Source of the DNA: Argopecten irradians
Taxonomy: Eukaryota > Mollusca > Bivalvia > Pectinida > Pectinidae
DNA length: 64,000 nt
Direction: 5' to 3'
Assembly (NCBI RefSeq): GCF_041381155.1
Contig: NC_091134.1
Span: forward strand, 14,820,008-14,884,007
Shown in pieces: positions 1 through 64,000 of the stretch. A program made the translations under genes and the position numbers. Within the stretch, counting starts at the first letter, position 1; every line of letters begins with the position of its first letter. The notes under the pieces are model-generated. The model had not been told where the DNA came from, ran no database searches, and saw only the letters and a program-made list of their open reading frames with translations.

Positions 1-95
1 GTGGATTCTTTGAATTAATTTCAAAATTGTGGGATATTTTAGTTGTAAAATTGCAATTAAACGTCGAGGTATGAAAGAAAAATACTCTTTCATAA

Positions 96-248
96 GTGGA
101 TATGAAGGATAGAGATATTCTACCCTCTGGATCATAAAATGTAGTAAAACCCCTCGGGATCAGGAAATGTTGCAAAACCCTCGGCAAGCCTCGGGTTTTA
201 CTACATTTTGTGACCCGCGGGTAGAATATCCCTATCCTTCATATCCAC
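96..248. repeat. Foldback (hairpin) repeat
   Basis: The arms at about 96-158 and 189-248 are near-perfect reverse complements. They start with GTGGATATGAAGGATAG and end with CTATCCTTCATATCCAC, around a loop of about 30 bases. No coding capacity is visible, so it is a MITE- or foldback-type element. The flank at about 20-95 resembles the reverse complement of about 63240-63330, which suggests a dispersed family. Confidence 0.7.
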
Positions 249-942
249 ATATAAAAAAATCTTATAATATTTAACACTTCGGCTCACGTGAATCCATTTT
301 AGAAACGCCGATAATTCAATATTGCTTTTGTGACGTCGAATTTCCCAGGGTGGCACCCTAAGGTTTTCACTATTATTTTACGAAGCTTGCATATCAAATG
401 ACATTGTCGATATCTGAAATCAACTTCATACCCAATATAATAATTAGGAACCTTTAATTTGATTGATATGGCATTATACCTCTCGAATAGAATATACATT
501 TGTACATAAAATGATGAGCCTGGGCTACGCCGTTGGTTACCACTGCAAATCTAATTAAAGTCATATAGTGATAAGGTTGTCCGGCTGTCCGTTTTCTACT
601 GTCCGTTTTCTACAATTATGTAAGGAACTGTTGCTCTGATGTCCATTTTACCTTAAGGATTCGTTTCATGACCATTAATTAAATATAACTTACTATGACA
701 AAAATGATTTACGGTATTAGTTTTTAAATTGGTTTATTTTATTTATTTATTTTTCATATTTTTTCATATCTTAATTATACTATGTATCGTTATGAAGGAA
801 CTAATAAAATGGATAAAAGAGATATGTTATTGTAGACATTTACATGATCATTTAACAAAATAACTAAGTGAGTTAAAGCAAATGGTAGCAGTGCTCACTT
901 TTACCAGATACCTTGGATAAATATTTCCGATATTTTTATCAG
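249..942. other. Non-coding stretch, intron of gene A
   Basis: AT-rich sequence with no open reading frame resembling the upstream SLC17 exons. It ends in the splice acceptor TTTTTATCAG just before the first recognised exon of gene A. The exons of gene A that would encode helices 1-6 must lie left of the window. Confidence 0.5.
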
Positions 943-3900
943 ATGCCATCACCGCCATGGTTGCGCTTGATACGTTCGCCGCCATTTTGGGCTCTGCTAA
1001 TCGCACATATGACCCACCTGTACATCTTTACTGTGATAGGAACATTTCTACCGCTGTACATGGAAGACGTTCTCAAGTTTGACCCCACTTCTGTAAGTAA
1101 ATTAATCAACGGCTTCGTTTTTTATGTAATGTCGCTATAATTGCTGTGTTTATTCGATGAATGTAAAACTACAAAATACACTTAGAACAACGAAAATAAC
1201 AAGAATTTAAGAAACATCATTTCAGTCCTTACAATACCCTTTGAAGGAAATCATTTATTTCATGATATTTCTTTAGGAATTTCGGATTAAACTACGATTA
1301 TGTATGTTTTCGAAATAAATCAGTTTGATACGAATAAAATAAGTGATATTGATCAACATCTTATTACATTGCACTTTTTATCAGCCATTTGATTTAGTTG
1401 ATACATTAATTAGATTATTTTGAATTGGTAGAACGGATTGTTGTCATCCCTGCCCTTCATTGGAAGATTTATTGGAGCGTTGTCTGTTGGCTTTCTTGCG
1501 GATAAGTGTACGGAAAAGAAATGGTGTTCGGTTGGAACAACCAGAAAAGTTCTACAGAGTGTCGGTAAATAACGTTTTGATATATAAAATTCAGCTTAAA
1601 AGTCGGATATGGCATGGTTTTCTTTAAAAAACGGACTTTACATGGTTTGGGCCCAGTTTGGCCCTCAAATCCATTGATTTTTTTTATTCAGCAATGAATT
1701 ATTGCATTTAAGATATTACGTACATCCTTCATTTAATTGTAATAACAAAATTCTAATTGTGTAGCAGTTCCTGTTGTTAAAATTCTAATTGTACATTAAA
1801 CGAAGCAATGTTGTGTATTATTATGATGTGGTGTCCTGTGGTAAATATATTGACTTATTGGAAATAATGCACGAAATTTAAAGGAAGCATTCAATGGTGA
1901 GAAATTATGCCATAAGGGGCTGTGAGCGAAAAGTTTATTGCGTTATTTACTTCTTCTCTAGAACTAATGATTACAAGGGGCATTCCTAGGTTGTTGAGAT
2001 TTAGATTATTAGTAATGACGGGGGCTTCCTGGCCCCCTTGGGGCCTGAGGAGCGGGGTCTTTTTGGCTCTTTTCAGATAAACGACTTCTCTCTGAAACTT
2101 AGCATTAGGTAGAGCTAGTAATGCAATGGTAGCATCAATTTAAGGCGGAGATTCACAATTGTACCAATAATGGGGCTGGTCATAATGCAATGGATAGTGG
2201 ATAGCATTGGGATACAGAATACATTGAACATGTCTGTATCCCATCTCGTTCATATTACCTTTAACGTAATCAACACAGTGTTTAATTTCTATATAAATGA
2301 CTTCTCTGAAACTAAACATGCGATAGCAGTTAACATGCAATGGTAGCATTCTTATAGGGCGGGGATTCAAAATTGTACACAAGATGGGGCTGACTCCCCG
2401 AGGCATGAGGTGCGGGCCAAAAGGATCAATTAAGCTACTATTTTCATATAATTTACTTTTTCTCTGAAACTATGTATTGAATAGCACTCATAGTAATATT
2501 GTATTTATAGCATCGTTAATGGTTGGGATTCAAAATTAAGCAAATCAATGGACCTTTTTTTTTTTCTAATTGTAGTCTTTGTGATAATTATTTTTAAAAA
2601 AAAACAGGTAAGCGATACAGGCCCTCTAGGCCTCTTGTTTGATAATTTTTGTCTAAGAATCTATAGAGCGCAATTTTGGTACGTTTTGCTTATAGAATGG
2701 TAACCTTAGCAACTTCAACTGAAATGATACATAACTATATCGTACCTTTTCTATTATGGATATACTCGAAATAACAGGTTTGAAAACTTGATCGATAAAG
2801 GGGACTAAAAGTGCCCAAACTGTACAAAGTCCTTTTAATGCAGACGTTACGGTTAAATTTGAACATCACTTTCCTTAGAGCTCAAACCACTGGCGCTGCA
2901 AACAATATCATGAATTGTCGACCAATTGATGTTTTTCATCATAGCTAAACATGATAAATTACCAATACATTTTCAATTTAAAATATTGACTTCTAACACC
3001 GACACCTATATATATATTTTACATAATATTATGATAATTCAATCTTAAATATTTATGTTTCGAGCTTTCCAGAAATGAAACCAGACGCTAACACCTTTGA
3101 AGAATACAGTCCTTTTCCTAGTATCCATCATTTTCTTCATTGTTTACAATTGATTTATTTAACCCGTGGATGGGATTTCAACATCGTTATCATTTGATGG
3201 TATTGGTTTATATCTTATCTATTTACATCGCTAATTTGTTCGTAGGTATGATTGGATCTGCCCCCTTCTTGATCGGCCTGAGTTATATAACTATGGAGAG
3301 AAGGACATTAGCTGTGGTATTGTTAGTGTGTTACTGGACTACACAATCAACAACAAACGCTGCGTTTCGTGTCAATCATCTGGACATAGCACCGGTGTAA
3401 GTTTGGTTAAGTTTTTGAGGTTGAAAGTCCTATGAACAAGTATGGTCAATTAAAGTCGTTATTACTTGCATGGAACGTGTTGCATGTGTATAGATGCCTG
3501 TATGTCAGCGGTTTATTTATTCTGTATATCCTTATAGTTGTTTAAATCTTTTTTTATAGTGTTATCTCACTGAATCATACTATCAAAGACACGGATCAGC
3601 ACACCCTACACGGTTACATTATACAGAGTACTATTATTTTAAAAGTTAAATACTCTAGATAATTTTGATGTAATTTACTAGTCATATGATCTTAACTTCA
3701 TTGTAAAATATGATCTTAAACGTACAGTTTAATTCCACTTTAATCGACTATTCTGTATCAACATACACATTATAACTTTACGTTAAAACGTAAAACGAAT
3801 TGAGTACATAGTTGTGTTTGATATTCACAATATGTCTCCAATATTTTGCAAATCAATTTGTTTTTACATTACGACATAAACCGTAAAAACATCATCTTGT

Positions 3901-5144
3901 AAACGAGAAAATCAACAATTATTTGAAAAAAATTTACGAAATATCATTACAGTTATGCAGGCGTTGTGAACGGCATCACTCTGACGTGTGCTTCATTAGC
4001 TGCTCTGGTGGCACCTGTTATCACGGCGGCCATTACTGTCAACGTAAGTTCTATATACTGTTTGCACTTATAAATAATCATCCACTTTATTCACTAAATA
4101 TTTAATTACCATAAGCTTTCAGTGTGGACTGTGGAACAACTTACTTTAGATTCTGTAGACATTGTGCTGGTCGACATCACGATGAAATAAGCCTTCTGTT
4201 TGAGAATTTGGAATATGTTTTATATTAAATTAAAGCCATAGAACACGTTCTTACCATTACATTTGATCATTGACACATTAATACATTTGTGACTCTATTT
4301 TAATTTAAATCGTATATATTTTGTTAAACTCTTTCAGGGAACGCGCGAGGAATGGCAGATTGTGTTCTTCATATGTGTAGGTCTTGGAGTGTTTGGTGCC
4401 ATAGTATTCTGTGTATTTGGATCAGGAGAAGAACAAGAATGGGCAAAAGATCCAAATCTTAATGTTGACATAGACATATCCCAGATACCTGTGGATTCAC
4501 AGTCAAACGCTTCTAGCAAAGAATCCTCCGGGTTTACGTTGGGTGGTAACCGTAGAAAATCTAACCAAATGTCAATGGGTAGTGACTCTCCAGCTTCCTC
4601 AATGTACGAACAGAAGAATAATAATGATGATTGTGTTGATTCTAATTTAGAAAAATCGCAGTTGTCTTTCATAACAGACCCACATATAAATGGTATTTCA
4701 GCGACAAATAAGCATTTGCAACAACCATTACCAATTATTAGTTCCGATAACAATCCTAGTTCTGACCAAATTGAACATGTCAATATTTCTACATCGCCAG
4801 TAAGTCCGACTGTCTCCTATGTAAGTTATGGGTTTGAAGATGCACATGAAGTAACTCATCCGGATGCCGCTATCCTGCCTGAACAAAACAGCAATCCGGC
4901 AGTTGGCATCGAGGAAACTTTAGAAGCTGAGGAAACTGATGACAACTCTAATGCAAGAAAGGAGTCTTTAGAGAGCAGTACTTACAACAATCTACAATCA
5001 AACGTCTCCAATCCAAATACAGAAGCTGGTAATTCTATGCACAGCAAAAACTATAAAAATCTAACTGTTGTTATGGGTAGCAATAACGCTTTGTCGGAGA
5101 CAAACACGTCATCCAAAGCTACATTAGAAGTCACTCGTCTCTAA
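943..5144 (+). CDS. SLC17-family transporter, C-terminal half (gene A, 5'-partial)
   Basis: Anion transporter of the SLC17 (sialin/VGLUT) branch of the major facilitator superfamily; the substrate is not predictable. Five exons are seen: 943-1092, 1432-1564, 3246-3396, 3953-4043 and 4338-5144. Each has GT/AG borders and the phases join without a break, giving 443 residues to the TAA at 5142-5144. Exons 1-4 have exactly the lengths of exons 7-10 of gene B (150, 133, 151 and 91 bases). Family marks include PPWLRLI before helix 7, NGLLSSLPFIGRFIGA, FRVNHLDIAP, YAGVVNGIT and the terminal GSGEEQEWAK. The N-terminal half lies left of the window. The last exon carries an unusual 231-residue tail rich in Ser, Asn, Thr and Glu after EQEWAK, presumably cytoplasmic. 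It converges with gene B, tail to tail. The family is secure; the orthologue is not. Confidence 0.87.
1960..2640 (-). repeat. Degenerate minisatellite-bearing mobile element in an intron of gene A
   Basis: Two to three imperfect units of roughly 180-200 bases repeat the words TTCTCTGAAACT, ATGCAATGGTAGCAT and GGCGGGGATTCAAAATTGTAC. The right edge, about 2604-2636, is the reverse complement of the left edge of the larger element at 20099 (CAAGAGGCCCAGAGGGCCTG), so it is a diverged or truncated relative in reverse orientation. A motif at about 2215-2300 (CTGTATCCCATCTCGTTCAT) has a relative at about 9580-9650. Confidence 0.6.
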
Positions 5145-5393
5145 CAGATCGTCATTATACGCATCGTAGGCATTATTGACTCAATAATTATATCACGATC
5201 TTTATTGTCACAGTTAATGCCTAATTTAGTGGTAATAATATGTAAGCGCTTAGTTGGTTAATAATAATGTAAGCGCTTTTGACGTTAAAATGTGGTTATG
5301 CATAGATACATAGATTTTTTTCTGTCGAAATAGGAATCTGTATTCCTTTCACAGTTAGCTCTATAATACCATGCTTAAGTTTTTATGAAATGA

Positions 5394-5399
5394 AATAAA
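5394..5399 (+). terminator. Polyadenylation signal of gene A
   Basis: AATAAA lies 250 bases after the stop codon of gene A and is followed by an A-rich stretch. Further AATAAA words occur in the 30-base tandem duplication at 5693-5752, so longer 3' ends are possible. Confidence 0.55.
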
Positions 5400-5692
5400 A
5401 TTGTAAAAAAAATGTAATGCTAATTGTATTTTTCTTTATGTCTCTATTTACGAATACAGGAATTTATCACGGCGCTAAACAGTTAAATCACTTGCGCCAA
5501 AATCTATACGTGTACAGTACAAAATATTCACATAAGATATACACTTATAGAATAATGTTGCAAGCAAAGATCATGTTTCTGAAAGTGGTAGTCCCGCATA
5601 CATTAAAAGCTGTTTTATTTATATAATCAATTGTGATATTGCGAAATTAATAAGACCTACATATGTTATGTAAGAGTGTGCTATTTAAAAAC

Positions 5693-5752
5693 ATGTAGTT
5701 TGTTTATGTTTTGGAAATAAATATGTAGTTTGTTTATGTTTTGGAAATAAAT
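5693..5752. repeat. Perfect 30-base tandem duplication
   Basis: Two identical copies of a 30-base unit starting ATGTAGTTTGTTTATG and ending GGAAATAAAT, each containing an AATAAA word. Confidence 0.85.
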
Positions 5753-6029
5753 ATGAATAGCATTGCTTTGTTTGGTGGTTAATTCTGTTTACAAAATTTT
5801 TCTAAAGTCATCGAATTGAACGGTTAAGAACATAAAATTAGCAACCAAAATTTGATTTGGTTTTGTGCAATAATGATTGTTCTCGTTTTGGATGCCTCTT
5901 TAATTTCTTAAGTTAAAAAAAAACTACCCAGAACGCATACGATAGGCCTACTCGTGACATATAATACAAAGTTGTCATCAGGACTGTTTTATCAAACTTT
6001 TTTATAAGTTATTGACAAGCCATTTCCAT

Positions 6030-6342
6030 TATAGAGAACAACCAACTAAATAATTGTTTATAGACAACAATGTTAAAGTTTGTTAAAGTTTTGTAATGTA
6101 TTATTAAAACAAAGGGATATTAGTTAGCTGTTGTGTTCTATAATCAAAGTCTAGGTTACCATATGAATAAATTCATAGCATAGTTATCTAGGAATAATTA
6201 CCTGCCGGAAAGTATTTTTACTTTTCAAATTCATAATTAGCCAGCCAATCAGCGGCCGGGTTAAGTTCTATCCTGGGCTCAATCTTGTATACACAATGTC
6301 CATTTCGAAGGTCTTTTTTCATTTAGTTGATTGTTCCCTATA
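6030..6342 (-). mobile_element. MITE of the CAACCAACTAAATAA family
   Basis: The left end is TATAGAGAACAACCAACT and the right end TTAGTTGATTGTTCCCTATA, about 20-base terminal inverted repeats next to TA dinucleotides. Internal words such as TAATTATGAATTT and GGCTGGC (on the minus strand) and ATAGCTAACTAATATT match the two copies at 18002-18941, which lie in the opposite orientation. It is shorter than those copies and non-coding. Confidence 0.75.
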
Positions 6343-7040
6343 ATTAAGGCATGATACAGTCTCATTGAGCATCGATGACTGACTTATCAAGTCATTATGT
6401 TGATAATGTCAAACAAATTATACATCACTCTGTAGATTACTGTTGGACATGTTTATTTTAAAACTATTCGAAGATATGAGACTGCCTACCAAGTTTTTTT
6501 TTAAAGCTCGGAAAATATTTACTTTTGTTGTAATGTTCAAACGGTCCAATCGTGTTTATTATTGTAACTTTAACGAAAACTGTCGATAATTTTTACTTTC
6601 GACGTCTTTCATAATCTTACTAATTCTAGGTTATATACAAAGTTTCGTAAAGATCATTAAATATTAACTTTTGTTACTTTGTTCCCAAGTTCTTATTATT
6701 ATTGCAAAGGGCAATAACTCCATAGGTTGCTGTTGACAGCGATGTGTTTCTATCTTACAGAGAGGTGGATAAAATAATCTAAGCCAATATCAATTTTGAT
6801 TTACTTTTAACCAGAGCAATACTATAACAAAGCCTAACATGACCCTTAGAAATATATCATTGCCAATTTCTTCATCCTCGAATAGTTATGAGAATAAATC
6901 AAAATGCAAATGTTTAATCTGTTATCAACTGTTTGATACGAAATTCTTTCAAGTGATATTAAAATATTGATATTGATTAAGTAGTATTCCAGTTAAAGCT
7001 GACAATGCCAGTTGTATAATGTCTATAGTATGAAAAATAA
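6343..7040. other. Intergenic stretch without recognised features
   Basis: AT-rich sequence between the MITE and the LINE. I see no exon, RNA gene or clear repeat. Confidence 0.4.
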
Positions 7041-9045
7041 TAAGAGTCCGGGGTCGGATTGTTTAAAACAGGATTAAAAAAAATGGAAAATTCTTGGAAA
7101 CTTTATTGTTTACTCTTTAAACTATGGTTTTTCTCTTGGTCAGTTATCTGTTACACAAAGACATGGAGTTCTTGTATGTATACCTAAGGGAATTAAGCCG
7201 CGCCAATTTTTAGAAAAATGGAGACCAATTACTTTATTGAATATTATATATAAATAGAATAACGATAGTTTTAGATAGATTAATAAGCGAAGACCAGACT
7301 GGTTTTTTTGTCAGGAAGGTATATAGGAGAAATTATTTGAACAGTTTATGACATGATGAAATATTTAGATAATGCTGATATTCCTGGCATGTTAATGTTA
7401 ATTGATTTTGAAAAAGCTTTCGATACGGTTTCTTGGGATTTTATTGATAAAGTTTTAAGATATTTTAATTTTGGAAATGGACAAAAGTTTTTCTTTGCAA
7501 TACATATGCTTCAATTAATCAGGGCGGCAAAATCTCTAAGAAAATCGACATCAAAAGAGGATGCCGTCAAGGTGATCCAATCTCGCCATATATATTTATA
7601 ATTTGTGCTGAAGATCTCGCTATTACAGGCATAAATTTACCAGTTGATAACATACCTATTTTGAATGTTCAATATGCAGATGACACTGGCATTATATAAG
7701 ATGGTTCAGAGACATCACTAAGCGAGTCAGTCTTGGATATAGATTTCTTTGTTGATTTAGATATGATCCCAAAAATGATCTTTGACAAGATAATTGTGAA
7801 GCTTAAGGCAATAATAACCTCATAGAAAAGAAGAAATCTGACTCCAGTAGGAAAGATTCATATTATAAAATCACTCTTGATTTCACAACTTAACTAATAT
7901 TTATATTGATTACACTTCCGAATCCTTCAGAAAAATACATTTCCAAATTACATTCTATCATATAACTGATTGAATTGTTATGTTTTATCAACTCTGTTAA
8001 ATTAGGGTCGATAAGGAAATTAACTTGTGCATCTGGTAAATGGACATCCTTATTGAAGCTAGATATTGATTTCAATAAGTTTTACCAATGTAGAGAAGAA
8101 TGTGTGAATTTATGTGTTTTAAACTGTACAAATAAATGTTGGATCGATGTTTCCAAAGCCTGGAAATTGCTAAATAATTCTGAAAATATGAAACAGCACA
8201 AAAAGAAAACTTTCTTAAATCTCCACTTTGGTACAACAATGAAATTCAAATAAAAATAGTAAATTCGTCTTCTTCCAGAGCTGGTACCTAAAAGGCATTT
8301 ATATGATAAATGATCTCATAAAGGATAGTGATTTTAACAACTAAATATCCTATCATTTGAGGATTTTTTACAAAAGTTTAATGTTAACTGTAATTTCTTA
8401 CAATATCATAGCAATTAAACAATATCTAAGAAATATTGTTACAAATACAGAAAATTACCCTTTCCTATTATACCGTTTAATTTAGAGTTGGTCATTAATA
8501 GTAAAAGAGGGTGTAAAGACTTTTGTAATTGTATGTTAGTAACACCACCGAGGCCTACTGGCACTACAAAATAGAATAGAGAGTTTGACTTAATATATGG
8601 TTTCAGGCAAGAATTATTCACCATATTTTGGTAACAAACACATTTCTATTTAAGATCAACTTAAAACCTAGTCCATTATGTACTTTTTGTAACTTGGAGA
8701 ATGAATCAATGATACACTGTTTATGGGAGTGTAATAAGATTCAAACATTATTACAACAATTTGAATCTTTGCTGGATGTACTTTTTATTCCATTTGCTGG
8801 TAATAAAGAACAAAAAATTGTTGAACAAAAATGTAGTAAGGTTGATAATGAAATATTGATAATTATTAAACAATATATGTACAAAACAAGATGTCTTTAT
8901 AATTCATCGAGTATAAATGCCTTAATTAATAACATTAAGGATAATTATATTGTTCAAAAGTATAGTATATCTTATCAGAGTGAAAATAAGATAAAATGAT
9001 TGAGATGGAATGGAGAAAATGGAAACCTTTATTTAATCTTTAATT
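7041..9045 (+). mobile_element. Decayed L1/Tx1-like LINE, ORF2 remnant
   Basis: Reverse-transcriptase parts occur in order on the plus strand but in changing frames. They are KSPGSD near 7045, RPITLLN near 7222, motif A (LIDFEKAFDTVSWDFIDK) near 7399, motif B (RGCRQGDPISPYIF) near 7556 and motif C (YADD) at 7673-7684. Next come LTPVGKIHIIKSLLISQLN near 7840 and LPNPSEKYISKLHSII near 7912. The zinc-knuckle-like end (CTFCNLENESMIHCLWEC, an RVT-associated zinc-binding domain) is near 8680-8733, and an EWRKWKPLF tail is near 9010. Frame changes and stops are frequent (at least five). ORF1 and the endonuclease domain are missing, so this is a dead, 5'-truncated copy. The clade call rests on the zinc domain and the C-terminal tail. 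Confidence 0.85.
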
Positions 9046-10950
9046 AGTTTTGGAATGATTGGTGCCCCTCATAAAGATTACATATTATATATATAGTAAG
9101 CAGTTCGTTTGTTATATATACTGGCCGCCCTACGGTGTCAAATGCATATGTCTTTTAATAGGTATATTGTTATAATGTCAACCCTAATTATTTGCAATAA
9201 TCTATAATAATATGCTGTTCCTTCATTAAACCCAATTATAATAGACAGTGCATCCAACATCCCCCCTCCCTCTACTTCTTTTAACCCCCCTCCCCTTCAT
9301 TTTTCTTTTATTCCAATCTTCTCTTTTCTTTCTGTTTCTTTTTCCTACCCATAATGATTTTATTCGTGTCCTGATTTTTGTTTTCTTCTTATTTTATTTA
9401 TGTATTCATTTATTTATTAACTTTTGTGCCTGTCAATCAAAATATTTTATTTATATTTTATTTTTTTATTTTTCTGGTGTTTTTTTTGTTATGATCATAC
9501 TATTAATGCAATGATTTATATATCCCCAAAAGTACAAAAATCTTCAATTCAATATAGCGCGTTAGCGCTACATGTAGAATATGTCTGTATCTCATTGCGT
9601 TCATACAACCTTTAACGCAATCAAAACACTGTTCAATCTTTATATTTACATAAATAATTTTACTTTTACATCAAATTTAAAACGGTGATGGATGCTAAGT
9701 TTGGTAACTACGTTAGTCAGGATGACCGAAGTAATAGTTCCGATTGTTGAATGTTATAGCTGCAGTTTGATTTGAAATATAACAATAACACCTTTAAATT
9801 ATTTTTAAAATATGTTTTTTTTTTTGTTTTTTTCCAATTTGAAAATATATCAATAATGTTCATTTCGAATAAAATGAATATGCGGTCCGAATGTGGAACG
9901 AGCGGCCATATTTGATTTTCAACCGAGGAAAGTAACTATGATATAGCCTATTGATGGTATTACCATTGAGCTGCTGAATGTTTGTTATGTATGTGTCGGT
10001 TTACGAAAGCGATATAGACTAAATTCTTTATAGACATAACTTTTATTTTATTGTACGGGGGAAAGGCAAGTGTTTGCATGGCGTGTGTAGGCCTATTTTG
10101 AAAGCAAATACGGGAATAAAGCTGATGATACTGATTCGGAGAGGGTATTACATGTAATGTTTTTTTTCTTCTTCTGGAAACCTGTGCATGACCTGTTAAG
10201 CTATTGTTCCCTTAGACGATACCAGAATTGTTCTCCGACAATCAGATGTTTTGTATATTTATATAGGTGAAATGAGTGACCGTACACACATACTGACGAA
10301 ACTACTGTATGGAATTTCCCCGAACGCCCCTCTGTTGTAGGCTCGACCAGCGATTCATTTGGTTGTTTATTACCGTTATAATGCTTGAACACATGTTTTG
10401 TTTTGATGTCAAATACATATATTTAATTGGATCTAATAGAAACGCTATTTATTGTTATTTTGAAATCCGTCGAGACTCAACTTATGACGCAAAATCGTAT
10501 CGAAGCGTGAACTAGAAGTAGTCCCAAGCTGCACTGCGTTTTATTTCATACGTCGTTGCGATTACGCTTATTTGAACGCAACTCCCCTCCCATTGACTAT
10601 ATAGGGGCATATGTAAATATGTGTGTGTGGATGTGGTCATCTGCTGATGTGTAATATAGGTTTATTACTTTATGATATATATTTATATTCTCTGTGTATA
10701 AATAAGTCTAAGATGTTTAACAGGTGCACATATATTTTAAGAGTGTATATGCATGTGGGTAAGAATGTCTGAATGTAAATGACTGTTGGATGTGTATACA
10801 AATGTAAGTATACTGACTATGATATGTGTGTGTGGTTTTAAGAGTGAGTTTCTTTAGTGAGGGTATATGCGTGTTGTGTCATACATGTTTTGTCATGATA
10901 TATGTTTAATGAAAACTTGAAAAATAAAAATAAAATAAAATAAAAAAAAG
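9046..10950 (+). repeat. Probable 3' region and A-rich tail of the LINE, with unassigned sequence
   Basis: After the last LINE coding block there is a pyrimidine-rich run (about 9255-9350) and later a GT-rich part (about 10615-10900). The stretch ends in AAAACTTGAAAAATAAAAAT and an A-rich tail to 10950. The middle (about 9530-10560) has no LINE character and may be a later insertion. The whole tract lies antisense to, and immediately downstream of, the stop codon of gene B. Confidence 0.45.
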
Positions 10951-10961
10951 TTAATGTATAT

Positions 10962-13900
10962 TTAACGGTTATCAATAAGCGGTGTTGATTCTGATGTCAG
11001 TGATGCCTTGTGAACACTACCGTTATCAGTAATGCTTTTATTAGTCACTATTATGTCCGCATCCCTGGTCACTCCATGTTCCTTAGCCCACTCCTGCTCC
11101 TCCCCACTTGCCAACAGGACAAACACTAAAGCGCCTATGATGGATACTCCTACACAACCATAGAACACTACTCTCCACTCTTCTGCGGTGCCCTGAAGCC
11201 AAATTATACACATGTTTGATTTTTTCTGTAATATTGGGTTAGTTCTCCGAATTACATTGACATGAGTAGGCATACGAGTACATCTGAAAGAATTGCACCT
11301 GTTTGGTGTTTAACATTCATACTATCTCTCTAGTTCCGTCTCTGAAATTGTAATTTATAATTTTATATTCAGATAATATTGATTCCTTAAACTCCCAGCT
11401 ATTACTTGTCTTGCATTTAGCGTTGCTTCATTTAGAAAGGTTTATGTCGTTGTTACATCACACTATGCTAGGAAAAGGCTGATTACTTACGTTTGGTGTA
11501 ATGGCAGTTATTATAATTGGCACAAATACGGATATAAACCCATTTAAAAACATACAGATCCCATTTAATAGTCCGGCATATCTGCAACAAGAAAGATATT
11601 TGAAATTACAAAAATCGCCATGAAAACGGTGTTGGTTTGGGTGGGAAGTAATGGCGGCAAATTTTGGTTTGATTTAAGCGTCTTTTAAACCAATTAACGA
11701 TAGTGAATGAATTTAAATTGACATTTTTTAAAACTTGGTACCTCGGAGCAATATCAGCGAAATTAACTCGAAATCCAGAATTCATTGCCGTTAGGATAAA
11801 CCAATATATAACCATGAGAACAACTGCAAGAGGCGCATCATCTTTCTCAAGGTACGTTATCCAAATCAGGAATGGCGCAGCTCCGACTAGGCCTTCAACA
11901 AAAAGAAGGCATGAAGAAAATGACATTCCGTGAACAATTAATATATGAAGGATATTCCTTGTTTCTTGATGAATACAAGTCATATTTCATCGAGTGAGGT
12001 AGAAACTTTGATAAAGCACGCGTGAGAAATATTAAAGTTTCCACTTCACGAGATGAAATATTAGTGGTATTCATCGAAGAAACAAGGAATAATCTATATA
12101 TAGCTATTTGTTACATATTTGTTTTCTTGCTTCAATTTACATAAGACCATTACTACTAGTTCCGCCATTGTATTATACAGAGTTATTTGCCCTTGCGATT
12201 ATTATGTCGCATTTTTGAGAGCATAACGTCATATTTCTGCACAAAAATATGACGTCATTTCCGTGCGCAAACCAATGACGTAACAATCAAGATGATTTTT
12301 TCACTGTATACTGCATTCCGATTGCCATGGTCAAAAACGAGTGAAAATAGAAAAAATTGTTATTTTTACTGGAGTAAAGTACATCGCTTTTATGTTCGCC
12401 GTAAAACCTTATATTTCTCTTACTTTTTTACATGACAATTGCTTTTAAGAACTTGAAATGGGCAAAGTCTGTACAATTGATCGACTAAAATATAAAATAC
12501 TACGACATATACATATAAGTTGTATGTACAAATGTAATTTTAATTTAATCATAGACTTGGACTAAATCTCAGTGAACCTATAAAACTATTTTCTGTCTAA
12601 AGGTAGCGCAAACATCACAATCTATATGGTAGAAAAAACATCGTTATGTTCACAATATATTTCAATGTGTGACAATCGACAGATGACGAACATGACTTCT
12701 TTGATACATGTGTTGTGAGTAGGCGTACTAAGCGTTTCTTAAAAAGAAATTAAAATCACTCTAATTTTATATGAAATGGAATGTGAGTAAGGATCTAGAA
12801 CTCAATCAGATTGCTTAAAACGTAATATTAATTTCAAATATTATACATATGTATTACATGTAATTGTTTTCGTGTTGAAATAAATAGACCAATCTTTTCC
12901 ATGTTTCTGTTATCAGAGAATAAATCCATGTCTTTACCTATAACTTGGAACATCTTCCTCAGATTTGTTATCGACAACCATCGCTTAGAAAATATCCAGT
13001 CTGCTATGTAGCCAAACAGGATTGCACCAAATATTCGCCCGACGAATGGCAAAGCGGACACAAAACCATTCTAGAAATTATTAACATAACCAACAATAGC
13101 TACTGAATATACCTTTGATACATTCACAGTAAACAAAAAAGAAATAAAGAAAAATAATCATGAAAGAAGCATGCTAATTCTAAACATTGTTTGACAATTG
13201 CCAACTGTAGCAATATCGATCCAAATCTCATTTACAAAATATAGAATAAATAGAACTACCAACACAATATGTTTGCTCTTGTCTTGTTGTGGCGATAAAA
13301 GGTTGCAAAAATGTACACGAACAAATTGTTGAACATTGCTATCACTAAATGACCAATTCCATAGCGACTAACTAAACATTATCATAAATATGAACTATAT
13401 GCCTGCTTGTGTTTCTTCGTTTAAAATTGTATTTCTTGTAATTTTCACCATCACAAACTGTCATAAAAGAAACAATGTGTGAATATGGATGTTTATATAT
13501 GATGGTTCAGATCCATAAAAACATCAATATACTATTGAGATATTGGTAATTGTCGCTTGAAATATCACACGTTTTGAAAGAACCGCCACAGTCAACGCCA
13601 TGTTTAAAACTTTTGGGTAATATCGGAAAACCGAGTTCCATCACGTAACCAATATCGGCATTACCAGTACAGATAGAAACGGATCGGAACAGTTCGGAGA
13701 TTCCGAGCTATTTTAAAGGTATACACGTGTAAAAATAATATTTAAATTGAATTATTCAATAACTTTGCGAATACGAACTTTACAAATTTCGATAAATATG
13801 GGAAGTTTAAAACTGAGAGAAGCTAAGAAAAATCTGTAAACACTTTAAATGCTTTTTCTATGACATAATGAGAAAAACGTTACAGACCAATAATAACCCA

Positions 13901-16900
13901 AACCACTGTCAGCATAAAAACAAGCAAAGTTAAAGACCATACGACTTTAAAAATGTAACAATATTAGCAATGTTTAAAGATGCTCCATCGCCGACAGAGT
14001 ATGACATTCATAATTTGAACAATAATTGGTGTTTAATCGTGTATATATATGTATATGTCTAATTGACACAAAAAGATAATATAAAATAATTATTTATTTT
14101 GCCTTTGGTGCATGCGCAATCAGTACTTCATTCCATATAGGAAATAGTGCCAAGAAATTTTTTCGGGATCCAATCAATTATTTTGAATATTTTTAAGTAG
14201 AATTAGAAGTTCAAACTTTTCAAAGGTGGTATGGTGTAAAGTAAGTAACGTTTGTAACTGAAGAAAAATACTAAATCGTCTGCTGCTGTTCTTGATAGTG
14301 AGAAAATACATGTACAATTTGTCAGCGGTAGAGCATCTTTAATAAACCAAACGTCCGTGAGAGATTTTTTTCCTGGCTATTACTCGAAAACCGTTCAACA
14401 AATCTGCATCAATATTTCTGTTTATATCAGACAGGTGCCCTAGTTGTGCCTTATGCTATTGCGAACCTTCCATGTTTGATGTTTTTTCTGTTACCATGGA
14501 CACTTACTCAAAATACCAATTTGTTTCCGGACTAAAACTCCAAATCCCTTCAACGAAGCTCCAAGAAACTTTCTATATTTTTTAATTTATTTCTGTTACA
14601 ATGGGAACTCAGTCAAAAACACCAAAATAACTGTTTCATTGTGTTACCTGCTGTTATTTTTTTCAGTTTTACTATACTCACATACATCGACTTGAATAGT
14701 TGTTACTTTGAACACTGTTATTGTATTTATGTTTTTATACCAACTGCGAAGCGCGAGGGGTAATGCCACGCTTTGCAGCTCCTTGTTTTAAATGGGTTTT
14801 TTTAATACAACAAATCCAATTCTTACCAATGTAGGGTCTAACTCTAAAACTTGTTCGAAGTACAAAGGGAGACAAATGGCGAGGCTGATGAATAGAAGAC
14901 CGTAGGTGATGAAACCCAGCACGCATCCCCATACAGCTTTGGACGTAAGCAGCTGTAGCCAGGGGATGTGTAATGACTATCAACAGGAAATAAGAAACAG
15001 TTTATCTATTTAATTTACAGGCTTAGCTTAGGTAATATTGATTTTCGCAAGAATCTCGTTAAATACTTATCATGTCTTCTTTGTCTGAACATAGTATATT
15101 GCTGCGATTAGGTATTAGACCCGTAACATGAAGAATAACTGGCATAAGAATTCAATTGTGTTAATCTGTATTTTATTGCCAATTATAAGGATGGGCTGAA
15201 TAACAATAATATATGCTTTCTTCGTACAAGTTACCAAGAGAAAAGGTATATCGCCATTTTTAAACTCTTCTTTTTACAGATAGTAGTTTTAACCTTTTCA
15301 ATAAATGCTAGATAACGTTTAATTCACGTTAAATGACATGTAATCAACTTCAGGTAACATGTAATTTACGTTAGATAACATGCAATGTACGTTAGATAAA
15401 ATTTATTTTACGTTAGATCACACTTTATACACGATTGATCACATTTATGTTAAGTTATATCACATGTAATATACGTTAGATCACTTTTAATTTACGTTAG
15501 ATAACGTGTAACTTACGTTAAATAAAATGTAATTTACAATAGATAACATGTAATATACGTTAAAAATCATGTAGTTTACGATAGATAACGTGTAATATAC
15601 GTTAAATAACATGTTAGATAACATGTACTTTACGTTAGACAACATGTAATTGACATTAGTTAACGTGTAATTTACGTAAAATAACATGTGATTAACGAGA
15701 GATAACATGTAATTTACGTAAGATAACATGTTAAGTTTTTGCTTTGTGTATCCATTCATTTTTCTTAGTATCACTGTATTATATATTATAAATGTAACCT
15801 ACCTTCTTTTGTTCAACTGAAGGCTTTTGTGAGATAATATATAACCTTTCCGACGCCGTTATACGTGGGTGAATATTTGGAGCATCATATACCATAAAGG
15901 CCCATAATAGTAGTACCAACAAGTTCATTCCGCCTTGTACAAAGAAACATTCAGGTATCAATGACTAATTTTAGGAAAGGCGCCTATTAATTTCCCTCGT
16001 GTCATAGTGCAAACGCATTATGTTTTAACTTTGATAGCATCAGTCAGGTAAGTGGTGATAATTAAATGAAACACCAAAAATGTTTACATTATTCAACCCT
16101 CTTTTTTAACTTTAACATTATCGAAGTCAATGACTTGCCATTCAGGAGTGCGCTCATATCCCTACGTCCCCTTTGTCACGTACATTGTAGGTAAATATAG
16201 ATACTAGTGTTAAAGTAAACAGTTTTTCTTGGCAAGTCAATGTGGAACTATAATTACAACCATTACTAACCGTCAACATACACGATCTCTGTACTTACTG
16301 AAGACAAAGAAAATGAAAGGCCAACCACCGATAGCGGGTATGGAACACAGTAGGCCAGCCAGTATATAGTTAGCCATTCCTCCAACACTTCTAGCTGTAT
16401 GTTAACAATGTAATTATTGCACATACATGCACATTGAAGGTGTGTATTATAGACATGCTTATTTTTAACTAATATTAATAATTCAGTGTTTATACAATCA
16501 ATATACAATACGTACAATTATATTTATAATAAGTTATAATGTTTTTATGACGGAAGACTGCTCTTTCAATGTACACAGCATATAATTTGTGGGGTGTGAT
16601 GCTACTTTGCAATTTCCGTTTTGGTATAGTTTTCATTTATTTTTTTTACACAAAAAACAATCTTTAATACCCCAGACATGTTATAAATCTGAAGGCTACC
16701 AAGGTTGGGGTCTTGGTGTCAAAAATATAAACAAATGTCCCCACACAGGAGGGCTTTCATTCACCATAATACTTACATATATGTAATATAACTCATCACA
16801 TAATCGTCCAATAACATAGACATATATCATAAAAACAATATATCATTATGTTCTTACCTGTTTCCACAAGAACCATCATTTGTGCTCGCTCCTGAAGAGG

Positions 16901-19900
16901 TGCCCAGTTGGAAAGAAGTTGCGTTGCGCATGGCTCAAGACCAGACTGGGAAGAAAAATTATCGGAGAAAAATATGAAACAATCCAAAAATACCAACATG
17001 TCTTCGTTATTTCAAAATTTAATATTGAAAATTATTAATTTAATTCAAAATCAAAATGTTTTGGTGGCTATTCCCCCTGTGATATTCACGCCGTGTATTC
17101 CATTTTAATCAGGGTTGCCTTTACTCTAATTTGCTGTCGCCTATCATCCACAGACTATTGACAGCAATTACAGGTCTAAAGGATGGAAAAATAAATATGA
17201 TTGCATAGGTCAAGTATTATACAAATATTTCATGGGTTACTGTGCTCAAGTTCAGAATATTTACCCGAGGTGGTGGTAATCAACAAACGTTATATTGTAC
17301 GGGGCCGAAGGCCTATTGCAATATAATATTTGTAGATAACCACCACCGAGAGTAAAATAAAATATATTTATATCCTTTGAGCAACAAAGAGTAGCATTTC
17401 TTTACTTTTTGTCATCAATTGGCATTGATGACAAAAAGTAAAGAAATGCTAGTGTGGAGTTTATATTAATTATATTAGTTAATTAATTCGGTCCAGACAC
17501 TAGATGTTCTGAGATTTATTCTTCAAGTTAGAAAAGATGGATTATTTTACGGTAATTTAATATAACTTATATATACATTTTGGCAATTTATGTTATATTG
17601 TTATATCAGAACTGTTATGAATAACCTGCTATTACGTGTACATAGTAAGTTAAGAAATACATGTACCAAATATTTTTTTTTATTTAGTTTTTAAAACATT
17701 TTAAGACAGAAATACTTCACCATTGTTCACATATAGATATAGTTGTGCCAATTTGATAGCAACTTTACAATAAATATGTTTATTTTGAATGATTTTTTAA
17801 ACGGTAATCACTACCATTATAACGTTACACGTGCCCAATTCATGCACATTCTAGTTTTCTAGTTGCAGAAAATCTGCTGCTGAAAACTTCAAGATTTGTT
17901 CCGGCATTCCGATCATCTGTGCGGCACGCACAAGGAAGTTAAACTGAGGGACAGGTGGCACTTTTGTATGAAATATACATGTATGACCAATAGAAAATCC
18001 GTATAGGGAACAACCAACTAAATAAAAAAGACCTTCGAAATGGCCACTGTGTATACAAGATTGAGCCCAGGATAGAATTTTAACCCGGCCGCAGATTGGC
18101 TGGCTAATTATGAATTTCAAAAGTAAAAATGTTTTCTGACAGGTAATTATTCCTAGATAACCATGATATGAATTAGGAAATTCATATCGAGATTTAGGTT
18201 CAAAATATCAATTTTGATATTGAATTGGTAAAAACATTAGAATTTCAGGATTTTTTAATGCAAAATGCGCCTGATTTCAATAAAGCTACCCTGGTTGGAG
18301 TTTGAGCAGAAGGAGACAAACTTTTTTTCTATCTAGTGTTATATGAGAACCTAGACTTATTAATTATAGAACACAATAGCTAACTAATATTCCTTTGTTT
18401 TAATAATACAGTACAAAACTTTAACAAAGCTTAACACTGTGGTCTATGCAAATTATTTAGTTGGTTTCTCTCTATAGGGAACAACCAACTAAATAAAAAA
18501 TGACCTTCGAAATGGCCTCCGTGTATACAAGATTTAGCCCAGGATAGAATTTTAACCCGGACGCTGATTGGCTGGCTAATTATGAATTTCAAAAGTAAAA
18601 ATGTTTTCTGAGAGGTAATTATTCCTAGACAACCATGATAGGAATTGGTAAATTCATATTGAGATTAAGGTTCAAAATATCAATTTTGATAATGAATAGG
18701 TAAAAACATTAGAATTTCAGGATTGTTTAGTGCAAAATGCGCCTGATTTCAATAAAGCTACCCTGGTTGGAGTTTGAGCAGAAGGACCCAAACTTTTTTT
18801 CTATTTAGTGCTATATGAGAACCTAGACTTTAATCATAGAACACAATAGCTAACTAATATTTCTTTGTTTTAATAATACAGTACAAAACACAGTTTAACA
18901 CTGTGGTCTATGTAAAATTATTTAGTTGGTTGCTCTCTGTACTGTCACCGGATGTATTTATGCGTCATACCTACCGTTGCCATGCCGACAATAATTCGTA
19001 GAGCGAGGACAATGTACTCGCTGACGAAGACGAATCCCGGTGTGATTGCAGTAGACAAAGATATAATCAACACCATAGTAGCAATAATGTACTTTCCGCT
19101 GTATCGTCCAGACATAGACCCCAGCGTCAGGGCTGTTGCCACCTGGCCAATGTAGTTCCCAGAAATTAGCAGACCTTTCATGGTACTGTCCCACTCAACA
19201 TAATACTTCTGTTAAAGTAGAGAATCGATACCTCTATTAAGTAATTCCAGTGAAAAATGGATTGTTTATCAATGAGATGTTTTCGCCGTTTTCGTTGCTT
19301 TAGTTTTGCATTTTGTTTATTTGTCTTTTAATTTTTTTGGGGAAGTGCATTGTCTCCAAAACATAATCAAACGATATAATCAGAAAATATCAAAAATGTA
19401 GTCATGAAATCAACCAATTATGCTCGATTTAAAATACAAAAATTCAATGTATAATAATCGTATTGAAAGTCATTAAATTTTGTTGAACGAAATTTAAATG
19501 TATGCTTGAAAGTACGATTTTGTACAGTCAGTTGATTTGGTCATCAATATGTATTGGAAATGCCCGTTCTATTCTTGACCTGTATTATGCTAGATCTGTC
19601 GTCCTGAATATGTTTATTATTAATTTGAAATGATTATTTCCAAAGTCTAGATGCTTTACTCCAAACATACATTCACTTTAGTCAAAAACCTCCAATTAAC
19701 TTCGTCACTGAATTCTTTTGACCTTTAATCCTTACCATATAGTCATCCAAAACTGTAACGTTTGAGCCGTTGATGACAACAGTTGACGTCATGTTTGGAG
19801 GGTTCATACACACCACGACCATACTCATGTTCATACGTATCAACATGGTGCATGCCAGGGTCAAGCACGTGACGTAGCCGACTTGCCATCTGCATGACGT

Positions 19901-22012
19901 CAGACGCTCCTTCAGTGTTACTTTGTGCTTTTTAGTAACAATCAGACGGATATTTTCTGTGATATAAATACTTAATTTCAAAATAAATGAATATCCTTTC
20001 GTTTCATCTAACTCTTAGAAACAACTATTTATCATGCCGTATGCTCACATAAAAGGATATATTTACAAAAGCTGCAGTCACCCAAAACACATCGCATACA
20101 AGAGGCCCAGAGGGCCTGTATCGCTCACCTGGTTTGTAATGTCAAGTCATGTTCTGAATACAGGTTCATTGTTTCTTTTCTGAAGGAATTTGAATATTTG
20201 CCTCTTATTTCCCTATTTGGCCCCGCCCCTCCTGCCCCCGGGGGGTCAGAGCCAAAATTTTTACAAGTTCTGTTCCCCTTCCCCCAAGGATGTTTGTGGC
20301 CAAATTTGGTTACAATCCATGCATAACTCTAGGACAAGTAGTGATTTATAGGATTTACCTTTATTTCCCCTATTGGGTCCCGCCCCTCCTGCCCCCCCCC
20401 CCCCCGGGGGGGGAGGGGTCCGAACCAAAATTTATACAAGTTCTGTTCCCCTTCCGCCAAGGATATTTGTGGCCAAATTTGGTTACAATCCATGCAGAAC
20501 TCTAGGACAAGTAGCGATTTATAGGATTTACCTCTATTTCCCCTATTTGGCCCCGCCCCTCCTACCCCTGGGAAGTCAGAACCAAAATTTATACAAGTTC
20601 TGTTCCCCTTCCCCCAAAGATGTATGTGGCCAAATTTGGTTACAATCCATGCAGAACTCTAGGACAAGTAGCGATTAACAGAATTTACCTCTATTTCCCC
20701 TATTAGGCCCCGCCCCTCCTGCTCCCGGGGGGTCAGAGCCAAAATTTATACAAGTTCTGTTCCCCTTCCCCCAAGGATGTTTGTGGCCAAAATTGGTTAC
20801 AATCCATGAAGAACTCTAGGACAAGTAGCGATTTACAGAATTTACCTCTATTTCCCCTATTAGGCCCCGCCTTTCTGCCCCCGGGGGGTCAGAGCCAAAA
20901 TTTATACAAGTTCTGTTCCCCTTCCCCCAAGGATGTTTGTGGCCAAATTTGGTTACAATCCATGCAGAACTCTAGGACAAGTAGCGATTTTACAGGAATT
21001 TACCTCTATTTCCCCTATTAGGCCCCGCCCCTCCTGCCCCCGGGGGGTCAGAGCCAAAATTTAAACAAGTTCTGTTCCCCTTCCCCCAAGGATGTTTGTG
21101 GCCAAATTTGGTTACAATCCATGCAGAACTCTAGGACAAGTAGCGATTTATAGGATTTACCTCTATTTCCCCTATTGGACCCCGCCCCTCCTGCCCCGGG
21201 GGGAGGTCAGGGTCACCATTTATGCAAAATCTGTTCCCCTTCCCCTAAGGAAGTTTCTGACCAAATTTTGTTAAAATCCATGCAGTACTTTATGACAAGT
21301 AGCGATTTAAAGGAAATGTTGACGGACGGACGGACGGACGACGGACGCCGCGCCATGACATAAGCCCACCGGCCCTTTGGGCCAGGTGAGCTAACAAGGA
21401 CAATACCGTTAAATGGTATTTGACATTTTAAAAATGGACCTCACATGTACATGCATAAATTTAAAAAAATAATGAGTTTGACCTTTAATCGAGGTTACAT
21501 ATGTCAGATAATGTCTTCGAATGCAGATTTTCAATTGCTTCGATACGATACGTTATGTTCAAATATTTACACGTGAATGACTCTTACCTTTGCGCATGTT
21601 CGCACAGTTCAAATATATTCATAACAGTACATTATTTTGATAACCAAGATCCCATTGAACTGATAACATGTTGGTTAAAAATAATATAGGTAACAATACG
21701 TTAGATAGTTTTCTATATAAGAGGTGAAACGCATGGGCAAACTGATCAGGGTTTATTAAGCATGCAAATGATAGTTTGGGGATTATACGAGGAGAAAAAT
21801 TATAACAGGTAACGGCTAAGGCTAATGGCCTCATGTAAAACATATGATACAATGTATTACACAATTTTGACTTCATTTCTGCAACTTAAAATATTAACAT
21901 TTATTTTGATTAAACAATCAGCAATAGGTTATGGAACATGATCTTTAGTGCGATACTTTATATTTTCTTGGGGAATAGAAGGAATTATGAACTTACCGGT
22001 ATCATTTGACAT
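10962..22012 (-). CDS. SLC17-family anion transporter, complete gene B (11 exons, 513 aa)
   Basis: Exons in transcript order: 22012-21997, 19956-19736, 19208-18975, 16945-16858, 16394-16299, 15933-15803, 14976-14827, 13070-12938, 11892-11742, 11581-11491 and 11192-10962. All borders are GT/AG, the phases match, and 1542 bases make 513 residues plus TAA, the normal SLC17 length. The tiny first exon gives MSNDT and joins ENIRL. Marks: Arg46 in helix 1 (IRMNMSMVVV); luminal glycosylation sequons N60, N68 and N71; Arg150 in helix 4; the SGLEPCATQLLSNWAPLQER block at 158-177 (family GxxxPAxxxxWxxWAPxxER); GGWPFIFFVF; IPWLQLL before helix 7; FRVNFADIAPRYAG; GEEQEWAKEH. The C-terminus ESTPLIDNR fits an acidic dileucine sorting signal. 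Both helix-4 glutamates of sialin are replaced (V153 and T157). B is head to head with C, about 1 kb apart. The substrate is unknown; the model rests on sequence alone. Confidence 0.92.
11951..12093. mobile_element. Small hairpin MITE in an intron of gene B
   Basis: ATTCCTTGTTTCTTGATGAA near 11952 is mirrored by TTCATCGAAGAAACAAGGAAT ending near 12092. The inner parts (ATTTCATCGAGTGAGGTAGAAAC and GTTTCCACTTCACGAGATGAAAT) also pair, so nearly the whole 140 bases folds back. Non-coding. Confidence 0.75.
12094..12937. other. Intron 8 of gene B, no further feature
   Basis: Contains a near-palindromic stretch with repeated ATGACGTCATT-like words around 12225-12280, possibly a decayed element, and otherwise plain AT-rich intron. 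No exon was recognised. Confidence 0.35.
13974..14342. mobile_element. TTAA-bounded MITE (TTAAAGATGCTC family)
   Basis: Begins TTAAAGATGCTCCATCGCCG and ends CAGCGGTAGAGCATCTTTAA, so short terminal inverted repeats start at a TTAA on each side, as in piggyBac-type elements. The left edge of the 13.4-kb duplication (14176) falls inside it: the second copy has only the right half (47520-47687). A left half of the same family is at 61834 in gene C'. Confidence 0.7.
15290..15740. repeat. Minisatellite, period about 21 bases
   Basis: About twenty imperfect units of TTTACGTTAGATAACATGTAA lie in intron 6 of gene B, ending about 60 bases before exon 6. On the minus strand it gives a chance open frame of repeated NYMLSNV-type peptides, which is not a gene. 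The matching array in the other copy is at 48635-49075. Confidence 0.85.
17255..17360. repeat. Foldback repeat in intron 3 of gene B
   Basis: TTACCCGAGGTGGTGGTAAT near 17260 is mirrored by TAACCACCACCGAGAGTAA near 17338, and the inner segments ATATTGTA and CAATATAAT also pair. The second copy has it at about 50595-50695. Confidence 0.65.
17392..17451. repeat. Perfect 28-base-arm palindrome present only in copy S1
   Basis: The left arm 17392-17419 is the exact reverse complement of the right arm 17424-17451, with a four-base loop TGGC. The matching site in S2 (near 50721-50757) has only the right arm. This is the signature of a template-switch mutation or of arm loss. Confidence 0.9.
17856..17965 (-). 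other. Unidentified coding-like fragment
   Basis: On the minus strand an open stretch ends FSAADFLQLEN and a stop, preceded by FNFLVRAAQMIGMPEQIL. It looks like a protein end but I do not recognise the family. It sits in intron 3 of gene B beside the MITE pair and is repeated with small changes at about 51172-51262. It may be an exon relic carried by a repeat, or chance. Confidence 0.25.
18002..18475 (+). mobile_element. MITE of the CAACCAACTAAATAA family, unit 1
   Basis: Begins TATAGGGAACAACCAACTAA and ends TTATTTAGTTGGTTTCTCTC. The terminal inverted repeats are about 20 bases, with TA at the edges. The next unit starts at the shared TA. Same family as 6030-6342, but longer. Confidence 0.8.
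18474..18941 (+). mobile_element. MITE of the CAACCAACTAAATAA family, unit 2
   Basis: Head-to-tail neighbour of the preceding unit. It begins TATAGGGAACAACCAAC and ends TTAGTTGGTTGCTCTCTGTA. The two units are very similar, so the second arose by tandem copying or by insertion into the edge of the first. They end 34 bases before exon 3 of gene B. Confidence 0.8.
20099..21393 (+). mobile_element. Minisatellite-cored non-autonomous element (Helitron/pearl-like candidate)
   Basis: The left edge is CAAGAGGCCCAGAGGGCCTG followed by TATCGCTCACCTG. The core is about seven units of roughly 160 bases with the words CCCCGCCCCTCCTGCCCC, AAGTTCTGTTCCCCTTCC and GGATGTTTGTGGCC. The right edge is a GACGGACG run, then GGCCCTTTGGGCC, AGGTGAG and CTAA. 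A short hairpin followed by CTAA fits a Helitron 3' end (CTRR rule), but I see no clear TC 5' end. Frames in it are chance. It lies in intron 1 of gene B. Confidence 0.65.
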
Positions 22013-22659
22013 CGTGTTATAGACTTTGATTTCAACCCGAAATAAAATAATTTATGCATAGACACTCAATAGGTAAACGAACTTGAATAGGGCATGCCAC
22101 GGCATAGGAATATTTACAAAACAAAACTGAGAATATAACCTCGATGTGTATGATTTTATTATCGAATTTGTGAAATTAGATAATTAAGAAAATTTACAAA
22201 CACAATGAAGAAATATCCAAGAGATATTAATTGTTCACCTAAATCTAATTGGTCTATGTCACAATTTCTTCTACACCAACCTAAACAGTTAAAGAGACCC
22301 TCTTATGATATTTGTTGTTTTATATTTTCCTCATAACGTAAGCTGTGTCCACGGGGATACGAGTACAATTTTGTGAAATGGAAAAATACCACGGTCAGGG
22401 AGATATATATTTCGTACAGAAACGCGTTATGATGAAGTTTGAAATAATTAATTTAGTCGGTATTTACAACTCGGTCTCATGACGATTTGATGGTCTCTGT
22501 CATAAATGTTCAACATGGTCAACGTCAATGCACAAGGCTTGTAATACGATTACAAAATGAAAAATAAAGTTACCGCCTATGTCATATTCTTCGATCAGAA
22601 ATGAGGTAGGAATGTTTATGACAATGCTGTACTGCGATACCAGTATGCTCACATAGATA

Positions 22660-22800
22660 ATGACGTAGTTCGTACTGTAGCATGTCTTTTGCGCACTACT
22701 TGTTCATAGTGCTATCTCAGTGAAGCATGCCACCTGAGACAACAAACAGCATACCCGACTCGGTGGTATTATACTGACAGCGGGCGAACCAGTCGTCCCA
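22660..22800 (+). repeat. Fragment of a dispersed SINE-like repeat
   Basis: Words ATAGTGCTATCTCAGTGAAGCATGCC, ACAACAAACAGCATACCCG and ACCAGTCGTCCCACT are shared with about 3555-3640, 26540-26630 (reverse), 37272-37430 (reverse) and 40195-40245. It is a widespread family with no coding capacity. Confidence 0.6.
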
Positions 22801-23028
22801 CTGAAAATATAGACTATAGTGATTGTCAGCTAGATGTGTGATTGTGGTGTAAAAGGACATGTGCTATTAGTAAACTCAAAGTTTGAAAGTGAAATCAATC
22901 CTTTAGACAAACATAAATTATAAAGTGTTTGACAATCATTTACTACGTATTTCCCCACTGAATGGCGCGTGTTGATACATAAATCACCGGTGTCATGTTT
23001 CATAAAGAGATATTTGCATCTCATTACA

Positions 23029-23046
23029 ATGGCCGACAACAGCTGA
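23029..23046 (+). promoter_or_regulatory. Five-codon upstream ORF before gene C
   Basis: ATGGCCGACAACAGCTGA encodes MADNS and stops two bases before the ATG of gene C. Both duplicate copies keep it (second copy at 56505-56522). If transcribed, it could lower translation of C or feed reinitiation. That is an inference from position. Confidence 0.35.
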
Positions 23047-23173
23047 TAATGACACTGGAATCTTTAGGTGAGTTCGCCTTGACTTTAAAAATTGGTTGTG
23101 CAGTATTTAGACAATTTTAATACAAACCCTTTGTATAGTATCATTTTCAGTGATTTACTGGGATATTTACAGG

Positions 23174-24220
23174 TTAAGGTAGCTCCATACTTTTGGTAAA
23201 ACCCATGTCATTTTTTTCGAATAGGTCTTATTTTCTTGCATTTTCATGTAGATTTCAAATCTGTATAGAAAAATGGGTATTCTCGAACTACTTTTTGAGA
23301 TATTTGAGCTTGAAATATACCATCCGTACAAATTTGCTAGCCGCAAAAAGAAAAATTCATGAAAATATGTTTTCCGTATTATTAGGGTGAATATAGTCTC
23401 AATCCTGTTGATTTTTTGTCTTTAATTTCTTACGATAAAACAATATACAAGACTATTGTATTTTTACAAATGCTAACTAATATTCTTTATATCCGAGGAC
23501 CTTTTCTTTACGTAATTATCATGTTTTGCCACGCTTTCGCCCCTAAAAAACAATGAATAGGCCAAAAAGAAATGAAAACCCATGTCAATTTCACAATATT
23601 TGTATATGATATGCCCAAGGTAATATATTTTACAAGTATCATATAAAAACATGGGGTCCTCGATCAAATTTTCACAATTTTGTAAGCTTAAAGTTTGTAA
23701 CTCACAACCCTACCCCCATTTCATCCAGGGCTAAGATTGGTCATATTTGGCTATTTTTTTTTAAAATCTTGCCACAAAAAAGCATTCTACATCAATTCTT
23801 ATTCTATCTAGTTAATGTCTGTTTATTTTATGATTTTCTCCAAATTTTGCGTTTTAAGGAAATCCGTAGGTTTTTTTTAGAATTCCGGAATTTCAGTCCG
23901 GGTGGGTCCCCTCTTATCATTTATTGCGACGAACATTATTTCCGGTGTTTGAAAGTCCATTCCCATTTATGACAGGGACCGCAAAAACCTCAGAGATAGC
24001 ATGTTATATTCACTTCATTACTTTTATTTGATTTATTTAATGATTTCAAACATTCAGTATTATATGTAGACAATTTTCAATTTTCACCTATAGAAAAAAA
24101 TATCCAAGTGGAATGTCGTAGCGTATCGGAAACCATTTTGGAATTCAAAACAACCGCGGCAGCTTCCGGTTTAGCGTCATATGAATTGGCGCGGTTGTCA
24201 AAAGTATGGACCTACCTTAA
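23174..24220. mobile_element. TTAA-bounded 1.05-kb element in intron 1 of gene C
   Basis: Begins TTAAGGTAGCTCCATACTTTTG and ends CAAAAGTATGGACCTACCTTAA, so the termini are about 22-base inverted repeats that include TTAA. This fits a piggyBac-type non-autonomous element. No transposase is recognised inside; the short frames are not conserved products. The second copy is at 56656-57714. Confidence 0.78.
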
Positions 24221-26527
24221 AGTAGTATGATTGATTAGATCTATGTCATTAATTGACATAATATATTTTTGTTCTAGACCTACTGTATCGTACATTTTAA
24301 TCACATTCTAATATTAAGGCTTATCTGTTGAAAACTTTAAAAAAGAAACGATTGATCAATGGTATGATTGAGGACTCTAAAAGTCATAACCGGTACGTAC
24401 GACCATTTCGTAATAGAAGATTAAAAGCTCAGAATGATTTTTGTACAATAGCTGAAACAGAATAGTTACCCTTTAGCTTTGTATCCAATTAAAACTCAAT
24501 ACAGAAATTCCATTCAGATTCTTTCGCTCTGTAAATATTTTTGTCTGCATATTAACAAAAAAGATAGGGCTACTCACAATCAGGCTCCTCTGGAAGAACG
24601 CTTTCATTACCATTAAAACTGTTTGACGTCTTAATCGTGTACTTCTAGCGAAGCCTTCAAAATTAAAAATATCATCGATTAGAAATATGAGTTTTGCTAG
24701 TAATATTACTTTCCACTTCAATCGAAGTATATTCCGAATTGGTTGAGGGTCAATTTCAAAGAATTTATCACGCCGTTTTTATCAGCAACCCGATATTGAC
24801 GTCACAAATGGCGACGTTTTGAAATGATAGAATATAATTTGAACCATTGGAAAACCTTTCCTTTCAGAGGAAACTCCTCTTTTGGAGGAAAAGAAAAAGG
24901 ATGGCTACAAATTTAGCCTGTGGGAGAAGTACACGTCCTGTCGCTGGCAGGTAGGGGCAACTGCGGCCTTCACCATGTCCTGTTCCATACTTTTGAGACT
25001 AAACATGACGATGGTGGTAGTCTGTATGGCGCCTGGGAACCTTACAGTCACCGTCGTACAAAATGGCTCAGAATTCTCCATACGTGATCCATATCTGGTG
25101 CGTATTTTTTGTATGCGTCCACCTTATTCTCTAGCACTTCTCTTATTTAGTAACATTGTGCTCCGTAAGTGTTTAATAAGATTAGTGCAAATATCAATAT
25201 TTCAAGAATAGAATAATTACTTTGTCAGTACAATGTGACTGAACGGTATATTGTGTTAACATGTTTTGCTGTACACTGTGCTGAACCAAAAAGGGTAAAA
25301 TACACAGCTTGAAAACCATACATCCAAGGAGACACAACCTGAATATACCGCAGACTCCAAAAACATACAGACATTCAATCACTGCAGCAAAATGCACACA
25401 TGGAAGGCTTGTAGGCTTCATTAATGTCCGGCTGTTCATTGGAGGTTAAACCTTATACACAAAACATAAACAACATACAGAAAAACCGATGCACCAAAGG
25501 TTGTTCATAAATAAGTTTAGTTTCTAATCAATTCACCCCTGAAATTTGATAATGGGCTGTCCCAGGTCTTGAAGTAGAAAAGTCAAAATGTGTTTTTAGG
25601 GGGTGGGTGATAATATAACTATATTACTTATCCGTTCTAACATTATCTTTGTGTTGCAGGATAACTATGTGTATTGGGACAGCACCATGGAAGGACTCTT
25701 GATATCTGGGTACTATTTCGGGCAGGTCTTCACCTCCCTGATCTTTGGCACGTTATCAGGACGAGTCAGCTCTAAGAACTTCATCCTCTTCCTGACCTCT
25801 GTCCTCATCATCACATCCTGTGTGACCCCAGCCATAACCTTTGTCGACCCCTATCTTGTCCTAGCAGCACGGATTGTCATTGGCATAGCAACCGTGAGTG
25901 TCGTAGTGTCAACATGGACTCGACAAATATCAATGCAATGTATATATAATTGTGTATTATATGCTGTGTACAAATAGAGATACATGTTATGTATTTGTTG
26001 AACATTAGCTAATAGTTTTCATATATGAATATGATCTAATTTTAGTTTTATACAATATTTTGTTACATTTGAACGCTAAAATTCAAACGAGTGCTGTGAA
26101 AAAGGTCTTTTGGGTAGTCATCATCGATATTTACTTTTTTTGTTTTATTTTGCATAGAGATACCTTAATGTTAATTTGAAAAATGAAACCAATAACACGT
26201 CTGAGACCATTTTTTGAGCAACCATTTTCACCAGTCCGAGTAATGGAGTAACCTTTCTTCTTTAATCATGAAACAATACAGAACAGCCTGTTGGATTGAA
26301 GATGTCTTTCAAGTATCAAATAATGAAATATTAATACTATGTTTTAAGAGAAATATTTTCCAGTTTCTAAAAAATGAAATTTGGTTATATATTTACTGTA
26401 ATATGAAATTTCTTGCATTAGGCACGCCAGAAATATTGAGATAAGATGTAATATGTACAAATCAGTGCAAACATACGTACATAAATGTAGTTAAATTGCT
26501 GTCCATTGATATATACCGCCAGTAATA

Positions 26528-26960
26528 TTTATTTTGAGCAAGGTGTGCTGTGGGCTGTCTTTGGTGGCATGCTTCATTGATATATCACTATAAAAAGGTC
26601 AACAGTCATGTACTAAATTACCATATACTATATTATTATTGGAATTTAAAAACCGCACAACTAAAGCCTCTTTTTTAAATTATTTGACCGTAATGTTAGG
26701 CATAAGTATATATCGTATACTTTGTCAGTGACGCGGCGGAAACGTTGAATATCCAAACGCTTGACCAGATGGCCATTCATAGCCTCATATATCCCATCTG
26801 GTTTAAATTAAACGGTAAACTGAAAGTAGAATGGCAATATATAACAGATTAACAGCAGCCTCCCAAAACAATGCATGCGATAAAGGCCGTCGTTTAATTA
26901 CAATAACTGTTATGTCGCTAAGGTAATCAGTCAACCCAGATATAAACCATCATTTAAAAT
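26528..26960 (-). repeat. Dispersed SINE-like repeat in intron 3 of gene C
   Basis: The reverse complement carries TTTATAGTGATATATCAATGAAGCATGCC and, after an interrupting stretch, GGGAGGCTG and GGCCGTC words shared with the family at 37272-37520 and 40030-40245. Only pieces are intact. Confidence 0.5.
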
Positions 26961-27587
26961 GATTTATATCAGTTAAATCTAACATAATTTATTGTGTTGC
27001 AGGGGGGTTTGGAGCCATGTGGCACACAGCTACTGTCAAATTGGGCTCCCCTTCCCGAGAGATCCCAGATGATGTCGATTACCGAGCAAGGTAATTACAA
27101 GATTAGTTTTGGTTTTGTTAGTTTAACGTCCGATTAAAAGCCGGGGTAAAAACAAGTATTTTACCGAAGAATTAACTGTAATATTTTCTGCCTCAATTAT
27201 CAAAAAATGAGTACATATATATTTATCATGGTAACAACATTAACATAAGTCACACCAGAATGCAAGGTTTTATGTTCACAATATGGTACATTGTTCCGTT
27301 AAAATAATACATATTTATTGTGAAAAATAGAACCTGTATTAATAGGATGAACACTGTAAAACATGAAATAAATTAGAATATGTTCTAAATTCCCCGATGC
27401 TTTTAGTAAAGATTTACCTGGCAATCATCCGGGGACGTATAGACACATAGGATGTTTTTTCACAAGCACATGTGCGAGTTTTATTTTTGTCTATTTTTAG
27501 ATAATCATTTTTGTCGAAACTGAAAATTTGAACAAAACTTAATGAAGATAACATCATAAGTAATTTTTATGATTAGTTCGTATACAT

Positions 27588-28090
27588 TTAAAGTGAATAG
27601 TCGGGCAAAGGAAACCAGTCTAAATGCGTTCTTTGGCCTTCCAAAAGTCATTGTATACCATAATGATGGTCAAGTTCTGCTTACGGTGTCCAGTTTTGAC
27701 CATTGAAATTTTGGGGAAGCCCCGTGTAAATTTAGCACAGTTCTAAATATAAATTCTCCAAACTCTTTGAAAACGAGGCTGCGTGGAAATGTCAACATGG
27801 ACATGTGTTTCTCAGTCGTGTCGGTTTCGTTTCGTGTGTGATAAACCACTAATGCGGTATGCAAATTGTTGTTTTGAGATGATACATTTGATGCAAATGA
27901 AGTATTCTTACATTAATGACAATGCTTTGTAATCATTTTTCGATAAAAGCATCTTGTACATGGAAATCGACACAAATATTCGGCCGATGCAGAGATGGGG
28001 CCCCGGCAAGGGGCAATTATTGCAGCATAGCATTCGTCGTATTTTACATCAACCGAATCATGAAGGTTAAATACAAATAATCGTAACATA
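27588..28090. repeat. Repeat starting at TTAA at the right edge of S1
   Basis: Starts TTAAAGTGAATAGTCGGGCAAAGG exactly where S1 and S2 stop matching. The S2 site has a plain TTAA (61103-61106). It resembles the end of a TTAA-targeting element. The far end is not identified, so its length is a guess. Confidence 0.45.
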
Positions 28091-31000
28091 ATTTCCCATT
28101 TAAAACCACACGAAAACGTTCCATAGAACGTCCATGCATGTAGCTGTCAAAGATGTGAAAATAAATTAGCTCATACATAGATATTTTACAAGTACAATAT
28201 ATGTGTTCAATTATTCGTGTAGTTTTTTTGCAGAGATTTAATTAAATTATCTATGTCTCTGGTTTGTTTTTTTTTTTTGTAAACAATATTTGAGTTCTGG
28301 AGAGAGATGACATGAATGTCCAGCTGGAAGGAAAGAAACTTTTATGATGTATATGTATCGTACAATGTATATATGAAAACGTACATTCCATGTAGCTGCT
28401 ATAGAATTACAACTAGGAAATTCTCTCAAACATTGATAATATTTAATTCTTCACATTCATGTAGGCCTATGCTGTGAGAATTAACACATCATATATATTT
28501 CCAGAAAACATATAGGCCTACATGTATGTTACTTTCCTTTTCTGTTGTTTCCTGTTCTTTTTTGTGCTCTGGAGAAAAAGATGATTGAGTTGAAGAAAAG
28601 TAATTAATTAAGAGAAATGTGTACCACAGTACTTTGTCTGTAGCTGAGGGGTTCTATACTGTTTTAATAGTCCAGTAATTAATAATTAAATTGAAAAATT
28701 TCAAAATTAAGATGAAATTGTAAATTCCATTTTTGAATGAAGTGGTTCCCCTCCTTGTGAGAGTACACAGTGTGTATACCCTTTTTTTGGTTTTTAGGAA
28801 TAATACCCGAATAGGAACCTGAAATAACATGACAATCAATCAGGTATGTGTGTGTTGGGGGTTGGGGGTGGGGGGGGGGGGGGGGGCTAAAAGACAGAAG
28901 AATCATGAGGTTGGGAAGTTGTAACTTGAGTGGGGGGTTGAAATATAGAAGAAATAGCTACAGATAACTGGAAGTGGAAGGGTGCTTTATCATTGATCTG
29001 GTCATTGCATATTTGGGGTTTACATGGCTTTTTTTTGGTTATTTAGTCTCATTGATTTTGGAGCAACTTTGAATCCATATGGTACTGTATATCTTTCTTT
29101 TTTCCGTGTGTAGCTATTTCTTCTGTATTTCACCCTCCGCCCAAGTCACAACTTCCCAATAGGTACCACTTTTTTGTTTAGAACTCAAATCAAAGACAGA
29201 TGTACATAGTACTACTTATACTACATTTTAGTCTATGTGTTTGTAATCAAACTGTTACTACAGTATTAATAACATAAATGGTCTATGTACAAGTTACACA
29301 TAGACAATAAATGTGAAATTTTGGTTCAGACAAAAAAAGATTTTTAACATTTCAGATAACTTGCTAGTTTTATGGTTTTATTTATATGTTGAGTCTACTC
29401 TCTTGAAAAGTAGAATTTAGAAATCCTAAGACAATGTTATCTATATTGCTATATGTAAAAAAAAATCCTTATATTTTTAAAAGTAATTGAAAAGCTATCT
29501 CACAAGCCCTGACAAACAAATGGGCAGGCAATATGGATGCAAAGAATTTATAATCACTGGATCTAGAGGACTAATATGAACAAATTTATTTCTACAAAGT
29601 TAAACAATGAAAAAGTATTGCATCATAATTTTATTTAATGATTACAGTTGAAAGGAACATTTAAATAAATTAATACTGATTTTTAAATGTTCTGTTCATG
29701 ATCTTCTAGGTCCATATTGGAAAAGTTTACTTTCAAGAGCACTCAAATCAACATTCTTCAGTCTTCATATGATGATAATTGTATGTATATGTATACATAC
29801 ACTTGTATACAGGTCCAAGGGATGAACTTGTCTGTATTCATGTCACTATGCATGCATGGTGCCTGAAAAAAAGAACCAGCAATTTTTTATATCTGTTGAA
29901 TATGACAAAAAAATGAAATGATCAATTTCAAATATATATAGGAATGAATAAATGTAGGTTCATTCTACAGGTTTTTATTTTTTTTTATTTTAGAGAAAAC
30001 ATTTTATAAGTTGTGAATGTGTCACTGAGTCGGCATTTGATAGAATCAAATATTGTTTCAAAAAAAAGATACAAAATTCATTATCTATAGTTCCAACAAA
30101 AATCAGAATAATTATAAATGATACATGGCTGCAGTACATTTCAACTCTGTAAAGTTGTTCATATACATATGAAACCAGGTACAGGTTGTAATAAATATAC
30201 AAACACTATTTATTATTATGACCAGAAATAATATTGTATGTGTCCCCAAATATAATCTAGAAGAACAAGCTAAAAACCTACATGAACATATGTGTAAGTG
30301 GTAAATGGAGAACATAAACAATAGCAATTTTTACGCATTAACCTACAATGGTAAAGTCCTTATACTACAATGTAATTTGTATAACACTACCAGAACATGT
30401 AACAGAACAAAAATTATACAAATAAAAAAATCTACTAAATAAATTACATCAGAACTGTATGAATTGACCGGTATCATACAGGTCATTCAATGTACCCCCT
30501 AAAGAGGCCCCACTAAAGAACCGCTATTTACCCCATGGTTTACGATTTTACGCTCACGCGATGGTGGGGAATCAGGTATGTAAACATTTGACCATTATGT
30601 GAAAAAACTTCAGTTGTACAATCCTGTAGGTTGTTGTTGCACACTGGTTTTGCACTCTTAGCCGTCCGGGAGGACTATCTCCTTTAAAACTGAAGTAAGG
30701 ACAACGTTGGATCAGGGGGGAAGCTGTCAGATACCTGAGAAACATACCTTTAGTACTTTTTGAGAAACAACGAAAAACAAAGTTCAGTTACCAAAATTCA
30801 AGATAGCTACCTGTCAGCTATGCTTGTGCTCAACTCGGTGGAGAGAAAGGGGAAACCTACAAATGAAATTTCAGAAGGATTCAATCATCCCTTCCAAACT
30901 TTCTAAGAAATAGTGGTAACAAACTTCATATTTCAAAAATCACTCGACAATATTTCCATGGTTTTTTTTATAATTTCATAAAAACTACAACTAGGGACCA

Positions 31001-31403
31001 AGCGGAGCATATCAACGATATAAAATAGAGATTCCTCCTGTACTTTCTTATAAATAACGAAAGAAAAAATATTCAAATTCAAGATGGCTGCCTGTCGGCC
31101 ATATTTAGTTTGCACAATTACAAACCAAGACAATCGCAAAAAAGATTTTCAGACAATGGTTTATTATCTCCTTGCTAAGTTTGACCTGCACAGCAAAAGA
31201 CTAGGATTTACATTCTTACCGGTATATATTCTTTGAGACAGGGACGATTATCGTACTCTACTGAAGGAAGAAATGGTCAGGCGAGAAAATTATAGACCTC
31301 TGAAAACATTTCTAATGCTTTTTAATGCTTTGAATGTGTTGCTGTTTTACTTATTGTAACAGAAAGATAATAACTGTCAATATTTTTACTACTAAAAACT
31401 GAC
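28091..31403. other. Gene-free, repeat-rich stretch
   Basis: Contains a G-run (about 28849-28886) and an imperfect inverted repeat (28905-28968 against 29108-29165, sharing GAAGAAATAGCTAC). At about 30480-31140 there are decayed repeat units carrying CAAGATGGCTGCCTGTCGGCC and TTCTTATAAATAACGAAAG. No exon or RNA gene was recognised. Confidence 0.5.
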
Positions 31404-32626
31404 TTAAAGGCCCACTACCTTTCCGAAACGGCTTTTAATCTTTAGAATGGGAATGTAAAACAAGATCGATAATTTTTGTAGAGTCTTAAAAAATTATTAA
31501 CTTACCGTTAATACTACATTTATCATCACCTTATGAACGAATTGTTTAAAATAAATAAAATGTTTATATTTTCATAACGCGGGTCGTATTATGTTTCCCG
31601 CCGTCGTCCTAATTACCGCGCGGTAGTTGACTATCACTGCGCCAGACGGCAAAATAGCGAATTGACTCTCCACTGTTTTCATATGTTACGCAGGAAATCT
31701 TGCATATGTTTGGTGTCGTAACCTTATTTTAGGTCATTGGTATGCCTTTTCTGGTGTTATTAATGTTTTTTAAGAAACCTTTATATTTTGCTCCGGAAAG
31801 GTTATGGGGCTTTAAAGGCCCAATAATTTTCCAAAACGGCTTTTAATTTTTAAAATGGAGATGTAAAACGAGATAGATAATTTTGTAGAGTCGTAAAAGT
31901 TAGTAGCTTACCGTTAATACTACACTCATCGTCACACTGAACAAATTAATTAAAATAAATTTTATGTAAATTTTCATAACGCGGGCCGTCTTCCCGCCGT
32001 CGTCCTAATCACCGCGCATTAGTTGACTATCACTGCGCCAGACGGCAAAACAGCGAAATGCATCTTATTTGTAAACATATTATGCAGGAAACCTTGTATG
32101 AATTTGGTGTTGTAACCTCAAATTAGGCCATTAATGTATATTTTCGTCCGTTATTGTTGTTTTGAAGAAACTTTAGATTTTTGTTTCGGATATTTAGTGG
32201 GCCTTTAAAACAATATTTTATTAAAGGCCCACTACCTTTCCGAAACGGTTTTTGATTTTTTAAATGGGAATGTAAAACGAAATTAATAATTTTGTAGAGT
32301 TGCAAAAGTTATCAACTTAACGTTAATACTACACTTATTATCACCTCCTAAACAATTTAATTAAAATAAATGAAATGTTAATTTTCATAACGCGGGTCGT
32401 CTTATGTTTCCCCCGTCGTCCTAAATACCGCGCGGTAGTTGGCTATCACTGCGACAGACGGTAAAACAGCGAAATGACTCTCCATTGTTATCATATATTA
32501 CGCAGGAAATCTTGTATATGTTTGGTGTTGTAACCTCATCTTAGGCCATCGGTATATATTTTCTGAGGTTATTAATATTTTTAAGAAATCTATATATTTT
32601 GCTCCGGAAAGGTAGTGGGCCTTTAA
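31404..32626 (+). mobile_element. Three head-to-tail TTAA-bounded MITEs
   Basis: Units 31404-31815, 31812-32208 and 32221-32626, each about 400 bases, start TTAAAGGCCCACTACCTTTC or close to it. They end in the complement (GGAAAGGTAGTGGGCCTTTAA). Units 1 and 2 share one TTAA; units 2 and 3 are 12 bases apart. Inner words such as GACTATCACTGCGCCAGACGG and CGTAACCT recur. Non-coding. The TTAA edges suggest piggyBac-type mobilisation. Confidence 0.82.
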
Positions 32627-32784
32627 AATACACTTGCAGACTTCATCACAATAGTATATCGTATTTTGGTAGAATTATAAAATAGCGATGCATATACGAT
32701 AAAGAGAAAATCAAATCTATAGATTTAAATATTACCACCTATCAATTAAAAACTTCAACTTATTACCAATAAATCATTTTCAAC

Positions 32785-33059
32785 CACAGGGATCTGAGAA
32801 TTAGTTACAGTTTATATCAATAATGAGCCAACAGTGTCCATAGGGATCCAACAGTGTCCATAGACCGTTTTTAGACGCTTTATGTGTCTAGATCAAATTT
32901 CGACTAAAATAATATTTTTTATACTATTATACACCAAAGTACTTCGTAGAATATGATTTTAACCGATTTTTGATTTAGACTCCTAAAACGTCTAGAACGG
33001 TCTGTGACTCTGGTGGGTCCTTAATAATATAAAATGTAACTAATACTCAGATCCCTGTG
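32785..33059. mobile_element. MITE with CACAGGGATCTGAG termini
   Basis: The left end CACAGGGATCTGAGAATTAG is matched by the right end CTAATACTCAGATCCCTGTG; the arms pair over about 45 bases with mismatches. Inside, AACAGTGTCCATAG occurs twice in tandem near 32829-32862. Confidence 0.72.
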
Positions 33060-34189
33060 TTTTCAACGTGACTACTTATCAGAGATGGATATGACGTTGA
33101 CAATTTAGCGTAACAAGCCCCTGCGTTTGTTTTCTTAGTAATGCACAAATTCCAGAAGAGATTTGCTTCCAAGGCTCGTCTCGAAAAAAAGAAACCTTAA
33201 ATTACAACAAACGTTTAAAGAAGAAAAAAAAAACCCAACAAAAACACAACAACACAAAAACGAACAAAATCAAAAACAACAACAGTCAAATATAAGTGAA
33301 CTTTTATTAGAAATTACAGCTGTATTACTTTTTCACAAAATTTATATGATCCCTGCATCAGTCAGAAATCCACTATTACATCATAATGACGACTGAGCAA
33401 ATACATTGCTCCAAAAAATTATTTCACTGCCTTGTCTTCAACTGCAGTTTTTTTTCATCAATTTTTTTCCAAAATCTCTGAAAATACATGTGTAATAAAA
33501 CACTTGTTTTCTCTCGCATTTTAGTCTGAAACTAGCTTTATGAGAGTAGATAGAGGAATTTGAATTCATGGCCATTTATTTTTGCTTTCAACATGCTAAA
33601 ACTGGTAAAATTCAATAGTCTGATCCGAGCGTTAACCTTGACTCGCTATCGTCGCCCGCGGAGTTATAACATCTTATTGTAACATAGGTTCAGAAGTTCA
33701 CAGCAGCCGACTATTAAATATTCTAAGCTATATCTCTTGTCCCTGGGGTCGTATTCACGATAGTTATAATGCTTTTACCGAATTATGGACGCTTAACAGT
33801 CAAAAGCAAATTCAATTTTCTCCCTGCTTATATGTTGTTCTGTTTGCAAATGCTTATACATGCATAAAAAAACACCGTTTTGTGAAAACATAGGTTTCTT
33901 TTAACATCGATTTTGCCATTTTATTCAGTATATTTCTTTTAAACACCGACAAAAAAATTCAACTTTACACTGTATTAAAAGAATATATTTTTGGCAAGCA
34001 GGATCTAGAATTATCAACATACATGTATATGTAAGAGTTGCTGCCCTTGACTCATAAATTACTTTATGGCGGCTTATTTTTAGATGTATTCTGTATTCAA
34101 TCGGATCCCCTCGGAGATATTTCCGACAATCTTCGGAAATGTGATATATTTCCGAAGATCGCCGGAAATTAACGTGTATGTGGTAAATT
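33060..34189. other. Gene-free stretch
   Basis: AT-rich, with an A/C-rich low-complexity run near 33215-33285. No exon, RNA or structured repeat was recognised. Confidence 0.4.
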
Positions 34190-35290
34190 GTGATATGTTT
34201 GTTATATTGGGATGTATGTGATAAATTATAATACATGTGTTGTATTGTGTGCGGTATATTGTGATGTGTGTTACATTGTGATGTGTGTGGTATATTGTGA
34301 TGTGTGTGGTATATTGTGGTGTTTGTGGTATATTGTGGTGTTTTTTTTATATCATAGTGTGTGTGGTATATTGTGATGTGTGTGGTATATTGTGATGTGT
34401 GTGGTATATTGTGATGTGTGTGGTATATTGTGATGTGTGTGGTATATTGTGATGTGTGTGGTATATTGTGATGTGTGTGGTATATTTGGTTTGTGTGGTA
34501 TATTGTGATGTGTGGTATATTTTGATTTGTGGTATATTGTGATATGTGTGGTATATTGTGGCAATCGTCGTTTGTGTGATGTGTGGTATATTGTGATGTG
34601 TGTGGAATATTGTGTCAATCGTCGTTTGTGTGGTATATTGTGATGTGTGTGGTATATTGTGGCAATCTTCGTTTATGTGGTATAGTGTGATATATTGTGA
34701 TGTGTGTGGTATACTGTGATGTGTGTGGTATATTGTGATGTGTGTTGTATATTGTGATGTGTATGGTATATTGTGATGTGTGTTGTAAATTGTGATGTTT
34801 GTGGTACATTGTGGTGTGTGTGGTATATTGTGGTGTGTGTGGTAAATTGTGATTTGTGGTATATCGTGGTGTGTGTTGTATATTGTGGCGTGTATGATAT
34901 ATTGTGGTGTGTGTTGTATATTGTGATATGCGTGGTATTGTGATGGTATATTGTGATGTGTGTGGTATATTGTGGCAATCTTCGTTTATGTGGTATAGTG
35001 TGATATATTGTGACGTGTGTGATATATTGTGATGTGTGCGGTATATTGTGATGTGTGTTGTATATTGTGATGTGTGTGGTATATTGTGATGTGTGTTGCA
35101 AATTGTGATGTTTGTGGTACATTGTGGTGTGTGTGGTATATTGTGGTGTGTGTGGTAAATTGTGATTTGTGGTATATCGTGGTGTGTGTTGTATATTGTG
35201 GCGTGTATGATATATTGTGGTGTGTGTTGTATATTGTGATATGCGTGGTATATCGTAATATGTGTGTGGTATATCGTGGCGATCGTCGTG
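34190..35290. repeat. GTGTGGTATATTGTGAT minisatellite with higher-order structure
   Basis: About sixty imperfect units of 16-19 bases (GTGTGTGGTATATTGTGAT). A longer block of roughly 300 bases recurs: CTTCGTTTATGTGGTATAGTG starts at both about 34668 and 34979, followed by the same series of unit variants. Long open frames on the minus strand (HHNIPHTSQYTT type) only reflect the repeat. Confidence 0.9.
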
Positions 35291-36150
35291 TGTACAGTGT
35301 TGAGGTATGTGATGTTTTATTTTGTTGCATTTTCCTGTATTCAGTCTTCGGCGGATGTGTTCCTGATCAGATTTTTCTTTATTTTTTAATCCTTTTAATT
35401 AGAGATCACAATTGTTCAGATGTTTTTGACAAACATGAAAGGAGCTGGTAGTTAAACCATTTTTTCTTCAACACTCGTTAAATGCCGAACCACTAATTAA
35501 AAGGATTAGGGATATGAAGTACAATCGTACAATTAAGCCGGTATCGTATTTTCTCATCTCAACACCTAATTATGAGATCTCTAATTATTTGTCGCGTATT
35601 CCTAATTAATGCCCGCTAATTTTTAGACTGAAGTACATGTCGCAGTGATAATTGAATAACGACCGGAAAGCACAGCAGAAGTATGCTGAGTGCAATATCT
35701 TGTTTCTGATACCCTTTTTTACTGAACCAATGGACATTTTGTAATAGACATAATCATTATGTACACGCAACAGCTAGCTTATAATCCCAAATGACAAGGA
35801 ATCGGTTTAATCAATGTTGCTTAATTTTCCTGAATTTTAAAGATTTTCTTAACTTAAACTTCTCGATAGAATATTATTTCAGAAGTTAAGGGAAAAAATG
35901 AAATTAAGGAAGTCCTTTAAGTTAATGTTTGTTGATGAAACTTGGTACAGTCTGGATCGTGGAGGCAGGGTGGTTAAGGTGTCTACTAATTTACTGCCTT
36001 CCAACTTAGGGTAACGGTGAGAGTGTCTGGCATTGTACCACTCAACCCCACTTTCGGTGGCAAAGTGGTTAAGTTGTCTTTTTTTCTATGTTAATTACCA
36101 CACCGATTCTGGTAACATAACATAATAAAAAACAACTGGACTAATATTGT
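35291..36150. other. Gene-free stretch
   Basis: Contains a short inverted pair (CCTTTTAATTAG near 35391 and CTAATTAAAAGG near 35491). Two tRNA-A-box-like words (GTGGTTAAGGTGTC near 35970, GTGGTTAAGTTGTC near 36066) could be SINE remnants. No gene. Confidence 0.35.
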
Positions 36151-36463
36151 CATCCTCGATACTCCAGGGGTTCCGATCACTTACGATCTCTACACATCTG
36201 GACTATCTCATAGTAGCATTGGAGGCAGCTCAGTGGAAAACATCTGAACCAATCACATGCCTGCAAAGATTTCCATTGAAGACTACTGAGAAAGCGACGC
36301 CTAACTTCAAAGACACACAGTCAACCACAGTATACCGTTATACGGTTCTTTCGATGAACATCAAACGACTTAATTACCTATTCTCTTGCCTCCAATTTTA
36401 CCATGAGATAGTCTAGGGGTGTATAGGTCGTAAGTGATCGGAACCCCTGGAGTATCGAGGATG
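36151..36463. mobile_element. MITE with about 65-base terminal inverted repeats
   Basis: Begins CATCCTCGATACTCCAGGGG and ends CCCCTGGAGTATCGAGGATG. The arms continue through TTCCGATCACTTACGA and its complement to about 65 bases. The 180-base middle is unique. No coding capacity. Confidence 0.85.
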
Positions 36464-37271
36464 CAGTAGTGTATGTATACAATGTAGCTATAAATAAGGG
36501 CATGGATGTTGTATTAGTCTAATTATATAAAGTACATTTCCAGGTAATAAAGGCGATGATAAGTTATTTTCCTCAAATGGTTTTGACTCATGCAACAAAG
36601 CCGCGCATCAGTATCACCGCATTCCATTTCAATTTTCTCTGCTGATATTATCCCTATCCATTGGGAATACATATGTAATTAAATACAGCAGGATATGGAA
36701 ATTAGCATGTTGTTGTACCGAGACAATCGAAGACTAACAAAGTAATCTCCAGTGCAATAATCCCAATTGGTGTTCGGATGAATAAATTGCTCATTTCTCG
36801 CACAGTAATTAAGTGGTGTTAATTGAAATATAAAGATAAACGTCGCTATCTGTACTAATCACTTATGACTCGTTCGGCCGCCATATGTGTCCACATCTCC
36901 CACACATCGACTTTCATGACGTAGCGAGGTCCATTACAATTGTATTGTATTTAACCAAATAACAAACAAGATAGAAAGGCAGACAGACATTGCCATGGTC
37001 CTTTCTTAGTTATTTTAATTCGTTGAAGAGAACAGCTGTTTAGTTGAATTAGAGGGTAAGAATATTGTAAATGGTGCCCCTACCTATCGCAAGATAATAA
37101 AAGGCGACTAAATTTAGGATATTATACATTTCGTCCTAATTGACTTTCTTTTCCCGAAAGTTTCCTTTGACACCAGCTTATTTATTCGCACCTGCGGGGA
37201 AGGCACCAGATTTTATTCCCTTGCCAAGACACACCATAAGATATAAAAGGGTAGTTTCTACTCCTGCTTAG
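36464..37271. other. Gene-free stretch
   Basis: No coding, RNA or repeat signal recognised. Confidence 0.35.
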
Positions 37272-37520
37272 CGCTCACCATAAAGGGAGTGGGACGACTG
37301 GTTTGCCCGGTAGAATGTGCTGATTGGTGCTTTGGCAGTATGCTTCATTGGGATTGCACTATCAAAAGGGCAAGGATCTCGCTAATACAAAGAGATCCAA
37401 CATGAACATACCACAGCCTCCCATAACATACAAATATCCACATATGTAACACATTGCATAAAGGGGAGGCCATCTTTAAATAACCATAGCTGTTATCGGG
37501 ACGTTGAGCTACCAACCAAC
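37272..37520 (-). repeat. Dispersed SINE-like repeat
   Basis: The reverse strand reads GGGAGGCTGTGGTATGTTCA, CTCTTTGTATTAGCGAGATCC, CCCTTTTGATAGTGCAATCCC and GAAGCATACTGCC, ending in ACCAGTCGTCCCACTCCC. Same family as about 22660 and 40030. Confidence 0.6.
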
Positions 37521-37929
37521 CAATTAACCGATCCTTTCTTTTGTATATTGCAACGAGATATATAACAAATACTTGTATATGAAGCTATGGTTGGGAGATA
37601 CGTGTAAAATCTCGCGGGTGCAATATAACTGTCTGTGTTCCGTTGTCAATGGATTTCCAATTAGCTTATAGGAAGCACGAACCGTAAACAAGTTTTCACA
37701 ATTGAGATTACCAATATAGCGGTCGTTTTCCTGAGAAAAGAATAGCTTGAACTGACCATAACTTTTGCTGGCAACAACAAGGGGTCACGTTCTTATGTCT
37801 GAGTAATACCACTGGGTTATTAAAAAAAACTTTCCTCGATCATCGTCTTCTTTTCATATAGTAGATTGCTTGATGTCAAATTCTTCATATGTTTATGGTT
37901 AGATATTGATTGCATTTCATTTAACAAAG

Positions 37930-38040
37930 GATTGTTAGATTGCATTTATTGGAGATATAAATGCAATCTGGGTGGGAGATAAATAGAATAGCGGCCTAAC
38001 GGGCGTTATGAATATTTATCTGCCACCCAGATTGCATGTT
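37930..38040. repeat. Short foldback repeat
   Basis: ATGCAATCTGGGTGGGAGATAAAT near 37970 pairs with ATTTATCTGCCACCCAGATTGCAT ending near 38038, around an AACGGGCGTT loop region. Confidence 0.7.
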
Positions 38041-40029
38041 TTTTTTTCAATACCTTTTCAGTTTACTTTCAATTATCCAGACATTGATTTTCTATAATTT
38101 CATAACCAACAAGGTTTCATTCAACAACAATGTCAATTTTCCCTGCGCGGACTAACAGTAAACAAGACTCACATTTATTCATATAGACATTACTACACCA
38201 AGTCTAAGCTGCATTTATTGGCTCATAATGCAGAGCATGTTTATCATTAGAGTAACGGGAGTCGCTGTGGCAAAATGTAAATATATCAATATAAAATACA
38301 GGGTTTATAATAACTCATACTTCAGGGCGTCTTCGACTGTATTACGTTATGATGTTTTTGTTTACAAAAAATGTTTCAATAGACGAGATATTTTATTGGG
38401 ATTGGCCAGCTGGGTAAGAGGATACATCTGTAATACTGATACAGATATAAAGAATTGGAAAAGTAGCGAACAAAAGTTTGTTTGGTGCTTTAATGCAGAA
38501 CTTTCACAAATAAAACTACGTTACAATCAAGCATTTTGCATACTTCCTATCTGAATGGCCATGAATGTCAACCGGCGGACCAACGCACTCTACAAAGGGA
38601 ATCGAAATGGACATATGGCACAATATATTCATTAAAAAGCACATACAAGATTTGGTATGTATGTTTGGTATGAGAACATATTTCTTGAACATTTATGTGA
38701 GAATGCCGGGTACATCGAACATGGCTGACATAGTTATATTACCAAATATCTCTGGTTTCAATGATGGTTCGGTTTCATGTAGGCATAATTATGAAGATCC
38801 ATGGTAATTGGAGCCTTATTATGAAACTGATGAGGTCCTTGGGAGAAAAGTTAGGTTTAATATCTTCCTAGACAGCAAACAAACATCTGGGAGCCTATTT
38901 CGTTATTAATGAACACAGGCGCATGACATGGGTATAAAATGAGACAGGTATATTATTATACCCTTAATGAATCGTGACCTTAGGATGCGTGACAATTCCC
39001 TGTGCAACTGATGACTGTAATTTAAAAATACTGAAATTAGTATCAATTTACATTAATTCATCATCGAAATTTATATTTTATTTGATTCAGTCTAATCATG
39101 TCGGTTTTATGGGGTTAATGATCTCAAAACAACAGGGAGTTTCAAAATTACTTTAAAGTAATCACGTATAACGTATAAAGTGAATCTACCAACGACCCAG
39201 ATCTCAGTGTGATACAGAACCAGATTACAAAAAAAAAAAAAAAAAAAAAAAAAACTGATCACGAGACAAAATTAATTCATCTTACATGGAATAGCAATGT
39301 GACAGTAATTAATTCGGAAAACCGTCTCCATGAGAACTCACTCACAAACTCCATACGCGGAAGTCTGTTTCGCAAAGCGAGTTTTAGAAAGCAAGATGTA
39401 TCTTATGTTTTCCATATTAACACAAGAAGAGTTTAACAATGCGCAATGGTACGGTGGCATGGTAAATGTTTTCAGACATGGAAAATAGAAGAAAAAATAC
39501 ATTTCCGTGTGAACGCAAAACTATTGTGTATGAACGCAATTACACACGCAACGCTTATGCGGGCGAAGGCAATACTAGTCAGATCGTGTTATTTTAACTG
39601 GAATGGAGAGTGATGGTATAGACTGGACCAGATAGTTTATAAAGCCAATCAAAGATAACATATATCGAACAATGGCGTCAAAAGTAACACCAACAATTGG
39701 GCTCAAACGTTGATGGAGGATGAAGAATACATGTATATGAAAGTCGATATCATGTTAAAGATCATTTTATTTACTAAAGGATTTCTTTGTTCATATATGG
39801 ATTGTATCTCATTATTGCTCAAGATCATTTTATTTAATATAGCATTTCTTTTTTTTTCATTTGATACCGCAGTCTTCCAAAATTCCCAACCGCACTTCAT
39901 ACATGCTGCATCCATGGGAGACCGCCGTTACATGAGCCTAGCTGTTAATAGGACAATATGTTAATTGTCTCTCATTATAGCTCAAGATAATTTTATTTTA
40001 TATAGTATTCCTTTGTTCATCAATGGCTT
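38041..40029. other. Stretch with two short unassigned frames
   Basis: Open frames at 38228-38554 (108 codons) and 38565-38807 (80 codons) follow each other on the plus strand. I recognise no domain, signal peptide or helix pattern, and they are probably chance. A pure A run (about 39230-39254) and a repeat fragment (about 39900-39960, CTGTTAATAGGACA) are also here. Confidence 0.3.
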
Positions 40030-40245
40030 GTTTCACATTTTGTTTATGTTTGTTTGTTAAACTTACGTCCTATTAACAGTCAGGGTCATGTAAGGACGGC
40101 CTCCCATGTATGCGGTCTGTAGCGTGTGTGAGGTGCGTGTTTTGGGAGACTGTGGTATGTTCGTGTTGTGTCTTCTTGTATAGCGGAACTCTTGCCCTTT
40201 TTATAGTGCTATGTCACGGAAGCATGCCGCCGAAGATACCAAGCT
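40030..40245 (+). repeat. Dispersed SINE-like repeat, best preserved copy
   Basis: Reads ACTTACGTCCTATTAACAGT, CAGGGTCATGTAAGGACGGCC, GTGTGAGGTGCGTGTTTTGG, CTTCTTGTATAGCGGAACTC and TTTTTATAGTGCTATGTCAC, ending GAAGCATGCCGCCGAAGA. Several other copies in the window align to parts of it. No pol III box is certain. Confidence 0.6.
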
Positions 40246-40813
40246 ACACATATTGTTCAAGACAATGACAAAGAGAAAGTAAAAAATATAACTTATGTAA
40301 ATATATAGTCTGTTTTCCCCAATGGGCGAGTTTGACCTGCTTTTTCCATCCATCTAGGAAGTATTCGAGGTTGGTAACACTGAGCCCGGAAGTATCTAGA
40401 AATAATTTGAATTCTATTTTAACAAGAGGAATGATTTGATTGAACACTTCGTCGGAAGCCTCCGAACACATACCAGTGGAAAGTCCCCTAATGTGTGACC
40501 GACGGAGCCAGAATATCTATAAAGTAGGGGCATTGACTTAGAAGTACACAGCCAATGTGACATTCCACGGAAGTGATGGTTGGTTGTAGTTGATTAGTTT
40601 GAAATAATGACAGGAAATAATGAGGCCCTTCAGAATCTGAAGTGCAGTGTGATGTTAGCTTCAGGGGTATTGCGATATAGCCCAGTGCTGACTTAAGTGA
40701 TATCTAAGCTTGATAGCACATTTGATTTTAATTTGCAGTAATGAGATTGTCAGTGTTTAAAGTTTGGACTCCGACAACGAATGTAAACAAACACCGCGCG
40801 GGCAACTTAAACG

Positions 40814-43800
40814 ATGGCGGCCGCGGTTTCAAACACTGTTTCTTTTACGGAAATTCCCGAATGATTTTTGTATGGAATACTTTCCAAATGTTTCATTTTC
40901 TGAAAAATGTCTGACCAAGGGCACTATTTATTTTTAAAGAAGGATATATTCACAATATGAAAAGTGTCAAAAAATGCATCTGAAATCACCGTTGGGGCTC
41001 GTTGTTACCGCAGTATGAGGAAAGGAGAAAAACCACATCTTCTCAATTTGTGTATTTGTTTGGCCAAAAAGCGCATTGAGGACTCATACTGTTCTTGCAC
41101 TGCTGGGTAAATATCTAGCATGTTCATTTGTTGTTGTTTCTGTTTCAATAAAACAGTGTTTCATTAGTTTATCTTGTTGTCATCACGTACGAACATTCAT
41201 TACTTTTTTCTTCCTCTTCGTTTGAGACTTTGTTTGGTTTGGTTTAGACAAAAAATACTTCAGCACTTTGCTACAAAACATAACATTATTGACAGAAACA
41301 TATTCAACTTGAAGAAAAATTACTCTTATTTACTGTAGAGGCTTTCTTCACATGCCTTGTTTATAACTTACTAGTACAGATGATCAAGAAGACACCTATA
41401 CATGCTGTACTGTACAGTAGGCCTAATATATATTCCCCTACTGTATATCATGAACATTGTTAACAAGTACTGTACAGAAGGCTACAGCTAGTACCATGAG
41501 AGTTTGAAGAATCCTCATGTCATGTTTATCTGACCTTCCATCTCTATAATCATGATCACGAGTCACTGGATATTTCATTGGTTGCAGATGTCCACACACA
41601 GAATTTAAAAGTTTCCAACCTAGTTAAAACTGTTTGTTTTCTTCCGTCTCTTCATATTTATACATTTCACACATTAACACATGTGTATACCCTATCGACT
41701 TAAAATTATATGTACTTTTTATGTGTAAAATGATGACAACAAATCATACAGATAAAGGACTTGACACTTTATTAGTGAACAGGTGCTCTAAAATAGCACC
41801 TATTGCCATGAATAAACATGTACATGCCTGCTATTCTAAAGTGCAACCGTTCAATTTTACATATTTATTCAACAGTTTGTTCACAGTTTCAATTTGTTTT
41901 TTTTTACTAAAACTAAAGCTTATATTCATTATTACCAAGGCAACACTGCAATATATCAACCATACTGTATTATAAATGATCTTATCAGGTAAACCTACAT
42001 TAACTATGTAATAAAGTGTGATCTTGTTATCAGATAAATTGATGATGATAAATTGATATTTAAATGTGTACAGTAGTTTGTAAAATTTCTGAACAAATTA
42101 TTTTAAAGTTTTAATACCAAATGTCTTCTAGTAAATATGTATTAAGATCAAAGTCTGGATCTTATATTCTAACTAAGTAACAATTAACAATGTTTATAAG
42201 AATGTGACATAACAATACATTATAGATCTGGAGGGAGATGTTCCCATATAGTGGGGCTTGTCAAGAGTATTCAACAACTGAAACTTCTCGGAATTACTGA
42301 AGTTCCCGCTGAACAAGCATGCACAAGCATACCACAGACATGGCATATTCCTCGGGGAAATAAAATCAAGCCTGTGTCAGTCAACCAGGTAGTGGTTGTA
42401 AAAGCCAAAGAAACTCATAAGAAATCGCCTATCATCCCACAAGTTGTCAAATCTGACAGGTACAAGACAATAATTCCCATCTAACCTAAATTAATTTTAA
42501 ATATAGTATTATTTAAGATCTTTAAGTGACATTAAATATCAGTTAACCACTATTTTGAATTAGCTACACATAGCATTATGAACAAAATCATAATAAATTT
42601 ACAATGTAAACTTCTCTCTATTATGATTTTATGAAATAAGCAAAATTGTTGGCACTTCATTGCAATAGATGTGATCTTCAAAAATACAATGTTGTAACCA
42701 TTAACACAGGTTTTTGAAACTTACTGAACAACACAAACAAATCCTGAAAAGTGTAAAGGGTGCGCCAATATCAAATCTGAATTTAGAAGCAACACCAGTT
42801 GTATCCTGCAACCCTGTCCCTGTGTTACTTGGATCAGTACTGTCTTACCAGGTATGTACATAGTATGTTAATTTACTTCTTATGACTTTTAAAGCAATTT
42901 AAGTTATGCATACATGTACTACTTAATATAAGTTTTGAATAACAGTAAAAGACAGAGTTATTCAAAGTATTACATTTAAAACAACATCTGTAGTTATATT
43001 TCTACTTATACTTCAAAACTGGGTTTTGCCACAGTGTGAGTAAACTACAAACAGTCCATACTTTATTGATGGATCCAAATATACTTGTTGGAATCAAGTC
43101 AGAGATTATATTAAAGGTCCTTATTCTGCGGATGGCTCTCTCAACATGAATTCGGTGTTGTGCAATAGTTTGAGTGATGTTGACATTAGATGAAGTTAAC
43201 TGACATCCTGATGAAACAAATGGAGGAATGTTAAGGTTTTTAAACCAAGATTATTAAGTTCCTCAGTAATAGTAAATCCCTTATCTGCCATAATGGCATC
43301 ACCCTTTTCAATAAAGTTTGCATCAAGAAGTTGTTGCAGTAGGGCATAAAATCCACTCTTTGCAGTTATTTCCTTGTCCGACATGGATCCAGTGAAAAGT
43401 TCACTTACAAAAAATCAAGTTGCCCATTGGGTCACATGCTACAAGAGCTTTCAGTGTAGTAGAAGATTTATAATCCGAATACATTTGTGACTGTAGTTTT
43501 AAAGAAGATGGTTTCTGAGTTTTCAACTCTGTACAATCAATAATTGCAATAGACCTTGGAAATTCTTCCTTGTATTTAGACGGCATGTTCGTAACAATGT
43601 CATTCCGATGAGGCCAGATAGGAATAGAGCCAAGGCTAACATACATATGATCAATCCATGTTAGAAATAGTTCACTCACAGCCTGCACTGAGATGGAAAA
43701 TCTGTATGCAAGGTCTTTTAGACCAAAATTGTGACGAAGTCTCATCAATGTTAACAGAAGTTGATTATCAAGTCCCATATTCACTATCTCTTTTCTATTA

Positions 43801-44955
43801 TTTTGATGTTGTGGACCTTGGGTAGTTAAAAACTGAAGCAGATTTTGAAATGTAGAATGTTTAAAGCCTGTATAGTATTCGAGTAAACCTTCAACACGAG
43901 ACTCCTCATTAATAATACTGTTCACAGTTAGTGGTGTCCTACAAGAAGTTTCACAGCTATCAGGTATAGAACACGCAGTTGCAGTAGTAAAACTCTGTTG
44001 CTGTTCCACGATGGAGCGGTGTTGGCACAGGACCTCATACTGGTGTAGCTGTTCTTTAAGTCTTTTAATTTCAGCTGCGGCAGACAGAAGCTGCAAAGAC
44101 GTATCTGAAATTGAGAGAAAACAAAATTTAAAACAGAATTTGTAGTTATTGATTAAGACTTTTCTATGTTTGTTTTCAGTCTCAGAAGAATGTCCAATCT
44201 TTAAATACCAGTCAGTCAATGTCTTGTGGAGATCCTGTTTTCCCTAAAGCTTCCAAAGTCCCATTACCACCTTGGTATCATGATTTAAAAGAGCCATCAA
44301 GGGTAGATAACCCTCCCTACATCGAGAAAGAAACCCGTCCCCCAGAGTGCCAGCTTCCTTTGGAACCGTCTTAGAGAAAAAAGAATAACAGCATCTCAAA
44401 TGCACAAAATCACGCAAAGGAAAAAAGGTCCCACTGAAGCTATGCTAAAAGACTTGTTTCAGACCAAATCATTTAGTTCTGTGGCAACTGATTATGGTAG
44501 TAGTAGGGAACAAATGGCAAGGGAAAGGTATGTAAGCATGGGGTCAGCCTATAACCTGCATGTTCATGAATGTGGATTAGTCATCAACAATGAATTTCCT
44601 TATCTTGCAGCCACACCTGATGGTAAGGTTTGTGATAAAGGGGAGAGTGGCATACTGGAAATTAAATGTCCCTTTGTTGCAAGACAGATGACAATCATTG
44701 AAGCATGCAACAAAGTGAAAAAATTTGTACTTGTTCATGATAACAATGTTATAAAAAATGAACAGGGAACATCAGTATTATGTACAAATACAGGGACAAC
44801 TTCTTGTAACAGGTGCTCCATGGTGTGATCTTGTAGTGTATACCACCAAAGATTTGTATATTGAGAGAATTCCAGCTGATGTTCCATTCATGACATCACT
44901 CTTACTTCAACTTTCATTGTTCTACAAATATCATGCTTTACCATATCTTAGAAAA
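40814..44955 (+). pseudogene. SWIM zinc finger and YqaJ-like nuclease gene of the transposon
   Basis: Recognised parts: an exon ending at 41106 (RSMRKGEKPHLLNLCICLA, then YCSCTAG); 42226-42459 (SGGRCSHIVGLVKS, completing a CxC...CxH SWIM finger, then TSIPQTWHIPRG); 42710-42851; 44180-44372; and a block to 44955. The last block has the lambda-exonuclease/YqaJ core: RITASQ, GLVINNEFPYLAATPDG (PDG aspartate), GILEIKCP (ExK), then HQYYVQIQGQLLVTGAPWC. Damage: the start frame stops after 16 codons, a stop and missing segment lie near 44370, and a frame change lies near 44755. In the transposon the protein is presumed to help excision or integration by end processing (inference). It is not a host gene. 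Confidence 0.75.
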
Positions 44956-46475
44956 TAAAGCTCACCATATTTAGACACTAGCTATATGAAGCGTTACATA
45001 TACATGCAAGTTCATAGTTCAAATTTATAGGTAAATCTAATCAGTAGATCCTGTCTATATATGGATATACAGATTTATTTGTGAGATGAGTTGATTTTCT
45101 TGCTACACATCATTTCAAATAGTATTTTAGTAATTTGTAATGTGTCTTACTGTGGTATTATACAATGGACCTGTACATACCTGAACCTATATCTTGTTCA
45201 TGAGGTTTTTGCAATGGTGATGGTAATGGAACATCCTGATCAGCAGCCATATGCATGTCGACCTCTTCATCCTTATGATCAGGGTTGTCAGGGTTGTTTC
45301 TAAAAAAGATAGGTATCATTAGCTACCAGGTAAATCATCAACCGTTTTTTTTTTATTTAAATCAGACAAACTATGTATTTAATCCAAAAGAGTATAACTG
45401 AATCACATAGATAAATAAATGATATGATTTGTTATAATAGGTTGTAATATTAAGAACTGATAAAGCTTTTTCACCTCAGTTAAGACTTAAATACTTCACC
45501 TCGCACCAGTAATTAGAATAACATTATTAACTTGCAGTCTTGCAAGGTGGTGCAAATAGAAATATGTACGTATTTTTACTCAACGACTAATCATTCATAA
45601 TTTTGATGTGTATGTCAAACTATATAATTTATAAAATCAAAAATCACTGAGTAATAATATAATAATTGTGTCAATGCATGTATAATTTATTGCTTCATTA
45701 TGTAAAAATGTACATGATTCACAGCTATAAATTGGTGGTAAACAATGAAGTTTATTTTGCAACCATGTTCTAAGTATCTGTTTTATATGTGTAACAGTCT
45801 CTCAAAGTTCAATTAAGAATGGTCTGGGTAATTTAAAGAAATGCTGAAATAATTATGAGAGAGATACAGAATAAATTTCTTGAAAAAACCATGTTACTCC
45901 TGACTCTGTCTATCTATAATGGTGTAAAAGGAATGGGATAGTGTTAATCAAAATAATATTGGCACAATCTACCATGGCTTACATGTACTGGCGACCCTGG
46001 TTCAATTCCTAGTCTGGTCACTTCTACATATTACAGCTCTGTAAGTTAGGCTTACATTAACATTAACATTCAGTGCAAATTACTAACCTACTCTGCTGAC
46101 GTTGTCGCCAATGTGATCTGCTTCTTTGTACAGAGCTTCCATCTGCAGACAGAGGATCAGGAAAATCCAGTGATGGACCATCACCACCTTCAAAATGCTA
46201 TAATAAAAAAGACAGATTAACATTAGAGTGAAACTGGAAAATAGGTTTACATTACAGAACTCTATCTACTGTAAAGTAGCTATTTGAGTATTAAGATAGA
46301 AGCAAATTCTAGATATACTTGATATAATGTACCCGTATGTGCATATATATATATGTGTGTGTATGATGTTCACACATACATGACATACACAGTCAGACGT
46401 TTTACACAGCTTGTAATTACATATCAGGGTACAGCAATGTAAATCTTGTACATTTCTTGATGGTGTGTGTGCACA

Positions 46476-46479
46476 TATC

Positions 46480-46528
<49 letters not shown>

Positions 46529-46529
46529 C
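46476..46529. repeat. (GT)n followed by a G run
   Basis: About 17 GT units lead into about 18 G. Simple repeat in transposase intron 1; the length is error-prone. Confidence 0.9.
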
Positions 46530-46798
46530 ATATTCAGTAAATGTGTTTCAAATGGGTACAGTATATCCCGAATATGTAGTGCACAATATAGGCCCGGCTT
46601 ATCGGTATTACAGCAGTATTAATTAACCTGTTAGCATTAATATTGGGTGTAGCCTAGAACGTTTTGTCGTTCTGTCTACATTAAATTGTAAAATTGCTTT
46701 GCTGAATAGTGATCTTTTTATTACCCCCATCCACCCCTTTATCGTTTTATACACAGGGCCTAATAGACGCCTAAGACGTGACCTATCTTATATATCTC

Positions 46799-46943
46799 TA
46801 GTCCGCTAAACCTGCCTATATTATTAGGCTTTTTTAAAAAAAATTTTGCCTATATAGACCTATTTATTAGGCAAAATAAATTTAAAAAAAAAAAAAAAAA
46901 AAAAGACTAGAGATCTAATAATATAGGCAGGTTTAGCGGACTA
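46799..46943. mobile_element. MITE with perfect 29-base inverted termini
   Basis: 46799-46827 (TAGTCCGCTAAACCTGCCTA onward) is the exact reverse complement of 46915-46943. The interior is A/T-rich, with a further AAAATTTTGCCTA and TAGGCAAAATAAA pair and a 20-base A run. It has inserted in intron 1 of the transposase gene, so it is younger than the transposon. Confidence 0.88.
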
Positions 46944-48634
46944 ATATATCTCATCATTAGTAACGAGGCCCTGTGGTTCTACAGGGACAGTCACAACAAA
47001 TGAGTATAACGTTACTGAAATACCCATTCAGCATTCACTGGAAGTACTGTACATAACGGTATTTCCGTAGACTGACATTGAAATATAACTATTAAACAAC
47101 GTTACGTGAACTGAAAACTTTCATCTTAAATAAACCATTATTGTTCTTACCTTTGAACATACAAACTTGTGACGATCAATTTTCGACACGTTTAGTTGGT
47201 TATGGGGCCGTCCACAAGCCTTAATCCATCGCAAACACTTCGCTGAATTTGTCTTTGGTTTGGGAAATGGGATAAAACGGACATTCTCCACCCTCTCCGG
47301 ATACCTGGTATCGTTGTTACATGTCCCCCATGCACACGTCTTCACCATTCTTACCAATAGTCAAGATATTTCGTTATTGTTTACGTTATACAGCGTGAAG
47401 CAGGAAGTACAGTGTACGACAAGTTGTCGGAGGTAATGGCGGACAATCGAACACGCGCTCTGATTGGCTAGATTTTCATAACAACCGCGTTGCTAGCAAC
47501 GACCTGGAAGGGGTGAATTAATTATTTTGAATATTTTTAAGTAGAATTAGAAGTTCAAACTTTTCAAAGGTGGTATGGTGTAAAGTAAGTAACGTTTGTA
47601 ACTGAAGAAAAATACTAAATCGTCTGCTGCTGTTCTTGATAGTGAGAAAATACATGTACAATTTGTCAGCGGTAGAGCATCTTTAATAAACCAAACGTCT
47701 GTGAGAGATTCTTTTCCTGGCTATTACTCGAAAACCGTTCAACAAATCTGCATCAATATTTCTGTTTATATCAGACAGGTGCCCTAGTTGTGCCTTATGC
47801 TATTGCGAACCTTCCATGTTTGATGTTTTTTCTGTTACCATGGAAACTTACTCAAAATACCAATTTGTTTCCGGGCTAAAACTCCAAATCCCTTCAACGA
47901 AGCTCCATGAAACTTTCTATATTTTTTAATTTATTTCTGTTACCATGGGAACTCAGTCAAAAACACCAAAATAACTGTTTCATTGTGTTACCTGCTGTTA
48001 TTTTTTTCAGTTTTACTATACTCACATACATCGACTTGAATAGTTGTTACTTTGAACACTGTTATTGTATTTATGTTTTTATACCAACTGCGAAGCGCGA
48101 GGGGTAATGCCACGCTTTGCAGCTCCTTGTTTTAAATGTTTTTTAATACAACAAATCCAATTCTTACCAATGTAGGGTCTAACTCCAAAACTTGTTCGAA
48201 GTACAAAGGGAGACAAATGGCGAGGCTGATGAATAGAAGACCGTAGGTGATGAAACCCAGCACGCATCCCCATACAGCTTTGGACGTAAGCAGCTGTAGC
48301 CAGGGGATGTGTAATGACTATCAACAGGAAATAAGAAACAGTTTATCTATTTAATTTACAGGCTTAGCTTAGGTAATATTGATTTTCGCAAGAATCTCGT
48401 TAAATACTTATCATGTCTTCTTTGTCTGAACATAGTATATTACTGCGATTAGGTATTAGACCCGTAACATGAAGAATAACTGGCATAATAATTCAATTGT
48501 GTTAATCTGTATTTTATTGCCAATTATAAGGATGGGCTGAATAACAATAATATATGCTTTCTTCGTACAAGTTACCAAGAGAAAAGGTATATCGCCATTT
48601 TTAAACTCTTCTTTTTACAGATAGTAGTTTTAAC

Positions 48635-49075
48635 CTTTTCAATAAATGCTAGATAACGTTTAATTCACGTTAAATGACATGTAACCAACTTCAGGTAACA
48701 TGTAATTTACGTTAGATAACATGCAATATACGTTAGATAAAATTTATTTTACGTTAGATCACACTTTATACACGATTGATCACATTTATGTTAAGTTATA
48801 TCACATGTAATATACGTTAGATCACTTTTAATTTACGTTAGATACCGTGTAACTTACGTTAAATAAAATGTAATTTACAATAGATAACATGATATATACG
48901 TTAAATACCATGTAGTTTACGATAGATAACGTGTAATATACGTTAAATAACATGTTAGATAACATGTACTTTACGTTAGACAACATGTAATTGACATTAG
49001 TTAACGTGTAATTTACGTAAAATAACATGTGATTAACGAGAGATAACATGTAATTTACGTAAGATAACATGTTAA
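48635..49075. repeat. Minisatellite, period about 21 bases (copy 2)
   Basis: Counterpart of 15290-15740, with a few substitutions and nearly the same length, so this array has changed little since duplication. Confidence 0.85.
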
Positions 49076-51314
49076 GTTTTTGCTTTGTGTATCCATTCAT
49101 TTTTCTTAGTATCACTGTATTATATATTATAAATGTAACCTACCTTCTTTTGTTCAACTGAAGGCTTTTGTGAGATAATATATAACCTTTCCGACGCCGT
49201 TATACGTGGGTGAATATTTGGAGCATCATATACCATAAAGGCCCATAATAGTAGTACCAGCAAGTTCATTCCGCCTTGTACAAAGAAACATTCAGGTATC
49301 AATGACTTTAAGTTTAGGAAAGGCGCCTATTAATTTCCCTCGTGTCATAGTGCAAACGCATTATGTTTTAACTTTGATAGCATCAGTCAGGTAAGTGGTG
49401 ACAATTAAATGAAGCACCAAAAATGTTTACATTATTCAACCCTCTTTTTTAACTTTAACATTATCGAAGTCAATGACTTGCCATTCAGGAGTGCGCTCAT
49501 ATCCCTACGTCCCCTTTGTCACGTACATTGTAGGTAAATATAGATACTAGTGTTAAAGTAAACAGTTTTTCTTGGCAAGTCAATGTGGAACTATAATTAC
49601 AACCATTACTAACCGTCAACATACACGATCTCTGTACTTACTGAAGACAAAGAAAATGAAAGGCCAACCACCGATAGCGGGTATGGAACACAGTAGGCCA
49701 GCCAGTATATAGTTAGCCATTCCTCCAACACTTCTAGCTGTATGTTAACAATGTAATTATTGCACATACATGCACATTGAAGGTGTGTATTATAGACATG
49801 CTTATTTTTAACTAATATTAATAATTCAGTGTTTATACAATCAATATACAATACGTACAATTATATTTATAATAAGTTATAATGATTTTATGACGGAAGA
49901 CTGCTCTTTCAATGTACACAGCATATAATTTGTGGGGTGTGATGCTACTTTGCAATTTCCGTTTTGGTATAGTTTTCATTTATTTTTTTTTACACAAAAA
50001 ACATTCTTTAATACCCCAGACATATTATAAATCTGAAGGCTGACAAGGTTGGGGTCTTGGGGTCAATAATATAAACAAATGTCCCCACACAGGAGGTCTC
50101 TCATTCATCACAATACTTACATATATGTAATAAAACTCATCACATAATCATCCGATAACATAGACATATATCATTATTTTCTTACCTGTTTCCACAAGAA
50201 CCATCATTTGTGCTCGCTCCTGAAGAGGTGCCCAGTTGGAAAGAAGTTGCGTTGCGCATGGCTCAAGACCAGACTGGGTAGAAAAATTATCGGAGAAAAA
50301 TATGAATGTAACAATCCAAAAATACCAACATGTCTTCGTTATTTCAAAATTTAATATTGAAAATTATTAATTTAATTCAAAATCAAAATGTTTTGGTGGC
50401 TATTCCCCCTGTGATATTCACGCCGTGTATTCCATTTTAATCAGGGTTGCCTTTACTCTAATTTGCTGTCGCCTATCATCCACAGACTATTGACAGCAAT
50501 TACAGGTCTAAAGGATGGAAAAATTATATGATTGCATAGGTCAAGTATTATACAAATATTTCATGGGTTACTGTGCTCAAGTTCAGAATATTTACCCGAG
50601 GTGGTGGTAATCAACAAACGTTATATTGTACGGGGCCGAAGGCCTATTGCAATATAATATTTGTAGATAACCACCACCGAGAGTAAAATAATATATATTT
50701 ATATCCTTTGAGCAACAAAGAGTGGCCAATTGATGACAAAAAGTAAAGAAATGCTAGTGTGGAGCTTATATTAATTATATTAGTTAAATTAATTCGGTCC
50801 AGACACTAGATGTTCTGAGATTTATTCTTCAAGTTAGAAAAAAATGGATTGTTTTACGGTAATTTAATATAACTTATATATACATTTTGGCAATTTATGT
50901 TATATTGTTATATCAGAACTGTTATAAATAACCTGCAATTACGTGTACATAGTAAGTTAAGAAATACATGTACCAAATATTTTTTTTTATTTAGTTTTTA
51001 AAACATTTTAAGACAGAAATACTTCACCATTGTTCACATATAGATATAGTTGTGCCGATTTGATAGCAACTTTACAATAAATATGTTTATTTTGAATGAT
51101 TTTTAAACGGTAATCACTACCATGATAACGTTATACGTGCCCAATTCATGCACATTCTAGTTTTCTAGTTGCAGAAAGTCTGCTGCTGAAAACTTCAAGA
51201 TTTGTTCCGGCATTCCGATGACCTGTGCGGCATGTATAAGGAAGTTAAACTGAGGGACAGGGGACAGGTGGCACTTTTGTATGAAATATACATGTATGAC
51301 CAATAGAAAATCCG

Positions 51315-52261
51315 TATAGGGAACAACCAACTAAATAAAAAAGACCTTCGAAATGGACACTGTGTATACAAGATTGAGCCCAGGATAGAATTTTAACCCG
51401 GCCGCAGATTGACTGGCTAATTATGAATTTCAAAAGTAAAAATGTTGTTTTCTGACAGGAAATTATTCCTAGATAACCATGATATGAATTTGGAAATTCA
51501 TATTGAGATTTAGGTTCAAAATATCAATTTTGATATTGAATAGGTAAAAACATTAGAATTTCAGGATTTTTTAGTGCAAAAATGGCGCCTGATTTCAATA
51601 AAGCTACCCTGGTTGGAGTTTGAGCAGAAGGAGACAAACTTTTTTTTCTAGCTTGTGTTATATGAGAACCTAGACTTTAATTATAGAACACAATAGCTAA
51701 CTAATATTCCTTTGTTTAATAATATAGTACAAAACTTTAACAAAGTTTAACACTGTGGTCTATGCAAAATTATTTAGTTGGTTGCTCTCTATAGGGAACA
51801 ACCAACTAAATAAAAAAAAGACCTTCGAAATGGCCTCTGTGTATACAAGATTTAGCCCAGGATAGAATTTTAACCCCGGCCGCTGACTGGCTGGCTAATT
51901 ATGAATTTCAAAAGTAAAAAATGTTTTCTGACAGGTAATTATTCCTAGACAACCATGATATGAATTTGGAAATTCATATTGAGATTAAGGTTCAAAATAT
52001 CAATTTTGATAATGAATAGGTAAAAACATTAGAATTTCAGGATTTTTTAGTGCAAAATGCGCCTGATTTCAATAAAGCTACCCTGGTTGGAGTTTGAGCA
52101 GAAGGACCCAAACTTTTTTTCTATTTAGTGTTATATGAGAACCTAGACTTTAATCATAGAACACAATAGCTAACTAATATTACTTTGTTTTAATAATACA
52201 GTACAAAACACAGTTTAACACTGTGATCTATGTAAAATTATTTAGTTGGTTGCTCTCTATA
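51315..52261 (+). mobile_element. Tandem pair of CAACCAACTAAATAA MITEs (copy 2)
   Basis: Same two head-to-tail units as 18002-18941, meeting at the TA near 51790-51792. Termini and order are kept, so the pair existed before the duplication. Confidence 0.82.
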
Positions 52262-53425
52262 CTGTCACCGGATGTATTTATGCGTCATACATACCGTTGC
52301 CATGCCGACAATAATTCGTAGAGCGAGGACAATGTACTCGCTGACGAAGACGAATCCCGGTGTGATTGCAGTAGACAAAGATATAATCAACACCATAGTA
52401 GCAATAATGTACTTTCCGCTGTATCGTCCAGACATAGACCCCAGCGTCAGGGCTGTTGTCACCTGGCCAATGTAGTTCCCAGAAATTAGCAGACCTTCCA
52501 TGGTACTGTCCCACTCAACATAATACTTCTGTTAAAGTAGGGAATTAACACCTCTATCAAGCAATACCAGTGAAAAATGGATTGTTTATCAATGAGTTGT
52601 TTTCACCGTTTTCGTTGCTTTAGTTTTGCATTTTGTTTATTTGTGTTTTAATTTTTTTGAGGAAGTGCATTGTCTCCAAAACATAATCAAACGATATTAT
52701 CAGAAAATATCAAAAATGTAGTAGTGAAATCAACCAATTATGCTCAATTTAAAATACAAAAATTCAATGTGCAATAATCGTATTGAAAGTCTTTAAATTT
52801 TGTTGGAACGAAATTTAAATGTATGCTTGAAAGTACGATTTTATACATTCAGTTGATTTGGTCTTTAACATCTATTGGAAATGCCCGTTTTATTCTTGAC
52901 CTGTATTTTTTGCTAGATCTGTCGTCCTGAATATGTTTAATAACGATTTGAAATGATTATTTCCTAAGTCTAGATGCTTCTACTCCAAACATACATTCAC
53001 TTTAGTCAAAAACCTTAAATTAACTTCGTCACTGAATTCTTTTGACCTTTAATCCTTACCATATAGTCATCCAAAACTGTAACGTTTTGAGCGTTGATGA
53101 CAACAGTTTGACGTCATGTTTGGAGGGTTCATACACACCACGACCATACTCATGTTCATACGTATCAACATGGTGCATGCCAGGGTCAAGCACGTGACGT
53201 AGCCGACTTGCCATCTGCATGACGTCAGACGCTCCTTCAGTGTTACTTTGTGCTTTTTAGTAACAATCAGACGGATATTTTCTGTAAGATAAATACTTAA
53301 TTTCAAAATAAATGAATATCCTTTCGTTTCATCTAATTCTTAGAAACAAAACTATTTATCATGCCGTATGCTCACATAAAAGGATATATTTACAAAAGCT
53401 GCCATCACCCAAAACACATCGCATA

Positions 53426-54863
53426 CAAGAGGCCCAGAGGGCCTGTATCGCTCACCTGGTTTGTAATGTCAAGTCATGTTCTGAATACAGGTTCATTGTT
53501 TCTTTTCTGAAGGAATTTGAATATTTACCTTTTATTTCCCTATTTGGCCCCGCGGGGGTCAGAACCAAAATTTATACAAGTTCTGTTCCCCTTCCCCTAA
53601 GGATGTTTGTGGCCAAATTTGGTTACAATCCATGCATAACTCTAGGACAAGTAGTGATTTATGGATTTACCTTTATTTCCCCAATTGGGCCCCGCCCCTC
53701 CTGCCCCCGGGGGTCTGAACCAAAATTTATACAAGTTCTGTTCCCCTTCCCCCAAGGATGTTTGTGGCCAAATTTGGTTACAATCCATGCATAACTCTAG
53801 GACAAGTAGTGATTTACAGAATTTACCTCTATTTCCCCTATTAGGCCCCGCCCCTCCTGCCCCCCGGGGGGTCAGAGCCAAAATTTATACAAGTTCTGTT
53901 CCCCTTCCCCAAGGATGTTTTGGCCCAAGGATGTTTGTGGCCAAATTTGGTTACAATCCATGTATAACTCCAGAAAAAGTAGCGATTTATAGGATTTACC
54001 TCTATTACCCCTAATGGACCCCGACCCTCTGCCCCCGGGGGGTCAGAGCCAAATTTTTTACAAGTTCTGTTCCCCTTCCCCCAAGGATGTTTGTGGCCAA
54101 ATTTGGTTACAATCCATGCATAACTCTAGGGCAAGTAGTGATTTTATAGGATTTACCTTTATTTCCCTATTGGGCCCCGCCTCTCCTGCCCCCGGGGGGT
54201 CCGAACCAAAATTTTTACTACAAGTTCTGTTCCCCTTCCCCTAAGGATGTTTGTGGCCAAATTTGGTAACAATCCATGTATAACTCTAGGACAAGTAGCG
54301 ATTTATAGGATTTACCTCTATTACCCCTATTGGACCCCGACCCTCTTGCCCCCAGGGGGTCAGAGCCAAAATTTTTACAAGTTCTGTTCCCCTTCCCCCA
54401 AGGATGTTTGTGGCCAAATTTGGTTACAATCCATGCAGAACTCTAGGACAAGTAGCGATTTATAGGATTTACCTCTATTTCCCCTATTGGCCCCCGCCCC
54501 TCCTGCCCCGGGGGGAGGTCAGGGTCACCATTCATGCAAAATCTGTTCCCCTTCCCCCAAGGATATGTTTGACCAAATTTGGTTAAAATTCATGAAGTAC
54601 TTAATGACTAGTAGTGATTTAAAGGAATTATCTCTATTTTCCCTATTGGGCCCAGCCCCTCCTGCCCCAAGGGGGTCAGGGTCACCATTTATGCAAAATC
54701 TGATTCCCTTCCCCTAAGGAAGTTTTCTGACCAAATTTTGTTAAAATCCATGCAGTACTTTATGACAAGTAGCGATTTAAAGGAAATGTTGACGGACGGA
54801 CGACGGACGGACGGACGACGCGCCATGACATAAGCCCACCGGCCCTTCGGGCCAGGTGAGCTA
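53426..54863 (+). mobile_element. Minisatellite-cored element (copy 2)
   Basis: Same edges as 20099-21393, including GGCCCTTCGGGCC, AGGTGAG and CTAA. It has about eight core units against seven and a different order of unit variants, one with a short internal duplication near 53912-53940. The array has been changing since the duplication. Confidence 0.68.
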
Positions 54864-55460
54864 ACAAGGACAATACCGTTAAATGGTATTTGACATTTAA
54901 ATGGACCTCACATGTGCATGTATAAATTTAAAAAATAATGACCTTGACCTTTAATCGAGGTTAAATATGTCAGATAATGTCTTCGAATGCAGATTTTCAA
55001 TTGCTTCAATATGATACGTTATGTTCAATATTTACACGTGAATGATCTTTACCTTTGCGCATGTTCGCACAGTTCAAATATATTCATAACAGTACATTAT
55101 TTTGATAACCAAGATCCCTATTGAACTGATAACATGTTGGTTGAAAATAATATAGGTAATAATAATAGCTAGGTTTTTCTATATAGAGGTGATAGTCTTT
55201 CTATAACGCATGATAGTTGGGGATTATACGAGGAGAAAAATTATAACAGGTAACGGTTAAGGCTAATGGCCTCATGTAAAACACATGATACAATGTATTA
55301 CACAATTTTGACTTCATTTCTGCAACTTAAAATATAGCACAGCGACATTAATTTTGATTAAACAATCAGCAATGGGTTATGGAACATGATCTTTAGTGTG
55401 ATACTTTACATTTTCTTGGAGAATAGAAGGAATTATGAACTTACCGGTATCATTTGACAT

Positions 55461-56524
55461 CGTGTTATAGACTTTGATTTCAACCCGAAATAAAATAATT
55501 TATGCATAGACACTCAATAGGTAAACGAACTTGAATAGGGCATGCCACGGCATAGGAATATTTACAAAACAAAACTGAGAATATAACCTCGATGTGTATG
55601 ATTTTATTATCGAATTTGTGAAATTAGATAATTAAGAAAATTTACAAACACAATGAAGAATATCCAAGAGATATTAATTGTTCACATAAATCTAATTGGT
55701 CTATGTCACAATTTCTTCTACACCAACCTAAACAGTTAAAGAGACCCTCTTATGATATTTGTTGTTTTATATTTTCCTCATAACGTAAGCTGTGTCCACG
55801 GGGATACGAGCACAATTTTGTGAAATGGAAAAATACCACGGTCAGGGAGATATATATTTCGTACAGAAACGCGTTATGATGAAGTTTGAAATATTTAATT
55901 TAGTCGGTATTTACAACTCGGTCTCATGACGATTTGATGGTCTCTGTCATAAATGTTCAACATGGTCAACGTCAATGCACAAGGCTTGTAATACGATTAC
56001 AAAATGAAAAATAAAGTTACCGCCTATGTCATATTCTTCGATCAGAAACGAGGTAGGAATGTTTATGACAATGCTGTACTGCGATACCAGTATGCTCACA
56101 TAGATAATAACGTAGTTCGTACTGTAGCATGTCTTTTGCGCACTACTTGTTCATAGTGCTATCTCAGTGAAGCATGCCACCTGAGACAACAAACAGCATA
56201 CCCGACTCGGTGGTATTATACTGACAGCGGGCGAACCAGTCGTCCCACTCTTTTCATGGTGAGTATTAAGCAGAAACAGAAAATATAGACTATAGTGATT
56301 GTCAGCTAGATGTGTGATTGTGGTGTAAAAGGACATGTGCTATTAGTAAACTCAAAGTTTGAAAGTGAAATCAATCCTTTAGACAAACATAAATTATAAA
56401 GTGTTTGACAATCATTTACTACGTATTTCCCCACTGAATGGCGCGTGTTGATACATAAATCACCGGTGTCATGTTTCATAAAGAGATATTTGCATCTCAT
56501 TACAATGGCCGACAACAGCTGATA
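55461..56524. promoter_or_regulatory. Shared upstream region of B' and C' (copy 2)
   Basis: Counterpart of 22013-23048. It differs by an insert of about 30 bases near 56250-56280 (TTTTCATGGTGAGTATTAAG) next to the dispersed-repeat fragment, and by scattered substitutions. It should drive the intact gene C'. Confidence 0.4.
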
Positions 56525-59500
56525 ATGACACTGGAATCTTTAGGTGAGTTCGCCTTGACTTTAAAAATTGGTTGTGCAGTATTTAGACAATGACAATTTT
56601 AATACAAACCCTTTGTATAGTATCATTTTCAGTGATTTACTGGGATATTTACAGGTTAAGGTAGCTCCATACTTTTGGTAAAACCCATGTCATTTTTTTC
56701 GAATAGGTCTTATTTTCTTGCATTTTCATGTAGATTTCAAATCTGTATAGAAAAATGGGGTATTCTCGAACTACTTTTTGAGATATTTGAGCTTGAAATA
56801 TACCATCCGTACAAATTTGCTAGCCGCAAAAAGAAAAATTCATGAAAATATGTTTTCCGTATTATTAGGGTGAATATAGTCTCAATCCTGTTGATTTTTT
56901 GTCCTTTAATTTCTTACGATAAAACAATATACAAGACTATTGTATTTTTACAAATGCTAACTAATATTCTTTATTTCCGAGGACCTTTTCTTTACGTAAT
57001 TATCATGTTTTGCCACGCTTTCGCCCCTAAAAAACAATGAATAGGCCAAAAAAGAAATGAAAACCCATGTCAATTTCACAATATTTGTATATGATATGCC
57101 CAAGGTAATATATTTTACAAGTATCATATAAAAACATGGGGTCCTCGATCAAATTTTCACAATTTTGTAAGCTTAAAGTTTGTAACTCACAACCCTACCC
57201 CCATTTCATCCAGGGCTAAGATTGGTCATATTTGGCTATTTTTTTTTTAAATCTTGCCACAAAAAAGCATTCTACATCAATTCATATGTTTTTGTCATAT
57301 TCTATCTGGTTAATGTCTGTTTATTTTATGATTTTCTCCAAATTTTGCGTTTTAAGGAAATCCGTAGGCGTTTTTTTTTAGAATTCCGGAATTTCAGTCC
57401 GGGTGGGTCCCCTCTTATCATTTATTGCGACGAACGTTATTTCCGGTGTTTGAAAGTCCATTCCCATTTATGACAGGGACCGCAAAAACCTCAGAGATAG
57501 CATGTTATATTCACTTCATTACTTTTATTTGATTTATTTAATGATTTCAAACATTCAGTATTATATGTAGACAATTTTCACCTATAGAAAAAAATATCCA
57601 AGTGGAATGTCGTAGCGTATCGGAAACCATTTTGGAATTCAAAACAACCGCGGCAGCTTCCGGTTTAGCGTCATATGAATTGGCGCGGTTGTCAAAAGTA
57701 TGGACCTACCTTAAAGTAGTATGATTGATTAGATCTATGTCATTAATTGCCATAATATATTTTTGTTCTAGACCTACTGTATCGTGCATTTTAATCACAT
57801 TCTAATATTAAGGCTTATCTGTTGAAAACTTTAAAAAAGAAACGATTGATCAATGGTATGATTGAGGACTCTAAAAGTCATAACCGGTACGTACGACCAT
57901 TTCGTAATAGAAGATTAAAAGCTCAGAATGATTTTTGTACAATAGCTGAAACAGAATAGTTACCCTTTAGCTTTGTATCCAATTAAAACTCAATACAGAA
58001 ATTCCATTCAGATTCTTTCGCTCTGTAAATATTTTTGTCTGCATATTAACAAAAAAGATAGGACTACTCACAATCAGGCTCCTCTGGAAGAACGCTTTCA
58101 TTACCATTGAAACTGTTTGAGACGTCTTATTCGTGTACTTCTAGCGAAGCCTTCAAAATTAAAAATATCATCGATTAGAAATATGAGTTTTGCTAGTAAT
58201 ATTACTTTCCACTTCAATCGAAGTATGATATTCCGAATTGGTTGAGGTTCAATTTCAAAGAATTTATCACGCCGTGTTATCAGCAACCCGATATTGACGT
58301 CACAAATGGCGACATTTTGAAATGATAGAATATAATTTAAACCATTGAAAAACCTTTCCTTTCAGAGGAAACTCCTCTTTTGGAGGAAAAGAAAAAGGAT
58401 GACTACAAATTTAGCCTGTGGGAGAAGTACACGTCCTGTCGCTGGCAGGTAGGGGCAACTGCGGCCTTCACCATGTCCTGTTCCATACTTTTGAGACTAA
58501 ACATGACGATGGTGGTAGTCTGTATGGCGCCTGGGAACCTTACAGTCACCGTCGTACAAAATGGCTCAGAATTCTCCATACGTGATCCATATCTGGTGCG
58601 TATTTTTTGTATGCGTCCACCTTATTCTCTAGCACTTCTCTTATTTAGTAACATTGTGCTCCGTAAGTGTTTAATAAGATTAGTGCAAATATCAATATTT
58701 CAAGAATAGAATAATTACTTTGTCAGTACAATGTGACTGAACGGTATATTGTGTTAACATGTTTTGCTGTACACTGTGCTGAACCAAAAAGGGTAAAATA
58801 CACAGCTTGAAAACCATACATCCAAGGAGACACAACCTGAATATACCGCAGACTCCAAAAACATACAGACATTCAATCACTGCAGCAAAATGCACACATG
58901 GAAGGCTTGTAGGCTTCATTAATGTCCGGCTGTTCATTGGAGGTTAAACCTTATACACAAAACATAAACAACATACAGAAAAACCGATGCACCAAAGGTT
59001 GTTCATAAATAAGTTTAGTTTCTAATCAATTCACCCCTGAAATTTGATAATGGGCTGTCCCAGGTCTTGAAGTAGAAGAGTCAAAATGTGTTTTTAGGGG
59101 GTGGGTGATAATATAACTATATTACTTATCCGTTCTAACATTATCTTTGTGTTGCAGGATAACTATGTGTATTGGGACAGCACCATGGAAGGACTCTTGA
59201 TATCTGGGTACTATTTCGGGCAGGTCTTCACCTCCCTGATCTTTGGCACGTTATCAGGACGAGTCAGCTCTAAGAACTTCATCCTCTTCCTGACCTCGGT
59301 CCTCATCATCACATCCTGTGTGACCCCAGCCATAACCTTTGTCGACCCCTATCTTGTCCTAGCAGCACGGATTGTCATTGGCATAGCAACCGTGAGTGTC
59401 GTAGTGTCAACATGGACTCGACAAATATCAATGCAATGTATATATAATTGTGCATTATATGCTGTGTACAAATAGAGATACATGTTATGTATTTGTTAAA

Positions 59501-62500
59501 CATTAGCTAATAGTTTTCATATATGAATATGATCTAATTTTAGTTTTATACAATATTTTGTTACATTTGAACGCTAAAATTCAAACGAGTGCTGTGAAAA
59601 AGGTCTTTTGGGTAGTCATCATCGATATTTACTTTTTTTGTTTTATTTTGCATAGAGATACCTTAATGTTAATTTGAAAAATGAAACCAATAACACGTCT
59701 GAGACCATTTTTTGAGCAACCATTTTCACCAGTCCGAGTAATGGAGTAACCTGGCTTCTTTAATCATGAAACAATACAGAACAGCCTGTTGGATTGAAGA
59801 TGTCTTTCAAGTATCAAATAATGAAATATTAATACTATGTTTTAAGAGAAATATTTTCCAGTTTCTAAAAAATGAAATTTGGTTATATATTTACTGTAAT
59901 ATGAAATTTCTTGCATTAGGCACGCCAGAAATATTGAGACAAGATGTAATATGTACAAATCAGTGCAAACATACGTACATAAATGTAGTTAAATTGCTGT
60001 CCATTGATATATACCGCCAGTAATATTTATTTTGGGCAAGATGTGCTGTGTGGTGTATTTGGTGGCATGCTTCATTGATATATCACTATAAAAAAGGCAA
60101 CAGTCATGTACTAAATAACCATATACTATATTATTATTGGAATTTAAAAACCGCACAACTAAAGCCTCTTTTTAAATTATTTGACCGTTATGTTAGGCAT
60201 AAGTATATATCGTATACTTTGTCAGTGACGCGGCGGAAACGTTGAATATCCAAACGCTTGACCAGATGGCCATTCATAGCCTAATATATCCCATCTGGTT
60301 TAAATTAAACGGTAAACTGAAAGTAGAATGGCAATATAACAGATTAACAGCAGCCTCCCAAAATATACAGACATTCACAAACGTAACGCAATGCATGCGA
60401 TAAAGGCCGTCCTTTAATTACAATAACTGTTATGTCGCTAAGGTAATCAGTCAACCAAGATATAAACCATCATTTAAAATGATTTATATCAGTTAAATCT
60501 AACATAATTTATTGTGTTTCAGGGGGGTTTGGAGCCATGTGGCACACAGCTACTGTCAAATTGGGCTCCCCTTCCCGAGAGATCCCAGATGATGTCGATT
60601 ACCGAGCAAGGTAACTACAAGATTGGTTTTGTTAGTTTAACGTCCGATTAAAAGCTAGGGATAAAAACAAGTATTTTACCGAAAAATTAACTGTTATATT
60701 TTCTGCCTCAATTACCAAAAACTGAGTACAAATATATTTATCATGGTAACAACATTAACATAAGTCACACTAGAATGCAAGGTTTTATGTTCACAATATG
60801 GTACATTGTTCCGTTAAAATAATACATATTTATTGTGAAAAATAGAACCTGTATTAATAGGATGCACACTGTAAAACATCAAATAAATTAGAATGTGTTC
60901 TAAATTCCCCGGTGCTTTTAGTAAAGATTTACCTGGCAATCATCCGGGGACGTATAGACACATAGGATGTTTTTTCACAAGCACATGTGCGAGTTTTATT
61001 TTTGTCTATTTTTAGATAATCATTTTTGTCGAAATTGAAAATTTGAACAAAACTTAATGAAGATATCATCATAAGCAATATTTATGATAAGTTCGTATAA
61101 ATTTAATTATACCGTCAAAAACATAATGGGACTTTACAACATGGCTTTAATTGTCTTGTAGAATTTTATTTTGTATCAGGTTTTCGTTTTAGAGTTGAAA
61201 CATGAGTAATATGCATTGCTTAGTTTTAATCCAAATAATAGGCAGATTAAATATTGAATTCTCACTCAAGTAAGAATACTGCAGGTAAACATGTTTGATA
61301 TAAATTGCTTTGTATCAGAACACAAACTATTCAAAAGAAATAGAAATATCCACTTAAACCTCAGTCCCCAGAAGGTGTCAACATTTTTAATCATTAACCC
61401 CAATGAATGCTACAAAATTTATCGGACAAATATTAGCGATAGCTTAATATCAGAGAAGATGTTATAGCAAAACGTACCCCCTATCCTTGAAAAACCTTTC
61501 AGAAAGCGATGAATATTCAATTGGACATGACGACTAAGAATAAGTTATTGTTCATCAACTATATTTAATGTGCATTGTTTTCGTTAGCCAACAGCCTTGG
61601 TGGGATGGTGAATTTTCTGCTGTCCGGATTTATCTGTAACATACCAGTTCTTGGAGGATGGCCTTTCATATTTTATATATATAGTGAGTACAGTTGTCTA
61701 CCATATCTTCATCTCGTCGTTTTTGCTTAGCCAGAGACTTATCATGTCGAGTTTACATTCAGGTATGAATATAATTTTTTTTTGTTACATATTCAATTTT
61801 GTCTCAATAGTTCGGAGCTTTTTGCCATATATCTTAAAGATGCTCCACCACCGACAGAGCATAAACGATATTCATAATTTGAACAAAGTGTTTAATCGAG
61901 AATATATTTTTCTAATGATCTATTTCACAATTATAATGATTCGAATAATAATTCCGGTAAATAAGCCTATTGTTAATGCATGGGTACTATACCATAGTGC
62001 TGGGGAAATGATAATATATTCTACTATATTTAAAAAAAAAGAATAAAAACGAAAAAGACCTGTACAAAAGTCAACTTAGATTACATATTTAAATGTAAAA
62101 AAAATACATATACATATTAAAATTTTATCAGTTCGCCTACGCCTTTTCACAGATCTGTGTATTTTCGGTTTCTTCAGTAAAAACTAATTGGTTAACCAAA
62201 GCAACTTTTCAAACAAAATGCATATGGTTTGTTATATGAAAATATATCTTGCTTAAAACTTCAATGTCTTTTGATATAAAGTGATGTATCCAAATGTATG
62301 TTCTTCACGAAGTGGCTTTCTTGAACACATCCTTTAATTTTGTAAACTGAAAACTAAACAATTCTACTTTGCAATATTTAATTATTTATTTCCATATAAA
62401 CTCGAAAATGGGAAATTGATAGAGACGATTTAACTTCACTAGTAAAAGTACAAGCCAATATCAATAGATTCAAATACACTTATTGCTAAGCTTCATACCA

Positions 62501-63115
62501 TCAGAAAGCTTCGAGGTTTTTCGTAGCATTTTGTTCTCTAAACCCCAGCGCCTTTTTTAATTTAATAGTACCATCCAATAAATAAACATATGTATCGTTA
62601 GGTTTAGTTAATCGGTTATGCCCTCTTGCTCCTAATATGTATATATCCCCTTAATTGTCACCCGGACGTTTTAAAATTATCCTGTCATTTATTGATTTAG
62701 ACAATCTTTGCTTTTAGTCGAATGCGAATATAACTTTGCAATAATAAAATAATAGACGGAAAAGTAGAATAAGTGCATGGATGCTTTGATTTTAAAAGTC
62801 CTTAGAAGTAAGAAGTAACTTTGGTCAATCAATTGTAGCTTTACAAAAAAGCAGATCCAGAACGTAGTCTGATATGTATTTAAGTCAAACTTCTGATCAC
62901 TTACATTATACAGTTTTCCGTTATAAAAATAGTTTCATTCCTTGCTTTCCAATATGTCGTGCTACTCTTTGAGTTTTCCCAAAACAGGTGGGATGAATGC
63001 CATAGCGATGACTCTATGGTTTTTCTTGGTTTATGACAAGCCAAGTCAACATCCCAGGATCAAGCCAGCAGAAGCAGAGTTTATCAACTGTCATAGAACT
63101 AAATCCCATGGGAAG
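56525..63115 (+). CDS. SLC17-family anion transporter, gene C' (3'-partial in window)
   Basis: Exons 56525-56543, 58366-58595, 59158-59391, 60523-60610, 61588-61683 and 62988-63115 join in phase. They give 265 residues covering the N-terminus and helices 1-6; the rest lies right of the window. The start is the ATG two bases after the MADNS upstream ORF; exon 1 (MTLESL) joins EETPLLEEKKK. E7-ETP-L11-L12 fits an acidic dileucine sorting signal. Marks: LLRLNMTMVVVCM in helix 1, luminal NLT and NGS sequons, EGLLISGYYFGQVF, AARIVIGIAT, GGLEPCGTQLLSNWAPLPER, GGWPFIFYIY, then LVYDKPSQHPRIKPAEAEFI before the cytosolic loop. As in B, both helix-4 glutamates of sialin are replaced (Ile and Thr). It is a paralogue of B with the same exon plan. 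Substrate unknown. Confidence 0.9.
56656..57714. mobile_element. TTAA-bounded 1.05-kb element in intron 1 of gene C' (copy 2)
   Basis: Counterpart of 23174-24220 with the same TTAAGGTAGCTCCATACTTT and AAAGTATGGACCTACCTTAA ends. The interiors are highly similar. Confidence 0.78.
61107..61587. other. Intron 4 of gene C', part right of the duplication
   Basis: Single-copy sequence from the end of S2 to the acceptor TTTTCGTTAG at exon 5. No feature seen; it shows what followed S before the rearrangement. Confidence 0.5.
61834..62035. repeat. Left half of a TTAAAGATGCTC-family MITE
   Basis: TTAAAGATGCTCCACCACCG and CATTCATAATTTGAACAA-like words match 13974 onward. No right terminus (GAGCATCTTTAA) follows, so the copy is truncated or decayed. 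Confidence 0.55.
62036..62987. other. Rest of intron 5 of gene C'
   Basis: AT-rich, no recognised element; it ends in the acceptor TTTTCCCAAAACAG before exon 6. Confidence 0.4.
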
Positions 63116-63194
63116 GTAATTAAAATGCCAAAATTGTTCTTAATATTCATATGTCTTTATAGAAGGCTATGGTGTCAGAATTGTCGTTATTTCA

Positions 63195-63340
63195 TATGTA
63201 TATATGAATGATAGAGATATTCTAGAAGAGAGTCACACAATTTTACAAAATCCGATTATTAATATCCATATATGAAAAGAGTAATTTTCTCTCACGTCTC
63301 GGCGTTTTATAATTATGATATCCCGCCATTTTCAAATAAG
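63195..63340. repeat. Relative of the foldback repeat at the left window end
   Basis: ATGAATGATAGAGATATTCTAG, then (reverse strand) GAAAATTACTCTTTTCATATATGG and GGGATATCATAATTATAAAA, resemble 20-130. It is the same family, diverged, in intron 6 of gene C'. Confidence 0.45.
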
Positions 63341-64000
63341 ATCGAAAAAAATCGAGACTGCAAGTAAATTTTCTATACATGGACATTGTGCAGAGGACAT
63401 GAGAGAAAGAATTTATGGTATTGTTCGATACCTAAGTATATGAAAATTTCGCATACTGTGAGTAACCTTTCCACTTATGTTAAAGAACTATTGTTAGTAA
63501 GTGATGCTGTTTTGAAATAATAAGTTTCAAAATTTTGAGTGCAGAATGGACACAATTTTCTAAATAGAATATTATGAATAATATCATATTATAAACATTA
63601 TAAATAGGAATCGTTTCAAAACATAATTATCTTATCTAAACATATTCGGATGTAAGGTGCTAGCGTTTTTCTTTTGGTTTTTCTTTTGGTTAGTTAAACA
63701 TCAATGAAGGGGTTGCTATAGAAGTTATGTATGCTATACATTTAGAGCAAGAAGCAATCATATACTACAAGTTTGTCTGCATGTAAACAGTAAAGTATAA
63801 ATGTTTGTTACTTATTGTTTTAAAGAAACTGTAAACCAAACAATCATAAAACAATCACAAAACAAAGACCAGTAACAATTGATAATTGATGTCCGCACAT
63901 TCGGGTTGCATAAAACTGAGGAATAATTCATCTTATCTTTTCTTAGTCTATGCTGATAGCGGCTTTGTCATTTTACGGAGTCTTATTTGACATATTTGCA
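63341..64000. other. Intron of gene C' up to the window edge
   Basis: No exon matching the IPWLQLL exon of B is seen, so the next exon of C' probably lies beyond the window. Confidence 0.4.

Follow-up and report, generated by a model that had tools for sequence, protein, structure and literature searches.

We analysed a window of 64,000 nt from Argopecten irradians (GCF_041381155.1, NC_091134.1, positions 14,820,008-14,884,007, forward strand) in which transporter genes of two types, B and C, arranged head to head, are each represented twice. The genes lie on and around two copies of a 13.4-kb segment S, here called S1 and S2 (Table 1). Self-BLAST of the window aligned S1 with S2 in direct orientation as one long repeat, made up of three overlapping matches (14172-21315 against 47516-54627, 20196-22802 against 53665-56249 and 22800-27591 against 56276-61106), with edges within 4 bases of the direct repeats that an earlier note on this DNA had placed at 14176-27592 and 47520-61106. 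The presence of the direct duplication in the sequence is thereby confirmed. When 4,741 bases of S1 (22850-27590) were searched against the 846-Mb assembly, with the best 40 of 2,638 candidates scored, two matches were full length and the remaining 39 of 41 were confined to an internal dispersed repeat. An Rfam scan of the whole window gave no match at the gathering score.

All ten mapped coding exons are kept in gene B and in C' (exons 6-10 of the latter lie beyond the window and reach C1 14,891,947, or 71,940 counted from the window start), as against three of ten in C copy 1 and six of ten in B'. The description of a whole B with a cut C in the left copy, and of a cut B' with a continuing C' in the right one, is borne out by this map. 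In gene B nine GT-AG exons join in a single open frame, followed by a last exon that runs to the stop. Each of the B and C copies must have a start exon ahead of its first mapped exon, and none was found; with this exon counted, B' keeps seven exons and has lost four, as the earlier note had it, whereas C has 11 exons and not the 12 given there. The first mapped exon of B' measures 222 nt against 221 nt, a frameshift that leads to an early stop. The earlier note suggested that the inner copies may still be transcribed; B' in its present form could not make the transporter. The last two exons of C' show length changes; the frame is still open to the stop, with 40 residues near the C-terminal end outside the ancestral frame. 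A classification of C' as a pseudogene because of frame breaks in exons 9 and 10 was not upheld, as the spliced exons form one open frame to the stop. B is the only one of the four gene copies with a normal reading through the full set of mapped exons. The claim that the outer gene alone is complete in each copy is thus right for B and needs amending for C', which is open yet partly off its ancestral frame.

Judged by sequence, the B- and C-type genes are sialin-like (SLC17) transporters. The direct comparison was made with a C' fragment, which matched sialin chains (8dwi; E 1.9e-34), VGLUT2 and VGLUT3 (E 3e-24 to 2e-23) and the eukaryotic phosphate-cotransporter model TIGR00894 (E 7.3e-60, 203 bits, the curated cut-off being 626). 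Genes A, B and D are assigned to SLC17 only via their likeness to C.

Table 1. Features of the window and their positions (position 1 is the first base of the window).
Feature	Position	Strand	Basis
Gene B, complete over mapped coding exons	10962..19956	-	splice-consistent model
Gene B, exons 1-5	19736-19956, 18975-19208, 16858-16945, 16299-16394, 15803-15933	-	
Gene B, exons 6-10	14827-14976, 12938-13070, 11742-11892, 11491-11581, about 10962-11192	-	
About 370-bp dispersed repeat, unbroken through S1 left edge; S2 keeps only the S-side part, from 47516	13973..14342		
S1, left copy of S	14172..27591	+	self-BLAST, global alignment
AT in S1, uninterrupted counterpart of ISL2EU site	14173..14174		
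Gene C copy 1, truncated, keeps the first three mapped coding exons	24868-25097, 25660-25893, 27003-27090	+	
TTAA target at S1 right edge, filled, left half	27588..27591		
TTAA-target element with intact left terminus AGTGAATAGTCGGGCAA; ~0.5 kb at the far end lost, right terminus included	27592..30597	+	
10-kb segment; the assembly gave one further copy, on contig C2 at about 9,579,820-9,588,990	30598..40768	+	
Abnormal join, C2-like segment/ISL2EU, at most 1 base shared	40768		
ISL2EU transposon, about 52 bp of left end missing, right terminus present	40768..47516		
ISL2EU HTH and DDE_Tnp_4	43404-44243	-	PF13613 E 3.8e-16, PF13359 E 1.4e-10
ISL2EU YqaJ	44307-44825	+	PF09588 E 1.7e-12
ISL2EU THAP	47124-47360	-	PF05485 E 3.1e-05
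S2, right copy of S, direct orientation	47516..61106	+	self-BLAST, global alignment
AT target duplication, right half, ISL2EU at S2 left edge	47517..47518		
Gene B', truncated, mapped exons 1-6	48168..53281	-	
Gene C', mapped exons 1-5 within the window (to 63115)	58366..64000	+	
TTAA in S2, uninterrupted counterpart	61103..61106		

The 20-kb spacer between the two copies consists of a damaged TTAA-target element, a 10-kb segment and an ISL2EU transposon short of about 52 bp at its left end. S1 ends exactly at the left end of the TTAA-target element. The same left terminus is preceded by TTAA in all five other copies examined, and the two full copies that were read, both on contig C2, have TTAA at both ends. 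The first kilobase of the element recurs at 98-99% in at least 39 other places, those five included (best 40 of 1,455 candidates scored). Within 27592-30597 there is no open frame reaching 100 aa, so the element looks non-autonomous; its TTAA target makes it a putative piggyBac-like element.

The right end of ISL2EU is exactly where S2 starts, and S1 holds the same site uninterrupted. The sequence at which S2 opens, GGAAGGG(G)TGAAT, is the right terminus of all four other ISL2EU copies examined; AT follows it in all four, and the next base is T in three of them. Ahead of the left terminus A|AT was found in each of the three left ends read, one of them an internally deleted end. According to the excerpted text of PMC4482050, ISL2EU elements duplicate AT in A|AT|T targets and have one protein with DDE, HTH and THAP and another with YqaJ. 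In the window copy the right half, AT|T, is present and the left half has gone along with the left end. S1 reads A|AT|C at this site, and T replaces C in three of the four other copies of the local repeat aligned across it, so an A|AT|T target probably pre-dated the insertion.

The ~370-bp repeat runs unbroken through the left edge of S1 and is cut at the left edge of S2, in line with inner edges that are derived; the outer edges continue as native gene. To this extent the proposal that S was duplicated inside an original B-C pair stands. That the ends of S are the duplication breakpoints is not supported: the inner edges are transposon termini to the base, and the other copy has the uninterrupted target. 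It is newly recognised here that the sequence does not show the duplication to have broken at these inner edges. The model of the earlier note, in which S alone was tandemly duplicated within the pair and the spacer arrived at the junction afterwards, now appears improbable. It would account for the AATTAT common to the right and left ends of S where a plain tandem join would lie and for the TTAA flanking the spacer on both sides. A search of the assembly for the plain tandem junction returned seven matches with one or two mismatches and no perfect one, namely the S2 left edge as the best (1 of 26 bases differs from the predicted join), the S1 left edge and five elsewhere. The shared AATTAT and the near match of the S2 edge count against the reading that we prefer below. 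However, the junction-like T in S2 is also the commoner native base of the repeat (3 of 4), the AT target duplication of ISL2EU fits the native repeat and not the predicted junction, and two different elements would have had to hit within a few bases of that junction. The junction search favours T at the tested base; the polarity of the site was taken from the local repeat alignment instead.

The spacer itself holds the abnormal joins that are visible, one near 30.6 kb and one at 40,768; the 24-base string spanning the latter occurs a single time in the assembly. The 10-kb segment contains a 26-base scrap of the TTAA element (30651-30676). Special kinship between the TTAA element of the window and the neighbour of the C2 copy was looked for, but the two have no exclusively shared minority columns (C2 and L019 share 18); the element and its C2-like flank thus need not have travelled together.

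Global alignment of S1 and S2, which the earlier note had called for, paired 13,287 bases and showed 317 mismatches (2.39%); once three minisatellite stretches were set aside, 194 in 10,727 were left (1.81%, about 0.9% per side). The divergence is patchy along S (over 43 windows chi-square is 279, while 10,000 simulations reached 92 at most), a pattern expected of alleles that gene conversion between old paralogs also fits. Private substitutions number 3 in 4,296 bases in the window ISL2EU (0.07%) and 10 in 2,444 in the TTAA element (0.41%). Both elements look younger than the split of S1 and S2: ISL2EU has about one thirteenth of the per-side divergence of S, and the TTAA element about half, which is a weak difference. 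As the elements are less diverged than the copies, the differences between S1 and S2 may be those of alleles in a recent duplication, or there may be no duplication outside the assembly. We think it rather unlikely that a whole B-C pair was duplicated in tandem at an older date, that elements later entered the inner copies and that one deletion between them removed the 3' halves of C copy 1 and B'. Such a history would explain the element termini at both edges, the young elements beside an older S divergence, and the decay of B'. It requires one extra event, however, and its outer breakpoints would have left no trace; self-BLAST of 144 kb (E 1e-10) found no repeats shared by the spacer and the 3' region of either B or C' besides dispersed ones such as 40047-40178/71568-71708.

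Two young elements landed exactly where the inner edges now lie, so S1 and S2 look like a single locus in two versions that the elements connect, whether in the chromosome or in the assembly alone. Tentatively, and at not quite an even chance, we favour a reading in which two diverged versions of one B-C locus, each with a different insertion, were joined via transposon material in an unequal exchange. S1 and S2 would then be the same B-C piece in two diverged forms, which most likely are haplotypes, one with the TTAA element and the C2-like segment alongside it within an intron of C, the other with ISL2EU within an intron of B. Most simply, two near-identical ISL2EU copies lying in direct orientation would have undergone homologous crossing-over; the alternative would be end joining at 40,768. 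The expected product is an exact repeat of the DNA between the insertion sites, with B on the left, C on the right and the cut copies facing the spacer. We infer that the versions were alleles, that they recombined in the animal rather than being fused by the assembler, and that the C side had an ISL2EU copy as well; this last copy is assumed, which counts against the proposal. So does the early stop of B', as the source version would already have carried a broken B, while a long-lived spare copy decays naturally.

The sequence is fitted equally well by unequal exchange via ISL2EU copies and by a haplotype switch of the assembler, which makes the latter a serious rival, even if we regard it as unlikely. 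Each haplotype would carry one ordinary B-C pair, with the insertion in C in one and ISL2EU in B in the other, and the assembler would have switched inside the ~6.7-kb ISL2EU, losing the 3' half of C from one haplotype and that of B from the other. Such a switch predicts the layout observed, with outer genes whole and inner ones cut at the insertion sites. The differences between S1 and S2 are within the size possible for haplotypes, and two ISL2EU copies elsewhere are near-identical to the window copy (4 differences in 4,965 and 4 in 4,966 aligned bases). The excerpted text of PMC9516828 documents that false gene gains come in the main from false duplications of divergent haplotypes. On the other side, the 144 kb read around the window contain no N and the joints no gap, ISL2EU would be crossed by reads longer than about 7 kb, and with the protein of C' exons 1-8 as query against the assembly no second set of C' exons was found outside the cluster, the only matches there being weak (5 of 43).

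Returning to the exchange between two versions of the locus, it is possible, though doubtful, that the fusion between homologues is very young, that the haplotypes carried different fresh insertions, each in a different gene of the head-to-head pair, that the repeat therefore spans exactly from one insertion site to the other and that the 1.8% is old allelic variation frozen in tandem. If so, this inter-homologue fusion locus would look old by sequence divergence and be recent in fact. The age of a duplicate is usually read from its divergence, while here the duplication may be recent or confined to the assembly. Element termini at the edges of one copy, where the other copy has its site uninterrupted, make a cheap test that is applicable to other genomes.

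Tandem duplications are known to arise when copies of a transposable element cross over unequally (non-allelic homologous recombination). As in such duplications, the edges and the joint here lie at element copies: there is a direct repeat between element positions, an element at the joint, whole outer genes and cut inner ones. The locus differs in that two unrelated elements mark the edges, so that the joint needs a bridge (the presumed second ISL2EU copy or end joining), and in that the spacer also holds the C2-like segment. As for the genes, the C' fragment resembles the solved sialin chains and TIGR00894, but its TIGR00894 score is under the curated cut-off and a stretch of C' near the C-terminus is off the ancestral frame. 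The window ISL2EU has the HTH, DDE_Tnp_4, THAP and YqaJ domains and the right-end AT of the ISL2EU group of the PHIS superfamily, as that group appears in the excerpts of PMC4482050, but is without about 52 bp of its left end, where it abuts another segment. With the false heterotype duplications of PMC9516828, as far as its excerpted text describes them, the locus shares allele-like divergence, the presence of both versions in one assembly and broken inner copies, and it differs from them in joints that have no gap or N and that lie at and within transposons.

The window lies on contig C1 at 14820008-14884007. Its flanks (40 kb on either side, 144 kb in total) were read together with it and contain no N anywhere, and searches covered the whole assembly (846 Mb, 1508 contigs). 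The earlier note had described a duplicated block lying as direct repeats, and alignment of the left and right copies, S1 and S2, confirms one direct repeat. All aligned bases give 317 mismatches in 13,287; with the minisatellite stretches at 15290-15735, 18000-18940 and 20190-21400 excluded there are 194 in 10,727 (1.81%). This divergence is patchy, ranging from 0 to 6.4% per 500-base window outside the minisatellite stretches, with a chi-square of 279 over 43 windows of 250 bases where 10,000 binomial simulations gave at most 92. The biggest indel, of 158 bases, falls within minisatellite. No third copy of the part at 22850-27590 was found in the assembly, apart from its inner repeat. Between B and C, the head-to-head transporter genes, lies a GC-richer 157-bp minisatellite (20196-21314 and 53548-54784) whose copy number differs between S1 and S2; related units form long arrays elsewhere, as on contig C4 at ~52.10-52.12 Mb. 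The B-C intergenic region also carries a dispersed repeat of ~1.05 kb (23175-24222 and its S2 counterpart) with at least 39 matches beyond S1 and S2, at 71-92%.

Mutually similar open frames in the 144 kb define four genes, arranged A(+) B(-) C(+) D(-), with an exon-to-exon likeness mostly of 40-70%. Judged by sequence matching, the family is SLC17, because a 410-residue fragment of C', the right-hand C that runs past the window, matches sialin structures (E 1.9e-34) and vesicular glutamate transporters (E 3e-24 to 2e-23). A 401-residue C' fragment (exons 1-8) has 43 matches in the assembly, 38 of them inside the A-D cluster and five weak (E 2.3e-5 to 7.9e-4, 26-37% identity). B reads in a single frame through nine GT-AG exons and on through its terminal exon. 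As for the inner cut copies, C copy 1 retains three mapped coding exons, all open, and B' retains six, the first measuring 222 nt against an expected 221, so that the mapped part meets a stop at its codon 71. No start exon was found upstream of the mapped ones in B, B', C copy 1 or C'; the earlier tally for B' (seven exons kept, four lost) agrees once such an exon is counted in. Ten spliced C' exons give 487 residues and a stop. As assembled, the 40 residues between ...FANSL and FVVMASAEEQEW lie outside the ancestral frame, because exon 9 has 92 nt against 91 in B and D and exon 10 holds two further frame shifts; the protein end is back in frame. From the family, we take these residues to lie around the last membrane helices. 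Exons 9-10 (~70323-70414 and 71777-71940, counted on from the window start into flank L009) are altered in length at three places, yet open to the stop. Reverse transcriptase-like open frames lie between A and B at 7341-7696, of which 7341-7598 matches PF00078 at E 3e-4, under its curated cut-off.

The earlier account of the breakpoints is not supported: both inner edges coincide with transposon termini, with an empty site in the opposite copy. The last four bases of S1, 27588-27591, are TTAA, and next to them comes AGTGAATAGTCGGGCAA, a terminus that stands directly after TTAA in all five other copies of this TTAA element examined. Its first kilobase matches 39 other places at 98-99%, those five included, among the best 40 of 1,455 candidates, and two full copies of ~3.5 kb, both on contig C2, have TTAA at both ends. 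An ISL2EU element (domains HTH_Tnp_4, DDE_Tnp_4, THAP and YqaJ) ends directly before S2, and its right terminus is the same as in four of four other copies examined save for one extra G in the window. For this group, PMC4482050 gives A|AT|T targets in which AT is duplicated. Since the S2 counterpart of the first site (61103-61106, within a C' intron) is an uninterrupted TTAA and S1 14172-14175 reads A|AT|C, likewise uninterrupted, inside a ~370-bp repeat, each copy shows, unoccupied, the target of the insertion that borders the other. Four other local copies of that repeat align over the site, three with T and one, poorly aligned, with C; T was therefore probably original and the C of S1 a later change.

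Features of the duplicated locus (window coordinates)
Feature	Position	Remark
S1	14172-27591	direct repeat with S2
TTAA element in spacer	27592 to ~30597	without last ~0.5 kb
C2-like segment	30598-40768	ten kilobases
S2	47516-61106	direct repeat with S1

The single other place found for the C2-like segment, with the best 40 candidates scored per search, is contig C2 at ~9,579,820-9,588,990. Compared in 21 windows of 500 bases, the two differ by 0.4-4.8% in all but two, which are repeat-rich and differ by 6.4 and 13.9%. The TTAA element adjoins this segment both in the window and on C2, and a 26-base scrap of its far end lies within the C2-like flank at 30651-30676; comparison of the window's element with the C2 one found no exclusive kinship. 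The segment includes a TG-rich, strand-biased array of 19-bp units (34175-35290), present also in the C2 copy, and GC skew is 0.5 across 34001-36000. At 40768 the segment runs directly into ISL2EU, at a point ~52 bases in from the element's left end; the two share no more than one base there, and a 24-base string over this join occurs once in the assembly. An assembler's switch within ISL2EU could give the same layout.

Private substitutions were counted on complete alignment columns of four ISL2EU and seven TTAA element copies. The window's ISL2EU has 3 in 4,296 (0.07%) and its TTAA element 10 in 2,444 (0.41%), against ~0.9% per side for S1/S2. These counts make ISL2EU appear clearly younger than the S1/S2 split; they suggest the same, more weakly, for the TTAA element, where the difference is about two-fold and less than for ISL2EU. 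The arrangement seen now, in which ISL2EU abuts S2, can be no older than the ISL2EU insertion.

Most likely, two versions of the B-C locus were joined via transposon material, and the edges of S would have their features because of that joining. One version would have carried inserted material in a C intron and the other ISL2EU in a B intron, both becoming joined through that inserted material. Exchange between near-identical ISL2EU copies would be the simplest biological route and would require an ISL2EU copy on the C side, whose presence we infer; end joining at 40768 would be the alternative. Earlier duplication of the whole B-C pair, followed by deletion between the two elements, is a less economical possibility. 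So is the plain tandem duplication of S proposed in the earlier note, with two later insertions at the junction. In favour of this last model, AATTAT is common to the right and left ends of S, and the S2 left edge is one mismatch off the predicted plain junction, but the T behind this likeness is also the commoner base in the native ~370-bp repeat. The locus is either an element-bounded duplication, which is of a known kind, or an assembly switch.
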